Below, piece after piece: positions 1 through 64,000 of a stretch of 64,000 nt of DNA (within the stretch, counting starts at the first letter, position 1; every line of letters starts with the position of its first letter). Under the pieces are notes generated by a model. It saw only the letters and a list, made by a program, of their open reading frames with translations, did not search any database and was not told the origin of the DNA. The translations under genes were made by a program, and so were the position numbers. Source of the stretch: Margaritifera margaritifera (Eukaryota; Mollusca; Bivalvia; Unionida; Margaritiferidae). The stretch spans positions 2,946,001-3,010,000 of the forward strand of contig JAQPZY010001523.1 in NCBI GenBank assembly GCA_029931535.1. The letters run 5' to 3'.

Positions 1-90
1 GCAAGGCACTTTGTTCACATTGCCTTGGCACTAAAAAATCTATTTGTATTAATGTGCAGTAAAACATCAAACCAGATCAAACCATGGATG
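1..90 (+). repeat. SINE 3' part
   Basis: The segment begins with a GCAAGGCACT core and ends in an adenine-rich tail with CATCAAACCAGATCAAACC. The same core-and-tail layout occurs in the fuller copy at 21660-21845. It is probably a truncated tRNA-derived SINE cut by the window edge. Confidence 0.45.
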
Positions 91-605
91 TACAAGCAAA
101 CACCTAATCTTGCTGTTATTTAAAGAGAAAAAAAATTACCATGTTTATTGGATGAAACCCAATGCATGATGATAAGCCTACCCCCATTTTGCCCAAATTT
201 GTGCAAATGTTTATTAGGGATATCTCTTTCTGATAATAAGCCTATTGCCAACATATTTGTATGCCCACCTTTTGGCAGAGCATATTATGCTATGACTGTC
301 TATCTATCTGTCCATTATCTTTTCCCATTCTGCATGATAACTTAAGTTCTACAGCACCTACCTTCCCAAAACTTTATAGGTAAGTTCTTATTGATGAAAG
401 AAAGAAGCCTATCAGTTCTGGGGGTCAAAAGTACAAAGGTGAAGGTCACTGACTGATATATATATTTTTCTGCACATCAAAATACAATCTGTGTACATTT
501 TAAAGTTCATTTACTTTACATTGATTGCACAAGTTCTAATAACTTACTCAAATGAACACTTGATGGTGCCATTATTACTAATAATGGCATTCCTTCATCT
601 CTCAG

Positions 606-721
606 GTGTGACAAAATCACTAGAGCCAGTCAAAGAGCAGATACATCAAGAGATGGCCCTGAAGTTAACAGCCACAGATTCACTACTGAAGGACAATATT
701 GCCAAAATGGTTCGCTCACGG
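606..721 (+). CDS. EDC4: EDC4 coding exon, first in window
   Basis: A polypyrimidine-poor acceptor ending TCTCAG precedes 606 and the donor GTGAGT begins at 722. It encodes a helical stretch containing VTKSLEPVKEQIHQEMALKL and AKMVRSR. The exon starts in phase 1 and ends in phase 0. It belongs to the region before the C-terminal globular domain of EDC4. Confidence 0.85.
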
Positions 722-3700
722 GTGAGTGATGGGTTTAAATTGCTGTAACTCACTGCATTAAACTTAGTCTATTCCATTTTGATTTACCTTGGTGGGGTTG
801 AACCTACATTTTTTTATCCCCTTTCCAACACAGTTGGGAAGGGGTATAGCTTTTTCTAGATGATTGTTCATGTGTTCATTTATTTGTTACTTTCTCAATA
901 CTTTGTTATCCCTTCAGTATCTTGGATCATATTTTTCACCAACAGTTACAAAAATTGGTATGTAGATACATCTCTGGAAGAGTAAATTAACCATACTAAA
1001 ACTTTGTCACTGTGACCTAATTTGCATGCTTGAGTGGCTTTACCATTTTTTGCTGTTCATTGGTTACACCTTCAGTACATTGGACTCTATTTCACCTACA
1101 CTCATGAACATTTTTATGTAGATACATCTGGACAAAAGAAACTCAACCATATGAAAATTGGGTCAGTGTGACCTAATTTGCATGCTTGAGTGATTTTTGT
1201 ATTTTCAGCCATTCATTCATTACACCCTCAATATACTGAACTCTGTTTCACCTACACATGAAAATTGGTATGCAGATACATCTCGATAAAAGTATCTCGG
1301 CTATACCAAATTTAGGTCACTTTGACTTAATTTGCATGCTTGAGTGACTTTTGTATTTTCAGCTGTTTGTTCATTACACCCTCATTATCTTGGATGCTAC
1401 TTCACCTACACTTTTGAAAATTGATATGTAGATACATCTGGATGAAAGTAACTCAACTATTCCAAAACTAGGTCACTGTGGCCTAATTCATAAACTTTAG
1501 TGCCTTTTGAATTGTCAGTTGTTTGTTCTTTACATCACCATTTGTCCACAATGGGCTTTTTCACCTACAAAGATGAATGTTTGCATGTAGTTGCATCTCA
1601 AGAAAAGTAACTTGACCATACCAAAACTAGGTCAGTGTGACCTAATTCATATGCTTGAGTGACTTTTGTATTTTCAGCTGATTGTTTGTTACACCCCACT
1701 ATCTTGGACCCTATTTCACCTACTTTCAGAATTTTTTTTAATGGATACATCTCAAGGAAAGTAACTCATATATACCAAAACTAGGTCAGTTTGCCTTAAT
1801 TTTCATGCTTGAGTGAATTTTGTATTTTCATCTGTTCGTTCATTACACTCTCATGATGTTGGACCCTATTTCACTTGCATTCATGAGAATTCTTATATGG
1901 GTACATCTTGATAAAAGTAACTCGACCATACCAAAACTAATTTGATGCGATCCAATTTTCATGCTCTGGTGACTTTTTTATTTTCAGCTGTTTGTTCATT
2001 AATACCCTCAATATCTTGCACCGTTTCACCTATGCTCAAGTCATTGGCCTGTTGTCTTATCCAGGCTGTCACTTTTTTTGCCCCTACAGATATTTCAATG
2101 AAACTTTACCCAGGTCCATACCTTATCATCCAATTGTCAAGTCCCTATCTCACTGGTCAAAGTCATTAGTACGGAAAGGATCATGTGACTGGATAATCAT
2201 GTTCCTTTTTGTGGTACTCACAGATTTTTGTTATATTATGCATCTTAACTGGTCTTTTTGTTTCAGCAAACCATAGAAGCCCTTGGGATTGCTGCAGGGA
2301 ATGCTATATCCACACCAGTTCAGGTGGCCTACAGAGAGACATTCCAGAACATTGTGATTCCATCCTTTGAAAGAGCCACACAAGCCATGGTGCAGCAAGT
2401 CAGTGACACATTCCAGAAAGGAACTAGAGAATGTAAGACCTAATCTTCCCTTTTAAAGAGTAATCCACCAAATTTGCAAAAGGCACATACCCAGTACAAC
2501 CTTGTATGGAGTGTCTGGTGTGTGATCCTATACCCAGTACAACCTTGTATGGAGTGTCTGCTGTGTGATCCTATACCCAGTACAACCTTGTATGGAGTGA
2601 CTGGTGTGTGATCCTATACCCAGTACAACCTTGTATGGAGTGTCTGGTGTGTGATCCTATACCCAGTACAACCTTGTATGGAGTGTCTTGTGTGTGATCC
2701 TATACCCAGTACAACCTTGTATGGAGTGTCTTGTGTGTGATCCTATACCCAGTACAACCTTGTATGGAGTGTCTGGTGTGTGATCCTATACCCAGTACAA
2801 CCTTATATGGAGTGTCTGGTGTGTGATCCTATACCCAGTACAACCTTTTATGGAGTGTCTGGTGTGTGATCCTATACCCAGTACAACCTTGTATGGAGTG
2901 TCTTGTGTGTGATCCTATACCCAGTACAACCTTGTATGGAGTGTCTTGTGTGTGATCCTAAGAAATAATTAGACTGATCTTCTTCAGCATGTCATTATGG
3001 CAGCCTTTCATGTATCGATAGCTGAGCAAATTTATTCTTGTTATTAACGTGTCATTGTGACAGAAGAGCACCAAGTTCCCAACAGTTATAAAAAAACTGG
3101 CTAATATTTCATTTTTAGCTCACCTCTACAAAGTAGAGAACTATTGTACTACCCCCAGCATTGCCATCTGTGTCAGCACAGATAAAAGCATAAACATATG
3201 TACACCCTCACTACATCGCAACCAGTCTTTCTTCCTAGGTCCTAGGCAACAGTTTGGAGTATGTTTCATAGCACCTATTCCCCTGGGGAGGGCACTGAAG
3301 GGGCTAACTTTGTATATACATGTACATTTGTTTTACATTCTCTGTTAAGTTTTTGCATTTAGATCAGGTTTTTTGCACCCTGTATAAATACTGTTATACC
3401 TAGATTCATGAAACTTGATGAGTACTACCATCTCTTCATCCTAAAAGTAGGTCACTGTGACCCATATTTCATGCAACACTGACTTGGTTCAATCTCAAGC
3501 ACTGTTCTTGCCATGAAACTAGATGATTGTATGCATCTCTTTTAGTACCATGCCCCTGCAGATGATTGTATGCATCTCTTTTAGTACCATGCCCCTGCAG
3601 ATGATTGTATGCATCTCTTTTAGTACCAGTGCCCCTACAACAAAAGAAAGTCCAATATTGTGACCTGCATTTCACATTTTACTGACTAAGGTTAAGTTTT

Positions 3701-6700
3701 TATGTTTAGGTCATGACCACATTGTTGTTGTTTGCTTTTTTTTCCTGTATAATACTGTTATACCCAGAATTATAAAACTTGTTGAGAGATGCATCTTGAT
3801 GAGTACTACACCTGTGTCTTAAAAGTCGGTCACTGTGACCCATATTTCACACTTCAGTGACCGGTCATGAAACTTGGTGAGGGGTTGTATCTTGATGAGC
3901 ACTACTGCTTCATTTAAGTAGTAGATCATTATGGCCCATAGTTACTCTTCACTGATATGGGGTAAATTTTGTGTTCGATGTTGATTTCTCAGTGCTGTTC
4001 ATGCTAGAAGCATGAAATTATGATGATATACATCTCTCTCACTACTACATCAACAGAACGAAAGAAGCTCATCATGACCACTATTCCATCTTTTACTGGC
4101 TTTTGGTTAAGTTTTTGCATGTGACCACACAAGTCTTTGGCACGTTATATGCATACTATCATACCTTGAATCATGAAACTTGGTGAATGGATGCATCTGG
4201 ATAAGTTCTACAGCCTCATTGCAAAAAGAGGTCTTTGTGACCTATATTTTATGGTTTAGGGACTTTGTTGGAACGTTGAGTTAAAGGTTCATTAATTTGG
4301 TACTGTTTATGTTCCAGTCATGAAACTTGATGCTTTACTAACATGGGTTAATTATTTGAGTTTATGATGAAATAGATTCATCCATGCTAGACTTGTACAC
4401 ATTCTAGCCTACTCAGAAGGCCCTTTCAGTGTAGTTGGAAGTAGGAATAAATGTTGATTCACTGGTATACTTTTAATATTAATGACAATGTGTATATTTT
4501 GATATGTTACCCTTAACAGGTTAACTGTGTGTTGCACGTGTTTATGAGTATAGGAATTAGTGGACTGTATGCTGCATGTTTTTCATGTGAGGCCTTACCT
4601 GTAAGGACTAATAAAGGTGATTATAGATGCAAAATACAAAATGTGAAATATTTCAATGTATATTGATGTATAAAGTAAAATGTAATAAGACTTCTTAATA
4701 CCCCAAGTTGAATTGATCTGCATAATTTTATTTTATGCCAGGATTCATTCATTTTAAACATTCACACAATTTATGAATATATCTGTGTGAACAAAGTAAA
4801 GTAGAATCCCAGTATCCCCTTTTGTTTGTTTTAATGACTAATTCCTGAACTGTGACTTAAGGCATCATTCAGTTCATTATTTTTAATTAAATTATTGAAA
4901 ATAATGGATCAAAAGATTGTATTGTGTTTTTAGGAACTTTGCAATTATAAGTCTCTTGATATGTGAGGGATTGTGTATCCAGTAAAATCAGAAATATTTG
5001 TGGGGATAATTTGTTAGGTTTGGGAGTTAACGGGTGTTTTCATTGGGATACAATTTCATGGGGTCACATTGTTTACCTCAATGAAAATCTATTCAAACAT
5101 ATATGTTGATAGATTTAACTTCATGGCTAATTGTTACAAAAAAAAAAAAAAAAAAAGAAATTAAATTCTCCACAAATATTTATTGTTTTATATTGCATTA
5201 TGTCACTTTATGTCAGGATAATAGTAGGAAGAAATAATGGATAATGAAGAGGTTATACACCATAGATATTGTGTTACATGAATCAGTCCCAGATTTTGGA
5301 ATAATTTTTTAAATTAGGGGTCCTAATAGTGTTTTGGTAAGTCAGTCACTTTTCCCCTCGTTTACTCTGGGTTCAACCCTTGGTTCTAGCACATTGCCTT
5401 TCCAAGGTCAGTTGTTTCCTGTAATTTATCAAGTATTTTGCCCCCACAAAAAAGAAACAAATAATTAAAAAAGTCAAAAAAGCTAATGCTATCATTTTAG
5501 CAATTCAGAGTTGGAGGTATAATCAGTTTGAACCTGTACAGTACATGCATAATAAATAAACTTGTAATTTTAAACATTAACAATGTATACAGTATTCATA
5601 TATGCTTCAAATTTGTTTTCCTTACTCTTCACAGATGTGAAGCATCTGGATACACATTTGGATCAGGTGAGACAGAAACATCTTGAGGCTCGTGATCCGA
5701 TTGTGTCAGAACTTCGGCGACTGACAGACTCGTTCCAGACATCAGCAGAGAGGATACAGAGTCATGTCCTGGCCACAATACAGACACAGATCAAGTCAGA
5801 ACTCCAGTCTTCACTGTCAGGGTCAGTCTTCATAATACTCAATGATCAATGTTGAAGTTTTTCCTAAACTTGCATCTGCTAGTTGTCAAATAAAAGTCAT
5901 ACAGAATGTGAGGTGATTGCAAAAAATAATTCATTTTAAGAAAACACTAAATGAATGTGAATGAAATTTAATTGTGCTTGGAATTGAAAAACATATTTGA
6001 AAATTAGTTTTCAGTGTCATATTTTATATAGGTCCACATTATTGGATAGGTGAAAGAAGCAGTTTTTGGTTGAATTCGGGTAACGGAGATGATGTTGGTT
6101 TTAGTCAACAGTTCTGTTCAGGTTGGGATAAAGTTTTTCATTAGCTAATACTTTTGAAGCCATGTTCATTTTTGGGATGTTGCATTCAAGATTTGACCTT
6201 AGAGTCAAGGTCACAGACATAGAAGATTTGCATTAAGGTTTTGTGTAAGATTTTCATTTGCTTGTATTTTCTTAATGCGTTCATGGATTCTGTTCATACT
6301 AGAGATTTGCATTTTAGAGCAAAGAAAATTAATTTTGCAACACTCACTCACATCTTTGACTTTGGCTTCAAGACCATAGATGTAGAAGATTTTAATTAAA
6401 ATTGATTAGGTTTTTTAAAAAATTAATGCTTCTATTTTCTTGTTCTCATGGCATCTGTTCATATTTGGGATGTCACATTATAGAGCAGTTGATTTCTATG
6501 ACACACTTGCTCACATATTTTCCTTTTTAATCAACATCACAAACATAGAAAAAAAGATAAAAGTTAGAATAAAGTAGGTTTAAAGTAAAACTTTGAGTGT
6601 GGGCTTGACATTCAGGCTATGGCTTTCTTGTTTAACATAGTGTGATATAATTGTCTGATTTTGTATGTAGGATGCAGGAGGCGATTATTCGCTATGTTAG

Positions 6701-9700
6701 GGATGCTGTGCGAGAGGAAGTATCAATGGCTGTGAAGGAACAGGGTGCTAGTATCAGTGATAGTGTCCTGAACGCCATGAGATCAGGGGCTGTAACTCCT
6801 GTCCAGGTGACGCCTGATCCCCAGCTTGCCAAATCTCAAATTCTACACCTTTTACAGCAGGGACAGTTGAACACAGCATTTCAACAGGTATGTCTATCTT
6901 TCTATATTCATGTATATAGGTATCAAGTTTTTTAAAAAAGCTAGAAACAATTATGAACACATTGAGATTTGGTGTAATTGGAGGAATATGGATGGAGATT
7001 GCTTGCAGACAAACCTGTTTGAAGTACACAAAATACCATTTGCTTCCTATGGGATGAGTCAACCCAATTTTTTTTGATAAAGTTGTAGTATCTGTAGTGA
7101 TTTTAATGCTGACTACAAAAAACCAAATTCACTTCCATCTAAATATTAGCATCATAATGAATGCATGCAAAGTAATTCTTAAGAGTAAATGGCATGGTGA
7201 TTCATGAATATTAAGCCCAAAAAATATATATATATTCAATGTTTTAAGGGAATAAATGTTTTTTTGCTGCTGATCACGAATTACAACCATTAAGGTTTTT
7301 TTTACAAATCCAAACACAAGGGATCCATACAAATTCCATGCCTAACAGGATGGTACTGAAACTCTTCATCTACAGACATTGTATTGTCCAAATCATTCTT
7401 ATTATCTGCAGCCACACATATCCAGAAGATCCTTTGGTTGTTCTGGCAGAGATATCGAGTAGTACTCCTGTTTGTCTGTCCGTCAGTACGAGGTCTTTTC
7501 ACGTATTTGTTCTATATGCTATGGATTCATTTCCATTTTTGAAGAACAAAATTGATTTAATTTAATGAAAATTTGTCATTTAGCCTAATACCAAGATGAC
7601 CTAAATGAAATTTGATTGTCACTTTTTTCTGTCACACATTGAGGAAATGGATATTTTTTTCAAATTATATCATAGTAATTGGAGCACCTGTGTTTTCTGA
7701 ACACAGTATACAGTGCTTCCTCCATTTTTCCCCCACTTTCATACAAGTAGAAAACTGGGAAATCAGGGTTGCAGGAGATCGAGGTTTGCCAGTATTATTA
7801 GTATTTATGTGCAGTATAAACATACATTACAAAAGAAATTTTGTTGTTCTTTCGTGTCATTATTGTATATGTTTGAGCTTAAATAAAAACATGTTGCATT
7901 AATGTATATGTAAATAATAATCCCCTCACCATAGAATATTATTTGTCCATTTTGTTACACCCTCAATATCTCAGACCCTATATCGCCTACACTTGTGAAA
8001 ATTGGTATTTGGAACCATCTCAGGATGAGTAACTCGGCCATATAAAAACTAGGTTACTTTGACCTAATTTACACATTTTTTTTGAGTGACTTTCATATTT
8101 TTAGCTGTTCATTCATTACACCCTCAATATATTGGACTCTATTTCACCTACACTCATGACAATTGGTCTCTAGATACTTCTGGATAAAATTAACTCAAAT
8201 ATACCAACACTAGGTCAGTGTGATCTAATTTGCACACTTGAGTGACTTTTGTATTTTCAACTATTCATTTTTTACACCGTCAATATCTTGGACCCTATTT
8301 CACCTACACTCATGAAAGGTGGTATGTAAATACATCTTGACAAAAGTAACTCAACCATACAAAAACTAGGTTAGTGTAATTTTCACGCTTGAGTGATTTA
8401 TATTTTCAGCTGTTCATTTTTTATACATTCAGTATCATAGATCCTATTTCACCTACACTCCTGAAAATTATGTGGATACCTGTTGATAAAAATAACTTAA
8501 CCATACCACAACTTGGTCAATATGATGCAGTTTTCATACTTGGGTGACTTTTATATTTTCAGCTCTTTGTTGCGCCCTCAATATCTTGAACCTTATTCAC
8601 CAACACTTATGAAAATTGGTATGTGTTTGCATCTCAGAGAAAGTAACTTAACAATAGCAAAACAAGGTCAATGGGACTTAATTTTCATGGATGAGTGACG
8701 TTTGAAATTTCAGCAGTTCATTAGTTACTTCCTAAATATATTGGACTCTATTTCACCTGCACTCATGAAATTGGCAACAATATAAACACTCTGTCAATGA
8801 GACCATATATTCATGCTTGTCTGACTTCTTTTTTTTAGCTATATGTTCATTACATCTCCCATATCTTAGAACTATTTCACCAACACTTATGAAAATTGCA
8901 ATGTGAAGGCATTATCAAGGTGAGTAATCCTGTCATATCAAAACTAGGTAACTGTGACCTAATTTTCATGCTTGTCTGACATTTGTGTTTTCAGCTACCC
9001 ATTTGTTACACTCTCAATATCTTGGACCCTATTTTATGTACACTTATGAAACTTTGCATGCAGAGACATGTCAAGTAGGGTAACTTAAACATACCAAAAC
9101 TAGGCCACTGTAACATAATTTTCATACTTGAATGATTTTTGTATTATCAAATATCTATTCTTTACACCCTTGATATCTTGGACCCAATTTCACCTACTCT
9201 TTTCAAATTTGGTATGTGGATACATCTCAAGGAAAATAACTCAACAATACCCAGAGTAGGTCACTGAGACCTAATTTTGAAGCTTATGTGACTCTGGTAT
9301 TTTCCAGTATGCTCCTGTTGGTGAGGGGATTCGGGTTTACATATAGTGGGAATCCCCTAAGTTAAGCAGATAGTCATGGCAAGTGATGAAGGTCAAACAC
9401 TGCTTTTAAAATGACGTTTCTACATAGATTACGCTGCATGAATGTCAAGTGTGGCAATTGAATGTGGGAATTAAAAACAAAACAATCAGGATATGACAGG
9501 TTATTGGCAGAAAGCTAGGTTGACAAGAGATGGGAGGGTGAGAAACCGAGTGGGCACTAAAGTTTTTTCTTCTTTCCAAATATACATAATACTTTAAAGT
9601 TTTTTTTTTTGCCCCAATCTAATTTCAGGCATTGTCAGCAGCTAATTTGGAGATGGTGATATATGTGTGTGAGAAGGTGAATGTTTCCCAGGTTTTTGAG

Positions 9701-12615
9701 CAGACTCCCTGTCCCCTCCATCAGCCTGTCTTACTGTCTCTCATTCAACAGCTTTCTGCAGATCTGGGATCAAACACAGAACTCAAACACAAGTAAGTTA
9801 ACTTATTATTGTATAGTCTGTGTTAGCAAGTAGAGAGAAATAAGTTTCATTTTTCAATGGCAGCAGCAGAATTGTCAGTAGTCTGATAAATCAGCTCCAA
9901 GCCTGTCATGAAATTGATGTGTGTTTTGGGGGTCTGAACTCATCTGTTCATAAAACTGAGCAACTGTTGCAGACAGATCTGTCCATCACACATCATTGTA
10001 CATATCGATAGATTTTAGACACTTACAGTATTTATTGAGGCTCTTGAATTGAAATGGCCTTTCAGCAATCTGTACAGCATATTTCTTGGTCAAATCCAAT
10101 GTTTGACAACTTGTAAATTCAGGTGGAATAACGACCCTTCCTCCTACCACCATTTTGAATTACCAGGCTACATCGGCAAATGATCTGCTATTCCATCAAT
10201 ATCGAGGAACCAATTAGATGCAACTCTGCACATTAAAAATGGTTGTTCTGGTCATGTGACACAAAACATCTGTTTATCATGTGACTGTCATGTGATGAAT
10301 ATCTTGTCATGTGACTATTATCACAGTTCAACATCGCATGAAATTACAGAATGGGTGCATTAAGTTTACATTGTAACCCAAGTTTCTCAGAATCCTGTCA
10401 ATTTATCTGCTCATTGAAAGAATTTAAAGACCTCACATGTTGCATTGCAGGATATATAGAGAGAATGAAGGAATATAGTGATCAGTCCATATAATATATG
10501 GGCATGTCCATATCAGCAGATAATGTCAAATTACATGTCAAGTTGCAGATTGAATGAAGGAAAAGATCATTCAATGCAATTAAAGCTATAACTACTTATG
10601 AAGAGAGCTTGGGCAATCGATACCCAATGATATTGCTCTCTTCATTGGTAACTATTGCTTGAATATGACCTGCTCTTGATATTTGAATTGGTAAACACTT
10701 AACCTTGCACACCTCCCAACCATTGATATTTGAATGCTAAACACTTAACCTTGCACACCTCCCCACCATTGATATTTGAATTGGTAAACACTTAACCTTG
10801 CACACCTCCCAACCATTGATATTTGAATGGTAAACACTTAACCTTGCACACCTACCCAACATTGATATTTTAATTGGTAAACACTTAACCTTGCACACCT
10901 TCCCACCATTGAAATTTGAATTGGTAAACACTTAACCTTGCACACCTCCCCACCATTGATATTTGAATTGATAAACACGTAACATTGCACACCTCCCCAC
11001 CATTGATATTTGAATTGGTAAACACTTAACCTTGCACACCTCCCAACCATTGATATTTGAATGGTAAACACTTAACCTTGCACACCTACCCACCATTGAT
11101 ATTTTAATTGGTAAACACTTAACCTTGCACACCTTCCCACCATTGATATTTGAATTGGTAAACACTTAACCATGCACACCTTCCAACCATTGAAATTTGA
11201 ATTGGTAAACACTTAACCTTGCTCACCTTCCAACCATTGAAATTTGAATTGGTAAACACTTAACCTTGCAAACCTCCCAACCATTGATATTTTAATTGGT
11301 AAACACTTAACCATGCACACCTCCCCACCATTGATATTTGAATTGGTAAACACTTAACCTTGCAAACCTCCCAACCATTGATATTTGAATTGGTAAACAC
11401 TTAACCATGCACACCTCCCAACCATTGATATAAATCGGTATGAGACCATGCTGTATTGCAGTTGGTTGCATGTTATGTATGTATGGGTTATTGAATTCAT
11501 ACTGAAAAATATTCATGTGCACAAAATTGCTTTGGCAGTGGTTGAAAAATTTCGAGTTGGCCCACCAAAACGTGTCCACACAAATATTTTTCAGTACAAA
11601 TTCACTAACCTATACTTTAAAGCAAATGAAAACATATAAACACTATTTTGTACACCTTCATTGAAATATAAACCAAAATATAAACCTATAACTTAAAAAT
11701 TAAAGTTTTTATTTTCTTATGAATAAATTTAAAACCTCACTCATCGTAAATTCTCAATGTATACCATTCATAATTACTTTGTGACATCACTTAAAAGGAG
11801 TGATGTAAGTGTAGCTGTGATGTTCTGTTGCCAGTAAAATTTCATGGCAGCCAGAACACTAGTACTCATTCTCGTTTTGCTGATAAAGTGTCTCCATTTT
11901 AAGTAATCATTTATTGCAGTTATTTGAACATATTCTTTGCTTTGAGTAAGATATTGTTGGCGTTTGGTACAAGAACAAGATTGTACAGTATATGTCTCTG
12001 CTGTTTCAAGCAGCATATCTTCTGATTTTGTTGAATTCATTTTCTTGTCAGCAGAATTAAAACTGAGATTTCACTGAGTTGATAACCGCTGTCCTTTCTA
12101 CTTTCCGCTATGGTCACAATACTGCTAACATTGCCATCACAATGAAAAAAATGTCTTCTTAAATCTAAAATATTGCTATTTCTTTACCCAGCCATCAGCA
12201 TCTCCAGATACCATGTTTTCTGTAAAGAAAAGTAGTCCTACCACACATGGTTGGCAACAGTACCACAAAAGTTCAGCTTAAAAAATGACCTTTTTTGTCT
12301 GCATTCTGTATGAGAAAATATTGAATAGTAATAATAATGTAGAATGAATGGAAATAAATTTAAAGTATATAATAAAGGTATATATAGTATTTGATTTTTA
12401 TATTTTAATCTTTTTTTCTTCCTTTTTTTCTCAGGTTTATTGAAGAGTCTGTGATGAATCTTGACAGAAGTGACCCAGTGACACAGGAGCATATTACTGG
12501 TGTAATCTATGGACTTACACAAAAAGTTAATGCCTTCATTAAAAAACATCCCAATCACAAAATGAACCGCCCTTTTAAAATGTTATTAATGGCTGCAGAG
12601 TCTTTAGTGAGATAG
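606..12615 (+). CDS. EDC4: Enhancer of mRNA-decapping protein 4, 3'-terminal exons (partial gene)
   Basis: Six coding exons with canonical AG/GT borders and compatible phases: 606-721, 2267-2432, 5635-5821, 6671-6887, 9629-9792 and 12435-12615 (stop TAG at 12613). The translations match the C-terminal part of animal EDC4 (Ge-1/Hedls), for example LLSLIQQLSADLG, LLQQGQLNTAFQQAL and YVCEKVNVSQVF, which I recognise from the vertebrate protein. EDC4 is a P-body scaffold that links the decapping enzyme DCP2 to DCP1 and XRN1. The C-terminal region seen here is the helical/oligomerisation part; the N-terminal WD40 region lies outside the window. Introns range from 0.8 to about 3.2 kb and contain tandem repeats. 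This is an ordinary conserved host gene with no sign of disruption. The family call is secure; exon borders were read by eye. Confidence 0.93.
880..2040. repeat. Degenerate ~155-bp tandem repeat in an EDC4 intron
   Basis: About seven diverged units share the order CACCCTCAATAT, TTTCACCTACACT, GATACATCT, CAAAACTAGGTCA, TGACCTAAT, CATGCTTGAGTGA, TATTTTCAGCTG. No coding potential. The same family recurs in a later intron at 7930-9310. Confidence 0.7.
2267..2432 (+). CDS. EDC4: EDC4 coding exon
   Basis: Acceptor TTTCAG ends at 2266; donor GTAAGA begins at 2433. It encodes a helical segment with TIEALGIAAGNAI and AYRETFQNIVIPSFERATQA, colinear with EDC4. It begins in phase 0 and leaves one base of a split codon that the next exon completes as Tyr. 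Confidence 0.9.
2487..2960. repeat. 43-bp minisatellite, 11 copies
   Basis: Near-identical 43-bp units containing CCCAGTACAACCTTGTATGG and GTGTGTGATCCTAT repeat about 11 times with few substitutions. Located in the EDC4 intron directly after the second exon. Low divergence suggests recent expansion. Confidence 0.92.
3370..4330. repeat. Degenerate intronic repeats with embedded 39-bp triplication
   Basis: Diverged units carry ATACTGTTATACC, CATGAAACTTG, GATGAGTACTAC and GGTCACTGTGACCCATATTTC. Within them, 3526-3640 holds three near-identical 39-bp copies (AGATGATTGTATGCATCTCT plus TTTTAGTACCATGCCCCTGC). Non-coding. Confidence 0.65.
5635..5821 (+). CDS. EDC4: EDC4 coding exon
   Basis: Acceptor TCACAG ends at 5634; donor GTCAGT begins at 5822. 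It encodes VKHLDTHLDQVRQKHLEA followed by a heptad-like helix (LRRLTDSFQTSAERIQSHV). It matches the EDC4 coiled region in order and phase. Confidence 0.88.
6671..6887 (+). CDS. EDC4: EDC4 coding exon
   Basis: Acceptor TATGTAG ends at 6670; donor GTATGT begins at 6888. It encodes MQEAIIRYVRDAVREEVSMA, then LNAMRSGAVTPVQ and ILHLLQQGQLNTAFQQ, the start of the conserved EDC4 C-terminal domain. It ends in phase 0. Confidence 0.92.
7930..9310. repeat. Second block of the ~155-bp degenerate intronic repeat
   Basis: About nine diverged units have the same ordered sub-motifs as the 880-2040 block. The two blocks lie in different introns of the same gene, so the family is dispersed as well as tandem. 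Confidence 0.7.
9629..9792 (+). CDS. EDC4: EDC4 coding exon
   Basis: Acceptor TTTCAG ends at 9628; donor GTAAGT begins at 9793. It encodes ALSAANLEMVIYVCEKVN and PLHQPVLLSLIQQLSADLG, the best-conserved part of the C-terminal helical domain. The last codon is split (AA|G) and completed by the final exon. Confidence 0.94.
10675..11435. repeat. 47-bp minisatellite, about 16 copies
   Basis: Units contain TTGATATTTGAATTGGTAAA, CACTTAACCTTGCACACCTC and CCAACCA. Units vary at a few positions (CCAACC or CCCACC; GAATTGGT or GAATGGT). Located in the last EDC4 intron. Open frames that cross it are repeat artefacts. Confidence 0.92.
12435..12615 (+). CDS. EDC4: EDC4 final coding exon with stop codon
   Basis: A strong polypyrimidine tract and TCAG precede 12435. 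It encodes FIEESVMNLDRSDPVTQEHI and ends in LLMAAESLVR with TAG at 12613-12615, corresponding to the extreme C-terminus of EDC4. The 3' UTR follows; an AATAAA near 13404 is one candidate polyadenylation signal, not proven. Confidence 0.92.
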
Positions 12616-13511
12616 GAGCTTCAGAATTCAAGAACATTGCTTAATGTATTCATCCATTGACTAAATTTGTGACTACAGGTTTGTCCTTCCAAAGTTTGTA
12701 GATATAATTGTCGTGCCTGTCTTGGCAGAAGTTCAACATTGCGATCACTTTGACATCCGTGTGTGTGTCCATCCATACATACATCCGTACGTCCTTCCAT
12801 ACCCTAGATTTAGGTTAATGTGAAAGTTTTTAAGATTAAGCTCAACGTTAAAGTTTTAACATTACAGCTAAATCAAAGGCAGACTCAACAATAGAAAAGG
12901 GAGTGTCTTGTTTTAAGCCTTTTAGTTTGATGTTTTATGGGGCAAACAGATACATGCAGTCCGCTGTATATTATTGAAGATTACCTCCCTTGCCTGACTT
13001 TATACAACTGTTCATGTGTACTTGTTCATATGTCACAAGTATTGTTCCTCACTTGTTTACAGCTGCATACCTTGAATTTACCAAAAATGAACTCTGTTGT
13101 CAAACCTGTGGTTTTATTAGAAACATTCTTACACTATGTTGTGGAGTTACTGCAAAAACCTAAACCTATTCACATGTCTGATTCTATGTAGAAAAACAGT
13201 TAAAAGTATTTTATATATTTTTGTGACTTTCAAGCAGTGAATTCCTTTTTTTTTTTATTTGTATTTTTTTGTGTGTGTGTGTGTGCAAAAAATGACATTT
13301 TCAGTATTTTATTCAGTGTATATGCTGCTGTTGTATAAGTGGTCATGTTCACTTCAGAGATTGGTCTTTGTTCATTGCAATCATGGCTTATAACAACTGC
13401 GACAATAAAATACATGAATATAGATGAATTCAATTTACTCAAATCAAATATGTTGTAAGACCAGTCTTTGAAAAAAGTTGAAGTCGCTAACAACTGAAGA
13501 ATTATTACCAT
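12616..13511. other. EDC4 3' UTR/downstream flank
   Basis: AT-rich sequence follows the EDC4 stop. It includes a poly-T/(GT)n run near 13249-13285 and an AATAAA at about 13404. No gene was recognised. Confidence 0.4.
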
Positions 13512-13722
13512 CCATACTCACATATAAGTCGGATCCAACTGCAAACTGCATAGGTCCAGATCTGCCATCGCATAATGTGCCAGCAGATTTGGGTCACAGC
13601 AGTTTTTTAGGATTAATAAGTAGAACAAACAACATAGACCTTGATCTGCCAGTGCATAATATGACAGCAGATCAGGGTCTATGTTGTTTGCAGTTGGACC
13701 CAACTTATAGGTGAGTATAGAC
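13512..13722. mobile_element. Foldback MITE-like element
   Basis: The left end (ACATATAAGTCGGATCCAAC) is complementary to the right end (GTTGGACCCAACTTATAGGT). A second inverted pair (ATAGACC..GATCTGCC and GCAGATCAGGGTCTAT) lies inside. No transposase is present. A second full copy is at 55105-55312 and a partial one at 15180-15262. Confidence 0.6.
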
Positions 13723-15179
13723 GGTATGTAGATCTTTTTTCTCCTATAAGTAAGTCGTTTTCCATTTATGTTAATTGTTACCCACAGATGGCAATATTAC
13801 TGCTGGATATAAGACATCCTCATTTGTAACATTCATACTATATTCAGCTAGAAATTGTTGCCATGTTCATATGAGATGACTTTGTCGGTAGTTATAGTAA
13901 TCTATTTTACTGAAGAAATGATACTCACTGTGATCTTTGGTATGGTAAAATTACAAATATGTTGTAACAAAATGGAAGTTTTGTCCAGTTATATACTGTA
14001 TATTAACCAATATGCCTTGGTTTGCCAAGGAATAAATATGTTGTTGCCATGCAACTATAATGACATGAAAGGTATGTGTTTTTATCAAAATATGAGTACA
14101 GTTTTTTTTTAATTTTTCATGGAAAATACCAATGATGTGAAAAGGTCATCTTTAATCATTTTATAGCAAAATGTTTTGTTGTTTAAGAGATCCTCCTTTT
14201 TTACAGACATTGTTGTAATGAAAAATGAACATCCTAAATCTTCCATAATTTTGCCCAGTGCCCTCACCCCTTCTTTTTTTATTTTTTTTTACTTATATGA
14301 AATGTTGAGGAACTTATACAGTTTTCAGCATTATTATGACTAGTGCCTTCTACAATGTTGTTGTCTTACCTGCCTAAGCATTGTGAGATACAATAGTCAC
14401 TTTTGCGGCAGTGGTGATGGCATCAGCAAGTTTTGTTTTCAAGTTTTTGAGAGTCGGAAACAGTGGTCATACTGACAAGTATATGGATGCAGGTGGAACA
14501 CCTGGTTCTGCTGAACTTAATTTGGTAAGAAAAAGTCTATGTTTTTCCACTTTATGACATGGTATATGCTATAAATTGGTCAGCAGATCCTGAATTACTT
14601 TAAACACACAAGAAATAGGTTGCACTGATTCATTTTGTGCATGAATCAAAACAAAAAAAAGATCTGCCAAATTTGAAAGAAAAATTAACAACTCTGCTGG
14701 TCTAAATGTTTACCATATGAAAAGGACCAGACTTTAATACGTATTTATGAATGTTTTTGTGATGCCTTGATAACAACCTAATAATCAATTGATGACAACT
14801 TCATCCCTTTTTTTTTTAATCATCTATCATGTCCACTTGTTGTGAATTCATTTATATTTGTGGTTTGAAAAAGCTCACACTTTCATTGGGTATTTAATTT
14901 TGTTGATTAAGGAAGGGGTCCTATTTTATCCACAACAGGATTATTGTTTGTTGGGTCTTTAATTTGTGGTTTTGTAACAAACACCAAATCCTTGTAAATT
15001 GGGGCCTCATGAAAAATAATGTATTTAGATAATTTGTTCTTTGCTTAAGCAATTGATCCTTGACAGAAATCTGTCTCTTCCCAAATAACCAGGAATTAAG
15101 ATTCTCTCTGCAGTATGGTCATAAAGTCTTATGGTTGAAATACCTAACAGATCCTTTTAAAACTTCCTTATTTTATTTA

Positions 15180-15262
15180 CTTTATAACCCAACTGCAAAA
15201 CAACATAGACCCAGATGTGCCATCACAGTATGCACCAGCAGATCTGGGTCTGTTGGTTGTTT
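15180..15262. mobile_element. Partial copy of the foldback MITE
   Basis: Contains CCAACTGCAAAACAACATAG and AGCAGATCTGGGTCTGTTGG, matching the inner part of the 13512-13722 element. Terminal arms are missing or eroded. Confidence 0.45.
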
Positions 15263-15329
15263 TTTTAATGGCACTTTCGACACATTATTTGCTATATCAT
15301 GCCAAGGAAATGGAAGCTAAGTGCCTGTC

Positions 15330-15440
15330 CCAAGGATATACTGAGACAGTTCGTTCGAACCTGGACAGGTAGCAAACCCACAACCCTTGGATTACAAGTC
15401 CTACACTCTACCAACTGAGATACTGCGGCTTGGATGAACA
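15330..15440 (-). repeat. tRNA-derived SINE fragment (minus strand)
   Basis: The minus strand reads GCCGCAGTATCTCAGTTGGT, then AGAGTGTAGGACTTGTAATC, resembling the A-box and anticodon arm of a tRNA. A B-box-like GTTCGAAC follows after an insertion. The layout is not a functional tRNA gene. Confidence 0.45.
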
Positions 15441-16199
15441 GCATATACTAGTAAAGTGCCAGCAGATCTTGTTTCACTAAACATTTCAAATTTTCTTCCT
15501 CAAATTGGGATTTTTAAATGTCTTTGTTATTTCTTGGCTTTGGAATTATGGGTTTTTCCCTGAATGTTAAGCAGGTATAAAGGATTAAACTACACTAGTA
15601 TTATCCTGCATATTTTTAAAGTTAGTCTTGTTATATCTCTGAGGAAAAATTGAGGATTTTCTCCAATTTGAGGAATTCCTCAACTTGTTTTTCAAAAATA
15701 AAAGGACTCTCAGGTGTACAATTTTAAAACTAATATCATTTTGCGTACTATTTATTGTATCTGCCTCTCACGAAAGTCCCACTATTGTCAGAAATATCAT
15801 AAGCAAGATAATGCAAACTTGTAATTGAGGAAAATTTTGGAGAACTTTAGTGAAACTGGGCCAGAGTCTGTTATGTTAGCAGTTGGGCATGTGTTATATA
15901 AAAACAAATACTGATGTATAATTTACAGTTAATTGTGTAGTAGTTTCTGCAAGCATGGAACTAATTTTGCAAGTTTTAATCATTTCTGTGTATTGTTCTG
16001 ATGTAGGAGATCCTATATGTGTGAATCTCTTCCATTATTGCAGTGTATTTGATATTTATTCCACTACTGCTTGCAGCAGAGGTACATTGATTTAGTCCTG
16101 TCCATTCATCCTGATAAGTTCCTTAGCACTATTGTAAGAAGAAAAATACTTGATGAAGGCAAATGATTTCTTTCTCTCTTTTTTTGTGTGTTATATGGA

Positions 16200-17060
16200 A
16201 CAGCAACACATGAAGGTTATATTGTGCCCAGGCAAGTAAAGTGCCTTGCCCAGAGACACACCATGGCAGCCAACCCTAGCTGCACCCTTTTGGTTGCAAG
16301 TCTGATAATGCCAAGACACTGCTCCTCCTCCTCCATTCTAATGAAATTTGGTTGGCTTGTTTGTATGCATATGTAGATGACCTGATTAGATTTTCATGCT
16401 ACTGAAGCAATTTTTTTTTTTTCATTTATAAATTGTTGGACTTTTTTTGTAGACAAATTGAATTTGGTGGCTTGTTTGTATGCATATGTAGATGACCTGA
16501 TTACATTTTCATGCTACTGAAGCAATTGTTGTTTTTTTTTTTCATTTATAAATTGTTGGACATTGGTACTTTATTGTGTTGCTGAATATATTGTTAGCAT
16601 GATTACACAAAGCTTACTTGACATAAACAGGGGAATGTTTGTATGCATATGTAAATGATATGATAGATTTTCATGCTACAGAAGCAATTTGTTTATTTAT
16701 AAATTAACTTTTTTTTTTACATTTTTGGGGGTGAAAATATTGTTAGCATGATTGCACAAAAAACCACTTGACAGAAGCAGATGAAGTTTGGGGGGAATGT
16801 ATGCTTGTATGTATATGTAGATGGTAGATGACATGATTAGATTCTCAATTCCCTAAAGAAATGTTTTTATCTATAAATTGTTGAACTTTTTTTAAATTTT
16901 TCGGGGGATGAAAATGATGTTATCATGATTGCATAAAAACTACTTGATGTAGATAAATTCAGTTTGGTGGGCATGTTTTTATGCACATGTAAATGACATG
17001 ATTACATTTTCCTGCTGCTAAAACAGGTTTTTGGTTGGTTTTTTTAATAAACTTTTTGGA
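16200..17060. repeat. SINE core and ~120-bp degenerate tandem repeat
   Basis: 16213-16330 has a reverse-oriented SINE core (CAAGTAAAGTGCCTTGCCCA). From 16340, about five diverged units share CTTGTTTGTATGCATATGTA, GATGACCTGATTA, TTTTCATGCTACTGAAGCAA and TTTATAAATTGTTGGAC. Non-coding. Confidence 0.55.
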
Positions 17061-17368
17061 CTTGAATTTTTTTGTCTGCAATGGGGCATACATGTGTTTC
17101 AAACACAAATCTAGTTTTCATTTGTGTTTTATATTTTCATTCAAATTTCAGATGTATAGTATTATCTACAGGGATGCCAATCTTTCCGGTTTAGCAGAAT
17201 TATTATAAATTTTTGTGTGAAAATTCCACATTCCGAGTTATATTGATGAAATGTCCAGAAATTAAAACTTTTTTTGGATCATATTTTAACAGTTGCTTTC
17301 TCTATGTATACAGGTAGAGACAAAAGTACTTCAGCACCAGTATAATAAACTGGTTCATATAAATTAAT

Positions 17369-17485
17369 TTCTCAATGTAATAAACATGTACATAACAATA
17401 AACCAGTCATTTTGACTCTAATGAGGTTTCTCAATGTAAAAAACATGTACATAACAATAAACCAGTCATTTTGACTCTAATTAGG
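17369..17485. repeat. Tandem duplication of a ~59-bp unit
   Basis: Two nearly identical copies of TCTCAATGTAATAAACATGT followed by ACATAACAATAAACCAGTCA stand head to tail. They differ by a few substitutions. No other feature was recognised in the surrounding 17.1-18.2 kb. Confidence 0.75.
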
Positions 17486-18239
17486 CGAACAAATAGCAGC
17501 AGAGATGAAGTGAAAAGGAAGATGCAGATAATTCCTGAGGATTGATGTTGTATGGTCTTGGTTCTGGAATTCGAGAAATGGATTCACCATTTTTAATCAC
17601 TGAACCTTCATTGTTTCTGACTGTACAGGTATGCATTGGCTTATAGAAGATGCAGTATGATTGTATAGGTTTGTTTCTTTTAACAAACGTGTTATTTGTT
17701 CCATATGGGTTGCCTAGATTCAGCAAAATTGATGCTAGGATTCCAGATCAGCATTCTCAGGGGTTGGTATCTCTGTTATCTGGATATAAATGCTACTCTG
17801 TTGGGCTTTTTTTGTAACTTTTATTAATATATTATTCAACATAAATACAGAAGTGTTATTCATGTTGAAATACATGTACACATTAGAAAGAGTGCAGAGA
17901 ATAGGTACTAAATATTGCAGTTTATTTTAGTGAACTTTAGTTTTTATTCTTCTTAAAATGAGACTTCATATTTGATGTGTATAATCATATATGTAGGTAT
18001 TGTGTTTAAGTCTTAGAGGAGGAAGTGGCAAAGGTTGTTTATCATATTTCAGTATCAAAAACTAACAACGAAAATCAGTATTTAAAATTCAGTAATTTTG
18101 CAGTTATTTTACTGAATATTAACCAAATGTTCATACCCATCCCAGATTCACAGATAGCAAAATGAACCTTGTAATGCATTAATTTCACCACTACTGGTAC
18201 ACCACTCCCTCAGTATAAGGCTTTTCATTATAACTTGAG

Positions 18240-20060
18240 AACCCTTGTTATACCCTTGTCTCCATAGTAATCAATGTGTCCATCTGTCTTTCCATCGTTC
18301 CATCCAGTACTTGTTAGCACAACTAGTTTCACAGTTTTTGACGAATTGCCATGAAACTTGATAAATATTGTCGTCATTATCTGTGGATGTATATATTGAC
18401 AAATCGCTTCACTCCCACAATTTTTTGAGTGTTATGGCCCTTTTTGTCTTATAGAAGTGTATGACACAAACTCGTAACACAACTAATCCTGCAGTTTTTG
18501 ATGGATTGCCATGAAACTTGGTATATATTATGTTCATCACCTGAAAATTCACATATTGACAAATCATTTTGCTCCTGCAGTATTTGATATATTGCTTAGT
18601 TTGTCTTGTAGCTTAATGCTATGTATGACACAATCTTGTTAGCGCAGTTAGTCATAGTTTTTCTCCATTGCCATGAAACTTGGTATATATTATGTTCTTC
18701 ACAAGAAGATGTACACATTGACAAATAACTTTGCTCCTGCAATGTTTTTTCGAGTTATTGCCCATTTTGTCTAATTGCTGAATGCAGTCTGTGATACGAT
18801 CTTTTTAGTGCAACTAGTCCCACCGTTTTTTGGGATTACCATGAAACTTGCTAAAGATTATGATTATCACCTAAGATGTGCATATCGACAAATCACTTTT
18901 CTCCCACAGCTGTTGTTTGAGTTATTGCCCTTTTTTTGTGGCATAATGCAGTGAATGACACAATCTTGTTAGCGCAACTAGTTCTGCAGATTTTTTCTTG
19001 CAGTTTTGAGCTCTACTGGTCATAAACCAAAAGAGCTTGTGGGATGGCCTGTTATCCATCATCCAATGTCCAATTGTCCGTTTGCTCAAGTTTCTTATCG
19101 CTACTCCTCCTAAACTACTTGGAGGATTGCCATGAAACTTTACACATGCATACATCCCAAGATCTAGCTGGTCCTAAATGAAAATGGTGCTGCTCAGACA
19201 TCCAATATGACCACTGCAGTGGCCATCTTTGAAATCTTATTGCTACTCCTGAATGGATGGTCATATCAACCTCCTTAAAATCTTGTTGTTACTCCTCCAA
19301 AATTGAAAGTCATATCGACATGGGGGTTTTCACAGGAAGACTTCCTATGGTATCTATTAGATCCTGACTGAAAATGATGCTGATTTGTCATCCAGTATGG
19401 CCACTATGGTGGCCATCTTGAAAATCTTGTTATCACTACTCCTACAGAAATTATGGTCATATTGGCATGGGGTTTTCACTAAATGACTTCTTACGATATC
19501 TACTAAATGAAAATGGTGCCCTGCAGATATCCAATATGGCTGCCAGAATGAACATAATGAACATCTTGTCATTAATGTTCCATGGGGATTTCACCAAAAG
19601 TCTACTAATGGTGTCTAGTTTGTCCTAAATGAAAATGGTGTCGATCTTACATCCAATATGGCTGCTACAGCAGCTAATTTGAAAATCTTGTCACTCAAGA
19701 TTATCAAAAATGGTTTCAACACTCAGCAGTTAAAAAGAAGAAATGTTCTGATCTTGAATCCTGGAAATTCTTTTTGGACAGTATAGGGTCAGTCACTTCA
19801 AGAGACTCTTGTTTATGGATTGCTGTGAAACTTGGTACATATTATGATCAAAAGATGCACATATTGACAAATCTTTGTGCTCCCATGATTTCTGTAAGCA
19901 TTATTGTCCGTTTTTGCTGAAGCAAGATGTATTGTATGACAGAATTTTGTGAATGCATCTTCACTTGCAGGTTTTAGTGGATTGCTGTAGAAATTAGTAC
20001 ATATCATGATCATCAACTAAAGATATGTATGATGACAATTCATTGTACTCGCACTATTTT
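18240..20060. repeat. Degenerate repeat tract (GCCATGAAACTTGGTA family)
   Basis: Many diverged units contain GATTGCCATGAAACTTGGTA, ATTGACAAATC, TTATTGCCC and GCGCAACTAGT. A second sub-family carries CCAATATGGC and ATCTTGAAAATCTTGTTAT. Related tracts are at 50420-51370 and 57390-57790. Confidence 0.65.
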
Positions 20061-20224
20061 CAGAAGAGTTGTGCACTTTTTTCTATTGTTGATGGGGTAG
20101 AGGTGTGATGCAGGGGAGGCAGGGGATGTATTTACATAAGCAAATTGCTCACCATTCCTCTAGTTTTATTTTAAAAGAAATGTAACAATATTGAGACAGA
20201 CATCATGAATCAATTTAGATTGGT

Positions 20225-20495
20225 ACAGCACTCCCTCACTATAAAACCATTCATTATAATGTGAGAACCCTTGTTTTAATTTGAAAGGAATATAACAGTA
20301 TTGAGGCAGGCATCATAAATCAGTACCCCAGTTTAACATGGGTCTTGTTATAAGGCAAGTGTGGTCATGGATTTCATTTCATTAAGTGGTTGTAAAATTA
20401 TGAGTCTCATTAACTTCATTATAAGGTGGTTTTACCATAAGGTATTATACTCTATGGCTCCCATGTACAGTGTTATAATGAGGGAGTACTGTGCT
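20225..20495. mobile_element. Possible MITE with short terminal inverted repeats
   Basis: The left end TACAGCACTCCCTCACTATA is complementary to the right end TTATAATGAGGGAGTACTGT with a few mismatches. No ORF lies inside. A related solo end is at about 18195-18245. The terminus style resembles Tc1/mariner-type non-autonomous elements; the family was not confirmed. Confidence 0.45.
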
Positions 20496-21659
20496 TTTTT
20501 TAACCAGAAATCTCTGGAGTATTAAGATGAACTTTATAAGTTAATATCTTTCTTGCTTATTCCAGAATCTGATAGATATACTGAAACATATATGAGGTGG
20601 AAATCTTCCATGTTCACATTATGATGCAAATGTTAGGGCTTACATGCAGTTAATTTCTTAAACAAGATTTCCCAGAGTTATCTGAATGACATGTTAGTTA
20701 TCTGAGTGACATGTTGGTTAGATTTTTTTTTTTAAATTAGCAATTCTTGTTTTATCTTTTAAGAAGAAAACTGATCTGACTGAGAACAGATAATTAGTAT
20801 TAATCATGATTTTAGTTTAAGGGTATATAGAATCAAGCCTGTTATATATTTCAATTATTTTACATTAATATTTTCTATCATGCTCTAGGTCATTGGCATA
20901 TCAATTTGTAAAGGTCTGTTTTGTAAGTCATGCAAAACATTTTGTTGTTAAATACTACTATTAAATTGTATAAAGAAATGCATGTTTTCTGTTATCTTTT
21001 TATTATATTTTTTATGCTTTTGTTTAGCTGGGATTCCTGGAATGTTTTAATTATGATGTCCACTAAAATCTTGTTTTTATTTTGTTGCATGAGAATTTTA
21101 TTTTAAATAAGCACTATAACATTTATTCTTTGTGTCAAATTGCAATATTTCATAACAAAAGCTGAGAGACGGACAGACATATATTAAAGCTGCAGTTTCA
21201 TCAATTCTCTAAAATCATGTAATGCTAAATTTCAGGACTCATTTGTGTTTAAAAGTATCTTAAAAACATTACTTTGAACTTTAAATTTAAAAGAAACCTG
21301 TAATTTTCAGCCATAATAGATTTTACGAAAGTATCACAAAGGAAACAAATTCCCTGTTGGGGAATTTGTTTGCAGAAATCATCATTGAAACTTTCATCTG
21401 TGCACAGTTTATCATGTGGCAGAAGGATGATCAGAAGTACCATAGTTACCCTTTTCCATTTCTGTTTATTATCAAACTATTCCTAAAAGCATCAAGCCTG
21501 CATATTTTTTCTCCATAAGTTTTGTTTCATTTTAATGATTTTAACATCATAGATGGTTCAACAGTGCGATCAGGCAAAACTCATGACAATGTTTAGAGTT
21601 CTTTCCCCTTTATTAGTAATCATAGATTTATATCAGGTGACTCAAGTCATATATATTAA

Positions 21660-21845
21660 TATGTGGTAACTCAGTAGTTAGCATGACAGACTTGCAACTG
21701 AAAGCGTGCAGAGTCGAATCCCAAATTCGGATCAGCGCGGCTCGGCTACCATGGTATGACTGGGCAAGGCACTCTACTCCAATTGTTTCAATGCCAAATA
21801 ACTTTCATGATTTGTGGTGCCATTAAACACCAAACCAAACCAAGT
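21660..21845 (+). repeat. tRNA-derived SINE
   Basis: The head has an A-box-like GGTAACTCAGTAGTTAGCAT and B-box-like GAGTCGAATCCCA. A central core contains CTGGGCAAGGCACTCTACTC, and the tail is TTAAACACCAAACCAAACC. This is a typical tRNA-head/core/tail SINE of mollusc genomes. Confidence 0.65.
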
Positions 21846-22223
21846 CATATATACTTCCAAAGTAAGTGAGAATCACACTGTATAAATATGAATACAAATT
21901 GTGCGAAAAGTTGTGATCATAAGTCGAGAACTGAGGACAGAAGAAAAAAATTGCGATGTTGGACTAATGGAAAATATTTGAAAGATGGAAAGTTCACAGT
22001 AAACAAAGCATAATCATGCAAATGTATTAGTTTTCTGAAAAAAAAGGAAGTGCATGTCAAAGAATTATTTTATTATCAGAAGGTAAATATTCTCTTCTTC
22101 CATTTAGGAGTTTGAATGTTGTCAGGGAAAACACCAGTCTGATGGATTTAGGTGATTTGACTCATTGTTACCACTAATCTGGACTTTAAAGAAACAATAC
22201 CTAATTTTCAAAGTGAAGCTCCA

Positions 22224-23645
22224 GGAACATCAAGGATCATGGCTTATGTAAACATCAAAGATCATGGGTTATGTAAACATCAAAGATCATGGGTTAACTC
22301 AACATCAAAGATCATGGCTCATATAAACATCAAAGATCATGGGTTAACTAAACATCAAAGATCATGGCTTATGTAAACATCAAGGATCATGGGTTATGTA
22401 AACATCAAAGATCATGGGTTATGTAAGCATCAAAGATCATGGGTTATGTAAACATCAAAGATCATGGGTTATGTAAACATCAAAGATCATGGGTTAACTA
22501 AACATCAAAGATCATGGGTTATGTAAACATCAAAGATCATGGGTTAACTAAACATCAAAGATCATGGGTTAACTAAACATCAAAGATCATGGTTCATATA
22601 AACATCAAAGATCATGGGTTATGTAAGCATCAAAGATCATGGGTTATGTAAACATCAAAGATCATGGCTCATGTAAACATCAAAGATCATGGGTTATGTA
22701 AGCATCAAGGATCATGGCTTATGTAAACATCAAGGATCATGGGTTAACTAAACATCAAAGATCATGGGTTATGTAAGCATCAAAGATCATGGGTTATGTA
22801 ATCATCAAGGATCATGGGTTATGTAAACATCAAGGATCATGGGTTATGTAAGCATCAAGGATCATGGGTTATGTAAACATCAAGGATCATTGATTAACTA
22901 AACATCAAGGATCATGGGTTATGTAAACATCAAGGATCATGGGTTAACTAAACATCAAAGATAATGGGTTATGTAAACATCAGAGATCATGGGTTATGTA
23001 AGCATCAAAGATCATGGGTTATGTAAACATCAAGGATCATGGGTTAACTAAACATCAAAGATCATGGCTTATGTAAACATCAAGGATCATGGGTTAACTA
23101 AACATCAAAGATCATGGGTTATGTAAGCATCAAAGATCATGGGTTACGTAAACATCAAAGATCATGGCTCATGTAAACATCAAAGATCATGGGTTATGTA
23201 AGCATCAAGGATCATGGCTTATGTAAACATCAAGGATCATGGGTTAACTAAACACCAAAGATCATGGGTTATGTAAGCATCAAAGATCATGGGTTATGTA
23301 AGCATCAAGGATCATGGGTTATGTAAACATCAAGGATCATGGGTTATGTAAGCATCAAGGATCATGGGTTATGTAAACATCAAGGATCATTGATTAACTA
23401 AACATCAAGGATCATGGGTTATGTAAACATCAAGGATCATGGGTTAACTAAACATCAAAGATCATGGGTTATGTAAACATCAAGGATCATAGGTTATGTA
23501 AACATCAAGGATCATGGGTTAACTAAACATCAAAGATCATGGGTTATGTAAACATCAAGGATCGTGGCTTATGTAAACATCAAAGATCATGGGTTATGTA
23601 AACATCAAAGGTTATGGGCTATGTAAACATCAAGGATCATGTGTT
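22224..23645. repeat. 25-bp satellite, about 57 copies, with 500-bp higher-order period
   Basis: The basic unit is AACATCAAAGATCATGGGTT plus ATGTA, with recurrent variants GGGTTAACTA, GGCTTATGTA, GGCTCATATA and AAGG for AAAG. The order of variants around 22620-22920 recurs almost exactly 500 bp later. The rare TGATTAACTA variant is at about 22891 and 23391. This shows a 20-unit higher-order repeat. Confidence 0.93.
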
Positions 23646-24067
23646 ATGTGTATTTGGAATAGATCTGCTTTTTGATTACTGTAATTGTGCATCAGCTTGG
23701 TTGGAAAAATGTTGATTTTTCTTTGACTTTGCTAAAGTTACATACAACACGTGGCAATATATTCCAGAAGAAGCGGTAGATGATTCAATAGCTGAAAAGA
23801 GTTTACGTTTACATGTGTTTATTTCTCACTTTATAGCTTTGACAACAAAACACCAGGTATTTTTTTTTTACAGTAGACAATATCCATGAAACATTTAAAA
23901 TGGAAAATAAACACATTTAAACGGTGTATACCTTATTATTTTCTAATTATGACAACGCATGATGACAAGGCTATGCAATTTACGACCATCCAACATTTTT
24001 CACTTAGTAGCTTTCTTTTATTTTTTTTAATTTTTTTGTTGTTGTAAAAAATGTTTACAGTATGAAA

Positions 24068-24172
24068 CTATTGTGTCTGTTTATCATTACTGTGGTTTAT
24101 ATCTATTGTGTCTGTTTATCATTACTGTGGTTTATATCTATTGTGTCTGTTTATCATTACTGTGGTTTATAT
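24068..24172. repeat. 35-bp unit repeated three times
   Basis: Three perfect copies of CTATTGTGTCTGTTTATCAT followed by TACTGTGGTTTATAT stand in tandem. Short, recent minisatellite. Confidence 0.85.
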
Positions 24173-24699
24173 CAAAACTTGTTTTCTTTCTTTTGAAATA
24201 ATAACTTTTCCTATGCACCATGATCCGTGCATCTTTACCGTTTGTTGACAACTTTAAAATCTGTTAGATTTTCTTTAAAAGGAATTAATATAATAATAGT
24301 AAGATACAAGAGCCTACCAGAAAATCAATTTGTTGTCATATCTGTTTCTGCGTAACCTAATTGGAATGCGAGGAATAAATGGTTTTATCAACTATTGACT
24401 GGGCCAATAATTGAATAATATATTACTCGTTAATGATTTCCCAATATTTGTGTTCATGGATTCTGAGAGGCCAGTTCTCAACTAGACGGATCATTTGTTG
24501 AGGTTCACATCCAGATTTAGCCAGAGAAAGAGCCATTCCTGGTCAGTTTCAATCAATGTTCATATTCCATGATTAGAAAATCGGACCTAATTCGTCATGT
24601 TAGACCAGTGATCCAGAAACATTTGTCTTACACATAGGCCAGGGGCAGGCAGCTTTTGAAGAAGTGCTTACTGCTGTCAAATTCTGCTTAACCTGAAAA

Positions 24700-25080
24700 T
24701 TTATTTTAGCCCACCTGGTCATAAGGCCAAGATAGCTTATGGTATGGCCCTGCGGCTGTGAACAATTGCAGTTTTAAACTAATTCTCAGAAACCACCAAC
24801 TTTGGCACAGATCAATCATCCTGGCATGAAGGGACTTCATACTTGTACAAATGATCCTGATTTGCCTTCAGGTATGTCCACCATGATAAAAAATAGTAAA
24901 ACTCTTTAAACAACTTCTTAAAAACCGTTGGACAGAATTTGATCAAGTTTGACAGAAAGCATCCTGACAGGAAGACTTTTCAAGTTTTTACAAATGATGC
25001 CGATTTACCTTCAAATAAGTCCTCCGTTACTAAAAGTAGTGTAATAAATTTGGGTATGTTCCATTTGTATTTACTTCTCC
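24700..25080. repeat. Degenerate repeat flanking the Polinton on the left
   Basis: Contains CATCCTGACAGGAAGACTTT, ACAAATGATGCCGATTTACC and TTCTTAAAAACCGTTGGACA. These motifs match the family that fills 46840-48290 on the other side of the element. No gene was seen between here and 25652. Confidence 0.5.
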
Positions 25081-25646
25081 ATTTATAGGTTTGTTAGATT
25101 TTAGTGATTAGTGGTTTAATTATGGGAAGTCGGTGTTGGGAAAATATTTCCCAGCTCGAGTAATTAGCCAATTTCTAGGAACAGGCGTCATACTTACAGT
25201 TGTTAAGAGACTTTGCAATTGCATGGATTAGTTTCGTAGTTTGAGATGGGGTCAGACTAGCATAAGTAGCATAAGTGGGCATGGAGCCAAGTAGTTCCTA
25301 TCTTAATTCAGAGGTGTTGATTGATTGTGCCTTTCGGTGGGAGATATTCGTGACAAGAACTACTGTTTTGTGCCATGAAATAATTGGGAAGAGGTCATCC
25401 CTTTGTTTGGAGATGCATTTCATTGCAGCAGTTGGTGGAAGTGCACGTGCGAAATGTGGTTCAGACGGTTGTTTTTGTTGACCCAGCGATGGAATCGGAA
25501 AATAGTTCCCTGCATTGGGTGTTTGAATTGTGTTATGTGTTTCATGCCACGTCGTGCTAACAAGGGAAAAGCCATGCAATTGTGAAGTAATAGTTATGAC
25601 ATTGTGGTCATTTATTTATTGATTAGAGAAAATTGTTTCTAGTCTT

Positions 25647-25652
25647 GGCGCT
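25647..25652. repeat. Target-site duplication, left copy
   Basis: GGCGCT lies immediately before the first base of the left TIR. The identical hexamer follows the right TIR at 46634-46639. A 6-bp duplication is the expected footprint of Polinton integrases. Confidence 0.93.
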
Positions 25653-25662
25653 AGTAGTAGAG

Positions 25663-25774
25663 GGTGGGTACTGGGGGACAGCCTTTTTTTGATGGCACTA
25701 TGGGGACACAAGATGCCCCATAATCTTGTGTCCCCATAGTGCCATCAAAAAAAGACTGTCCCCCAGTACCCACC
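25663..25774. repeat. Foldback hairpin inside the left TIR
   Basis: Arm 25663-25714 and arm 25723-25774 are 52 bp each and complementary, apart from one C/T difference next to the T7/A7 run. The spacer is 8 nt (GCCCCATA). The DNA could extrude a long cruciform about 10 bp from the element tip. Confidence 0.93.
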
Positions 25775-25863
25775 AAGATGGCAGGGGGGTCTCTATAGGT
25801 CCAAGATGGTGGGTGGACCTCTACGGGGGGGTGGGGGGGGGGGGGTGTGAGAAATAGAATTAA

Positions 25864-25898
25864 TCTTTCTTGAAAAAGGGTGGTCCTGAAAAAGGACC
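25864..25898 (-). terminator. Histone-type 3' end signal (stem-loop + HDE), left TIR
   Basis: On the minus strand, GGTCCT and AGGACC (25898-25893 and 25887-25882) form a 6-bp stem. The loop is 5 nt (TTTTC), one T longer than canonical. ACCCTTTTT and then CAAGAAAGA (25872-25864) follow, the latter like the U7-binding histone downstream element of sea urchin histone genes. It lies just after the stop of the minus-strand gene 25921-26472. Confidence 0.82.
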
Positions 25899-25920
25899 GT
25901 TGGAGGGGAAATAAAATTTT

Positions 25921-26472
25921 TTATTTTCCCCAACATTGAGTGAGAAAGCCTGGGAGGTGGAACTTCTTCTTCTTCTTCTTCTTCTCCTCCTTCTTCTTTT
26001 CAGGTATCCAGTCGGGATGATTCAATTGTCTGAACTTGTCCTGAATTTTCATCCAGTTCAAGTTCAGACGATTGAATTGTTTTTCTCTTTTCTCCTTTAC
26101 CCACATTAATTTGATTTTAGCGACCTCCTGTTCCAAAATTTGTTTAATAATAGTTTCTACTCTGAGCAGGGCCGCTTCTTGTCGAGTAAGGATGATACAT
26201 TTTAAATGATCATCCAATATTTGGATGTAATCCAAGACTTCTTTAAGAAGTCCTACTCGACAAGGTGAAGAAGAGGAGGAGTTGTTACTCTTCTTAACTT
26301 CCTCCTCCTTCTTCACTTCTTGAATTAAATTTAAAATCAAATTAATGTAGGTAAAGTGATGGATTACCCACTTCCAACTGACTGGATACCACCACATCCT
26401 TTTCTCCGTATAATACTTCACTTCCACCATCCAGTCCCAGGCTTCCTGTAGATTGTCAATAATGTCAAGCAT
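25921..26472 (-). CDS. Hypothetical accessory protein, outward-reading at left end
   Basis: A 183-residue protein that I do not recognise. It has a Trp-rich N-terminal part (WDWMVEV and WYPVSWKWVIHH), a long amphipathic helix with charged residues in the middle (IIKQILEQEVAKIKLMWVKE), and a lysine-rich tail before the C-terminus. ATG at 26472 lies about 52 bp after the shared 35-bp promoter module (26558-26524). The stop lies about 20 bp before the histone-type stem-loop in the TIR. Promoter and 3' signal on the correct strand argue that this is a real transcription unit and probably an early/accessory gene. No transmembrane segment is obvious; possibly a coiled-coil nuclear factor, which is inference only. 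Confidence 0.75.
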   Translation of the reverse strand: MLDIIDNLQEAWDWMVEVKYYTEKRMWWYPVSWKWVIHHFTYINLILNLIQEVKKEEEVKKSNNSSSSSPCRVGLLKEVLDYIQILDDHLKCIILTRQEAALLRVETIIKQILEQEVAKIKLMWVKEKREKQFNRLNLNWMKIQDKFRQLNHPDWIPEKKKEEKKKKKKKFHLPGFLTQCWGK

Positions 26473-26523
26473 TCTTGAAGAGTGAAAAAAAGTGTGAATG
26501 GCGCTACTGTGGAAGGCACCGGT

Positions 26524-26558
26524 TTATATGCAAGAAGCGCGGACGTGATGGAAAACAT
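26524..26558 (-). promoter_or_regulatory. Shared 35-bp promoter module, copy 1 (minus)
   Basis: On the minus strand: ATGTTTTCC, 4 nt, CGTCCGCGC, 7 nt, ATATAA. The same boxes with identical spacing occur at 44961-44995 and 46026-46060. It precedes the 25921-26472 gene. The ATATAA part acts as a TATA box. Confidence 0.8.
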
Positions 26559-26639
26559 TCCCTTTTTTCCCTAAAAAATCACTCATCACATATAACATAC
26601 ATAGGAGAAGGGTTTTTTTTTGGTTTGAGGGTAGACTAT

Positions 26640-26664
26640 GAGAAAAAAAAAAAAAAAAAAAAAA
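26640..26664. repeat. Poly-A tract
   Basis: About 24 A residues interrupted by no other base, in the non-coding gap between the two left minus-strand genes. The gap 26559-26728 otherwise shows AT-rich filler. Confidence 0.8.
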
Positions 26665-26728
26665 AATATACACACCACATATAAAACACACACACTTATA
26701 TATAGGCAATATTTGAAAAAATAATTAA

Positions 26729-26764
26729 TCTTTTCTTGATAAATGGGCGGTCCTAAAAAGGACC
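26729..26764 (-). terminator. Histone-type 3' end signal, copy B (minus)
   Basis: Minus strand GGTCCTTTTTAGGACC (26764-26749) has a perfect 6-bp stem and 4-nt loop and fits GGYYCTTHTHAGRRCC. About 10 nt later comes CAAGAAAAGA (26738-26729) followed by TTAATT, as in the TIR copies. It lies 36 bp beyond the stop of the small minus-strand ORF 26801-27037. Confidence 0.85.
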
Positions 26765-26800
26765 TTTTTTGTTTGTTGTTATTGTTGTTGTTTGGATTTT

Positions 26801-27037
26801 TTAACAACAAGAACATCTCCTAGAGGGTTTTCTTTTTCTTCTTGAACTTCTTCGAACTTCGGGGCCATACAGTAAAACCCTCTTTAGACAACCTTGTCTC
26901 TCCACATAACTTTGTCGATACCATGTAGCTGTATCCGTAATTTTGGTTTTAGTCCATGATGCTTTTACATACATCAGGAATGCTGGATTAAACAGCATTC
27001 CTGAAACAATGTTGGAGGATTCTACACTAACCCACAT
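26801..27037 (-). CDS. Small basic accessory protein (78 aa)
   Basis: An unrecognised 78-residue ORF with ATG at 27037 and a strongly basic, cysteine-ending tail (RRSSRRKRKPSRRCSCC). TATATATA at 27107-27114 lies about 70 bp upstream on its strand. The histone-type stem-loop follows 36 bp after the stop, which is the main reason to accept so short a frame. The segment 26874-26915 resembles the tip of a Tc1/mariner-type element (CAGTAAAACCCTC), so part of the frame could be transposon-derived. Function unknown. Confidence 0.5.
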   Translation of the reverse strand: MWVSVESSNIVSGMLFNPAFLMYVKASWTKTKITDTATWYRQSYVERQGCLKRVLLYGPEVRRSSRRKRKPSRRCSCC

Positions 27038-27106
27038 GATTTTGTTTTTTAAGAGTATTCGCCTTGGAAGAAAAAAACCGGTGAAACTTTATGAAACGAG
27101 TGGTTG

Positions 27107-27235
27107 TATATATACCTTACGATCGGATTGAAATGGATCCAAATCAACTACCAATCCAAACACGTGTTACAAGTCGGTTCGGTTTTTCTTCCAATAGGAA
27201 GAAAGCGGAGGTGTGACGTCATCTCGGGTATAAAG
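27107..27235. promoter_or_regulatory. Bidirectional promoter with palindromic CRE
   Basis: A minus-strand TATATATA (27107-27114) and plus-strand TATAAAG (27229-27235) face outward. Between them are CCAAT (27191) and a perfect CRE/ATF palindrome TGACGTCA (27214-27221), 8 bp before the plus TATA. It drives 26801-27037 leftward and 27284-27970 rightward. Confidence 0.65.
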
Positions 27236-27283
27236 GTATCGTAGCGTTCGTAGGAGGCTTTATTACTTTTTTCGACAGCCTTC

Positions 27284-27970
27284 ATGGAGACTGGAAAGAC
27301 AAGTACTACATCAATGTATTGGAGTGATCCTACAACGATAATGAATGCTGCGGCAATATTGAACTTTCGGCCGGAAGACTTTGATTTAGATTTACTAAAT
27401 CAAGAGTTTGACAATACTGCTACTACTACTACTGTACCAACAATGGTGGTGAATGATTTTAAAAGAAGACAAATGGAAGACATGGAAAATTTTGTCAAAA
27501 AGCAACGGGAAGAGGAAGAAATGTTTCTTCTTCTTCAACAACAACAGAAAGAAGAAGAAGAGAGAAGAAAACAAAGTGAAGAAGAAGAAGAAATCAGACA
27601 GCAGCAGCAGCAGCAGTTACAAGAGGAGGAGAAGAAGAAGGAAACAGGAAAGGAAAGCCTCAGTCTTCAAGAAAGAACTGTAAGTCTGTTAGAAGAGGTA
27701 TTATATGAGTTGAAATGGATGACTAATTTCTATAAGTATTCTTTAACTCATCAACCACCTAAACGGAAAAGACCATCACGGGCTAAACAACATTCTTCTT
27801 CTAAACCTTCCAGTGCTAGTGAGATGCCACCACCACCACCACCCATGTCACCAATATCACCACCACCACCAGTGACTACCACCATAATGAAAACACCATC
27901 AGTAGCAGCAGCATTAACAGGATATGGATTGGGCCGTGGTAAAGGACTACGGCATTTGAAGTTAATTTGA
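27284..27970 (+). CDS. Hypothetical coiled-coil, proline-rich accessory protein
   Basis: A 228-residue protein with no recognised homologue. Residues about 60-120 are a Glu/Gln-rich coiled coil. A candidate nuclear localisation signal PPKRKRPSRAK lies near residue 160. A proline tract (PPPPPP and ISPPPP) follows, then a glycine-containing basic tail. Charged coiled coil, NLS and proline tract suggest a nuclear regulatory protein, which is inference. ATG at 27284 is 55 bp after TATAAAG. A histone-type stem-loop begins 40 bp after the stop. CAG/CAA and GAA/GAG codon runs indicate expansion by slippage. Confidence 0.75.
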   Translation: METGKTSTTSMYWSDPTTIMNAAAILNFRPEDFDLDLLNQEFDNTATTTTVPTMVVNDFKRRQMEDMENFVKKQREEEEMFLLLQQQQKEEEERRKQSEEEEEIRQQQQQQLQEEEKKKETGKESLSLQERTVSLLEEVLYELKWMTNFYKYSLTHQPPKRKRPSRAKQHSSSKPSSASEMPPPPPPMSPISPPPPVTTTIMKTPSVAAALTGYGLGRGKGLRHLKLI

Positions 27971-27989
27971 AAGTTTTTGTTTTGAAAAC

Positions 27990-28268
27990 CAAAAACAAAA
28001 CAACCCAATGGTCCTTTTAAGGGCCCCCAGATTTCTAGAAAAGAAATCAAATTGCCAAAAAAATCAAGTTAAAACTTTAAAAAATCCCACCCCATAGTAC
28101 AAGTGTGAGTGCGTGCGTGCGTGCGTGCATTTCTACTCTAAAACAAAATAACACAAAACCACTTACTTTTTTCTCTCCAGTCATATGTATTCATCCAATT
28201 TTTTACAAAATAATTCAGCAATATAACATATAACACCAAAAAAATCACACACAAGAAAAAAACAAAGT
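27990..28268. other. Convergent 3' region with GTGC microsatellite
   Basis: Non-coding gap between the converging genes 27284-27970 and 28269-28781. Apart from the stem-loop signal it holds an A/C-rich stretch and a (GTGC)n run at about 28106-28128. Confidence 0.5.
28010..28048 (+). terminator. Histone-type 3' end signal, copy C (plus)
   Basis: GGTCCTTTTAAGGGCC (28010-28025) has a 6-bp stem with one G-U pair and loop TTTA, and fits GGYYCTTHTHAGRRCC. The 5' flank is AACCCAAT. AGAAAAGAAATC (28037-28048) is the purine-rich downstream element, less like CAAGAAAGA than the TIR copies. It follows gene 27284-27970. Confidence 0.82.
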
Positions 28269-28781
28269 TCACTTTCTGTAATGCTTGTGTGGCTTGAATT
28301 TAAACACTTGAGTTTCTTCCTTCTCACTTTTGTCTCTCTTGTGTTTCTTTTTCTTCATAGGAATCCTGTTTTCCTTTTCTTCATCTTCATTCTCACTTTC
28401 GTCTTCCATTCTTCTTACACTCTTCTTACTTTTCTTGATGATATGTTCCTCTTCTTCTTCTAGGTTTGTTAATTCTGAATTCACTTCCTCCCCCTCCTCT
28501 TCTTCTTCTTGTTCTTTCTGAGGGCATTCCGAAGACCAATGTCCTGGTCCTTTACAATGATAGCAGATATCTTTTGATTTGTCTCTCTTTTGCTGTTCAC
28601 GTTTGGGACAATCTGGAGCCCAATGTCCTTTCTTTTGACAGATGTAACAAGTATCGTCACTTTTATCTCTAGTGACAGAGGAGGATGAGTAGTCTTTACT
28701 CTTATTGTTCGTAGTATACTTTCGAATCACTGTCTGTAAATCTCTCACCAAAAAAGCAATCTGTCTTTTTGACTCTTCCAT
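28269..28781 (-). CDS. Two-zinc-knuckle (CCHC) protein
   Basis: A 170-residue protein starting at ATG 28781 (an in-frame TTG upstream is not needed). Two retroviral-type zinc knuckles: CYICQKKGHWAPDC (ligands C45, C48, H53, C58) and CYHCKGPGHWSSEC (C73, C76, H81, C86). An acidic stretch (EEEEEGEE) and a Lys/Arg-rich tail follow. Zinc knuckles of this kind bind single-stranded nucleic acid, so a role in replication or packaging near the polymerase is plausible but unproven. It is transcribed divergently from the polymerase. No histone-type signal is seen in sense orientation after its stop. Confidence 0.85.
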   Translation of the reverse strand: MEESKRQIAFLVRDLQTVIRKYTTNNKSKDYSSSSVTRDKSDDTCYICQKKGHWAPDCPKREQQKRDKSKDICYHCKGPGHWSSECPQKEQEEEEEGEEVNSELTNLEEEEEHIIKKSKKSVRRMEDESENEDEEKENRIPMKKKKHKRDKSEKEETQVFKFKPHKHYRK

Positions 28782-28845
28782 CTTGACAGTTTTTGAAAAG
28801 TTCAATCACCAAAGAAGACTGATTCTGAAGGTAAGAAGCTCTCTC

Positions 28846-28874
28846 TTTATATACTCTTCTCTCTCTATATAAAG
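28846..28874. promoter_or_regulatory. Divergent TATA boxes for the CCHC gene and DNA polymerase
   Basis: The minus strand reads TATATAAA at 28853-28846, 72 bp before the CCHC-gene ATG. The plus strand reads TATATAAAG at 28866-28874, 55 bp before the polymerase ATG at 28921. A CT-rich spacer of about 12 bp separates them. Confidence 0.7.
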
Positions 28875-28920
28875 GTGCCTGGGTGGAAAAAACTCAATCA
28901 GTTTCAAATCAGAGTTGAAG

Positions 28921-30852
28921 ATGAAAAGATCACGTCCAAACCATGATAAATCAGAACAAGAACAAACCAAGAGGCGACGAAGGTATTCCGTGCCTCCTGA
29001 AACACCCTTAGAGGAATTACTGGCTCAAGTCCATGCCAGTGACTTTGAAGATGAAATGACTGAACAACAACAACAACAACCACCTGAAACCCAAACTTTC
29101 AAGCCACCCAAAACCAAAACCAAAGTTACTGCCAACACCAGAACCCCTGACCAAGAAAGTCCTACCGCTACCGCTACCGCTAACGCTACCGTGGCTCCTG
29201 AAAATTACTATAGGATTCGAGAGACACAAAAAATCACTTCTCGAAAATTTAGGACCACGGCGTATACTCACACAGTACACTTCAAAGACTTCAAGTCTCA
29301 AGTACCTCCTGAGAAAGCGGCGCGGTTCATTACCAATTTGTGGGAATCTGTCTTACAGAACTTAAAACGGCAATGTGGAGCCAAAGAAGAGGATCGGTTG
29401 AGACTAGCTATTCATCATGACCAATTGAAGAGTCCTGTTTGGATTGAATTTAGTACCCCGGCAGAATTAACGCCAGATAAAGTCATGTCTAAAATAGAAC
29501 ATGTACAACAATCAAACGACAAATTTACTATCACCGATGGAAAGGCCACCGTTTACTTGACTCACGTTTCTCCACCTCGAGGAAGTGGACGAAGCAGAAA
29601 ACCGTTATTGGTGGACGATCTTCGTACTACCAAACGTAGTGTCGTCCAAATTAACAATACTGAAGATTCAATGTGTTTAGCCCGAGCTATCGTGGTAGGC
29701 CGTACCTATTCTAACAAGAATGAGAGCAAAGAATGGAAAAAAGCCTGGATGAACATTAGAAAATCTAACAGACCCCAACAACGAAAAGAAGCAGAACTCT
29801 TGTTACAACAAGCGGGGATCCCTAAAGAGACTGTGTGTGGAATTTCTCAATTACAGCAACTTCAAGATGTTTTGGCTCCTCATTATACATTAAAAGTTCA
29901 CCCTCAAGAAGTGCGTGGAGCTCTATTGTTTCGAGGCCCCGATTTCCCTGAAGGAAAATACATTCATCTATATCACCATCAAGAACATTTTGATACCATT
30001 ACCAGTATTACTGGATTTTTGGGATGCTCTTACTTCTGTGAGAAATGTAACAATGGATTTAATAATAGGGAGCGACACATTGCTTGTGGAGCAAGATGTC
30101 GGGGTTGTTTAGCGGACCCACCATGTCTTCCTGAACCAAAACAACATCACGTGTATTGTGAAACCTGTCGACGACGTTTTGTCAGTCCTACTTGCTATCA
30201 ACAACATCGCAAGACTCAAGGTCAGCAACAAAAATGTGCTTGTGAGTTATTACAATCGTGTTCTAAGTGTGGACAACTGATTCGTACCAACAACCCAAAG
30301 AAACACATTTGTGCTGGTAAGAAAAAATGTTCTATTTGTCATCAGATCGTCGATTTTGATCATCGATGTTTTATTCAAAAGTTTGACAAGATAGAGAAGA
30401 AAGAAGAAATAAAGATGAAGAAGAAGAACAAGAAACAAGTAGATTTCATCTTTTTTGATTTTGAATGTATGCAAGAAACAGGTACTCACATTCCAAATTT
30501 TTGTGTAGCCCATAGGGCTTGTGATCAGTGCATTCAAGAATCAATTCATTTTCACTGTCCTCATTGTAGTCGGATTCCAGGAGGACGTGAAAAAATCTTT
30601 CGTGGAGTGAATACTTTGTCGGAGTTTGCTGAATGGGTTTTAGACCCTACCACCCACGACAGTTGGAGCGAAGAAGACATTCATCGTTACGGAGATTGTC
30701 ATCGGTATGCGACCGTCATAGCTCACAATTTTTCGGGATACGATGGACAGTTTTTACTTAATTATTATTTGAACCATGGAACCGAACGTCCTGAAGTCAC
30801 CATGAATGGAAAAAAAGCTCATCTACATGAAAGTAGGACAAGTTCAATTTAA
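28921..30852 (+). pseudogene. polB: Protein-primed DNA polymerase B, fragment 1 (N-terminus, Exo I, Exo II)
   Basis: Starts at ATG 28921 after TATATAAAG; an earlier TTG is not needed. The N-terminal extension is about 350 residues and typical of Polinton polymerases (low-complexity start, then SMCLARAIVVGRT). A cluster of CxxC zinc fingers follows (CEKCNNGF, CETCRRRF, CSKCGQL, CSICHQ). The 3'-5' exonuclease Exo I motif FFDFEC is at about 30451 and Exo II AHNFSGYDGQFLL at about 30720. The frame then breaks in an A7 run near 30810 (+1 relative to the next fragment) and ends at 30852. Across three fragments the gene spans 28921-33119, about 1,400 codons. It replicates the element by protein priming. 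The break may be decay, an assembly error or, less likely, programmed frameshifting. Confidence 0.92.
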
Positions 30853-32491
30853 AGATTCAATGAGTTATTTAGCCATGCCTTTGAGTCGTATGCCAAAAAC
30901 ATTTGGCATGACAGAAATGGCCAAAGGTTACTTTCCTCACTTCTTTAACACGGAAGCTAATCAACAGGCCGTCCTACCTCATTTACCTGACCTTCATGAT
31001 TACGACCCCGATGGAATGCGCCCCGAACAGCGAGAAACTTTTTACGCTTGGTACCGTGCTCACCAGAACGATCCTTTTGACTTTCAAGAAGAGATGCTCA
31101 AATATTGTCGATCGGATGTAGATATTTTAAGACGTTGTTGTGGAAAATTTCGAGAGTTATTTCTCGATAGTGCAAAGGTCGATCCTTTGAAAGAGGCATC
31201 CACCTTACCTAAAGCCTGTTCCTTAGTCTACAGACAACATTTCATGCCCGAAAACCAACTAGCCATCATTGACTCCAACACGGGAATTTTTGCTAGTCGT
31301 CAATATTCGGTCAAAGCTTTACGTTGGCTTCATTACTTATGTCAAAAAGAAGACAAATGGATACAACATGCTAGAAACGGTGGAGGAGAAAAAAAGATTG
31401 GAGGTTATTCTGTGGATGGTTGGGATTTAGAAAACCCGCACATTGTGTACGAGTTTCAGGGGTGTTTGTTTCACGGATGCCCTATTTGTTATCCTGACCG
31501 AAACATGAAAAGCCCTTATTCAGATTCTACCATGGATCAGTTATATGAACAGACTTGTCAACGACGACTTCAGTTAGAAAGTCAAGGTTACGAAGTGATA
31601 GAAATGTGGGAACACGAGTACGATCGACGTTTGAAAATCGATCCTGAATTTAAAACCATTACTCAAAGTTACGATGCAGCCGACATTGAACCTTTAGATC
31701 CACGTCACAGTTTATTTGGAGGACGAACCAATGCTACTCGATTATTGTACGATGTGAACGAATCCCAAGGAGAAGAAATCAAATACATCGACGTGTGTTC
31801 TTTGTATCCTTCGGTGTGTAAATATGCTCGTTTTCCTACCGGACACCCTGAAATTTTAACAGAGCACATCGACGTAAAACAGATTCGTCAATACGAAGGA
31901 TTGATCAAATGTAAAGTTTTACCTCCCACAAACTTGTTTCATCCCATCTTACCTTGCCATTGTCAAGGAAAATTGATGTTTCCTTTATGTCGGACGTGTG
32001 CCGAAATGTGTAACCAAGATCATTCCTGTCACCACACAGAGGAAGAACGGTCAATGATAGGTACGTGGGTCAGTGCCGAATTGTTTCGGGCATTGGATCG
32101 TGGATACCGTTTATTGAACGTGTATGAAATTTGGCACTTTCCAACGACAGCCCAATATCAAAAGGACGACGCTACTCATCATCCAGGCATTTTTTCGGGG
32201 TACGTGAACCAATTTCTTAAACTGAAACAAGAAGCTAGTGGTTATCCTTCGTGGTGTCAAACTCCCGAAGACAAAGTACGATTCAAAGAAGAATACCGTA
32301 ACATCGAAGGCATCACTTTAGAAGACATAGAAAAAAATGAAGGAAAAAGATCGTTTGCTAAAGTGATGTTGAATTGTTTGTGGGGAAAAAATGGCTCAAC
32401 GTACGATCTTACCCAAAACGGAATACGTGGACGATCCTTATCGTTACTTTCAACTGGTGGACGACAAAAGTATTCTAGTCAAGCACGTTGA
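30806..32491 (+). pseudogene. polB: DNA polymerase B, fragment 2 (Exo III, palm motif A, motif B)
   Basis: Continues the polymerase in the next frame without losing any recognisable domain. It has Exo III YCRSDVDIL at about 31104, an endonuclease-like FQGCLFHGCPICY block, palm motif A DVCSLYPSV at about 31791, and motif B KVMLNCLWGK at about 32361. The region between motifs A and B contains a Cys/His cluster (CHCQGKLMFPLCRTCAEMC). The frame breaks again in an A6 run at about 32385, immediately after motif B, and an out-of-frame tail runs to the stop at 32491. The ATG at 30806 is an internal methionine, not a true start. Confidence 0.9.
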
Positions 32492-33119
32492 AATCGTCCG
32501 TGAGGATTTGATCATTGTTAATTTTGAAGATGAACCCAAGTTTGTGAAACCTGACAAGTTTAGTAACGTAGTCATTGCCGCCTACGTAACTGCTCATGCT
32601 CGTTTGAAGTTGTATGACGAAGCATTAGAAGTCTTGGGAGATCGTGTTCTGTATTTTGATACTGACAGTTGCATTTACATTCATCGTCCCGGTTACCCCC
32701 ACCCTACCATTCAAGGAGATCGATTAGGAGCCTGGACAGACGAGCACCCTCAAGATACCATCCTGAGTTTTGCTAGCGGTGGTCCTAAAAATTATGGGTA
32801 CCGATACCGAGATCCTCAAGGTCAACTTCACACCTCCTGTAAAGTCAAAGGATTGACTCTGAATTATCGAACTAACCAAGTCGTGAACTTTGAGGTTTTA
32901 AAAAATGCTCTGTTGTCTGGACAAGTGAAAGATTTTCAAGTAGCTACGTTAGAACCTCACAAGATTGTTCGCCTACCAAATCATAAAATCGTGACTCGAC
33001 CTGTTCAAAAAGTGTATCGTATTGTGTACCTAAAAAGAGTGAGACTTCCAGATCACACCACTTTACCTTACGGACACGCCGACTTGGAGAAGTATAAAAA
33101 AAGGAAACCCTCCTCTTGA
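32391..33119 (+). pseudogene. polB: DNA polymerase B, fragment 3 (palm motif C, C-terminus)
   Basis: Third frame of the same gene. Palm motif C YFDTDSCIY at about 32651 carries the catalytic aspartates, and KVKGLTLNY at about 32845 corresponds to the conserved lysine motif of family B. A further lysine-rich C-terminus ends at TGA 33117-33119. With fragments 1 and 2 all catalytic motifs are present in order, so the only damage is two single-base A-run differences. The TATAAAAA at 33093-33100, inside the last codons, serves the next gene. Confidence 0.9.
33093..33100 (+). promoter_or_regulatory. TATA box for first BIR gene
   Basis: TATAAAAA is embedded in the last polymerase codons, 36 bp before ATG 33129. 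An A-rich leader (AAAAAAAAG) separates the polymerase stop from the ATG. Confidence 0.5.
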
Positions 33120-33128
33120 AAAAAAAAG

Positions 33129-33509
33129 ATGACTTCAACATGGGTCTTGCCTGACTATGCTAATTGTACAAGCCGATTGAAGACGTTTAAAAAATGGCCT
33201 AAAGGGGATCGATTACCCACAGCCATCTCTTTAGCCAGAGCAGGATTTGTCTACTTTGAACAGGGAAGTTTAGTGAAATGTTTTAGTTGTGGTGCAAGCA
33301 TTCGCATGAGTCCTAAAGATTCAGCTATCGTGGAACATACCAGATGGTCACCAAACTGTGTTTACCTTTCTTTGGCGTTTCCACGGATCACATTACAATA
33401 CTTTTCGGATGGTACAGTCGACAGGTATAAAAAAGGAACCCCTTCCAAGCCTAACCTTCATTCTGACTTTTCACGTGAACCGAGCAAGAAGAAGAAAAAA
33501 AAAAAATAG
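33129..33509 (+). CDS. BIR-domain (IAP-like) protein 1
   Basis: A 126-residue protein with one baculovirus-IAP-repeat: RLKTFKKWP, LARAGFVYF, CFSCG, then VEHTRWSPNC. Zinc ligands are C51, C54, H70 and C77. The spacing C54-H70 has 15 intervening residues, one fewer than usual, and the conserved Trp before the acidic turn is missing. No RING or CARD is present. The Lys-rich tail ends at TAG 33507. BIR proteins bind caspases or IAP-binding motifs and block apoptosis; viral IAPs prolong host-cell life, and that is the likely role here by inference. It is in the same frame as the next BIR gene, separated only by TAG. Confidence 0.9.
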   Translation: MTSTWVLPDYANCTSRLKTFKKWPKGDRLPTAISLARAGFVYFEQGSLVKCFSCGASIRMSPKDSAIVEHTRWSPNCVYLSLAFPRITLQYFSDGTVDRYKKGTPSKPNLHSDFSREPSKKKKKKK

Positions 33510-34010
33510 ATGAGTATTTTTTCTAGTTTTGAGGAATTTGAGTGCGATGCCGTACGTTGTGACATCTTTGATTCAGTCACTCCCCATCGATCAAACTCTA
33601 AAGAGGCAGATCGTCCTTTATGTTTCAGTGGAAAAAATACTAAAGGAATTGACGTTAATGACAACAAGAGGAATGATGTGGAGCCTAAATGGCATATCAG
33701 AATACCTGTGACTTTATTTGGTTATTCCAAGTATGAAAGTCGACTGGAGTCATTCAAAGACAAGTGGCCAAAATATCTAGAAGGACCTAAACCGGAAAGT
33801 TTAGCTAGATCTGGATTTAAATACACGGGAGAAGGAGATAAAGTTCAATGTTTTAGTTGCGGTGTGGAACTTCGCCATTGGGAGCCTACCGACTCAGCTT
33901 ACATTGAACATGCCAGATGGTCTCCGCACTGTCACTTCTTACCTTTAGTAGCCTTAGAAGAGTACGGGTACGATGAGCCAGATGTTATGCCTACAAAGTT
34001 GAAGAAGTAA
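33510..34010 (+). CDS. BIR-domain (IAP-like) protein 2
   Basis: A 166-residue protein with a canonical C-terminal BIR: ESRLESFKDKWP, LARSGFKYTGEGDKVQCFSC, LRHW and IEHARWSPHCHF. Ligands C114, C117, H134 and C141 follow the CX2CX16HX6C pattern exactly. About 70 N-terminal residues have no recognised domain. The ATG immediately follows the TAG of BIR1, and the shared domain indicates tandem duplication followed by divergence. TATAAAAAA at 33426 could give a separate transcript. Function by family: anti-apoptotic caspase or partner binding. No RING domain, so no ubiquitin-ligase activity is expected. Confidence 0.92.
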   Translation: MSIFSSFEEFECDAVRCDIFDSVTPHRSNSKEADRPLCFSGKNTKGIDVNDNKRNDVEPKWHIRIPVTLFGYSKYESRLESFKDKWPKYLEGPKPESLARSGFKYTGEGDKVQCFSCGVELRHWEPTDSAYIEHARWSPHCHFLPLVALEEYGYDEPDVMPTKLKK

Positions 34011-34020
34011 AAAAAATTCC

Positions 34021-35091
34021 ATGGAGGAGAATACTTATTCTTTAGATGAACTTATTTGTGGTTTACCTTTAGAGTTACAAGATTGTATTTTTCAGTATAT
34101 TCCTACTTTAGAAGATCGTATTCGTGGATTACCTTTGGAGTTACGAGAACGGATTTACCAAGAATTTGTTCACATTCAACTGAAACGTAAAAAAGAGTTA
34201 CATCCTTTACAACAGACTTGTTGTAACCAATGGTATTTGAATACAATAAGACAAATGATAGCTAAGAAGATATTCAAATGGTCAGACATTGATGAAAATC
34301 TACATCCCCAATTTAAGACATTGGTGGGGGCTACCTACAATGTAGCAGTGGAATATAGAATTCCATGGGAGGAAGTGAAGGAAAAAAATGTGACTAACAT
34401 AGACGAATACCAAAAACTGTTAGAAGAACTGTCTCCTGAAGACAAATCACCTTTTTGTGTTTTGAAATTAGATAGGATAATCACGGAAACTGGTGTTGGA
34501 TCCTATAGATATCCTTTACCTACCGATTCCGTTTGGTTTGTGTGTGAGTATTTTGTCACCAAGAAACCTACTCTACAAGATCGAATTCGTGACTTGTCTT
34601 CAAAGTTACAAAAACGGATTTACGATGAGTTGGTTCAAATTCAAGTGAAACGTAAACTTCAAGTGATTCCTCGATTTCAAGGCTATGGCTACTTTCGTCG
34701 CATCAGAAATTTGATTCTGAAAAACGACTATCACCAGTATCGTGAAGAATACAAAAGAGAAGTATTTCTTTCCAAATCGGAAACTTTACCCAAGTACATT
34801 AGTGCCATGCCTTTGAATGTGCGAGAACAGATTTACCGTGAGTTTCTGAAATTACAAGTGAAACGTAAACTCAAAGTCATTTCTCGATTTTTACGCTATA
34901 CCCTCTTTCAAGGGCATAGAAGAATGGTCATGGGAAACCTCTATCTCAACTTCTATCCTGAAGGAGACTGTCTCAAAAGGTACCAACCTTGGGAGCCTGG
35001 CTATAAAAACATGCCACCCAAGATACCAACCTTAGCCATCGATCCCTATAAAGAGGAGGCGGCACGTCTCAAATCACTTTACTACTCGTGA
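34021..35091 (+). CDS. Repeat protein with F-box-like helices (unknown function)
   Basis: A 356-residue protein with three or four copies of a helix pattern: LPLELQDCIFQYI, then LPLELRERIYQEF with IQLKRK, then SSKLQKRIYDEL with IQVKRK, then MPLNVREQIYREF with LQVKRK. The LP-x-E-L-x-x-x-I-aromatic pattern resembles an F-box N-terminal helix, but the family is not established. A central section (YRIPWEEVKE ... PFCVLKLD) is repeated in the following gene, so the locus arose by duplication. An A-rich leader precedes ATG. It lies between the BIR genes and the ATPase, in a cargo zone. A role in ubiquitin targeting would be speculation. Confidence 0.75.
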   Translation: MEENTYSLDELICGLPLELQDCIFQYIPTLEDRIRGLPLELRERIYQEFVHIQLKRKKELHPLQQTCCNQWYLNTIRQMIAKKIFKWSDIDENLHPQFKTLVGATYNVAVEYRIPWEEVKEKNVTNIDEYQKLLEELSPEDKSPFCVLKLDRIITETGVGSYRYPLPTDSVWFVCEYFVTKKPTLQDRIRDLSSKLQKRIYDELVQIQVKRKLQVIPRFQGYGYFRRIRNLILKNDYHQYREEYKREVFLSKSETLPKYISAMPLNVREQIYREFLKLQVKRKLKVISRFLRYTLFQGHRRMVMGNLYLNFYPEGDCLKRYQPWEPGYKNMPPKIPTLAIDPYKEEAARLKSLYYS

Positions 35092-35137
35092 AACGGATTC
35101 TGTGACACAGTTACTGCCTGACTATAAAAGAGTGGGT

Positions 35138-35461
35138 ATGCCTGAACTCTACACACCAGTTGTGAAACGGATTCCGTGGAAGGAAATCATAGATAAAATT
35201 CAGACCTTAGAGGAATATAAAGAAGTGATACAAGAACTGTATCCATTAAATTTTGGACGTTATGTGGTGTGTGTCTTAGTGACTACTTATCTTGGATTTC
35301 GTTTTCCAGGACATTCGTTGTGGAATATTTTTGAGGACAAGTGTTTACCTTGGATTCTTTTGAAGGATCCGTGGTTGTTTTGGACTCAATTGTTGTTGAG
35401 TACCAAAAAACAATATGACCGTGTGTTCTTCTTCGGACTTAGTAGAAGAAGAAGACTATAA
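35138..35461 (+). CDS. Partial paralogue of the preceding repeat protein
   Basis: 107 residues from ATG 35138. The N-terminal half (VVKRIPWKEIIDKIQTLEEY, then VIQELYP and VCVLV) aligns with YRIPWEEVKEKN...VCVLK... of 34021-35091, but the repeat helices are absent. A stretch like GTGAAACGGATTC occurs both at its start and at the stop of the previous gene about 72 bp upstream, consistent with an imprecise tandem duplication. TATAAAG at 35047 is a possible promoter. It may be a degraded copy. Confidence 0.55.
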   Translation: MPELYTPVVKRIPWKEIIDKIQTLEEYKEVIQELYPLNFGRYVVCVLVTTYLGFRFPGHSLWNIFEDKCLPWILLKDPWLFWTQLLLSTKKQYDRVFFFGLSRRRRL

Positions 35462-35519
35462 AAACTTGATTTTATCAGTCCACGAAAGACAAATTGTACG
35501 TATAGCGTTGAGAGTGGTG

Positions 35520-35726
35520 ATGAAAATTAGTGACGTACTTCCATGTGAAGAAGACATTCGTCACACTTTATCTGTGCATAAAACATTTCAAGAAGTGTGT
35601 ACTGCTAGTGAGTTACACCAACAACTTTTCCATTGGAAAGATGTACGACCCTGGAGAAACCTTGGTTTCCAATATTGGTTACAAGAAGTGGCCCAGTTCA
35701 GCCAAGATTTGGCAACCACTTATTGA
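35520..35726 (+). CDS. Small ORF, unknown (possibly part of a frameshifted gene)
   Basis: 68 residues from ATG 35520, or 103 residues from ATG 35415. TATAAAAA at 35457-35464 is 63 bp before the second ATG, matching the spacing in neighbouring genes, so 35520 is preferred. It has no recognised domain and is helical with many charged residues. It overlaps the next frame (35641-36075) by 86 bp, so the two may have been one gene broken by an indel. Confidence 0.4.
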   Translation: MKISDVLPCEEDIRHTLSVHKTFQEVCTASELHQQLFHWKDVRPWRNLGFQYWLQEVAQFSQDLATTY

Positions 35727-36075
35727 TAACATTCTAAAAGTGAAAAAAAAAAAATGGGAACCTCCATGGGAAACTCTAAAAGAAGAAGAAGAAGTACCTG
35801 ACACCACTACCACTACTGCTGTGGTTCCAATACCTCTTGAGGAGGAACACCCCCCTTCTTTACCACCGCTACCGTCAGTGAATTCAAAAAAGACGAGTAG
35901 AAGAAGAATGTTACCACAAACAGTGGTGTCTTTCATGACTTGGACACAAAACAATTGTTGTTCCTTTTCTTGTTTAGAGAGAACTTTAGCTGTTTTAGTG
36001 ATAGTCTTAATTGTGTACGTGTTCGGTTTAATTGTATATTTTCTCACAAATTCACTTCTTCATGCAAATTTGTAA
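35641..36075 (+). CDS. Putative C-terminally anchored membrane protein
   Basis: 144 residues from ATG 35641; the frame is open back to 35530 without an ATG. It has a Lys-rich start, acidic segment LKEEEEVP, Thr/Pro-rich middle (DTTTTTAVVP and PPSLPPLP), then one strong transmembrane helix (LAVLVIVLIVYVFGLIVYFL) near the C-terminus. No signal peptide. The topology suggests a tail-anchored or type II membrane protein, possibly in the virion or host membranes. AATAAA overlaps 36120-36125. The true start and its relation to the preceding frame are uncertain. Confidence 0.6.
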   Translation: MYDPGETLVSNIGYKKWPSSAKIWQPLIDNILKVKKKKWEPPWETLKEEEEVPDTTTTTAVVPIPLEEEHPPSLPPLPSVNSKKTSRRRMLPQTVVSFMTWTQNNCCSFSCLERTLAVLVIVLIVYVFGLIVYFLTNSLLHANL

Positions 36076-36139
36076 AATATGTTATTGTTTTGTGGGTTGG
36101 TTTGTTTTTACAAAAAAAAAATAAACGTGTATGAAAACG

Positions 36140-36148
36140 TATAAAAAG
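36140..36148 (+). promoter_or_regulatory. TATA box for packaging ATPase
   Basis: TATAAAAAG lies 54 bp before ATG 36194. An in-frame ATG at 36131 lies upstream of the box and is therefore unlikely to be used. The spacing is repeated for the next three genes. Confidence 0.65.
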
Positions 36149-36193
36149 CCTTGGGTTTTTTGTCTTCTTCTCAAAAATCTTCTTACCTCAATC

Positions 36194-36943
36194 ATGGCTA
36201 CATCATTCTTCTCCTCTTCTACCTCGTCTACCTCTTCCTCCTCTTCTGTGGTGAAAGTAATTGACGAAAAATTAGATCGTCAAAGTTGGAATGCTTTGTA
36301 TCTGCGCCATCCATTTAACATGTTAATTGCTGGACCGAGTGGTTCAGGCAAAACCGAATTTGTCAAACGATTGATCGAACACAAAACTGATTTGTTTGAT
36401 CATCCACCTCAACGTATCGTGTGGTGTTACAAAGAGTGGCAACCGTCTTACACGTTATTGAAAGAAAGTCAAGGAGAAACCATTTCGTTTGTAGAAGGCA
36501 TCCCTCACGAAGACGATGGAATCGTGTCTGACGTGAGTCAAACTCATTTAGTTATTTTTGATGACATGTTAGGAGAAGACGAAGAAGAAATTAAACTTTG
36601 GTTTACACAAAAAGGTCACCATCGTAATGCTAGTATTGTGTACATAACACAAAATTTATTTCAACAGAGTAAAGCCCATCGAACTATTAGTTTGAATGCT
36701 CATTACGTGGTCTTGTTTAAAAGTCCCAGAGACAAATCTCAAGTACAAGTGTTAGCCAAACAGTTAGGAGCTCCTTGGCTCAATTATGCGTACGACGATG
36801 CCACTCAAACCCCTCACGAGTATTTACTCATTGACTTAAAACCGACCACTCCTGACTATTTGAGATTTCGTGCCAGTATCTTTCACTCTTGGGGTCAAGA
36901 AGGTGGTCCTGTCATTTACACGTCCCCTTCAGTCCATTTTTAA
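36194..36943 (+). CDS. FtsK/HerA-type DNA-packaging ATPase (A32-like)
   Basis: 249 residues. A Ser/Thr-rich start is followed by Walker A GPSGSGKT (residues 47-54), Walker B HLVIFDD (D123, D124) and a sensor-like IVYITQN around residue 150. It matches the Polinton/adintovirus packaging ATPase that pumps the genome into preformed capsids. Length is normal for the family. The start was chosen at 36194 because the TATA box lies at 36140. It sits upstream of the small virion-protein genes, as usual in a structural block. Confidence 0.95.
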   Translation: MATSFFSSSTSSTSSSSSVVKVIDEKLDRQSWNALYLRHPFNMLIAGPSGSGKTEFVKRLIEHKTDLFDHPPQRIVWCYKEWQPSYTLLKESQGETISFVEGIPHEDDGIVSDVSQTHLVIFDDMLGEDEEEIKLWFTQKGHHRNASIVYITQNLFQQSKAHRTISLNAHYVVLFKSPRDKSQVQVLAKQLGAPWLNYAYDDATQTPHEYLLIDLKPTTPDYLRFRASIFHSWGQEGGPVIYTSPSVHF

Positions 36944-36950
36944 AAAAGAC

Positions 36951-36958
36951 TATAAAAA
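36951..36958 (+). promoter_or_regulatory. TATA box for basic core-like gene
   Basis: TATAAAAA in the 62-bp gap after the ATPase stop, 55 bp before ATG 37006. Confidence 0.6.
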
Positions 36959-37005
36959 CAACCTACAGCGTCATTTTTGTCTCACACTCTTTTTGAGAGA
37001 AGAAG

Positions 37006-37878
37006 ATGACTTCCTTTCAATCGCATCCTTCGGCTAAATTGATTCGTGCCTTGTATGGCATTAGTCGTGAAAAAAATGCACAAGTCCGTGCTCATTTGTT
37101 AGAAGCGAGTCTGAAAGAAGTGTTACGATGGTTTACTTTGACAGCACGTCAATTACTACAAGGTATCATTCACATCCCTCATCAAACTCAACGTTTTTTT
37201 CAAAGACATAAATCGGCATTGTCACAACTGGCTGATCCTAGAATCGATTCACGGACTAAAAAACAAATCATTTTAACTCCTGGTGGAAGTGGTTCTTTAG
37301 GAGGGGTTATGATTCGTTCCCTTTTGAAATGGGATCCTAATGATGCCAAAGCCAAAAAACCCAAATCACCTAAAAAGAAGAAGAAGAAGAAAGTCAGCCA
37401 AAAAAAAAAGAAAAGCCCCCAAAAGAAGAAATCCCCAAAGAAAAGTCGTGCCAAGAAGAAGAAGAAAAGAAGTACTGCTGCAACCAGGAAGAAAAAAACA
37501 CTACCACAACAACAGACCCCATTAGTAACAAGGTCACCTTTTGCGTCCACATCTTCTTCACCTTTTACCATGATGCCTGTCAAACCAGACTTAAGTCCCG
37601 TGTTTCCTAATTTAATGCAAAAATGGAAACCTATTTCAAAAGTGACCCCGTCGGGACCGTCAACTTCAACTGATTTAGCCATGGCAGCAGCTAGCAATAA
37701 AGTACCATCCCCTAAAACCAAAGTCCAAGAAAGAACTGGTATCTTACAAAGTTTAGTAGATTTATCCAAACAAGAATTGAGTCGATTTAGTCCTTTGAAA
37801 ACACCTCAACGTCGAGTCAGACCTGTCGTGAAGTTGGTACGTCGTGCAGACAATCAGTGGAGACGTGTTCCAGTATAA
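37006..37878 (+). CDS. Lysine-rich core-like protein, paralogue of the next gene
   Basis: 290 residues. The N-terminal 110 residues align by eye with the following gene: L-x-x-L start, then LLQGIIHIPHQTQRFFQRHK, KKQIILTPGG and GVMIRSLLK, against VLKGTVPLSKIQKQKLGKHR, KKKMLVQRGG and PMLIGPLLK. A very basic middle of Lys/Arg/Ser blocks follows (PKSPKKKKKKKV, KKSRAKKKKKR), like a histone H1 tail or adenovirus core protein, then a Pro/Ser-rich C-terminus with basic patches. It is probably a DNA-condensing virion protein, which is inference from composition. The GG motif resembles adenain cleavage sites. Confidence 0.8.
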   Translation: MTSFQSHPSAKLIRALYGISREKNAQVRAHLLEASLKEVLRWFTLTARQLLQGIIHIPHQTQRFFQRHKSALSQLADPRIDSRTKKQIILTPGGSGSLGGVMIRSLLKWDPNDAKAKKPKSPKKKKKKKVSQKKKKSPQKKKSPKKSRAKKKKKRSTAATRKKKTLPQQQTPLVTRSPFASTSSSPFTMMPVKPDLSPVFPNLMQKWKPISKVTPSGPSTSTDLAMAAASNKVPSPKTKVQERTGILQSLVDLSKQELSRFSPLKTPQRRVRPVVKLVRRADNQWRRVPV

Positions 37879-37880
37879 AA
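37874..37880 (+). promoter_or_regulatory. TATA box overlapping an upstream stop codon
   Basis: TATAAAA includes the TAA stop (37876-37878) of the core-like gene and lies 61 bp before ATG 37935. Confidence 0.6.
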
Positions 37881-37934
37881 TAGAAGGGTACCCTGCTAAA
37901 AGACTTCAGACTTGTTTTCTACCGACTAAAAAAG

Positions 37935-38366
37935 ATGGCTCCCAAACGTGCACACCACCACCACCACCACCAAAAAAAGAAGAAAACCAGTAAAAAAGGA
38001 CGACTTCTTCCCCCTCGTCTAGCCAAACATTGGGATGTCTTGTCTGTCCTGAACAAATCCAAACCTCCCATGCGAAAACAACTCATTCAAACAGCTCCTA
38101 AAGAAATCATCGATACCGTGTGTGAATGTTGTTTGAACGTGTTAAAAGGAACGGTACCTTTGTCTAAGATACAGAAACAAAAATTAGGGAAACATCGGAA
38201 CGTTCTTCGTCAAATGGTGAAAAAGAAAATACCTCTTCAACAAAAGAAAAAAATGTTGGTACAACGAGGTGGATTTCTACCTATGTTGATAGGACCATTG
38301 TTAAAAATAGCCGCTCCTTTGTTAGGAACGATTGCTGGACCACTTTTAGGAGGAGTCATGCGATAA
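37935..38366 (+). CDS. Small basic virion protein with GGFLP hydrophobic tail (pX-like)
   Basis: 143 residues. It starts MAPKRA followed by six histidines and a lysine tract. The central helical region has VLNKSKPPMRKQLI and CLNVLKGTVPLSKIQKQKL. A KKKMLVQRGGFLPMLIG junction leads to a hydrophobic, glycine-rich C-terminus (LLGTIAGPLLGGVM). I recognise the RGGFLP-type junction from many Polinton/adintovirus genomes, where this small protein has been compared with adenovirus pX or membrane-active proteins; that equivalence is not proven. The hydrophobic tail could disrupt membranes after proteolysis. Confidence 0.85.
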   Translation: MAPKRAHHHHHHQKKKKTSKKGRLLPPRLAKHWDVLSVLNKSKPPMRKQLIQTAPKEIIDTVCECCLNVLKGTVPLSKIQKQKLGKHRNVLRQMVKKKIPLQQKKKMLVQRGGFLPMLIGPLLKIAAPLLGTIAGPLLGGVMR

Positions 38367-38378
38367 AAAAAAAAGAAG

Positions 38379-38386
38379 GATAAAAA
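38379..38386 (+). promoter_or_regulatory. GATAAAAA box upstream of the 38437 gene
   Basis: GGATAAAAAGG lies in the short gap after the pX-like gene, 58 bp before ATG 38437. It is a one-base variant of the TATAAAAA boxes of the preceding genes. Confidence 0.45.
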
Positions 38387-38436
38387 GGACCACCCTTCTC
38401 TGAAATGACCACACCTTTTTGGTACCTTTGAATGAA

Positions 38437-39039
38437 ATGGAAGGACGAAAACTGACTTTAGTACCTTACAAACGATGGATGGAATTTCATCGTTGGAACG
38501 AACAACGGATTCCTCATTTACCAGTCAATCCTAATCTCAACGAAATGTCTCAGTTACAACAAGAAATACAATCCCTGATGGAACGTAACGATTTGTCCGA
38601 AACAGAAAAAACCCAACGGTACGGTCAACTTTTACAACGTCTACAACTCTTTCGTCAAAAAGCAGTCGACGAAACAGCTCCACCCACTTTGAGAGATTTT
38701 AAGGCTCTCATGAAAAGCGAACCTAAAGTGACTATCAAAAAAGAAAAAGAAGAAAAAGAAGAAGAAGAAGAAGAAGAAGAGTTTTTACTAACTCCACCTC
38801 TTAAAAAAATAAAAAAGTTAGCCACCCCAGATTGGATAAAAAAGAAAAGGTCTACCCCTTTATCCTCAGAAAAGAAAAAGAAAGAAGTGAAGAAAGAAGT
38901 CAAAACAGAACCGATGACCCCTGTTCAAACCACATCTACTTTTACCCCAGTAGCACGTCGGACACGTAAACAACAACAATCCAAAAAGATACCTCACGAA
39001 GAAAAGAGTATTGGAACTTGGTTAACTTATTCTTCTTGA
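38437..39039 (+). CDS. Charged virion-associated protein of Polintons (unknown function)
   Basis: 200 residues from ATG 38437 (58 bp after GATAAAAA). Upstream TTG 38419 is in frame. An ATG at 38405 is one base out of frame, so a T-run indel could hide a longer start. The N-terminal KLTLVPYKRWMEF and a helix with LQQEIQSLMERNDLSETEKT resemble a short hypothetical protein that I recall from many metazoan Polintons. The middle is a Glu run with Lys-rich blocks, and PTDWIKKKRS-like basic patches follow. It is immediately upstream of the integrase. Function unknown. Confidence 0.75.
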   Translation: MEGRKLTLVPYKRWMEFHRWNEQRIPHLPVNPNLNEMSQLQQEIQSLMERNDLSETEKTQRYGQLLQRLQLFRQKAVDETAPPTLRDFKALMKSEPKVTIKKEKEEKEEEEEEEEFLLTPPLKKIKKLATPDWIKKKRSTPLSSEKKKKEVKKEVKTEPMTPVQTTSTFTPVARRTRKQQQSKKIPHEEKSIGTWLTYSS

Positions 39040-39051
39040 GGAAAAAAAATC

Positions 39052-40182
39052 ATGGAGAAACTGTTAGCTACCATTTATTACAATCCTGGTCATGCTGCTG
39101 GTTACGGAGGAGTTCAAAAATTATATCGAGCTGCTAAAAGTCAATTGAAAAGTGTACGTTTACCCGAAGTACGACGATGGTTACAAGAACAATCGACGTA
39201 CACGTTACACAAACCCATTCGACGTAAATTTTCTAGAAGTACTACTCAAGTGGAAGGGATCGATCATCAATGGCAAGCTGATTTAGCGGACGTCTCTCAT
39301 TTAGCTACTTACAATCGTGGTTACAAATATTTGTTTTGTGTCATTGATGTGTTTTCCAAATTTGCTTGGGTCGTGCCTTTGACTTCTAAAAGCAGTACCG
39401 AATTGGTACGAGCCTTAAAATTGGTCTTGAAACAAAGTGGACGTCAACCTTTACGATGGCAAACGGACAAAGGTACCGAATTTCTAAACCAAGCTTTTCA
39501 AAAAGAATTGAAACAAAGACACATTCATTTTTTTACGACCGAAAATCCTGAAACCAAAGCCAGTATCGTGGAACGTTTTCAAAGAACTTTGAAAGAACGC
39601 ATGTGGAAATATTTTACACATCAACATACTCTCAAGTACATCGACGTATTACCTCGTTTGGTTAAAGCGTACAATCAATCGTACCATCGTAGTATTGGAT
39701 GTACCCCCGAAGAGGTCAGCCCTGAAAACGAAGTGTCTGTGTTTGATAAATTATTTGGTTCACCCCAGCAGATCAAAAAAAGAAAAAAGAAAAAGACACC
39801 TTTGTTGAAGTTATTAAAGACGGGAGATTGGGTTCGTATCGGAAAAACCAAACGTACTTTTGACAAAGGTTATTTACCTAACTGGACTACCGAATTGTTT
39901 CGTGTCACTACCCCCGTCCGTGGACGTGATCCTCCCGTCTATAAATTGGAAGACATGAACGGTGAAGTACTCAAAGGAACATTTTACTTGCCTGAGTTAC
40001 AACGAGTGACTAAAAAAGAAGATACCTTGTACGACATCGAAAGCATTCTCGAACAAAGAACACGCAAAGTAGGTAAACGACGAGTAGAAGAAGTCAAAGT
40101 TCGTTGGAAAGGATATCCTCCTAGTTTTGATTCTTGGATTGCAGCTTCTCAAGTCGTCGACTATAAAAAGAAAAAGAAGTAG
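39052..40182 (+). CDS. int: Retrovirus-like integrase with C-terminal chromodomain
   Basis: 376 residues. An N-terminal helical region precedes the rve core: WQADLADV (D77), CVIDVFSKFAWVVPL, WQTDKGTEF (D139) and KASIVERFQRTLKERMWKYF (E174). The D139-E174 spacing leaves 34 residues between them. An SH3-like DNA-binding region follows (GDWVRIGKTKRTFDKGYLPN). The C-terminal 55 residues are a chromodomain (YDIESIL, VRWKGYPPSFDSWI), which in other integrases guides insertion to methylated histone H3. It performs strand transfer of the TIR ends and creates the 6-bp duplication seen. The frame and catalytic triad are intact, so the enzyme may be active. Confidence 0.97.
   Translation: MEKLLATIYYNPGHAAGYGGVQKLYRAAKSQLKSVRLPEVRRWLQEQSTYTLHKPIRRKFSRSTTQVEGIDHQWQADLADVSHLATYNRGYKYLFCVIDVFSKFAWVVPLTSKSSTELVRALKLVLKQSGRQPLRWQTDKGTEFLNQAFQKELKQRHIHFFTTENPETKASIVERFQRTLKERMWKYFTHQHTLKYIDVLPRLVKAYNQSYHRSIGCTPEEVSPENEVSVFDKLFGSPQQIKKRKKKKTPLLKLLKTGDWVRIGKTKRTFDKGYLPNWTTELFRVTTPVRGRDPPVYKLEDMNGEVLKGTFYLPELQRVTKKEDTLYDIESILEQRTRKVGKRRVEEVKVRWKGYPPSFDSWIAASQVVDYKKKKK
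40162..40170 (+). promoter_or_regulatory. TATA box for the membrane-protein gene
   Basis: TATAAAAAG is embedded in the last integrase codons, 38 bp before ATG 40200. Confidence 0.5.
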
Positions 40183-40199
40183 TAAAAAAAACTCATAAC

Positions 40200-40655
40200 A
40201 TGCCATTCAACACAGTAGCTACTCAGACAACTCCTCCTCCTCCTTCGGAAAGTTCTTCTCTTCAAGATTTACAAAAACAACCGCTTTGGGTGTGGTGTGG
40301 AGAACGTGTGCCTAAAAATCAAATCGTCTTTTTCTGCCAAATCATTGTAGTGTTTTGTGTCATCGGAGCAGCCATTGCTAATTTGAGTTTACAACAAGGA
40401 GACAAACAATTGTGGACTATTTTACTGAGCAGTTGCATCGGTTATCTTTTACCTAGTCCCTCTTTGAAATTTACGACCACGACCGACAACAGTCACCACA
40501 ATAACGCCAGGCGTTCTTCTTCTTCTTCTTCGTCCAGTTACCACCACCAAAATACTACCAGTCCTCTTTTGGAACCTTTTGAACATCCTTCTTCTTCTGT
40601 CCACCACTTGAGTGACACCTCGGACACCACCAGATCCACTACTTTGGAACTATGA
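40200..40655 (+). CDS. Conserved Polinton membrane protein
   Basis: 151 residues. The central part holds two hydrophobic helices: VFFCQIIVVFCVIGAAIANL and LWTILLSSCIGYLLPSPSLK, joined by a short polar turn (SLQQGDK). I recognise the PKNQIVFFCQII and LSSCIGYLLP motifs as a recurring Polinton/adintovirus protein of unknown role, perhaps an internal virion membrane or entry component. The C-terminal third is Ser/His/Thr-rich and variable. The stop overlaps the next start (ATGA at 40652), a tight spacing that suggests shared expression. Confidence 0.85.
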   Translation: MPFNTVATQTTPPPPSESSSLQDLQKQPLWVWCGERVPKNQIVFFCQIIVVFCVIGAAIANLSLQQGDKQLWTILLSSCIGYLLPSPSLKFTTTTDNSHHNNARRSSSSSSSSYHHQNTTSPLLEPFEHPSSSVHHLSDTSDTTRSTTLEL

Positions 40656-41677
40656 ATGACCAATTTTATTTAACGTTACCTAGTGACAGTTCCATGGATG
40701 TGTTTCCCAACAACAGCTTATGTTGTTTTACCACCAAATTACCTCAAGCCCTCCAACTGGATCACGATGCTCATTGGGAAGTAGGTTTGGTAGAAATCAT
40801 TCATCCTACGAAAATCACAAACATCAACAAAAGATCAAATCAGATCATCGTGACAGTTAGGAACAAAAAACTACAAGATTCCTTGGAAAAAGATGATCCT
40901 AAAATCTGGGCAATAGACCCAACAAATAAAAATGACATGCGGGGACATTTCAAAAAATGGGATGGAGGGGTAGGAGCCAAAGGGGCTTATGCAGTGTATG
41001 CCCTGAGAATTCCTACGGGGTATTATTTTAATGCTCGACATTTGGTGGACACTATTGAGGCTACCTTTAACCGTCAATTTGGTAAAGCCCTAATGGAGAA
41101 CAAAAAAATAGTAAACATCAATTACAATGATGTAGCACGCCGTTTCTACATGGAATTTTCTCTGAAAGATGAAAAATCGGGTGACATGATGTCAGACAAA
41201 GAAGCTAAAGAAAAAGGCATCCCCGATCAGGAGAGAAGATTTATGACTATTGAATTTTCTGCTGGATTGTATGACATTTTGGGTGGTAATAACGAAGATA
41301 AAAGTTATCTATCACCTGTCAGCACCAACATCGAATCTTCAGAAGCTTTTCGCGACCCCGTGGAAATGAACATTGGATTAAATTTAATGTATGTGTACTC
41401 CGATGTGGTAGAGTACAGCGTGGTGGGACACACCTCAGCTCCCTTACTAAGAGTCATTCCTTTCAAAGTGGATACTAATGATGGTGCGTACGAAGAAGGT
41501 GGAAACACATTTCACATTCACCGTGAATTTGTACACCCTCATTATTATTCAGTGAGTAAATCGTATTTTGACACTGTCCAGATTAGTATAAAAGGAGATT
41601 TGGGACAAGATGTACCATTCATTGACCAAGGAAAAGTCACGGTGAAACTACATTTTCGAAAAAAACAAGTTCTCTAA
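40652..41677 (+). CDS. Penton-like minor capsid protein
   Basis: 341 residues. The start FYLTLPSDSSMDVFPNNSLC, followed by FTTKLPQALQL and HWEVGLVEIIHP, is the typical beginning of the Polinton/adintovirus penton-like protein, predicted to have a single jelly roll that fills capsid five-fold vertices. The remaining sequence is mixed strand, with the C-terminal region HREFVHPHYYSVSKSYFDTV and VKLHFRKK. It starts in an ATGA overlap with the membrane-protein stop. Length is normal for the family and there are no breaks. Confidence 0.9.
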   Translation: MNDQFYLTLPSDSSMDVFPNNSLCCFTTKLPQALQLDHDAHWEVGLVEIIHPTKITNINKRSNQIIVTVRNKKLQDSLEKDDPKIWAIDPTNKNDMRGHFKKWDGGVGAKGAYAVYALRIPTGYYFNARHLVDTIEATFNRQFGKALMENKKIVNINYNDVARRFYMEFSLKDEKSGDMMSDKEAKEKGIPDQERRFMTIEFSAGLYDILGGNNEDKSYLSPVSTNIESSEAFRDPVEMNIGLNLMYVYSDVVEYSVVGHTSAPLLRVIPFKVDTNDGAYEEGGNTFHIHREFVHPHYYSVSKSYFDTVQISIKGDLGQDVPFIDQGKVTVKLHFRKKQVL

Positions 41678-41707
41678 TAACTTTCCTCTCAAAAAAAAAA
41701 TAAAAAA

Positions 41708-42163
41708 ATGTATCCAGTGTACCAAGGAGTGCCTCGACAACGAGGACATGGTTTAGGAGATATGTTAAAATCAGCTTTTCGGACGGTAGCTCCTATTTTG
41801 AAACCGATGGTCACTCGAGGATTTCATGCCTTAAAAGATGCTGCTTTGACACAAGGAAAAGAATTTTTGCAAAATGTCCTCATTGACAAACAAAATCCAA
41901 AAGAAGCCTTTTTGAGAGCAGGCAAAAATGTGTTGATGACTACTGGTAAAGATCTTTTAGGTCTCCGAGAAAATCCTATAAATACGCTTCACGCTTCAGA
42001 CTCTGGCATTACTTCACAGCAGCAAGGACAAGGTAGAAAGAGACGAAGACGAAAAGCTCGAAATCCTTTCAAAGTTCATAAAAGAACACACGGCAGTAGT
42101 ACTTCCAGAAAGAATAGAAAAAGAAGAAGAACTGATAGAGAATTAGACGTGTTTGATTATTAA
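41708..42163 (+). CDS. Small virion protein, pVI/pX-like
   Basis: 151 residues. The start MYPVYQGVPRQRGHGLGDML, with AFRTVAPILKPMVTRG and ALTQGKEFLQNVL, forms amphipathic helices; the C-terminus is a nuclear-type basic tail (GRKRRRRKARNPF, RKNRKRRRTD). The MYPVY..RGHGLG start recurs in metazoan Polintons next to the capsid genes. By position and composition it resembles adenovirus pVI, a capsid-cement and membrane-lytic protein, but homology is not shown here. An A-rich leader precedes the ATG. Confidence 0.85.
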   Translation: MYPVYQGVPRQRGHGLGDMLKSAFRTVAPILKPMVTRGFHALKDAALTQGKEFLQNVLIDKQNPKEAFLRAGKNVLMTTGKDLLGLRENPINTLHASDSGITSQQQGQGRKRRRRKARNPFKVHKRTHGSSTSRKNRKRRRTDRELDVFDY

Positions 42164-42173
42164 ACCATTGAAA

Positions 42174-43550
42174 ATGATGCACCGAGATTCTTGCGAATGT
42201 ACCAAGTCCGAACTAGAACTGTTTTCTATGCGTCCCACCATGATGACGATGCAAGAATCCCAATGGGTAGAATTTCATCCTGTATCGTCTTTGTCGGATT
42301 CAGCTCCTATCGAATTTGAAATCAAAGGACAAACCGAAGATTACATCGATCTGAATAACACCTACTTGTACCTGAAACTTCAAGTAAAGAAAACGGCGGA
42401 CAACACCTTTCCTGCGGATGATTCCAGAGTCGCTCCCGTCAATAATTTTTTTCATTCTTTGTTCAGTGGAGTAGATTTGTACTTGAATAACAAACTGATC
42501 AGCAGCAGTTTGGATACTTACCCTTACCGTGCTTACTTGGAAAATCTCTTGTCATATGGAAAAGAAGCTAAGAACAGTCATCTGGATGCTTCAGTGATCT
42601 GGAAACCTGACACCTCGGAAAAGTTCAACGACACAGAACTGTCAGTACCGTCCAGGGTTGCTGCTGTTGCTGATGGTCAGGGTCATCTTGTTAGAGATAT
42701 AACTCCAGCAGACTCCCACAATGTGGGATTTAACGACCGTCGAAAGAAAATCAGAGGGCGAAGTTTAGAATTGATGGATCGTTTACATTTGGACATGTGG
42801 TTGCAAGACAAGTATTTACTCAATGGAGTTGATGTACGCCTGAGACTGAATCGCAGTAGTGCCGCTTTCCATTTGATGGCTAATGCTAACGAGTGGAAAA
42901 CCATCATCCAAGAAGCCAAACTTTACGTACGACGTGTAGAAATCTTACCCAAAGTAGCTAACGACATCAGTCAATCCTTGAGCAGAACCACTGCTAAGTA
43001 TCCTCTTAGACGTGTGGAAGTGAAAACCTTTACTGCAGCCGCTGGACTCCGATCCATAGTCGAAGATCACATCTTCCAAGGACAGCTCCCTAAACGTTTA
43101 TTCATTGGTATGGTTTCTAATGCAGCCTTCAATGGAGTCATCAATGAAAATCCGTTCCAGTTTCAGCACTTTAATGTCACCAAGTTAGATGTCAGTCGAG
43201 ATGGCAAGACCTTGTGTACCAGACCTTTTGAACCTGACTTTGACGCCAACGCAAAAACTTACTTGCGATCTTACTTGAGCCTGTTTGAAGCCACAGGACA
43301 GTTAAGCCGCGACTGTAGCCACGGTATTACATACGCGAATTTTGCAGGAGGGTATGCCTTGTGGGGCTTTGATTTCACTCCGGACCAAGGTAGCGATGAA
43401 GGACATTTCCACCCTATAAAATCAGGACCACTTCGTGTGGAACTTCAGTTTGGTCAACCTCTAGCCCAGACAGTGAACGTCGTCTTGTTTGCAGAGTTTG
43501 ATAACACTCTAGAGATCAACAGTTTGAGAGAAGTCATTGTAGACTATTAG
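42174..43550 (+). CDS. Major capsid protein (double jelly roll)
   Basis: 458 residues from ATG 42174; ATG 42177 is also possible and a TTG at 42153 overlaps the previous gene. The N-terminal IEFEIKGQTEDYIDLNNTYL, then VAPVNNFFHSLFSGVDLYLN and TYPYRAYLENLLSYGKEAK, are diagnostic of the Polinton hexon-like capsid protein, common in databases as F54H12.2-like. The second jelly roll includes YVRRVEILPKVANDIS and FIGMVSNAAFNG. It forms trimers that build the icosahedral shell. Length is within the family range and the frame is intact. Confidence 0.96.
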   Translation: MMHRDSCECTKSELELFSMRPTMMTMQESQWVEFHPVSSLSDSAPIEFEIKGQTEDYIDLNNTYLYLKLQVKKTADNTFPADDSRVAPVNNFFHSLFSGVDLYLNNKLISSSLDTYPYRAYLENLLSYGKEAKNSHLDASVIWKPDTSEKFNDTELSVPSRVAAVADGQGHLVRDITPADSHNVGFNDRRKKIRGRSLELMDRLHLDMWLQDKYLLNGVDVRLRLNRSSAAFHLMANANEWKTIIQEAKLYVRRVEILPKVANDISQSLSRTTAKYPLRRVEVKTFTAAAGLRSIVEDHIFQGQLPKRLFIGMVSNAAFNGVINENPFQFQHFNVTKLDVSRDGKTLCTRPFEPDFDANAKTYLRSYLSLFEATGQLSRDCSHGITYANFAGGYALWGFDFTPDQGSDEGHFHPIKSGPLRVELQFGQPLAQTVNVVLFAEFDNTLEINSLREVIVDY

Positions 43551-43579
43551 AAAGAAGAAGAAGAAGAAACAAAGAAAAG

Positions 43580-44155
43580 ATGCAAAGCAGAGAAGAGACT
43601 ATGGAAATAGATGAGGGATTTTGTGAAGTAATTCACCAGTCACCAACTACTATCACCAAAGAGGATGATAATGATGACGAAGTCATTCGTTCAGAACCTA
43701 AAAAAGAAGAGACTAATACTGTGGTTACCGAGTTTGTTGGATTTTATCCTTCTCGATGGCCAGAACACGAAAAACAGTTAGTGGATTGTTATGCTGAGGA
43801 ATTGAAATTCATCATTAACAGACTGATTAAAGAACAATGTTATGGATGTCAAACCGATCATCCCAGTCAGATACAACACGACAAATGTTTGATGTTGACA
43901 GGCGAAGAACAATTGGATGAATTTTTGGAAGATGCCTGGTCAAACATCTCAGAAACAGACGTGTTGACAAAGTGGTATAAAATCTTGCAGAAATATTCTT
44001 CTCCTCCACTCATTCCTAAGGAGATCAAACGGATCGAAGGACTCATTGAACAGAGTGAAAAACCTATCCGAGATAAATTTTCCTGGAATTACAAGACAGA
44101 TCAATTCAAGTTCAAAGTCAGGTGTGCATTGGTGACTCAATATTTCTGTTGTTGA
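43580..44155 (+). CDS. Conserved Polinton protein with CxxC/HPSQ zinc-like motif
   Basis: 191 residues. An acidic N-terminus of about 50 residues is followed by LKFIINRLIKEQCYGCQTDH, PSQIQHDKCLML and EEQLDEFLEDAW. The C-x2-C-x3-HPSQ-x2-H-x2-C pattern looks like a zinc site and recurs in hypothetical proteins beside capsid and protease genes in metazoan Polintons. Function is unknown. A purine-rich leader (GAAGAAGAAG) precedes ATG 43580. It lies between capsid and protease genes, so a morphogenesis role is plausible. Confidence 0.8.
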   Translation: MQSREETMEIDEGFCEVIHQSPTTITKEDDNDDEVIRSEPKKEETNTVVTEFVGFYPSRWPEHEKQLVDCYAEELKFIINRLIKEQCYGCQTDHPSQIQHDKCLMLTGEEQLDEFLEDAWSNISETDVLTKWYKILQKYSSPPLIPKEIKRIEGLIEQSEKPIRDKFSWNYKTDQFKFKVRCALVTQYFCC

Positions 44156-44172
44156 AGAAGGAGAAAAAAAAA

Positions 44173-44739
44173 ATGGATACCAGGGAACTTAATTACTTAT
44201 TGAATCGTAGTTCCTATACTTCTTCTTGGAATCCTGTGGTATGTGCTAAAGATGAACTACCTCATCGTAAACCAAAAAACGTTCATGCTTATGTCATCAA
44301 TACTGACGACAGTCATCTACCAGGAAGCCATTGGATTGCCGTGTACTTTCCCAATGAACACTGTGTGGAATATTTTGATTCATATGGATTACCTCCTTTG
44401 GAAAAAGACATTATCGAGTTTATGAGAAGAAATGCCATCTCAACTCGATTCAATAATGTGAGACTACAAGGATCCGATTCTATGGTGTGTGGACAATATT
44501 GTGTTCATTATCTTCATCAACGCAGTCTTGGATATTCTTTAGAACATTTACTCACTTATTTTGATAGTGACTATGTTCGAAATGATGCTAAAGTACAAAG
44601 ATGGTTTTGTGAACGTTATGGTTATCTCTTGTCTTTAGCTCACCATCGTAATGTACATCAAAATGATGTCGATGTAGAAAGTTTCACATTTACTTTACCT
44701 TCTCAACGTTGTCAACCTTGTAAATATGTTCCTGTTTGA
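44173..44739 (+). CDS. Adenain-like cysteine protease
   Basis: 188 residues from ATG 44173, preceded by a run of A; upstream alternative codons are not needed. Catalytic residues by family pattern: H53 in GSHWIAVYF, D69 in YFDSYG, Q99 and C106 in LQGSDSMVCGQYCVHYL. The Q-to-C distance of seven is as in adenain. It is a C5/Ulp1-fold maturation protease expected to process capsid precursors after assembly, perhaps at GG sites in the two core-like proteins. An AATAAA at 44787 lies 48 bp after the stop. Confidence 0.93.
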   Translation: MDTRELNYLLNRSSYTSSWNPVVCAKDELPHRKPKNVHAYVINTDDSHLPGSHWIAVYFPNEHCVEYFDSYGLPPLEKDIIEFMRRNAISTRFNNVRLQGSDSMVCGQYCVHYLHQRSLGYSLEHLLTYFDSDYVRNDAKVQRWFCERYGYLLSLAHHRNVHQNDVDVESFTFTLPSQRCQPCKYVPV

Positions 44740-44786
44740 AAAAAATTTTCATAGTTACTTGTTAATTGTTAACATAGTTTTTGTTG

Positions 44787-44792
44787 AATAAA
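44787..44792 (+). terminator. Polyadenylation signal after the protease gene
   Basis: AATAAA, followed by a T/G-rich downstream region. No histone-type stem-loop is present at this 3' end, in contrast to the accessory genes. Confidence 0.5.
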
Positions 44793-44960
44793 TATCATTT
44801 TTTGTGAATTGTTTGAAAAAAAAATGGTGTTGTGTGGTTTTTTATTGAAATTTGAAAAAAAAATAATGAATATGTTCTTTTCTCTCTCTTTCTATCGATC
44901 TAAAAAACCTCTCTATCTATCTATGATCTCCCTGTCGATCATCTGAAAAAAAATCTTACC
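44793..44960. other. Non-coding gap with CT-rich repeats
   Basis: AT-rich then pyrimidine-rich sequence (TCTCTCTCTT, CTATCTATCT). No ORF or known site was seen. Confidence 0.4.
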
Positions 44961-44995
44961 ATGTTTTCCATCGCGTCCGCGCGTTAAGCATATAA
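44961..44995 (+). promoter_or_regulatory. Shared 35-bp promoter module, copy 2
   Basis: ATGTTTTCC, ATCG, CGTCCGCGC, 7 nt, ATATAA. The spacing is identical to 26524-26558 (minus) and 46026-46060. It precedes the 45075-45500 gene. Confidence 0.8.
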
Positions 44996-45074
44996 GGCGG
45001 TTCACTAGCCAGTGTAGTCATTTTCGTTGACTCGTCAAGATCTCAACAGTGTTCCAAGAAGAAAGAAAAAGAAG

Positions 45075-45500
45075 ATGGCTGCCACCAAGATTACAAAGTT
45101 GAATGAAGCTATGGTGAACATAATGAGGGTAAAGAATCATTTGATGGAGACCAACCCAGAGAGAAAGACCATGACGTTCATTCAAATGGCTCATGATCTA
45201 GTAGAAGAAGTCCTGAGAGAAGAAATACTTAGAGAAAGAACAGAATGGGAAGCAGAACAACGTCTACATCAGCAACAAAGTCAGCAGCAACAAAGACAAC
45301 AGCAGCAGCAGCAGCAGCAGCAACTTCTTCAGCAGCAATCCAGCAAGCAATTTGACGGTGAAGTCTTATGTAAGATTGACTGCGATGATTTTGCTTTCAC
45401 TTTCAGTAGAAAGAGACCTGCCTGTCTGAAAGCGGTAAGACCACCCACTATCGCTAAACGTGGCCGACCTGCTGGAGCTGCCACGGCTACATCTACCTAA
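45075..45500 (+). CDS. Poly-Q accessory protein with AT-hook-like motif
   Basis: 141 residues from ATG 45075; an upstream TTG at 45027 is in frame but lies close to the expected transcript start. The N-terminal helical part (AMVNIMRVKNHL, MAHDLVEEVLREEILRERTE) is followed by a Gln run of about 30, then KIDCDDFAFTFSRKRP and a C-terminal KRGRPAG resembling an AT-hook core. It is probably a nuclear DNA-binding early protein, which is inference. It has the shared promoter module upstream and a histone-type stem-loop 40 bp after the stop. Not recognised as any named family. Confidence 0.75.
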   Translation: MAATKITKLNEAMVNIMRVKNHLMETNPERKTMTFIQMAHDLVEEVLREEILRERTEWEAEQRLHQQQSQQQQRQQQQQQQQQLLQQQSSKQFDGEVLCKIDCDDFAFTFSRKRPACLKAVRPPTIAKRGRPAGAATATST

Positions 45501-45539
45501 AAGAAGTTTTTAAAAAATATAAACTTCTTTAAACCCAAC

Positions 45540-45575
45540 GGTCCTTTTTAGGGCCACCCAATCTCTAGAAAAAGA
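45540..45575 (+). terminator. Histone-type 3' end signal, copy D (plus)
   Basis: GGTCCTTTTTAGGGCC (45540-45555) has a 6-bp stem with one G-U pair and loop TTTT, and fits GGYYCTTHTHAGRRCC. The flank AACCCAAC precedes it and ACCCAATCTCT follows, then AGAAAAAGATTA as the downstream element (45567 on). It follows gene 45075-45500. An AT-rich hairpin (AAGAAGTTT..AAACTTCTT, 45500-45529) lies just before it. Confidence 0.85.
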
Positions 45576-46025
45576 TTACTTCTCTCCAATATTGCCAAAA
45601 ATAATAATATCTATAATAAGTGTGTGTGATATATATATTATTTATAATAGTCTACCACCCCTCAAACAAAAAAATCCTTCTCCCTATATGATTTGTGTGG
45701 AGTGTGATTGTTCTATAAAAAATTTTTAACTTAACAAAAAAATGTAGATAGTGTGTTTGTGTGTTTGATTTGTTTAAAAAAATTTTCCCTTCCCCCAAAA
45801 AAGTGGATAGTGTGTAAGTTTTTTTAAAAAAAAAAAATAACAAAAAAATTAGTATGGTGTGTAGGTTTGATTTTTTATCAAAAGTAGTTTCTTTTAGGTC
45901 CGCGCTTTTTTAGAGTCAGGGTTCATAGAGTGTAAACTCCGCGAAGCTAAGAATGACGTAGAAGGAATGACGTAAGACGCAGGATAGTGGGTAATGTTTT
46001 TTTGTTTTTTCTTTAGGTGAAAGGG
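45576..46025. other. Non-coding spacer with CRE-like half-sites
   Basis: AT-rich tract with A/T runs and GTGTGT stretches. A degenerate copy of the promoter box (GTCCGCGC) is at 45898-45905. Two ATF/CRE-like sites TGACGTA lie at about 45955 and 45969. No ORF was seen. Probably upstream control of 46098-46361. Confidence 0.45.
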
Positions 46026-46060
46026 ATGTTTTCCTTCACGTCCGCACTTTTAGTATATTA
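46026..46060 (+). promoter_or_regulatory. Shared 35-bp promoter module, copy 3
   Basis: ATGTTTTCC, TTCA, CGTCCGCAC, 7 nt, ATATTA, with the same spacing as the other two copies. It lies 43 bp before ATG 46098. Confidence 0.8.
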
Positions 46061-46097
46061 AAACCACGTCTTCACCGGTTAAGCTACCCGCAAAAAA

Positions 46098-46361
46098 ATG
46101 ATCAGCTTAACACAGCTTAAACAAGTAAATCAAATCTTGGATGTACTATCTAAAGTCATCCAAGAGATGATAAAAAAGGAAGAGGAGAAGAGGGAAAGCA
46201 GAATCACCATTAGGGCTCACCCTATGCTAGACGAAGAGTGGGAAATGGAAGCTGACCATCCACCCTTCTTTTTAAAACCAAAAACAAGAACAAAAGAAGA
46301 AATCTGGAGGGGGAGCTGCCCTGCGTGCAGGGCAAAGTCAGGGAGATGCTCCCACCTCTAA
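46098..46361 (+). CDS. Hypothetical accessory protein, outward-reading at right end (87 aa)
   Basis: An unrecognised 87-residue protein. A helical N-terminus (LKQVNQILDVLSKVIQEMIK) is followed by charged residues, then an acidic/Trp segment (LDEEWEMEADHPPFFLK) and a C-terminal CPACRAKSGRC that could bind a metal or form disulfides. It has the shared promoter module upstream and ends 28 bp before the histone-type stem-loop in the right TIR. It mirrors the left outward-reading gene in arrangement but not in sequence. Confidence 0.65.
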   Translation: MISLTQLKQVNQILDVLSKVIQEMIKKEEEKRESRITIRAHPMLDEEWEMEADHPPFFLKPKTRTKEEIWRGSCPACRAKSGRCSHL

Positions 46362-46389
46362 ATCTTTCCCACGAATACAAAAAACCAAC

Positions 46390-46423
46390 GGTCCTTTTCA
46401 GGACCACCCTTTTTCAAGAAAGA
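46390..46423 (+). terminator. Histone-type 3' end signal, copy E (right TIR)
   Basis: GGTCCTTTTCAGGACC (46390-46405) has a perfect 6-bp stem and TTTC loop, the canonical metazoan form of GGYYCTTHTHAGRRCC. The flanks are AACCAAC before and ACCCTTTTT after, then CAAGAAAGA (46415-46423). It follows gene 46098-46361 in sense orientation. Confidence 0.9.
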
Positions 46424-46511
46424 TTAATTCTATTTCTCACACCCCCTCCCTCCCTCCCCCCGTAGAGGTCCACCCACCATCTTGGACCTATAGAGACCCC
46501 CCTGCCATCTT

Positions 46512-46623
46512 GGTGGGTACTGGGGGACAGTCTTTTTTTGATGGCACTATGGGGACACAAGATTATGGGGCATCTTGTGTCCCCATAGTGCCATCAAAAA
46601 AAGGCTGTCCCCCAGTACCCACC
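46512..46623. repeat. Foldback hairpin inside the right TIR
   Basis: Arms 46512-46563 and 46572-46623 with spacer TATGGGGC form the mirror of the left hairpin, including the same single mismatch. Its presence in both TIRs shows it is part of the terminus design, not a local accident. Confidence 0.93.
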
Positions 46624-46633
46624 CTCTACTACT

Positions 46634-46639
46634 GGCGCT
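46634..46639. repeat. Target-site duplication, right copy
   Basis: GGCGCT directly follows the terminal CTACTACT of the right TIR. It matches 25647-25652 and fixes the element boundaries to the base. Confidence 0.93.
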
Positions 46640-46839
46640 TTACGAGAACTTCCAGTTGACAACGAATGTTGTCGGGAAGTCCTTGGAAATAGGGGAAAAC
46701 AAGGGACTTCCAACCTAACCTCACGCAGGTGTTTGATTCGCTCGGTAGAGGAACCCCCTGTGCGTGTTACAGTAGAAAAGCGATTCTTTATAAAAAAAAA
46801 AAAAAAAGACAAAAAAAAAAAAAAGAAAAACCTTTTAAT

Positions 46840-48290
46840 GACTTCTTAAAAAACAAGCAAACATTCTCGATGAATAGAATTGGACTAAAGCATCCTGGCA
46901 TGATGACTTTTTAGGTTTATTCAAATAATGCCGATCCTCTATCAAATATGGCCGCCGTTACTAAAAAATAGACAAACATTTTAACGACTTCTCAAAATCG
47001 CTCAACTGAATTTGACCGAAAGTATCCAGGCAATAAGGGTTTTCAAGCTTGCAGAACTGATGCCGATCCGCCCTTAAATATGGTCGCCGTTATTTCAAAT
47101 AGAAAAACCATTAAACGATTTCTCCAAAACTGCGAAACAGAATTTTATCAAACAAAGCATCCTGGCATGAAGACCTTTCAAATTTGTACAAATTATGCTG
47201 ATTTGTCATCAGATATGGGAGCAATTGCTGAAAATAGAAAAACCTTTAACTGACTTCTTCTCCAAAGCTGTTGAATAGAATTTTACCAAACTGCACAGAA
47301 AACATCCTGGCATGAAAACCTTTTAAGTTTGTACAAAAGATGCCAATCCACCATCAAAAGTGGCCACGTTACTAAAAATAGGAAAACCTTTAAAAGACTT
47401 TCTCCAAAACCTTTGATTAGGATTTGACAAAACTTGATAAAAAGCATTCAGGCACGAAGACCTTTACATTTTGTACAAAGATTATCAAATAATGGCCAAC
47501 ATTAGCAAAAATAGCAAAACTTTTAAATGACTTCTCCAAAACCACTGAGGGGGCCCCGGGTGGGCGAGCGGTCTAAGATGATCGCTTTTACAGATTACTC
47601 GTACATCTCGCCTCTTCCCGAGTTCTTCCTCCACCAAATATACCGGCCGCCATGTATTGCCTATCATGTACTGAAAAATGGCGTTAAACCCCACAAAACC
47701 AAACAACCAGTCCAAAACCACAGAACAGAATTTAATGAACTGCTGGCGCATGACACATGTCATATTTGTACAAAAGATGAATATCCGCAATCAAATATGG
47801 CGGCTGTTGCTAAAAGTAAAAAAGAAGCAACATTTAAACAACTTCTCAAAAACCGCTCAACAAAATTTGACCAAGAGCATCATGGCATAGAGGACTTTCA
47901 GGTTTGTACAACTGGTGCTGATCAGTCAAAAAACTTTAGACGACTTCACCTCCAAAACCGGAAAACAGAATTTGATAATATTTAACAGAAAGCTTGAAGG
48001 CATGAAGACCTTTCAAGTTTATACAAATGATGCCGATCCGCCATCAAATATAGCCACTGGTACTAAAAATACTATTAAAACCACTTTTTCAAACCCGTTG
48101 AATAGAATCTGACTAAACTTGACAAAGCGCATAATAACCTTCAAATTTATACAAATGATGCCGATCAGTCTCAAATCTGGCCACAATTACCAAAAATAAA
48201 AATTAAAAAATTAATCGACTTCTTCAAAAACCGCTTAACACAATTTGACCAAATGTTACAGAAGGCATTACAGGTGGCTTTCAAATTTGA
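46840..48290. repeat. Degenerate repeat tract right of the element
   Basis: Units of about 150-170 bp contain CCTTTAAACGACTTCTCCAA-like text, AAACCGCT, CATCCTGGCATGAAGACCTT, ACAAATGATGCCGATCCGCC and TCAAATATGGCCGC. The same family lies left of the element (24700-25080), so the Polinton entered a repeat-rich region. Long open frames here are repeat artefacts. Confidence 0.6.
47546..47702 (+). repeat. tRNA-derived SINE inside the repeat tract
   Basis: The head GGTGGGCGAGCGGTCTAAGA resembles a leucine/serine-type tRNA A-box. A diverged body follows, and the tail GGCGTTAAACCCCACAAAAC ends in CAAAC. It interrupts the degenerate units around it. Confidence 0.55.
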
Positions 48291-48299
48291 ACAACTCCA

Positions 48300-50420
48300 T
48301 GGATCGACGCCAGCTAAATTTGGTGGCTAACCCAGGGACTAGTGTAGGTTCAAAACTTTCTAGTCCCCTGGAGGACTTAATAGTCCCCACAAAAGCTAGT
48401 TCCTTGGCATTGCTCGTACATTGCAACGGATTAAATGAACCCATGAGTCTTATATCATCCAGTAGCATGTTTCCGACGATATCCCTTTTAAGCTTGGCTT
48501 AAAGCAAACCATAAGTTTATGATTTCAGAATTTTGTATAGAGACATTTTAGTCAATACTATTTCAAAACCTATATCGCAAGTTTACATATGTGTTCCGTG
48601 CCTTTTGCACATAAACTTTGAATTATGGTTTTCTGTCGGTCTATGTAAACCCTTTTTCTCGCAAAAACATTTTTGCCTCTGATTGGGTTATCACGAAAAA
48701 CAGACTACATTCTATAGCGACATGATATAAAATGCTTCGACTCCTAGCGCTCTTGATTATAATATGACACAGCTGTACATAGGTCTTGCTACAAATTTAT
48801 TTATCCCGCTATATTTAAATTCCACATTTACACGTTTTTTTTTTTTTTAAAGCTTTTCTATATCCCGAATGATCTGACTTTAACCATAAATATGTTACTG
48901 CACAGTAAAGTTTTGTCGGCTTCTCTGTGTGTAACTCAGACGGTGGTTTAGTCTTATTACAAAAGTTACAATAACTTCTGGTTGGAGTAAAATGTAAGAC
49001 TTAATAAAAAATAAACAATATTACATACAATCATTTCGGATTGACCGTAGCTCAAAGTGAACTATATTACATACTATCGTTTCGGATTGACCGTAGCGTT
49101 TGTCTATTTCTTGACAATGAAACATGCTACCTTCCTTACACAAGCAACAGCGCCATAATTTACTATAGACTGTTTCGGCCTCCAGCTAAAATGAATAAAC
49201 TGCACCGAGAGTAGCTTCTTACTGCAGGGACAGGCTCTGCTTTTCCAACTTATGTTAATCTAATAGCACTATGAAGTTGGTAGTATGTTCCTATGTAGTA
49301 GTCGTTTAGCAGCGACATTTATTACACACACATGCAGACTCTTCAGTTAGTTGTGACACAGGCACATACCACTTGTTGAACCTTCGAGCCGCCACTGATC
49401 AGTTTTTTCCTGATCTTGAACGATCCCAGCTATATGTCTTACCCAAGGTCAGACAGATTATAAAGTCGTTGTAAGTATTTAGGGATAACATGAAAATGTC
49501 CGTAAAATCAATATAGTCCTAGAAATGAATGACTGCAGTCTGAATTTATGCTCCTAATTGGGGTGTTTAATTATATTTTGATCTAATTATATCATTAAAT
49601 TCATTCGTTTTGATTTGTATTGATAACAGTTGAATTTCCTGTACATGTGATTCTGATAAAGACTCGCAGTATGGAAATATTGACATACCATTGCAAGAGT
49701 TTTTCATTACGTTTGAATCGACGAACTATACAGTTGTATACATGGAAAGCGCAACAAACTGCACAATGGAACATCAACTAACGGTATAGACAGTATGAAG
49801 TGGGATATTGACAAAGGTGAAAAATACCTTATGTGTCAAGTATTGATGCTTTGATTTAACTTTTAGTGCATAAAGATTGTAATCTTTTAAATGTAGTTTG
49901 TAAAATGCACTTAAGCCTTTTCGTTCATGCGTAATTCATATTTCAAAAACATTAGGCTCTGTAGCCTTGTGCGTATTTTAAATTGCTAAGTTTTAAATAT
50001 ATGTTTTCGCGTTCAAGTCAGACAGAGAGCGCTATAAATGTGCAGATAAAATACTTAATCCATACTTTTTGAGGGAAAAGTCACCTTATTCCCTAATATT
50101 CGTCCTCGAAGATGCAGTGTCTGCATGCACAGCTGTCTTCACCGCCTCGCAGCGGAGCAATTTACAGAATGAACTGTCGCGCTTAAATCCAGTGAAGTAT
50201 TTGAGAATTTTGTCAATTATCCAAAACGATTTTAAATTGACTTGAAATAGGAAATTAAGAACATAACCCTGAAGTATTTTTTAACAAAAATTTCCGCATC
50301 TTCTTCATCACGGAAAGTAAGAAATATTTATGGCAGTAAATCTCAAAAAGGTAATTCACGATTTTTCAGAAGTATAGCATGGTATTCCTTGCAAGGAAAA
50401 GTCAAGCAGTTATTAGCTCT
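48300..50420. other. Gene-free stretch
   Basis: AT-rich single-copy-looking sequence. Only a short internal duplication near 49018-49095 (ATTTCGGATTGACCGTAGC twice) stands out. No ORF with recognisable similarity. Confidence 0.4.
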
Positions 50421-51370
50421 ATTGGTCATAGACCTAAAGAGCTTATGGTAGGGTCCGTCGTCCGTTCGTCCGTTAGCACAAGTTTGTTATCGTGACTTCT
50501 ACTAAACTACATAGAGGATTGCCATGAAACTTGACACACACGTTCGTCCCAAGGTCTGGTTGCTCCTAAATGAAAATGGCGCCGTTCGGACATCAAGTAT
50601 GGCAACCACAGCGGCCAGCTTGAAAATCTTGTTATCTCTGCTCCTCCTGAATGGATGGTCGTGTCAACACTGGGTTTAAAAAATAAATAAATAAATAAAA
50701 ATATTGTTTTGGTCCTAAGTGAAAGTGGTGTCGATCTGATATCCAATTTTGCCGCCATAGCAGCCACTTTAAAACCTTGTTATCGCTACTTCTCCTGAAT
50801 ACTGTGCCTTCACCAAAAGATTTCTTATGATGTTTAATTGGTCCCAAAGGAAAATGGTACCGATATGATATCCAATATGCCCGCTATGGCAGCCTTGTTG
50901 ACAATCTTATTATCGCTGTTTCTCATAAACTAGTAATCCACGGGTCGCAGGTTCAATGCCCGCCCAAACCAGCCCGGGTCGGCTGCCTCGGTGTATCCTT
51001 TGAAAGGCACTTAGTTTCCATGGTGGCCATCTTTAAAATCTTGTTTTTGTTACTCCTCTTCAATGGATAAAGATATCAACATGAGGTTTTTACCAAAAGA
51101 CTTCTTATGATATTTAGTTGGACCTACATGAAAATAGTGGGGATATGACGTCCAATATGTCCGCTACGATGACCATCTTCAAAATCTTGTCACTAATCTT
51201 CCTGAATCGATGGTCATATAGACATAGGGTTTTCACAAAAATTCTTGTCTAGTTGGTCCTGAAAATCGTGCCGATCCAATATGAACGCCACGGTCACCTT
51301 GAAAATCTTGTTATTGCTCTAGAATATCAGAGACGGTTTCAACACTCGGCAGTTAAATATTTTGTAACAT
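50420..51370. repeat. Degenerate repeat tract with a SINE fragment
   Basis: Same family as 18240-20060 (GATTGCCATGAAACTTGACA, CCAATATG, AAAATCTTGTTATCGCT). At 50928-51010 a SINE fragment carries the B-box-like GCAGGTTCAATGCCC and the CCTTTGAAAGGCACTT core. Confidence 0.55.
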
Positions 51371-52144
51371 TTTCTTATCTTGGATTCCTGAAAATTCTTT
51401 TGGGCCAGTAAAGCGTCAGTATCGCCGATGGCTTTTGTAAAAAATTAAAACTATAATTTTAAATATTTACGGAGTTTGCAATACATAACAGGAGTTATTA
51501 TGCCATAAAAACGATGAAAAGTCTGAAAATGGAATGATTAGACACCAAATTAAGTAAGTTCAAATCACAATTTCAAATCGAAAATTGCTGCTTGATAAAA
51601 TGTTTGTTGTCGATTGCCTCTATTTTATTTAAAAAATAAATAAATTCTAGATGAGTATAAAGACAAAGCTCTGACAGTTTTTTAATTAACAGAGCACCGT
51701 GTAAATAGTCTAATATAAACAGTCATGGCTATCATCATTGGTTTTTGTCTGTGCAGCATTTTTATTTCAAAAGTTGGTTATTGAGATGGAAGTAAACGCG
51801 ATATCCCCATCATCAAGATAAATTCTGCGTACGTGTTACAATGTTACAATGAAGACTTATTCATGAATTCGCCTTCCTTGTAATCAAGAGAGATTTGTAA
51901 TATAATTTATTGCTGCTGTATGGGTCACTGAATGATAAGAAATTGAATCAGTGATTTAAAAAAGGCAGTGGTTTTAAGCCAAAAAAATTATTATATTAAA
52001 GTAGAAACAAACATTTTTGTAACGCATTGTTTCGATTAAAGAATAATCAAGTTTGCTTTTTGTTTTTTGTGTGTTGTTTTTTGCTTGTTTTTGTTTTTTC
52101 TATAATAAACGTCATGTAAAGTCTTATCCACCCATTAAAACATC

Positions 52145-52411
52145 CACTCTTAGTCACTTACTCATTCTACACATACTACTTACACTCTTAGTCACTTACT
52201 CATTCTACACATACTACATCCACTCTTAGTCACTTACTCATTCTACACATACTACTTACACTCTTAGCCACTTACTCATTCTACACATACTACTTACACT
52301 CTTAGCCACTTACTCATTCTACACATACTACTTACACTCTTAGCCACTTACTCATTCTACACATACTACTTACACTCTTAGTCACTTACTCATTCTACAC
52401 ATACTACTTAC
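52145..52411. repeat. 38-bp minisatellite, 7 copies
   Basis: Units contain CACTCTTAGTCACTTACTCA and TTCTACACATACTACTTA, nearly identical. Flanking 51370-52140 holds no recognised gene. Confidence 0.9.
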
Positions 52412-52792
52412 ATTGCTTTCTTAACATTTAATGGCATATATCCCCCCATTTTAAATTTAATGGCATATGTCCCCACTGTTTGTAAAAAGTTCTGGGTAAA
52501 TACTACACGAATATGTCAGTCTCCCTTGCGTAACGTTTCATACAATAAATGGAGAACGTAGATGATAGAAGATTATGTTTTACACGTTTCACAGGCCTTG
52601 TAAATAAATGTAAACTTGATCAAACGTGGATCGTTTCATATAATAGTACTTTGTCAACGATTAATAGACAGGAAAGTCAATCCAGACTTATTGTTATCCA
52701 TGGGAAAACGGCTACAAGGTGTGTGTGTGTGAGGGGGGGGGGGGAAAGCAGAAAGTAGCTGTCTCCTGGGGGGAAAAAACTACGCTTGGGCC

Positions 52793-52793
<1 letters not shown>

Positions 52794-52836
<43 letters not shown>
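52794..52836. repeat. Poly-T tract (43 nt)
   Basis: Uninterrupted T run, flanked by G-rich sequence. A possible retroposon tail or assembly-sensitive homopolymer. Confidence 0.85.
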
Positions 52837-52838
<2 letters not shown>

Positions 52839-53061
52839 GGGGGGAGGGTTTCTCTATATTAGTTTTTGCTTGGGAACGAATGATTCTGGGATGGGAGTAG
52901 AGGTAGGGGTGGGGGAAGATCACTTTGGAATACCCGCTACAGTTACATCATACAATGTGGCGGCTCAATTTAGTTTAAAGTCAACAGCATCACAGAGCTC
53001 AGATAGTTTAAAATTATCTAAATATACTACAGTCATAAAGCAACCTACTGCATCCATATAA

Positions 53062-53158
53062 CAAACCAAATATCAGTTTCCAGGAGTGCCAAACAAAAAT
53101 GGATCCAATAACAAACCAAATATCAGTTTCCAGGAGTGCCAAACAAAAATGGATCCAT
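53062..53158. repeat. Direct duplication of a ~48-bp unit
   Basis: Two copies of CAAACCAAATATCAGTTTCC plus AGGAGTGCCAAACAAAAATG in tandem. Confidence 0.75.
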
Positions 53159-53814
53159 TTTTATGACAAAATGACACTTTCACTGTTTCAATACCCCCCA
53201 ATAAAAATGAATCCATTTTATTTCCTGGAATAGTCGAGGAGAAACCTATTACGAACTTTATTTCATGAAATTTGCCTCTATTAAAACCTATATCGATATT
53301 ATTATTATTGATCTGGGAGCATGACTGACAAGTCTGCATTTTAATTGTATTATTGCGTGTCTGTTAATATCTGCTTTTGTAAAATAATGCTGGACATTTC
53401 TGACAAAATCGGACTTGTACTTGGAATAATAAAAGGTTTGCAGTTATCTTTAAACATATTGCTTTTAAAGTTTGTATCTTGGAGAGTTTGAACTATACAT
53501 TTGGATACAATGTAAGCTGGATCATCCGAACTCAAATAGATAATGATGTTATATGGATAATTCAACACTGACAAGTTCAAATCAAATGAAAAATGAATGA
53601 AAATTGTCTGTGGGCACATTAAAAGGCTTGATATACTGTTCTGATAAATGGTCTTGGGTCCTGTTTCGCTTTTGGTCCAGGGTCCTGTTTCACTTTTGGT
53701 CCAGTGTCCTGTTTGACTATGAAAACGAAAATCACTCACAACTGCATATCTGTATATCAATCGTTTCACGTTCTTCATAAAATCGCTTTCATTGACCAAT
53801 GTGGTTTCATTTAC

Positions 53815-53816
<2 letters not shown>

Positions 53817-53874
<58 letters not shown>
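53817..53874. repeat. (AT)n microsatellite
   Basis: Pure AT dinucleotide run of about 28 units. The frames that cross it are not genes. Confidence 0.9.
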
Positions 53875-53879
<5 letters not shown>

Positions 53880-54507
53880 TTTTGCCTTTTAGACAATAGG
53901 AAATACAAAAGAATGGCGATGACTTCTGCGTCAAACTTAGGTTTTCTAGTTACTTTTGTAAAAAGAAAAATGTGTGCATGCTGTACAGATATTTAGTGTG
54001 TATCTTGTATATATTCATCTATTTGTGTATCTCGTAGATATTCATCTATTTGTGTATCTCGTAGATATTCATCTATTTGTGATTATTATTTACATGTAAT
54101 TAGTAATTTTTATATTATGTGTGAGACATTACACTGGGTAACTGGTACTGATGAGCTGGAGAAGCATTGTGTATTTAATCACTTCACGAATAATTAAACT
54201 GCACGACCAACATGTGCGGTTTCCATTCATATAAAGAAAACAAGGTACTTAAAACACATGATTTAATACCTGAAAAAAGCAGAGTTATCTTTAGATTATA
54301 AGTCATGATGACAATAACACCAAACAACAATAATGGCACATCAGACATAAAAGATCCAAAAATGACAATAAAAAAGTACAAAAATGCAGTGAGTTACAAG
54401 TTGAAATCTCATATTAAATATTCTGTATTCCTGCTATGAAGACGATGCGTTTTGTTATCATTGTTGTGGAACAGTTTCATTGACATTTGGAATAATATTT
54501 TTGCATA

Positions 54508-54576
54508 TTATTATTATTATTATTATTATTATTTTTTTTTTTTTATTTTTTTTTTTATTTTTTATTTTTTTTTTTT
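54508..54576. repeat. (TTA)n and poly-T low-complexity run
   Basis: A TTA repeat followed by T runs interrupted by single A, then a G run. Surrounding 53935-55100 contains no recognised gene. Confidence 0.8.
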
Positions 54577-55104
54577 GGGGGGGCAATCACATCAAAAGTT
54601 CATCAAAGCCTTGGACTTTGCAGCTGCACTCATGGTTAAACAAAATGTATGTGTTTGGAAATAGCTGATAACCGTAAGGAAGTAAGATAGCAGACTGTAA
54701 ATTTATTGTCCTACTGTCTGCTGCTTCCTGTAACTTAACAGTATATTGGGTAAGAATACAGACGCCTGAATTATATTTAATTGTTATCCTTTCGTTCGAA
54801 CTTTGTGCGATAGTAATATTAACATGTCAATATAAAGAAATAGGCGCCACACATACACCACAGTTAATGAAAAATTACCAAGTAGGTACGAACGAAGAGA
54901 ATTCCTCTGGAATTTAGAATTCCCAGATCTGAATTTTAGTTTCTTATTTTTCAGAACTGATCTTGTCAGCTTGGCAAGGTGTCGAACCCATATCCAATTG
55001 TCAGAAATGGGATAACGTTTAATTGTTTTAAGAATGGGTGTAAATTTGTTTCAAAACGTGTACTGCAAGATTTTTTAGATCTGAAGAAATAAAGTAGATA
55101 CTGT

Positions 55105-55312
55105 ATATACTCGCATGTAAGTCGGATCCAACTGCAAACAACATAGACCCTGATCAGCTGGCGTATTATGCGACGGCTGATCAATGTGTCTTTTTTGTTT
55201 GTTCTACTGATTAGTCCCAACAAACTGCATAGACCCAGATCTACCGGCGCATTGTGTCACGGCAGCTCTGGGTCTAAGCGGTTTGTAGCTGGATCCGGAA
55301 TATAGGGATGCA
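55105..55312. mobile_element. Second full copy of the foldback MITE
   Basis: The left end GTAAGTCGGATCCAACTGCA and right end GGTTTGTAGCTGGATCCGGA are inverted. Inner inverted motifs match the 13512-13722 copy (CATAGACCCTGATCAGC, GATCTACCGGCGCATTGTGT). Confidence 0.6.
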
Positions 55313-56590
55313 TATACGGTACACTAGAGAGTGTGATAAGAATAGAACAACATATATGGACTGTAAGGACTAATATCTTGAGGTTACGCACAAACATACA
55401 AGTTACTACAGTAAAATTTCGATAACTCAAACACCCATGCAGTCACTCGAATATTTTGATATCTGCTCAGTCCCGCAGTAAGGCAGAGTCTTGTCTGCGA
55501 CCTCGAAAAATTCGACACGACCGAAATCTCGAACCAAAAAATTTGGTCGCGCAGCGATTCGAGTTTTTTAAGTTCTAATATGGCTTATCATGTTCGTAGA
55601 CTCTAAGTTGAAATTGAATATATTCGTTGCTTCGATAAGAATAGTCAGCTGTGTCTTGTTCACATTTTTATATGACAAGAATTACACAAACTTATCCTAG
55701 ATTCATAGATCGCAATACTATAAATTGTTATAATAACCGAATCTGACGTTCGTATGTTAATTGGTAGTCGCTTTAATCATCTTACTTATTTGTTTTCAAA
55801 AAATGGAAAAGCGTCTGAAAAGATGTACAATAAAAGAGTCAAAGCAATTGGATGCATATGTTCGTACGTGATTGAACAAATTATGACACCCACAACCGTT
55901 CGTGCAAATATTTTAAATTAGACATGGTTACCAGTCTATTTGAAATGCTTTCTGACTTAAAGATTTGCTTTATCCGTAATTTATATTTATTTAACTACAT
56001 TATTATATTTCTTAAAAAATAGGAACAACATTATGACTTGACGTGCTTTTGATTTTCGATACCTTTACTTAGAATAAAATCAGAATTCCCAAAATTCCTG
56101 AATGAGCTTAATTTTGTTTGCTCTACACATTTTAGAACTTTAGCTGTAATGGACACCATATAGCCATCATTGTAATGATGTGTCGTTAAATGCTACTACC
56201 TATACACATACATATGTACATATTTGTACCATTCAAAAAGTAGGATTTTTAATTTCTAGAGTACTCAATGTGAGATCACTTCTAGTACTCTGACAGCTTT
56301 GAGCACTGCGTGCTCGGGGATATATAATAACCCGATGCGCCCCCCCCCCCTGCATGTCGTAAGAGGCGACTAACGGATTCAACCATTTGCCATGGGACGT
56401 GTCACATCATGATGCTCCAATTGAGAAGGTCTTCGACCTTTTAAAGAGTGCAATTTATATATTTAAAAGAAAATTTTAAAATGTGAATTTTGTATTTTAA
56501 GGATTTTACCCTATTTGGGCTTTATTTTTGTTTTGTGTCTTTTTTGGGATACCTAAACTTACTTGGCACTGTATAGCCAGGATTGAGCTA
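55313..56590. other. Gene-free stretch with possible transposon end
   Basis: 55410-55560 has a CAGTAAAATTTCGATAACTC start and a CGAAATCTCGAACCAAAAAA/ATTTGGTCG inner part, resembling a Tc1/mariner-type terminus. Otherwise AT-rich with no gene recognised. Confidence 0.35.
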
Positions 56591-56605
56591 ACTTGCCGTT
56601 AAATC

Positions 56606-56608
<3 letters not shown>

Positions 56609-56679
<71 letters not shown>

Positions 56680-56758
56680 TCATACATACATACATACATA
56701 CATACATACATACATAGATGCATGCATACATACATACATACATACATACATACATACA

Positions 56759-56792
<34 letters not shown>

Positions 56793-56882
56793 CATACATA
56801 CATACATATATACATACATACATATATACATACATATATACATTCATATATACATACATACATAGATGCATACATACACACA
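56609..56882. repeat. (CA)n and (ATAC)n compound microsatellite
   Basis: A CA run of about 35 units (56609-56678) is followed by CATA tetranucleotide repeats to 56882. Long ORFs on both strands here are artefacts. Confidence 0.95.
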
Positions 56883-57389
56883 TACATACAGCTTCGAAAC
56901 TACTACAACACATGATCGACTTGTCAGCATATTGAAATCAATCCAACTATCATTTGAACCACTAGATCGTAAAATCCATTTTTGAAAATCTGTTTGCCAT
57001 CCAGCTGTTAAAATGGTTTCTCATTATCAAACAAAAGCTCAGTGTCATCAAGGACATAATGATCACAGTGAAATGGTAGTTAACATGCCACAGTCACGCA
57101 TTCCTGTTAACTACTGGTATCATTCCACTTTTAGATGCTAAATTGACGAACATAAAGGGATGGCAAATTTGATTTTTTTTACTGTTCTGTGAAAAATTAA
57201 ATAAATGCAGTCATTAAAAACACAGGTTGAGATATTTTTATTATCAAAATTAATGGTTTCTATTTTTATTTGTATACGGCCATATTGACCTAATTACCGC
57301 TACAGTCATGATTGCAAACACGGTAATTCGGCACAGAAACACACATTTTGCGGCAGTCTAGCAGGTAAGTTTGTATTTTTTTTTGTACG

Positions 57390-57790
57390 TCTCGGGGGTA
57401 TGTAGTAATCGTTGTGTCCATCCTTCCGTCTGGCATTCTTAAGAGCAATTAGTCCCGCAGTTGTTTGATGGATTTCCTGCGTATATCGACAAATCACTTA
57501 ACGCCTGCAATTTGTGTTAGAGTTATTGCCCTTTTTGTCTTGTAGCAGTGTATGACAAAATCTCGTTAGCGCAGCTAGTTCTACAGTTGTTAATGGCTTG
57601 CCATGAAGCTTAGCAAATTTTATGGTCATCAGTTGAAGATGCGAATATCGAGGAATCATTTTTCTTCCGCGAGTTTTATTAGAGTTTTTGCCCTTTTTTG
57701 TCTTGTAGCTTAATGCTGTGTATGACACAATCTGTTAGCGCCACTAGTCCCGCACGTTTTTGATGGATTGCCATGAAACTTGTATTCTCA
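57390..57790. repeat. Degenerate repeat (GCCATGAAACTTG family)
   Basis: Shares GTTATTGCCCTTTTTGTCTT, GTATGACA, TGTTAGCGC and GATTGCCATGAAACTTG with the 18.2-20.1 kb tract. Confidence 0.6.
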
Positions 57791-58299
57791 GTATGGAAAC
57801 TCCAATCAGGTTGTCAACGGACATATTTAACTCTCGCTCCTCTCTGACACAAGGACACGCCATTAAATGTATTACTCGCAAACGGTGATTTCCTTTTACA
57901 ATGTCCACTAATTTGCCAAACAATGCATTCAGCTAGGTATATGATCAGTAAATGATTAGTCCAATCAATTTACACAATACATGTCTACTAAGTTTCGAAA
58001 GCCGTCATTTTACATCTATTTGCAAATCAGTACAACGACCTACCAAATGTGTAAAGAGTAAAGGATCAAATGGAAAGTAATGATACAAAAAGTGTATCTT
58101 TATCTGCACGTTAAACACAACAATTAGATCCTGCTTAAAGTGCGATACCCATGGGAAGGTGATATATTGCTGGTCAATCAGTGCAACCTATATACTCAGT
58201 CAATCTGTATATGACTGGCTTGTTCTAGAAATCACAGTAAAAAAATATATAACAGCGAAAACTTGAGAGCCAAGCGTGGAGATGTGTTACTCGCTAAAA

Positions 58300-58790
58300 A
58301 AGCTGCAGTACGAAACGCATTCTGTTGAGTACATTTCCTATTAGATGAATCCTATTGCTGGATTACCAAATAGGCAGACTAAGCACGTGCTTAGGGCACC
58401 AACAAAGCAGGGGCACCAAAAAATAAAGAAATAAAATAAAATAAAATGAAAAGAAGAGAAATTACGATTTAGTATTGTTTTTATTTTGAATTACATATGG
58501 GGGGAGGGGGCACCATACTCTTTTCATTGCTTAGGGCCTCTAAAGCTGCAGTACGAAACGCATTCTGTTGAGTACATTTCCTATTAGATGAATCCTATTG
58601 CTGGATTACCAAATAGGCAGACTAAGCACCTGCTTAGGGCACCAGCAAAGTAGGGGCACCACAAAAAAACAACAAAATAAATTAAAATAAAAAGAAGAGA
58701 AATTACGGATTAGTAGTATTGGTTTTATTTTTAATTACATATGGGGGACACCATAATCTTTTCAGTGCTTAGGGCCTCTAAAGGTCTTAA
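58300..58790. repeat. Tandem duplication of a ~240-bp unit
   Basis: Two head-to-tail copies start at about 58302 and 58540 with GCTGCAGTACGAAACGCATT and end near GCTTAGGGCCTCTAAAG. They share GGCAGACTAAGCAC and CTTAGGGCACCA. The unit looks like a dispersed transposon fragment; family not recognised. Confidence 0.7.
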
Positions 58791-59531
58791 TCCGGCCCTG
58801 GATGAATCAATCTGCACGAACAGCACGGGATCCCCTAGGTATAGTTTGTTCGGTGTGCCTTGACTGGCAATAAAAATCGAATCTGCATGAAAACTACAGG
58901 ACGAATATAAAATCTCAGGGCGTAGGTTATTTTTATCCGGGGCACGAACGTGTACATTTTGCATTTTGTTCTTTTTTCTTTTTTCAAATTGAATTATATT
59001 ATTTTGTTGTTGGTTATCCTATTTTGGTCTTATCAATACTGAAGGTAAAACCAATAACATGGATTAGCCAGTTCTTGCGTGTCATGGCTGGTTGACCTTT
59101 GGTAGCAGCCAATTATATCTTATCATTCGGCAGTTAAATAAACTGACCAACTCGTGCGTGTTTATTCCTCAAAAGTCCATGTTTATGGATTATTAGGCAA
59201 AACTGTAACTCAATAAAAAGTCATGGAAAAATTATACAGTTGTCCCTATAAGAATTACTTAAAATTTAGCTGGTTTACAATCAGCTATTAATTCAAAATT
59301 TAAAGAAAATTTAAATTTATATCCAGTAATAGGATAGCAAAGAGACTATATGTTGTCCTCTGTTTTGTCAGTTAGTGCAACCAGGTAATTATCTGTTGGT
59401 TGTATACAGTAGAACACAGTGGTACAAAATGTGCACGGTGATCTACATTTAATATCAAAGGAATTGAGTCCTGTTTAAAGAAGGACAGACAGAAAGAAAT
59501 TGTAATGCAAAATGCCAAATAGTGTAGCTAC

Positions 59532-59783
59532 TTATTCATTCCATAAATAACGGATGAGTGTAATGGAGAAATAACGATACCAGATTGTATGTAAAGGGTA
59601 CCGCCTATTTGTAATCGCATCAACAAGGCCCCAAAAGACTCCAGTACACCGCTCTTTGCGCGTCAACTGCAAGATGCGTCTTCTGCAAGCATCACGAAAA
59701 TAGCCTGCGTTTTCTTTTTCATATATTTCAACTCGAAGCACATCTTGACTCTTTCTACCAAATTCATCAAGAGGTGTAGCCAA
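59532..59783 (-). CDS. Possible exon or short ORF (unknown)
   Basis: 83 codons on the minus strand, opening with TTG rather than ATG, with an even amino-acid mix (DEFGRKSQDVLRVEIYEKEN, RRRILQLTRKERCTGVFWGL) unlike the repeat-derived frames nearby. An AG lies a few bases upstream, so it might be a terminal exon. No family recognised and no supporting neighbour exon identified. Confidence 0.25.
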   Translation of the reverse strand: MATPLDEFGRKSQDVLRVEIYEKENAGYFRDACRRRILQLTRKERCTGVFWGLVDAITNRRYPLHTIWYRYFSITLIRYLWNE

Positions 59784-60719
59784 ATAATCTCATGAGTAAC
59801 ATCTTTTCTTCATCAAATTGTTATATGCCAACAAAGAGAAGCATCTAGCACGCATTTTGTGGTATGAAAAGCATTAAAGAATGTGACAAAATTGAATAGT
59901 CCAAAATGTATCCGAAATATATACATGACTATTCGAGTTTTAAATTAGAGCACGTAATATCTCAATCGTTATTTTGTTGTGTAAATATAATTGAATCGAT
60001 GATGCATCGTATCTTGTTTCGATCAAATGTATTTAGAGCTCAAAATGCTAAAATATGTATGACTCGAATAGAATTCACTCACCACTCTTGTATGTTACAA
60101 GCTGGCGCGAGTGTTCAAGAGATTTCTAGAATGGTTTTCCGTTCCATTCGGGATTGCTCGCGAGCGAAACCTCCAAAGCAGGGAGCCCAAAAATTGTATA
60201 CAAGCTCCATTTGCAGGAGTATTGTGTGGATGGATTCCATTACAAAGTCTTTCATTTCTAAGCTGACTCATATTTACAGCGTCCACAGAACTAGAAACAA
60301 TTGTAAGATGAAAAACTCCTCAATTGATATGTTACTGTGTACACGTATTACTTACTTCACAGGTAACTCATAGTAAGTCACACCGTGACTATCAAACGGC
60401 AGAATTTACTGATGAATCATCAATATTTTATAGCCGTTGTAAAAGAACTATTTGGATTCAAAAGTAAAATCATAAAATTTTGTTTTATGAACTTGTCATG
60501 TTGTACTTCCATTTTATGACTATGTAAATTTGTCTATGAATGGAAGAAATCCTTGAAGCGGATGACTGTATACGATTACACATTTCTTGTCTCTACGATC
60601 GATTTCATCTATATTCGCCATTTAATCATGTAGATGATAGACGATATTTCTTTTTCCTTTGATAGGGTATGATAACTATATGTTTCATTTCCCCTTTAAA
60701 AACAAATGTTTTTAAGTGG

Positions 60720-61283
60720 CGATGTTACGTGTGAAAATGTAGTATACTGATGTTACGTGTGAAAATGTAGTATATTGATGTTACGTGTGAAAATGTAGTA
60801 TATTGATGTTACGTGTGAAAATGTAGTATACTGATGTTACGTGTGAAAATTTAGTATATTGATGTTATGTGTGAAAATGTAGTACACTGATGTTACGTGT
60901 GAAAATGTAGTATATTGATGTTACGTGTGAAAATGTAGTATATTGATGTTACGTGTGAAAATGTAGTATATTGATGTTACGTGTGAAAATGTAATATATT
61001 GATGTTACGTGTGAAAATGTAGTATATTGATGTTACGTGTGAAAATGTAGTATATTGATGTTACGTGTGAAAATGTAGTATATTGATGTTACGTGTGAAA
61101 ATGTAATATATTGATGTTACGTGTGAAAATGTAATATATTGATGTTACGTGTGAAAATGTAGTATATTGATGTTACGTGTGAAAATGTAATATATTGATG
61201 TTACGTGTGAAAATGTAATATATTGATGTTACGTGTGAAAATGTAGTATATTGATGTTACGTGTGAAAATGTAGTATATTGAT
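60720..61283. repeat. 28-bp minisatellite, about 20 copies
   Basis: Unit GATGTTACGTGTGAAAATGT plus AGTATATT, with AATATATT variants, highly uniform. Flanked by single-copy-looking DNA. Confidence 0.93.
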
Positions 61284-61289
61284 GACGCA

Positions 61290-62500
61290 ATATTAGTAAG
61301 AGGTCAAGACGATAATTTTGTAACATAGGATGACTCTTTATTTTAGACATCCAAAATAGCCATAGATACACCATATATTCATAGTTAGTAGTTACAATTT
61401 GCATACTTTCTCTTAAAATATATGCATATTTATTGTTTTTCTTTTTCTTTTTTTTCACGCAGCTATTACATTAAAAAGATATTTTGCAACTTTTTTTTTT
61501 TAACAAATCAAGAAATAATATATCCCTGACATCAAGTATTGATAAGAAAATAACACAAAATATGGCACCAGAACGCAGTCTAACGTATATAGCGCACGTA
61601 GAGAATATGAACTTGAAACCCAGTCCATCACTTCCATCAATATAATTGAAAATTCACTGTAATTTGTTCATAAGGAATATTAGATATGATTTTCTCGTAC
61701 ATTAGGAAGTGTGAATCGAATTTCACTACTTTGAAACCATTTGCATTCCACTATTTCTGTAATACTTTGAATAGTTTATAAAGTAATTTCATTATCTGTG
61801 CTCTAAATTACTAGTAATATTATTAGATGTCAACGACTTCTTAGACTATATGAAATTTTCGCCAAAGAAATGATTAAGCATCACGACAAATATCGTTGAA
61901 TATAGATGTTTGACGTAAAACAACGGTTCAGAATGTTTTTGAAGTAATAACGATAAAAACCCAGTAATAAATGTATGATAACAGAGGGGCATATGAAGGT
62001 AGTAGTGTGATAATGGGCAGTTGAGACCGCCTGACCAATTTCGGTTTTCCCCGGCCGAAACCTCTTCTATATTCCCCCCCCCCCCTGAGAATTGTTTGCA
62101 CACGCGTGCATCCGCGTGGAAGCTTCGCCTTTCAACCGCATTATGGGTTTATGGGTTGGGGAGCCGTAATAGGTAAGCGTGATCTCATACACGCCCATTA
62201 CGCTACTACTCACTGAGACAGATAGGTTAATAACACATACATGATTCACTATTTGAGAATTGCAGTGGGTTATTATATAATGCCATTAGACGCCACACAG
62301 TTTGACGCATACAGTATTATAAACGAATTCGTGTCTGTATCTAACGGGGGAATTAAATCACCAAACCAATGGTGCTTTTATAGCGTCACATAAAAGATTA
62401 AATCGCTGTGTAGCTTGAATGCGTCATATTAATTTGTCAAAGAGGCTCAAAAGATGTTGTATAATTCTTCAATATGTATCCGGAGCACCTTGAAAAATTA
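61290..62500. other. Gene-free stretch
   Basis: AT-rich with A/T homopolymers and a C10-run near 62078. No recognisable gene, RNA or repeat. Confidence 0.4.
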
Positions 62501-62517
62501 CCCGGTTAGGGGTCGTG

Positions 62518-62990
62518 TTGGAGCAAGCACGACGTAAACTTGACAAAGAATATGACAAAAAGCGTGAAAAGTCAATGTATGATATCGTGCTGACGTTGAT
62601 TGAGTCGCCGAGCGAAGACAGCGAAAATATTGTAACATCTGGCTAAGACAGCGAAGACATCAAAGATATTGAAGCGTCTAGCAAAGACAGTGAAGTCAGC
62701 AAGAATCACCACCGGGGGCAAATCAATTAGACAAATGCCTTTTCCATTTAATAACAAAAGGCATCCACAACCAACTTTCATGCAGTATACGACATTATAT
62801 ACAACGCCGCAGAAAGGAAGCAGCGCAGTCAACGGGAGAAATTTTCAGAGTCTAATGGAGCAAAAACCATAGCCGAGAAATACAAGCAATCCGAGACGTT
62901 TGATATTGTTGGATACAAACGTACAAAGTCTGACCATATTTGAGTTGAAGTAATACTCGGCGATGGATCATTTGAGCTCATTTGGGGAGG
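62518..62990 (+). pseudogene. Decayed coding remnant
   Basis: From about 62518 a frame reads a charged protein (EQARRKLDKEYDKKREKSMY, DIVLTLIESPSEDSEN) that hits an in-frame TAA at about 62644, then continues DSEDIKDIEASSKDSEVSK to a further stop. Later text (REKFSESNGAKTIAEKYKQS, SETFDIVGYKRTKSDH) is again protein-like. Repeated stops indicate a broken gene. No family identified. Confidence 0.4.
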
Positions 62991-63278
62991 GACTTGATGG
63001 AAATTCAATCCAGGCTTGGAAGCGAATTTTATGATCCTGGAAAGAACAAGACAGTTTATTTGCAAAAACCTGATCTACAAGTTCCCATTGTTATGACACA
63101 AAAATATTGTATGTCACTTTAATTTATCGTTTAGATTATCTCCTACTGGTTCAGACACCACCACATGCACTTGAGAGGATAAAGAGAAAGCGACAAGAAG
63201 AAGCAACTAAAAATCGAGAATAGATGAACAGCATTTCACATTAAAGAATACAATCAGCGTGTATATATAGAAACTTCA

Positions 63279-63596
63279 ATGGCATTTGGACGCAAAAGAT
63301 GCAAAGGCGCATGCATCGGAAAACGAGAACTTTGCAACAGATTATGTCATTATGAATACTGTAAATCACACTTGCTCACGTTACGTGTTGGCCCTGGTGA
63401 TAGGCCATGTCTTAAATGTGGTATTGGAGTCAAGTCGCGTAATCAGCTTTGCCGACCACGTGGATCTGTCGCTGAATATTATCGCGCGCGGCGGCAAAGA
63501 CTTGCCAACATAATTGTGGAAAAAGCCAACGAAAACTCCAACGACGACGTCACGGAAAAATCCAACGATGATGTCACAGAAAAAACTCAACAATGA
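63279..63596 (+). CDS. Cysteine-rich small protein (105 aa), unknown
   Basis: TATATATAG lies at 63262-63270, just before ATG 63279. Ten Cys/His-rich positions occupy the first 60 residues (RKRCKGACIGKRELCNRLCH, CLKCG, NQLCRPRGSVAEYYRARRQR), consistent with a zinc-binding fold. A short acidic repeat (SNDDVTEK twice) follows near the C-terminus. It lies beside SAP-like frames and a decayed coding remnant, so it probably belongs to a mobile or viral-derived locus continuing beyond the window. Function unknown. Confidence 0.5.
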   Translation: MAFGRKRCKGACIGKRELCNRLCHYEYCKSHLLTLRVGPGDRPCLKCGIGVKSRNQLCRPRGSVAEYYRARRQRLANIIVEKANENSNDDVTEKSNDDVTEKTQQ

Positions 63597-63723
63597 CGTT
63601 ACGGAAATAATATCTCAGATCGAAGCGATTGCTGTTTCTGATCCTGATACTACAAAATAATGTTATAAAAAGTTTATTGGTAAATAAGCAATTAGGCACT
63701 GTTTTTCCTTTATATATAAGGGC

Positions 63724-63822
63724 ATGCAGATTGTGAAGCAGCTTAAGCCATTGCCATTCGCGCGAGAGCGTGGAATAAGGATACCAAGCGGTATGACAAA
63801 GGCAAGTATAATGCAGTATTAG
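63724..63822 (+). CDS. Short SAP-like ORF (32 aa)
   Basis: Preceded by TATATATAAG at about 63711. The frame reads QLKPLPFARERGIRIPSGMT and then KASIMQY before TAG. The pattern leucines, REhGI-IPSG, TKA--I resembles a SAP DNA-binding helix-extended loop-helix. It is too short to be a full protein and may be a truncated relic. Confidence 0.35.
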   Translation: MQIVKQLKPLPFARERGIRIPSGMTKASIMQY

Positions 63823-63831
63823 GACTTGTAG

Positions 63832-64000
63832 ATGAGTTTACGGCTGTCTGTGAGCCAACTTCTCCCAGATGAATCACATCTGGTTGTGAGACAAACTGTA
63901 AGTCGACTTAAACAATCCGCGCGAGAACGTGCAATAAGGATACCGAGAGGTACAGCAAAATCATGTATACTGACACTATTTGGACTTCCTCCAGAGGAGC
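63832..64000 (+). CDS. SAP-like ORF, continues beyond the window
   Basis: ATG at 63832. The frame is open for 56 codons to the window edge and includes RLKQSARERAIRIPRGTAKS, a second copy of the SAP-like motif found in the previous ORF. The two motifs are about 80% identical at DNA level over some 50 bp, indicating local duplication. Confidence 0.4.
   Translation, partial: MSLRLSVSQLLPDESHLVVRQTVSRLKQSARERAIRIPRGTAKSCILTLFGLPPEE

Follow-up and report, generated by a model that had tools for sequence, protein, structure and literature searches.

Histone-mRNA-type 3' signals on the accessory genes of a Polinton in Margaritifera margaritifera

Vertebrate Mavericks have AGT-repeat termini, and in the published account of them (PMC8097293) accessory regions lie on both sides of the core; the main text of that paper contains neither the word "histone" nor the word "hairpin". 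The element described here shares these termini and this arrangement, and is also like Polintons/Mavericks in its 6-bp target duplication, family B DNA polymerase (PolB), rve integrase and A32-type ATPase, but it carries histone-type signals, of which no description was found for these elements. A second described system is the replication-dependent histone gene of animals, which the accessory genes of this element resemble in hairpin class, in the position of a downstream box and in having an uninterrupted open frame; they differ from it in that their proteins are non-histone and that they sit on a mobile element outside the histone clusters. Some DNA viruses, finally, have promoters that respond to S phase through E2F. 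They too have viral genes coupled to the host cell cycle, whereas the coupling proposed here would rely on the promoter elements of histone genes and on the way in which histone mRNAs form their 3' ends.

The window, by which we mean the whole stretch of 64,000 nucleotides analysed, contains one such element, bounded by terminal inverted repeats (TIRs) whose inverted arms comprise 197 nt (97% identity) and 67 nt (96%), with the target duplication GGCGCT on either side (25647-25652 and 46634-46639). It encodes PolB (PF03175, E 9.1e-33), a retrovirus-like integrase with a chromodomain (PF00665 (rve), E 3.1e-13) and an A32/FtsK packaging ATPase (PF04665, E 2.4e-8), and with its AGT-repeat TIRs and 6-bp duplication these bear out the assignment to the Polintons made in the original prediction. 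Candidate frames for the major and minor capsid proteins had no Pfam match above cut-off. The element with its histone-type signals is a many-copy resident of one large host genome. Its limits and its five accessory genes in the window are as follows.

25653-46633, no strand assigned: Polinton/Maverick element, 20,981 bp, termini AGTAGT...ACTACT
25921-26472, minus strand: accessory gene A, 183 aa
26801-27037, minus strand: accessory gene B, 78 aa
27284-27970, plus strand: accessory gene C, 228 aa
45075-45500, plus strand: accessory gene D, 141 aa
46098-46361, plus strand: accessory gene E, 87 aa

Each of these genes is followed by a hairpin and a purine box resembling the histone downstream element (HDE).

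25882-25898, minus strand: hairpin of gene A, 5-nt loop, RF00032 27.2 bits, 22 nt past the stop
25864-25870, minus strand: purine box AGAAAGA of gene A, offset 12 past the stem
26749-26764, minus strand: hairpin of gene B, RF00032 32.9 bits, 36 nt past the stop
26729-26736, minus strand: purine box AGAAAAGA of gene B, offset 13 past the stem
28010-28025, plus strand: hairpin of gene C, RF00032 21.6 bits, 39 nt past the stop
28037-28044, plus strand: purine box AGAAAAGA of gene C, offset 12 past the stem
45540-45555, plus strand: hairpin of gene D, RF00032 31.6 bits, 39 nt past the stop
45567-45575, plus strand: purine box AGAAAAAGA of gene D, offset 12 past the stem
46390-46405, plus strand: hairpin of gene E, RF00032 36.1 bits, 28 nt past the stop
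46417-46423, plus strand: purine box AGAAAGA of gene E, offset 12 past the stem

The five hairpins lie at the coordinates and on the strands first predicted for them, in sense and 22-39 nt past the stops of the accessory frames (20-40 bp had been claimed); four of the five match the consensus GGYYCTTHTHAGRRCC exactly, and the hairpin of gene A (25882-25898) has one added T in its loop, again as predicted. A purine box had been claimed at the right distance, and AGAAA(A)(A)GA indeed starts 12 or 13 nt past the stem in all five. As background, 123 of 10,120 positions in the accessory regions, counting both strands, have this box at an offset of 10-16, or 1.2%. Scanning the whole window with the RF00032 covariance model at E<=1 returned five matches, every one inside the element; their scores range from 21.6 to 36.1 bits, one (gene E, 36.1) exceeding the Rfam gathering score of 34 and four falling below it. 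The hairpin pattern occurs five times in the element and nowhere in the 43 kb of flanking sequence; when the element was dinucleotide-shuffled 1000 times, the mean count was 0.003 and the highest 1. Since the hairpins of A and E lie at the inner TIR ends, one at each TIR, the window element holds four, not five, independent hairpin sites; copies elsewhere in the host genome add many further ones. Boxes of the forms CAAGAAAAGA and CTAGAAAAGA would be the candidates for pairing with host U7 snRNA.

The host's own histone genes supply the natural comparison. Its H1, H2A, H2B, H3 and H4 genes end in a hairpin and purine box of the same kind as those of the element, with hairpins scoring 36.1-38.0 bits against RF00032, and the hairpin of gene E is identical over 16 nt to that of host H1. 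Box spacing in host H3 and H2B equals that in the element, the H2A box being somewhat different (CGAAAAGGA), and the host histone genes examined have 27-36 nt from stop to hairpin, a distance similar to that in the element genes. The host has an SLBP gene (PF15247, 64.3 and 38.8 bits); a search for host U7 snRNA (RF00066, E<=1e-3) gave no match, and the same search was also silent in every control genome. The hairpins might instead be terminators, packaging signals or replication signals of the element itself, with a likeness to histone hairpins that arose by convergence. Their location near both element ends, two of them at inner TIR ends, would suit such a role, but every hairpin in the window stands in sense just past a stop, on either strand, the downstream box keeps host histone spacing, for which a terminator or packaging signal has no need, and three of the genes also have histone promoter elements (below); we consider convergence very improbable.

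A 17-nt element of the host H2B and H1/H2A promoters is found on genes A, D and E as well, a likeness to the host H2B and H1 genes that these three accessory genes have in common, and weaker or less placed resemblances to other histone promoters also occur.

26539-26555, minus strand: H2B-type promoter element TTTTCCATCACGTCCGC of gene A, 0 mismatches to host H2B promoters
44964-44980, plus strand: H2B-type promoter element of gene D, 1 mismatch
46029-46045, plus strand: H2B-type promoter element of gene E, 1 mismatch
27107-27135, minus strand: H2A-like segment CATTTCAATCC-N-TATATATA of gene B, a weaker claim
45887-45905, plus strand: H4-type promoter motif GTTTCTTTTAGGTCCGCGC, no owner assigned, exact in the window

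Match scores to the H2B element are 26.5 for A, 20.5 for D and 20.0 for E; the 40 shuffles run for each gene reached at most 15.5, 14.5 and 14.0, respectively, and nine other element genes score 9-12. The element recurs in other copies at A (20/24), D (14/16) and E (15/16), and is absent from the copies at the protease gene (0/14), gene C (0/20) and gene B (0/7). Across the host genome the promoter pattern has 3468 occurrences and its control 0. The H2A-like segment of gene B is present in five of seven copies, with an overall similarity that falls within the shuffled null, and the motif GTTTCTTTTAGGTCCGCGC recurs in the three listed host H4 promoters, unchanged in two and with one differing letter in the third. 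The factor that would bind the 17-nt element is presumably HINFP-like; a search for such a factor yielded nothing useful. A histone promoter element on three genes provides independent support for expression in S phase.

Related hairpins are present in other copies of the element. Of 59 accessory-gene ends selected without regard to the hairpin they might carry, 53 keep it and six fail the hairpin test, although the copies were located through a hairpin elsewhere in the copy and share common descent, so that these counts are not independent; the 59 leave out 34 homology pieces that stop short of 90% of the protein, nine ends from two overlapping loci and two repeats of the same end. Of the 53 hairpin-bearing ends, 48 also have the box AGAAA(A)(A)GA, which starts at +12 to +14. 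Across these ends the stem is kept by compensatory, pairing-preserving change: pair 3 is T-G in 31, T-A in 15 and C-G in 7, and pair 4 is C-G in 52 and T-A in one, with T-A at pair 4 in 22 of 29 ends chosen through Rfam. C-A mismatches occupy 7 of 200 tested pair cells among the 100 genome places listed, where shuffles average 12.6. Over the whole genome there are 5672 occurrences of the hairpin pattern and 10 of its reversed control; all 35 places examined among the 75 best-scored RF00032 matches in the genome are element copies, and the hairpins of six rescanned element loci score 20.3-45.4 bits. Chance hairpins were considered as a separate explanation, and are ruled out by the shuffles, the flanks and the conservation in copies.

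One gene of the element provides a contrast.

44173-44739, plus strand: protease gene, no hairpin, weak Peptidase_C5 match
44787-44792, plus strand: protease-gene poly(A) signal AATAAA, separated from the stop by 47 bases

The frame that includes 44173-44739 bears a weak resemblance to adenovirus-like cysteine proteases (PF00770, E 0.043, below cut-off). In the copies, none of 17 protease genes has a hairpin, and in 14 of the 17 an AATAAA or ATTAAA lies within 170 nt; at gene E such a motif is nearby in three of 15 ends, in addition to the hairpin. With a poly(A) signal at the protease and stem-loops at the accessory genes, the layout suggests that Polintons have a programme of the early/late kind.

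This contrast also weighs on the possibility that the element once took up a promoter and 3' region from a host histone gene, which were then duplicated within it, spread by transposition and are now functionless. Such a history would account for the identity of the gene E hairpin with that of host H1, for a hairpin common to A and E through the TIRs and for the non-independence of signals between copies. It fits poorly with a protease end that lacks the hairpin, with retention of the hairpin in 53 of 59 ends despite pairing-preserving substitutions in the stem, and with proteins of A, B, D and E that are not similar to histones. Nor does it fit with purifying selection on the genes themselves: median NG86 dN/dS is 0.21 for A (15 copies), 0.12 for B (19 copies), 0.38 for C (4 copies), 0.12 for D (16 copies) and 0.20 for E (16 copies), at a median dS of 0.5-2.3. 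We regard passive inheritance as very unlikely.

The reading of the hairpins as histone-mRNA-type 3' signals, which was the core of the original prediction, stands: covariance score, position, strand and box spacing agree, and the hairpins are conserved with pairing-preserving changes, absent after the protease and like those of host histone genes. Judged by their sequence, A, D and E have the layout of replication-dependent histone genes at their 5' and 3' ends alike; for B and C this holds of the 3' end. Host-type hairpins and boxes on all five genes, with the promoter element on three, make co-expression with histones during host DNA replication likely. We infer that the mRNAs of A-E would have non-polyadenylated ends, bind SLBP, pair with U7 and be limited to S phase, and we assign a probability of roughly 0.8 to their being made, cut without a poly(A) tail via SLBP/U7 and broken down alongside the histone mRNAs in S phase. 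Histone transcription factors would act at the promoters of A, D and E; SLBP would then bind the hairpin of the accessory mRNA and the U7 snRNP would pair with the purine box, with cleavage between hairpin and box; and translation and decay of the mRNA would track the histone programme, while core genes such as the protease would use ordinary polyadenylation instead. The likely benefit would be that small, probably regulatory, accessory proteins are present exactly in cells replicating their DNA, or else in germ cells and embryos, where histone factors are plentiful.

As an alternative, the SLBP/U7 signals may be real but have another purpose than S-phase timing itself, namely expression in the germline, the oocyte or the early embryo, all of them rich in histone factors and in mRNAs that lack a poly(A) tail. 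Cis signals tell which machinery is used and not when, which favours this possibility, and no evidence counts directly against it, but the promoter element is one that belongs to clustered, stem-loop-ended histone genes, and we think a germline purpose rather unlikely. The germline and S-phase readings overlap.

Outside the host genome, the stem-loop pattern was found at two places in viral contigs (21.3-21.9 bits), both without a box and judged to be chance; the hairpin of gene C (21.6 bits) scores no better than these two. Queries with the PolB and the ATPase found no relatives among the viral contigs. Four distant ATPase relatives were found in prokaryote genome contigs from metagenome bins, and these contigs gave no RF00032 match at E<=1, a result that says little since the fragments may omit element ends. 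In the freely accessible literature covered, no report of a histone stem-loop in Polintons was found; titles and abstract openings yielded no viral or transposon case of a histone-type 3' signal, and for an adintovirus with a stem-loop only a cryptophyte-virus paper turned up.

Against this background, A-E are probably the first non-histone protein-coding genes to be run as replication-dependent histone genes, five under SLBP/U7 control and three also under a histone promoter, with the core polyadenylated. If S-phase expression through the histone pathway is correct, viral mRNAs with a histone stem-loop end would form a new class, mobile-element activity would be tied directly to the histone locus body, Polintons would be linked to host DNA replication in a concrete and testable way, and histone-factor biology would gain a natural set of non-histone substrates. 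The same reading predicts that accessory transcripts are missed by poly(A)-selected RNA-seq.

The accessory proteins themselves have no Pfam histone matches, and at the limits used those of D and A had no homologues in a large protein set; folded alone, the gene A protein gave a mean pLDDT of 47 and the model was discarded. Histone ancestry of these proteins is unsupported save for the last 16 residues of gene C: when A-E were compared with the host histones, 14 or more of 200 shuffles did as well in 24 of the 25 comparisons, and the remaining one is a 16-residue likeness between the end of gene C and the H4 tail, the best among the pairs tried, which 12 of 5000 shuffles equalled.

The window belongs to a 2.45-Gb host genome (1696 contigs) and carries a Polinton/Maverick element with AGTAGT/ACTACT ends, a GGCGCT target duplication at both flanks and inverted arms of 197 nt (97%). 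A profile search identified PolB, an rve integrase with chromodomain, an A32-type ATPase and two BIR genes, together with a weak protease family match for the protease gene used here as contrast. The features of interest are:

25653-46633: the Polinton/Maverick element
25921-26472 (-): accessory gene A, left end; hairpin 25882-25898 (-)
26801-27037 (-): accessory gene B, left end; hairpin 26749-26764 (-)
27284-27970 (+): accessory gene C, left end; hairpin 28010-28025 (+)
44173-44739 (+): protease gene, no hairpin; AATAAA at 44787-44792 (+)
45075-45500 (+): accessory gene D, right end; hairpin 45540-45555 (+)
46098-46361 (+): accessory gene E, right end; hairpin 46390-46405 (+)

The original prediction placed a histone-type hairpin and a purine-rich box after each of these five accessory genes, and both parts held: all five hairpins are present in sense orientation, 22-39 nt past a stop, and a box starts 12-13 nt past the stem in 5/5, set against a background of 123/10,120 positions of the same regions with a box at offset 10-16. 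The box reads CAAGAAA(A)GA in A, B and E and CTAGAAA(A)(A)GA in C and D. The Rfam histone stem-loop model (RF00032) gives five matches in the window at E ≤ 1 (36.1 bits for gene E, 32.9 for B, 31.6 for D, 27.2 for A and 21.6 for C), of which the gene E match alone passes the gathering score of 34 bits. The hairpin pattern, counted five times in the element, averages 0.003 occurrences in a shuffled element and is absent from 43 kb of flank. The A and E hairpins, one at the inner end of each terminal inverted repeat (TIR), are not independent. By eye, an AT-rich inverted repeat separates stop and histone hairpin in A, C and D (25898-25921, 27971-28009 and 45501-45539), which could shorten the distance between them in the RNA.

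Host histone clusters, located by a Pfam histone search of the genome, provide a direct comparison. In one unit of about 8 kb, where H3, H4, H2B, H2A and H1 share the same orientation, the hairpin GGCCCTTTT[TAC]AGGGCC lies 27-36 nt past the stop and is followed by a purine box; that of host H1, GGTCCTTTTCAGGACC, is identical to the gene E hairpin over the same 16 letters. The boxes of H3 (AAGAAAAGA or ATGAAAAGA) and H2B (TAGAAAAGA or TAGGAAAGA) are less variable than those of H4 (TAGAGAAGA, TCGAAAAGA) and H2A (CGAAAAGGA). RF00032 scores were 36.1-38.0 bits on the six histone genes of this locus and 20.3-45.4 bits on the hairpins of six rescanned element loci.

A genome-wide RF00032 search gave scores for the best 75 candidates only; all 35 of these that were examined are element copies, with the hairpin 3' of an A, B or E homologue, and these loci have hairpins after C and D too. 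To sample ends not chosen by hairpin, the other end of each of 20 copies was located purely by distance; two of these stretches held no sought gene and one (L068) held B and C instead. Histone-type hairpins without a mismatch stand after D in 15/15 readable cases (one more is truncated), after E in 14/15 and after the protease gene in 0/17, while AATAAA or ATTAAA occurs within 170 nt downstream in 14/17 protease genes, 0/15 D and 3/15 E. When all ends sampled without regard to their own hairpin are pooled, with repeated places removed and the copies themselves having been found via a hairpin elsewhere in the copy, the hairpin is kept in 53/59 accessory ends (A 1/1, B 14/16, C 5/7, D 16/16, E 17/19), compared with 0/17 for protease. 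Among the misses, the first pair is broken in one C end of L068 and in E of L086, the sole E miss of the opposite ends, where the hairpin is otherwise there; after B in L011 there is a perfectly paired stem with a TTAA loop, and a box; after C in L013 the hairpin begins just past an AT-rich one that outranked it; and no such hairpin was seen after B in L007 or E in L010.

Of the 53 hairpin-bearing ends, 48 have the box AGAAA(A)(A)GA at +12 to +14. Because only zero-mismatch histone-form stems were accepted, perfect pairing is selected by the test, and the informative part of these 53 stems is the pair types: G-C in 52 and G-T in 1 at pairs 1 and 2; T-G in 31, T-A in 15 and C-G in 7 at pair 3; C-G in 52 and T-A in 1 at pair 4; C-G in 51 and T-G in 2 at pair 5; and T-A at pair 6. 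In the Rfam-chosen ends, pair 4 is T-A in 22/29. The pattern GGYYCTTWTHAGRRCCACCC, which leaves pairing free at two positions, occurs at 2790+2882 places in the genome (reversed control, 6+4). The 100 places listed contain C-A mismatches in 7/200 cells at the free pair positions, against an average of 12.6 with shuffled partners (8/2000 shuffles as low as observed), so that the pairing evidence from this sample is positive but modest.

Histone likeness extends upstream. The element TTTTCC[AT]TC[AG]CGTCCGC, followed by a TATA-like box, precedes A, D and E, and three host histone genes have the same 17 letters ahead of their start: H2B without a mismatch at about 100 nt, H1 with one mismatch at 115 nt and H2A, in reversed orientation, with one mismatch at about 180 nt. 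Ungapped match scores to H2B promoters were 26.5 for A, 20.5 for D and 20.0 for E (maxima of 40 shuffles 15.5, 14.5 and 14.0), whereas the scores of 11.5 for B, 12.0 for C and 9-12 for nine further genes of the element fell within their own nulls. With two overlapping loci excluded, along with any homology that begins beyond residue 10, the promoter element recurs in copies with at most two mismatches before A (20/24), D (14/16) and E (15/16), 75-118 nt ahead of the homology start, and before none of the B (0/7), C (0/20) or protease (0/14) homologues. Gene B has an H2A-like CATTTC[AG]ATCC-TATA arrangement in 5/7 copies, a weaker claim than the element of A, D and E. The genome contains 3468 matches to the pattern TTTTCCWTCRCGTCCGCGC and none to its reversed control, and 78 of the 100 places listed have a partner spaced as in an element (either 0.5-3.5 kb away in the same orientation or facing outward at 15-21 kb), which suggests a copy number of the order of a thousand. 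An exact 19-nt match to the host H4 promoter motif lies at 45887-45905 (+), about 140 nt upstream of the H2B-type element of E, and no gene clearly goes with it.

In histone mRNAs, as described in passages of PMC7026596 and PMC1924863, the stem-loop is bound by SLBP, the downstream element pairs with U7 snRNA, and CPSF73 cuts between the two to leave mRNA without poly(A). The host genome has an SLBP gene, which together with its stem-loop histone genes points to an animal as the likely host; the Rfam U7 model (RF00066) matched neither the host nor any control genome. Judged by sequence, the accessory genes carry the cis signals for this SLBP/U7 route, A, D and E having the histone promoter element as well, and such signals would direct their expression alongside that of the histones, S phase being the most likely time. 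The main rival reading is that their purpose is expression in germline or embryo. Histone stem-loop processing and Polintons are each known; their combination, with promoter mimicry, was not found described in the open-licence papers searched, and as far as those papers show, what is new here is known machinery on genes lacking any prior description of it. The accessory genes are under apparent constraint, with median dN/dS in copies of 0.21 for A (n = 15), 0.12 for B (19), 0.38 for C (4), 0.12 for D (16) and 0.20 for E (16), next to 0.26 for the protease gene (12); these values come from stop-free frames only, which favours low ones, and with overlapping loci kept. Median dS for A-E is 0.49-2.33, imprecise near or above 1, so the signals have been kept across considerable divergence.

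None of A-E matched a Pfam family over cut-off or a histone; Gln-rich, charged and basic stretches, recognised by eye, suggest that they are likely regulators. The end of gene C (27920-27970 (+)) reads GYGLGRGKGLRHLKLI, resembling the H4 tail GKGLGKGGAKRHRKVL (12/5000 shuffles as good, for the best of the pairs tried), and a similar C-terminus recurs in copies; it might, weakly, be a histone-tail mimic.

Elsewhere in the element, a zinc-knuckle gene in the accessory region (28269-28781 (-)) has neither histone-type hairpin nor promoter element, and the two BIR (inhibitor-of-apoptosis) genes adjoin in the core region (33129-34010). Each TIR contains a near-perfect 52-nt palindrome (98%, 8-nt loop; 25663-25774 and 46512-46623) whose likeness to microRNA precursors is below family cut-off only. 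Distant Polinton-type ATPases occur in four contigs binned as bacteria (L003-L006), and a 66% relative (P0006) is filed under a Candidatus Thiodiazotropha MAG, likely because host DNA contaminated the metagenome bins. Around the element lie units of diverged repeats, about 81 nt long, at both flanks (24813-25036 and 46887-47379). Two copies (L009 and L018) have E and A in tandem on the same strand with about 0.9 kb between them, an end layout unlike that of the window element.
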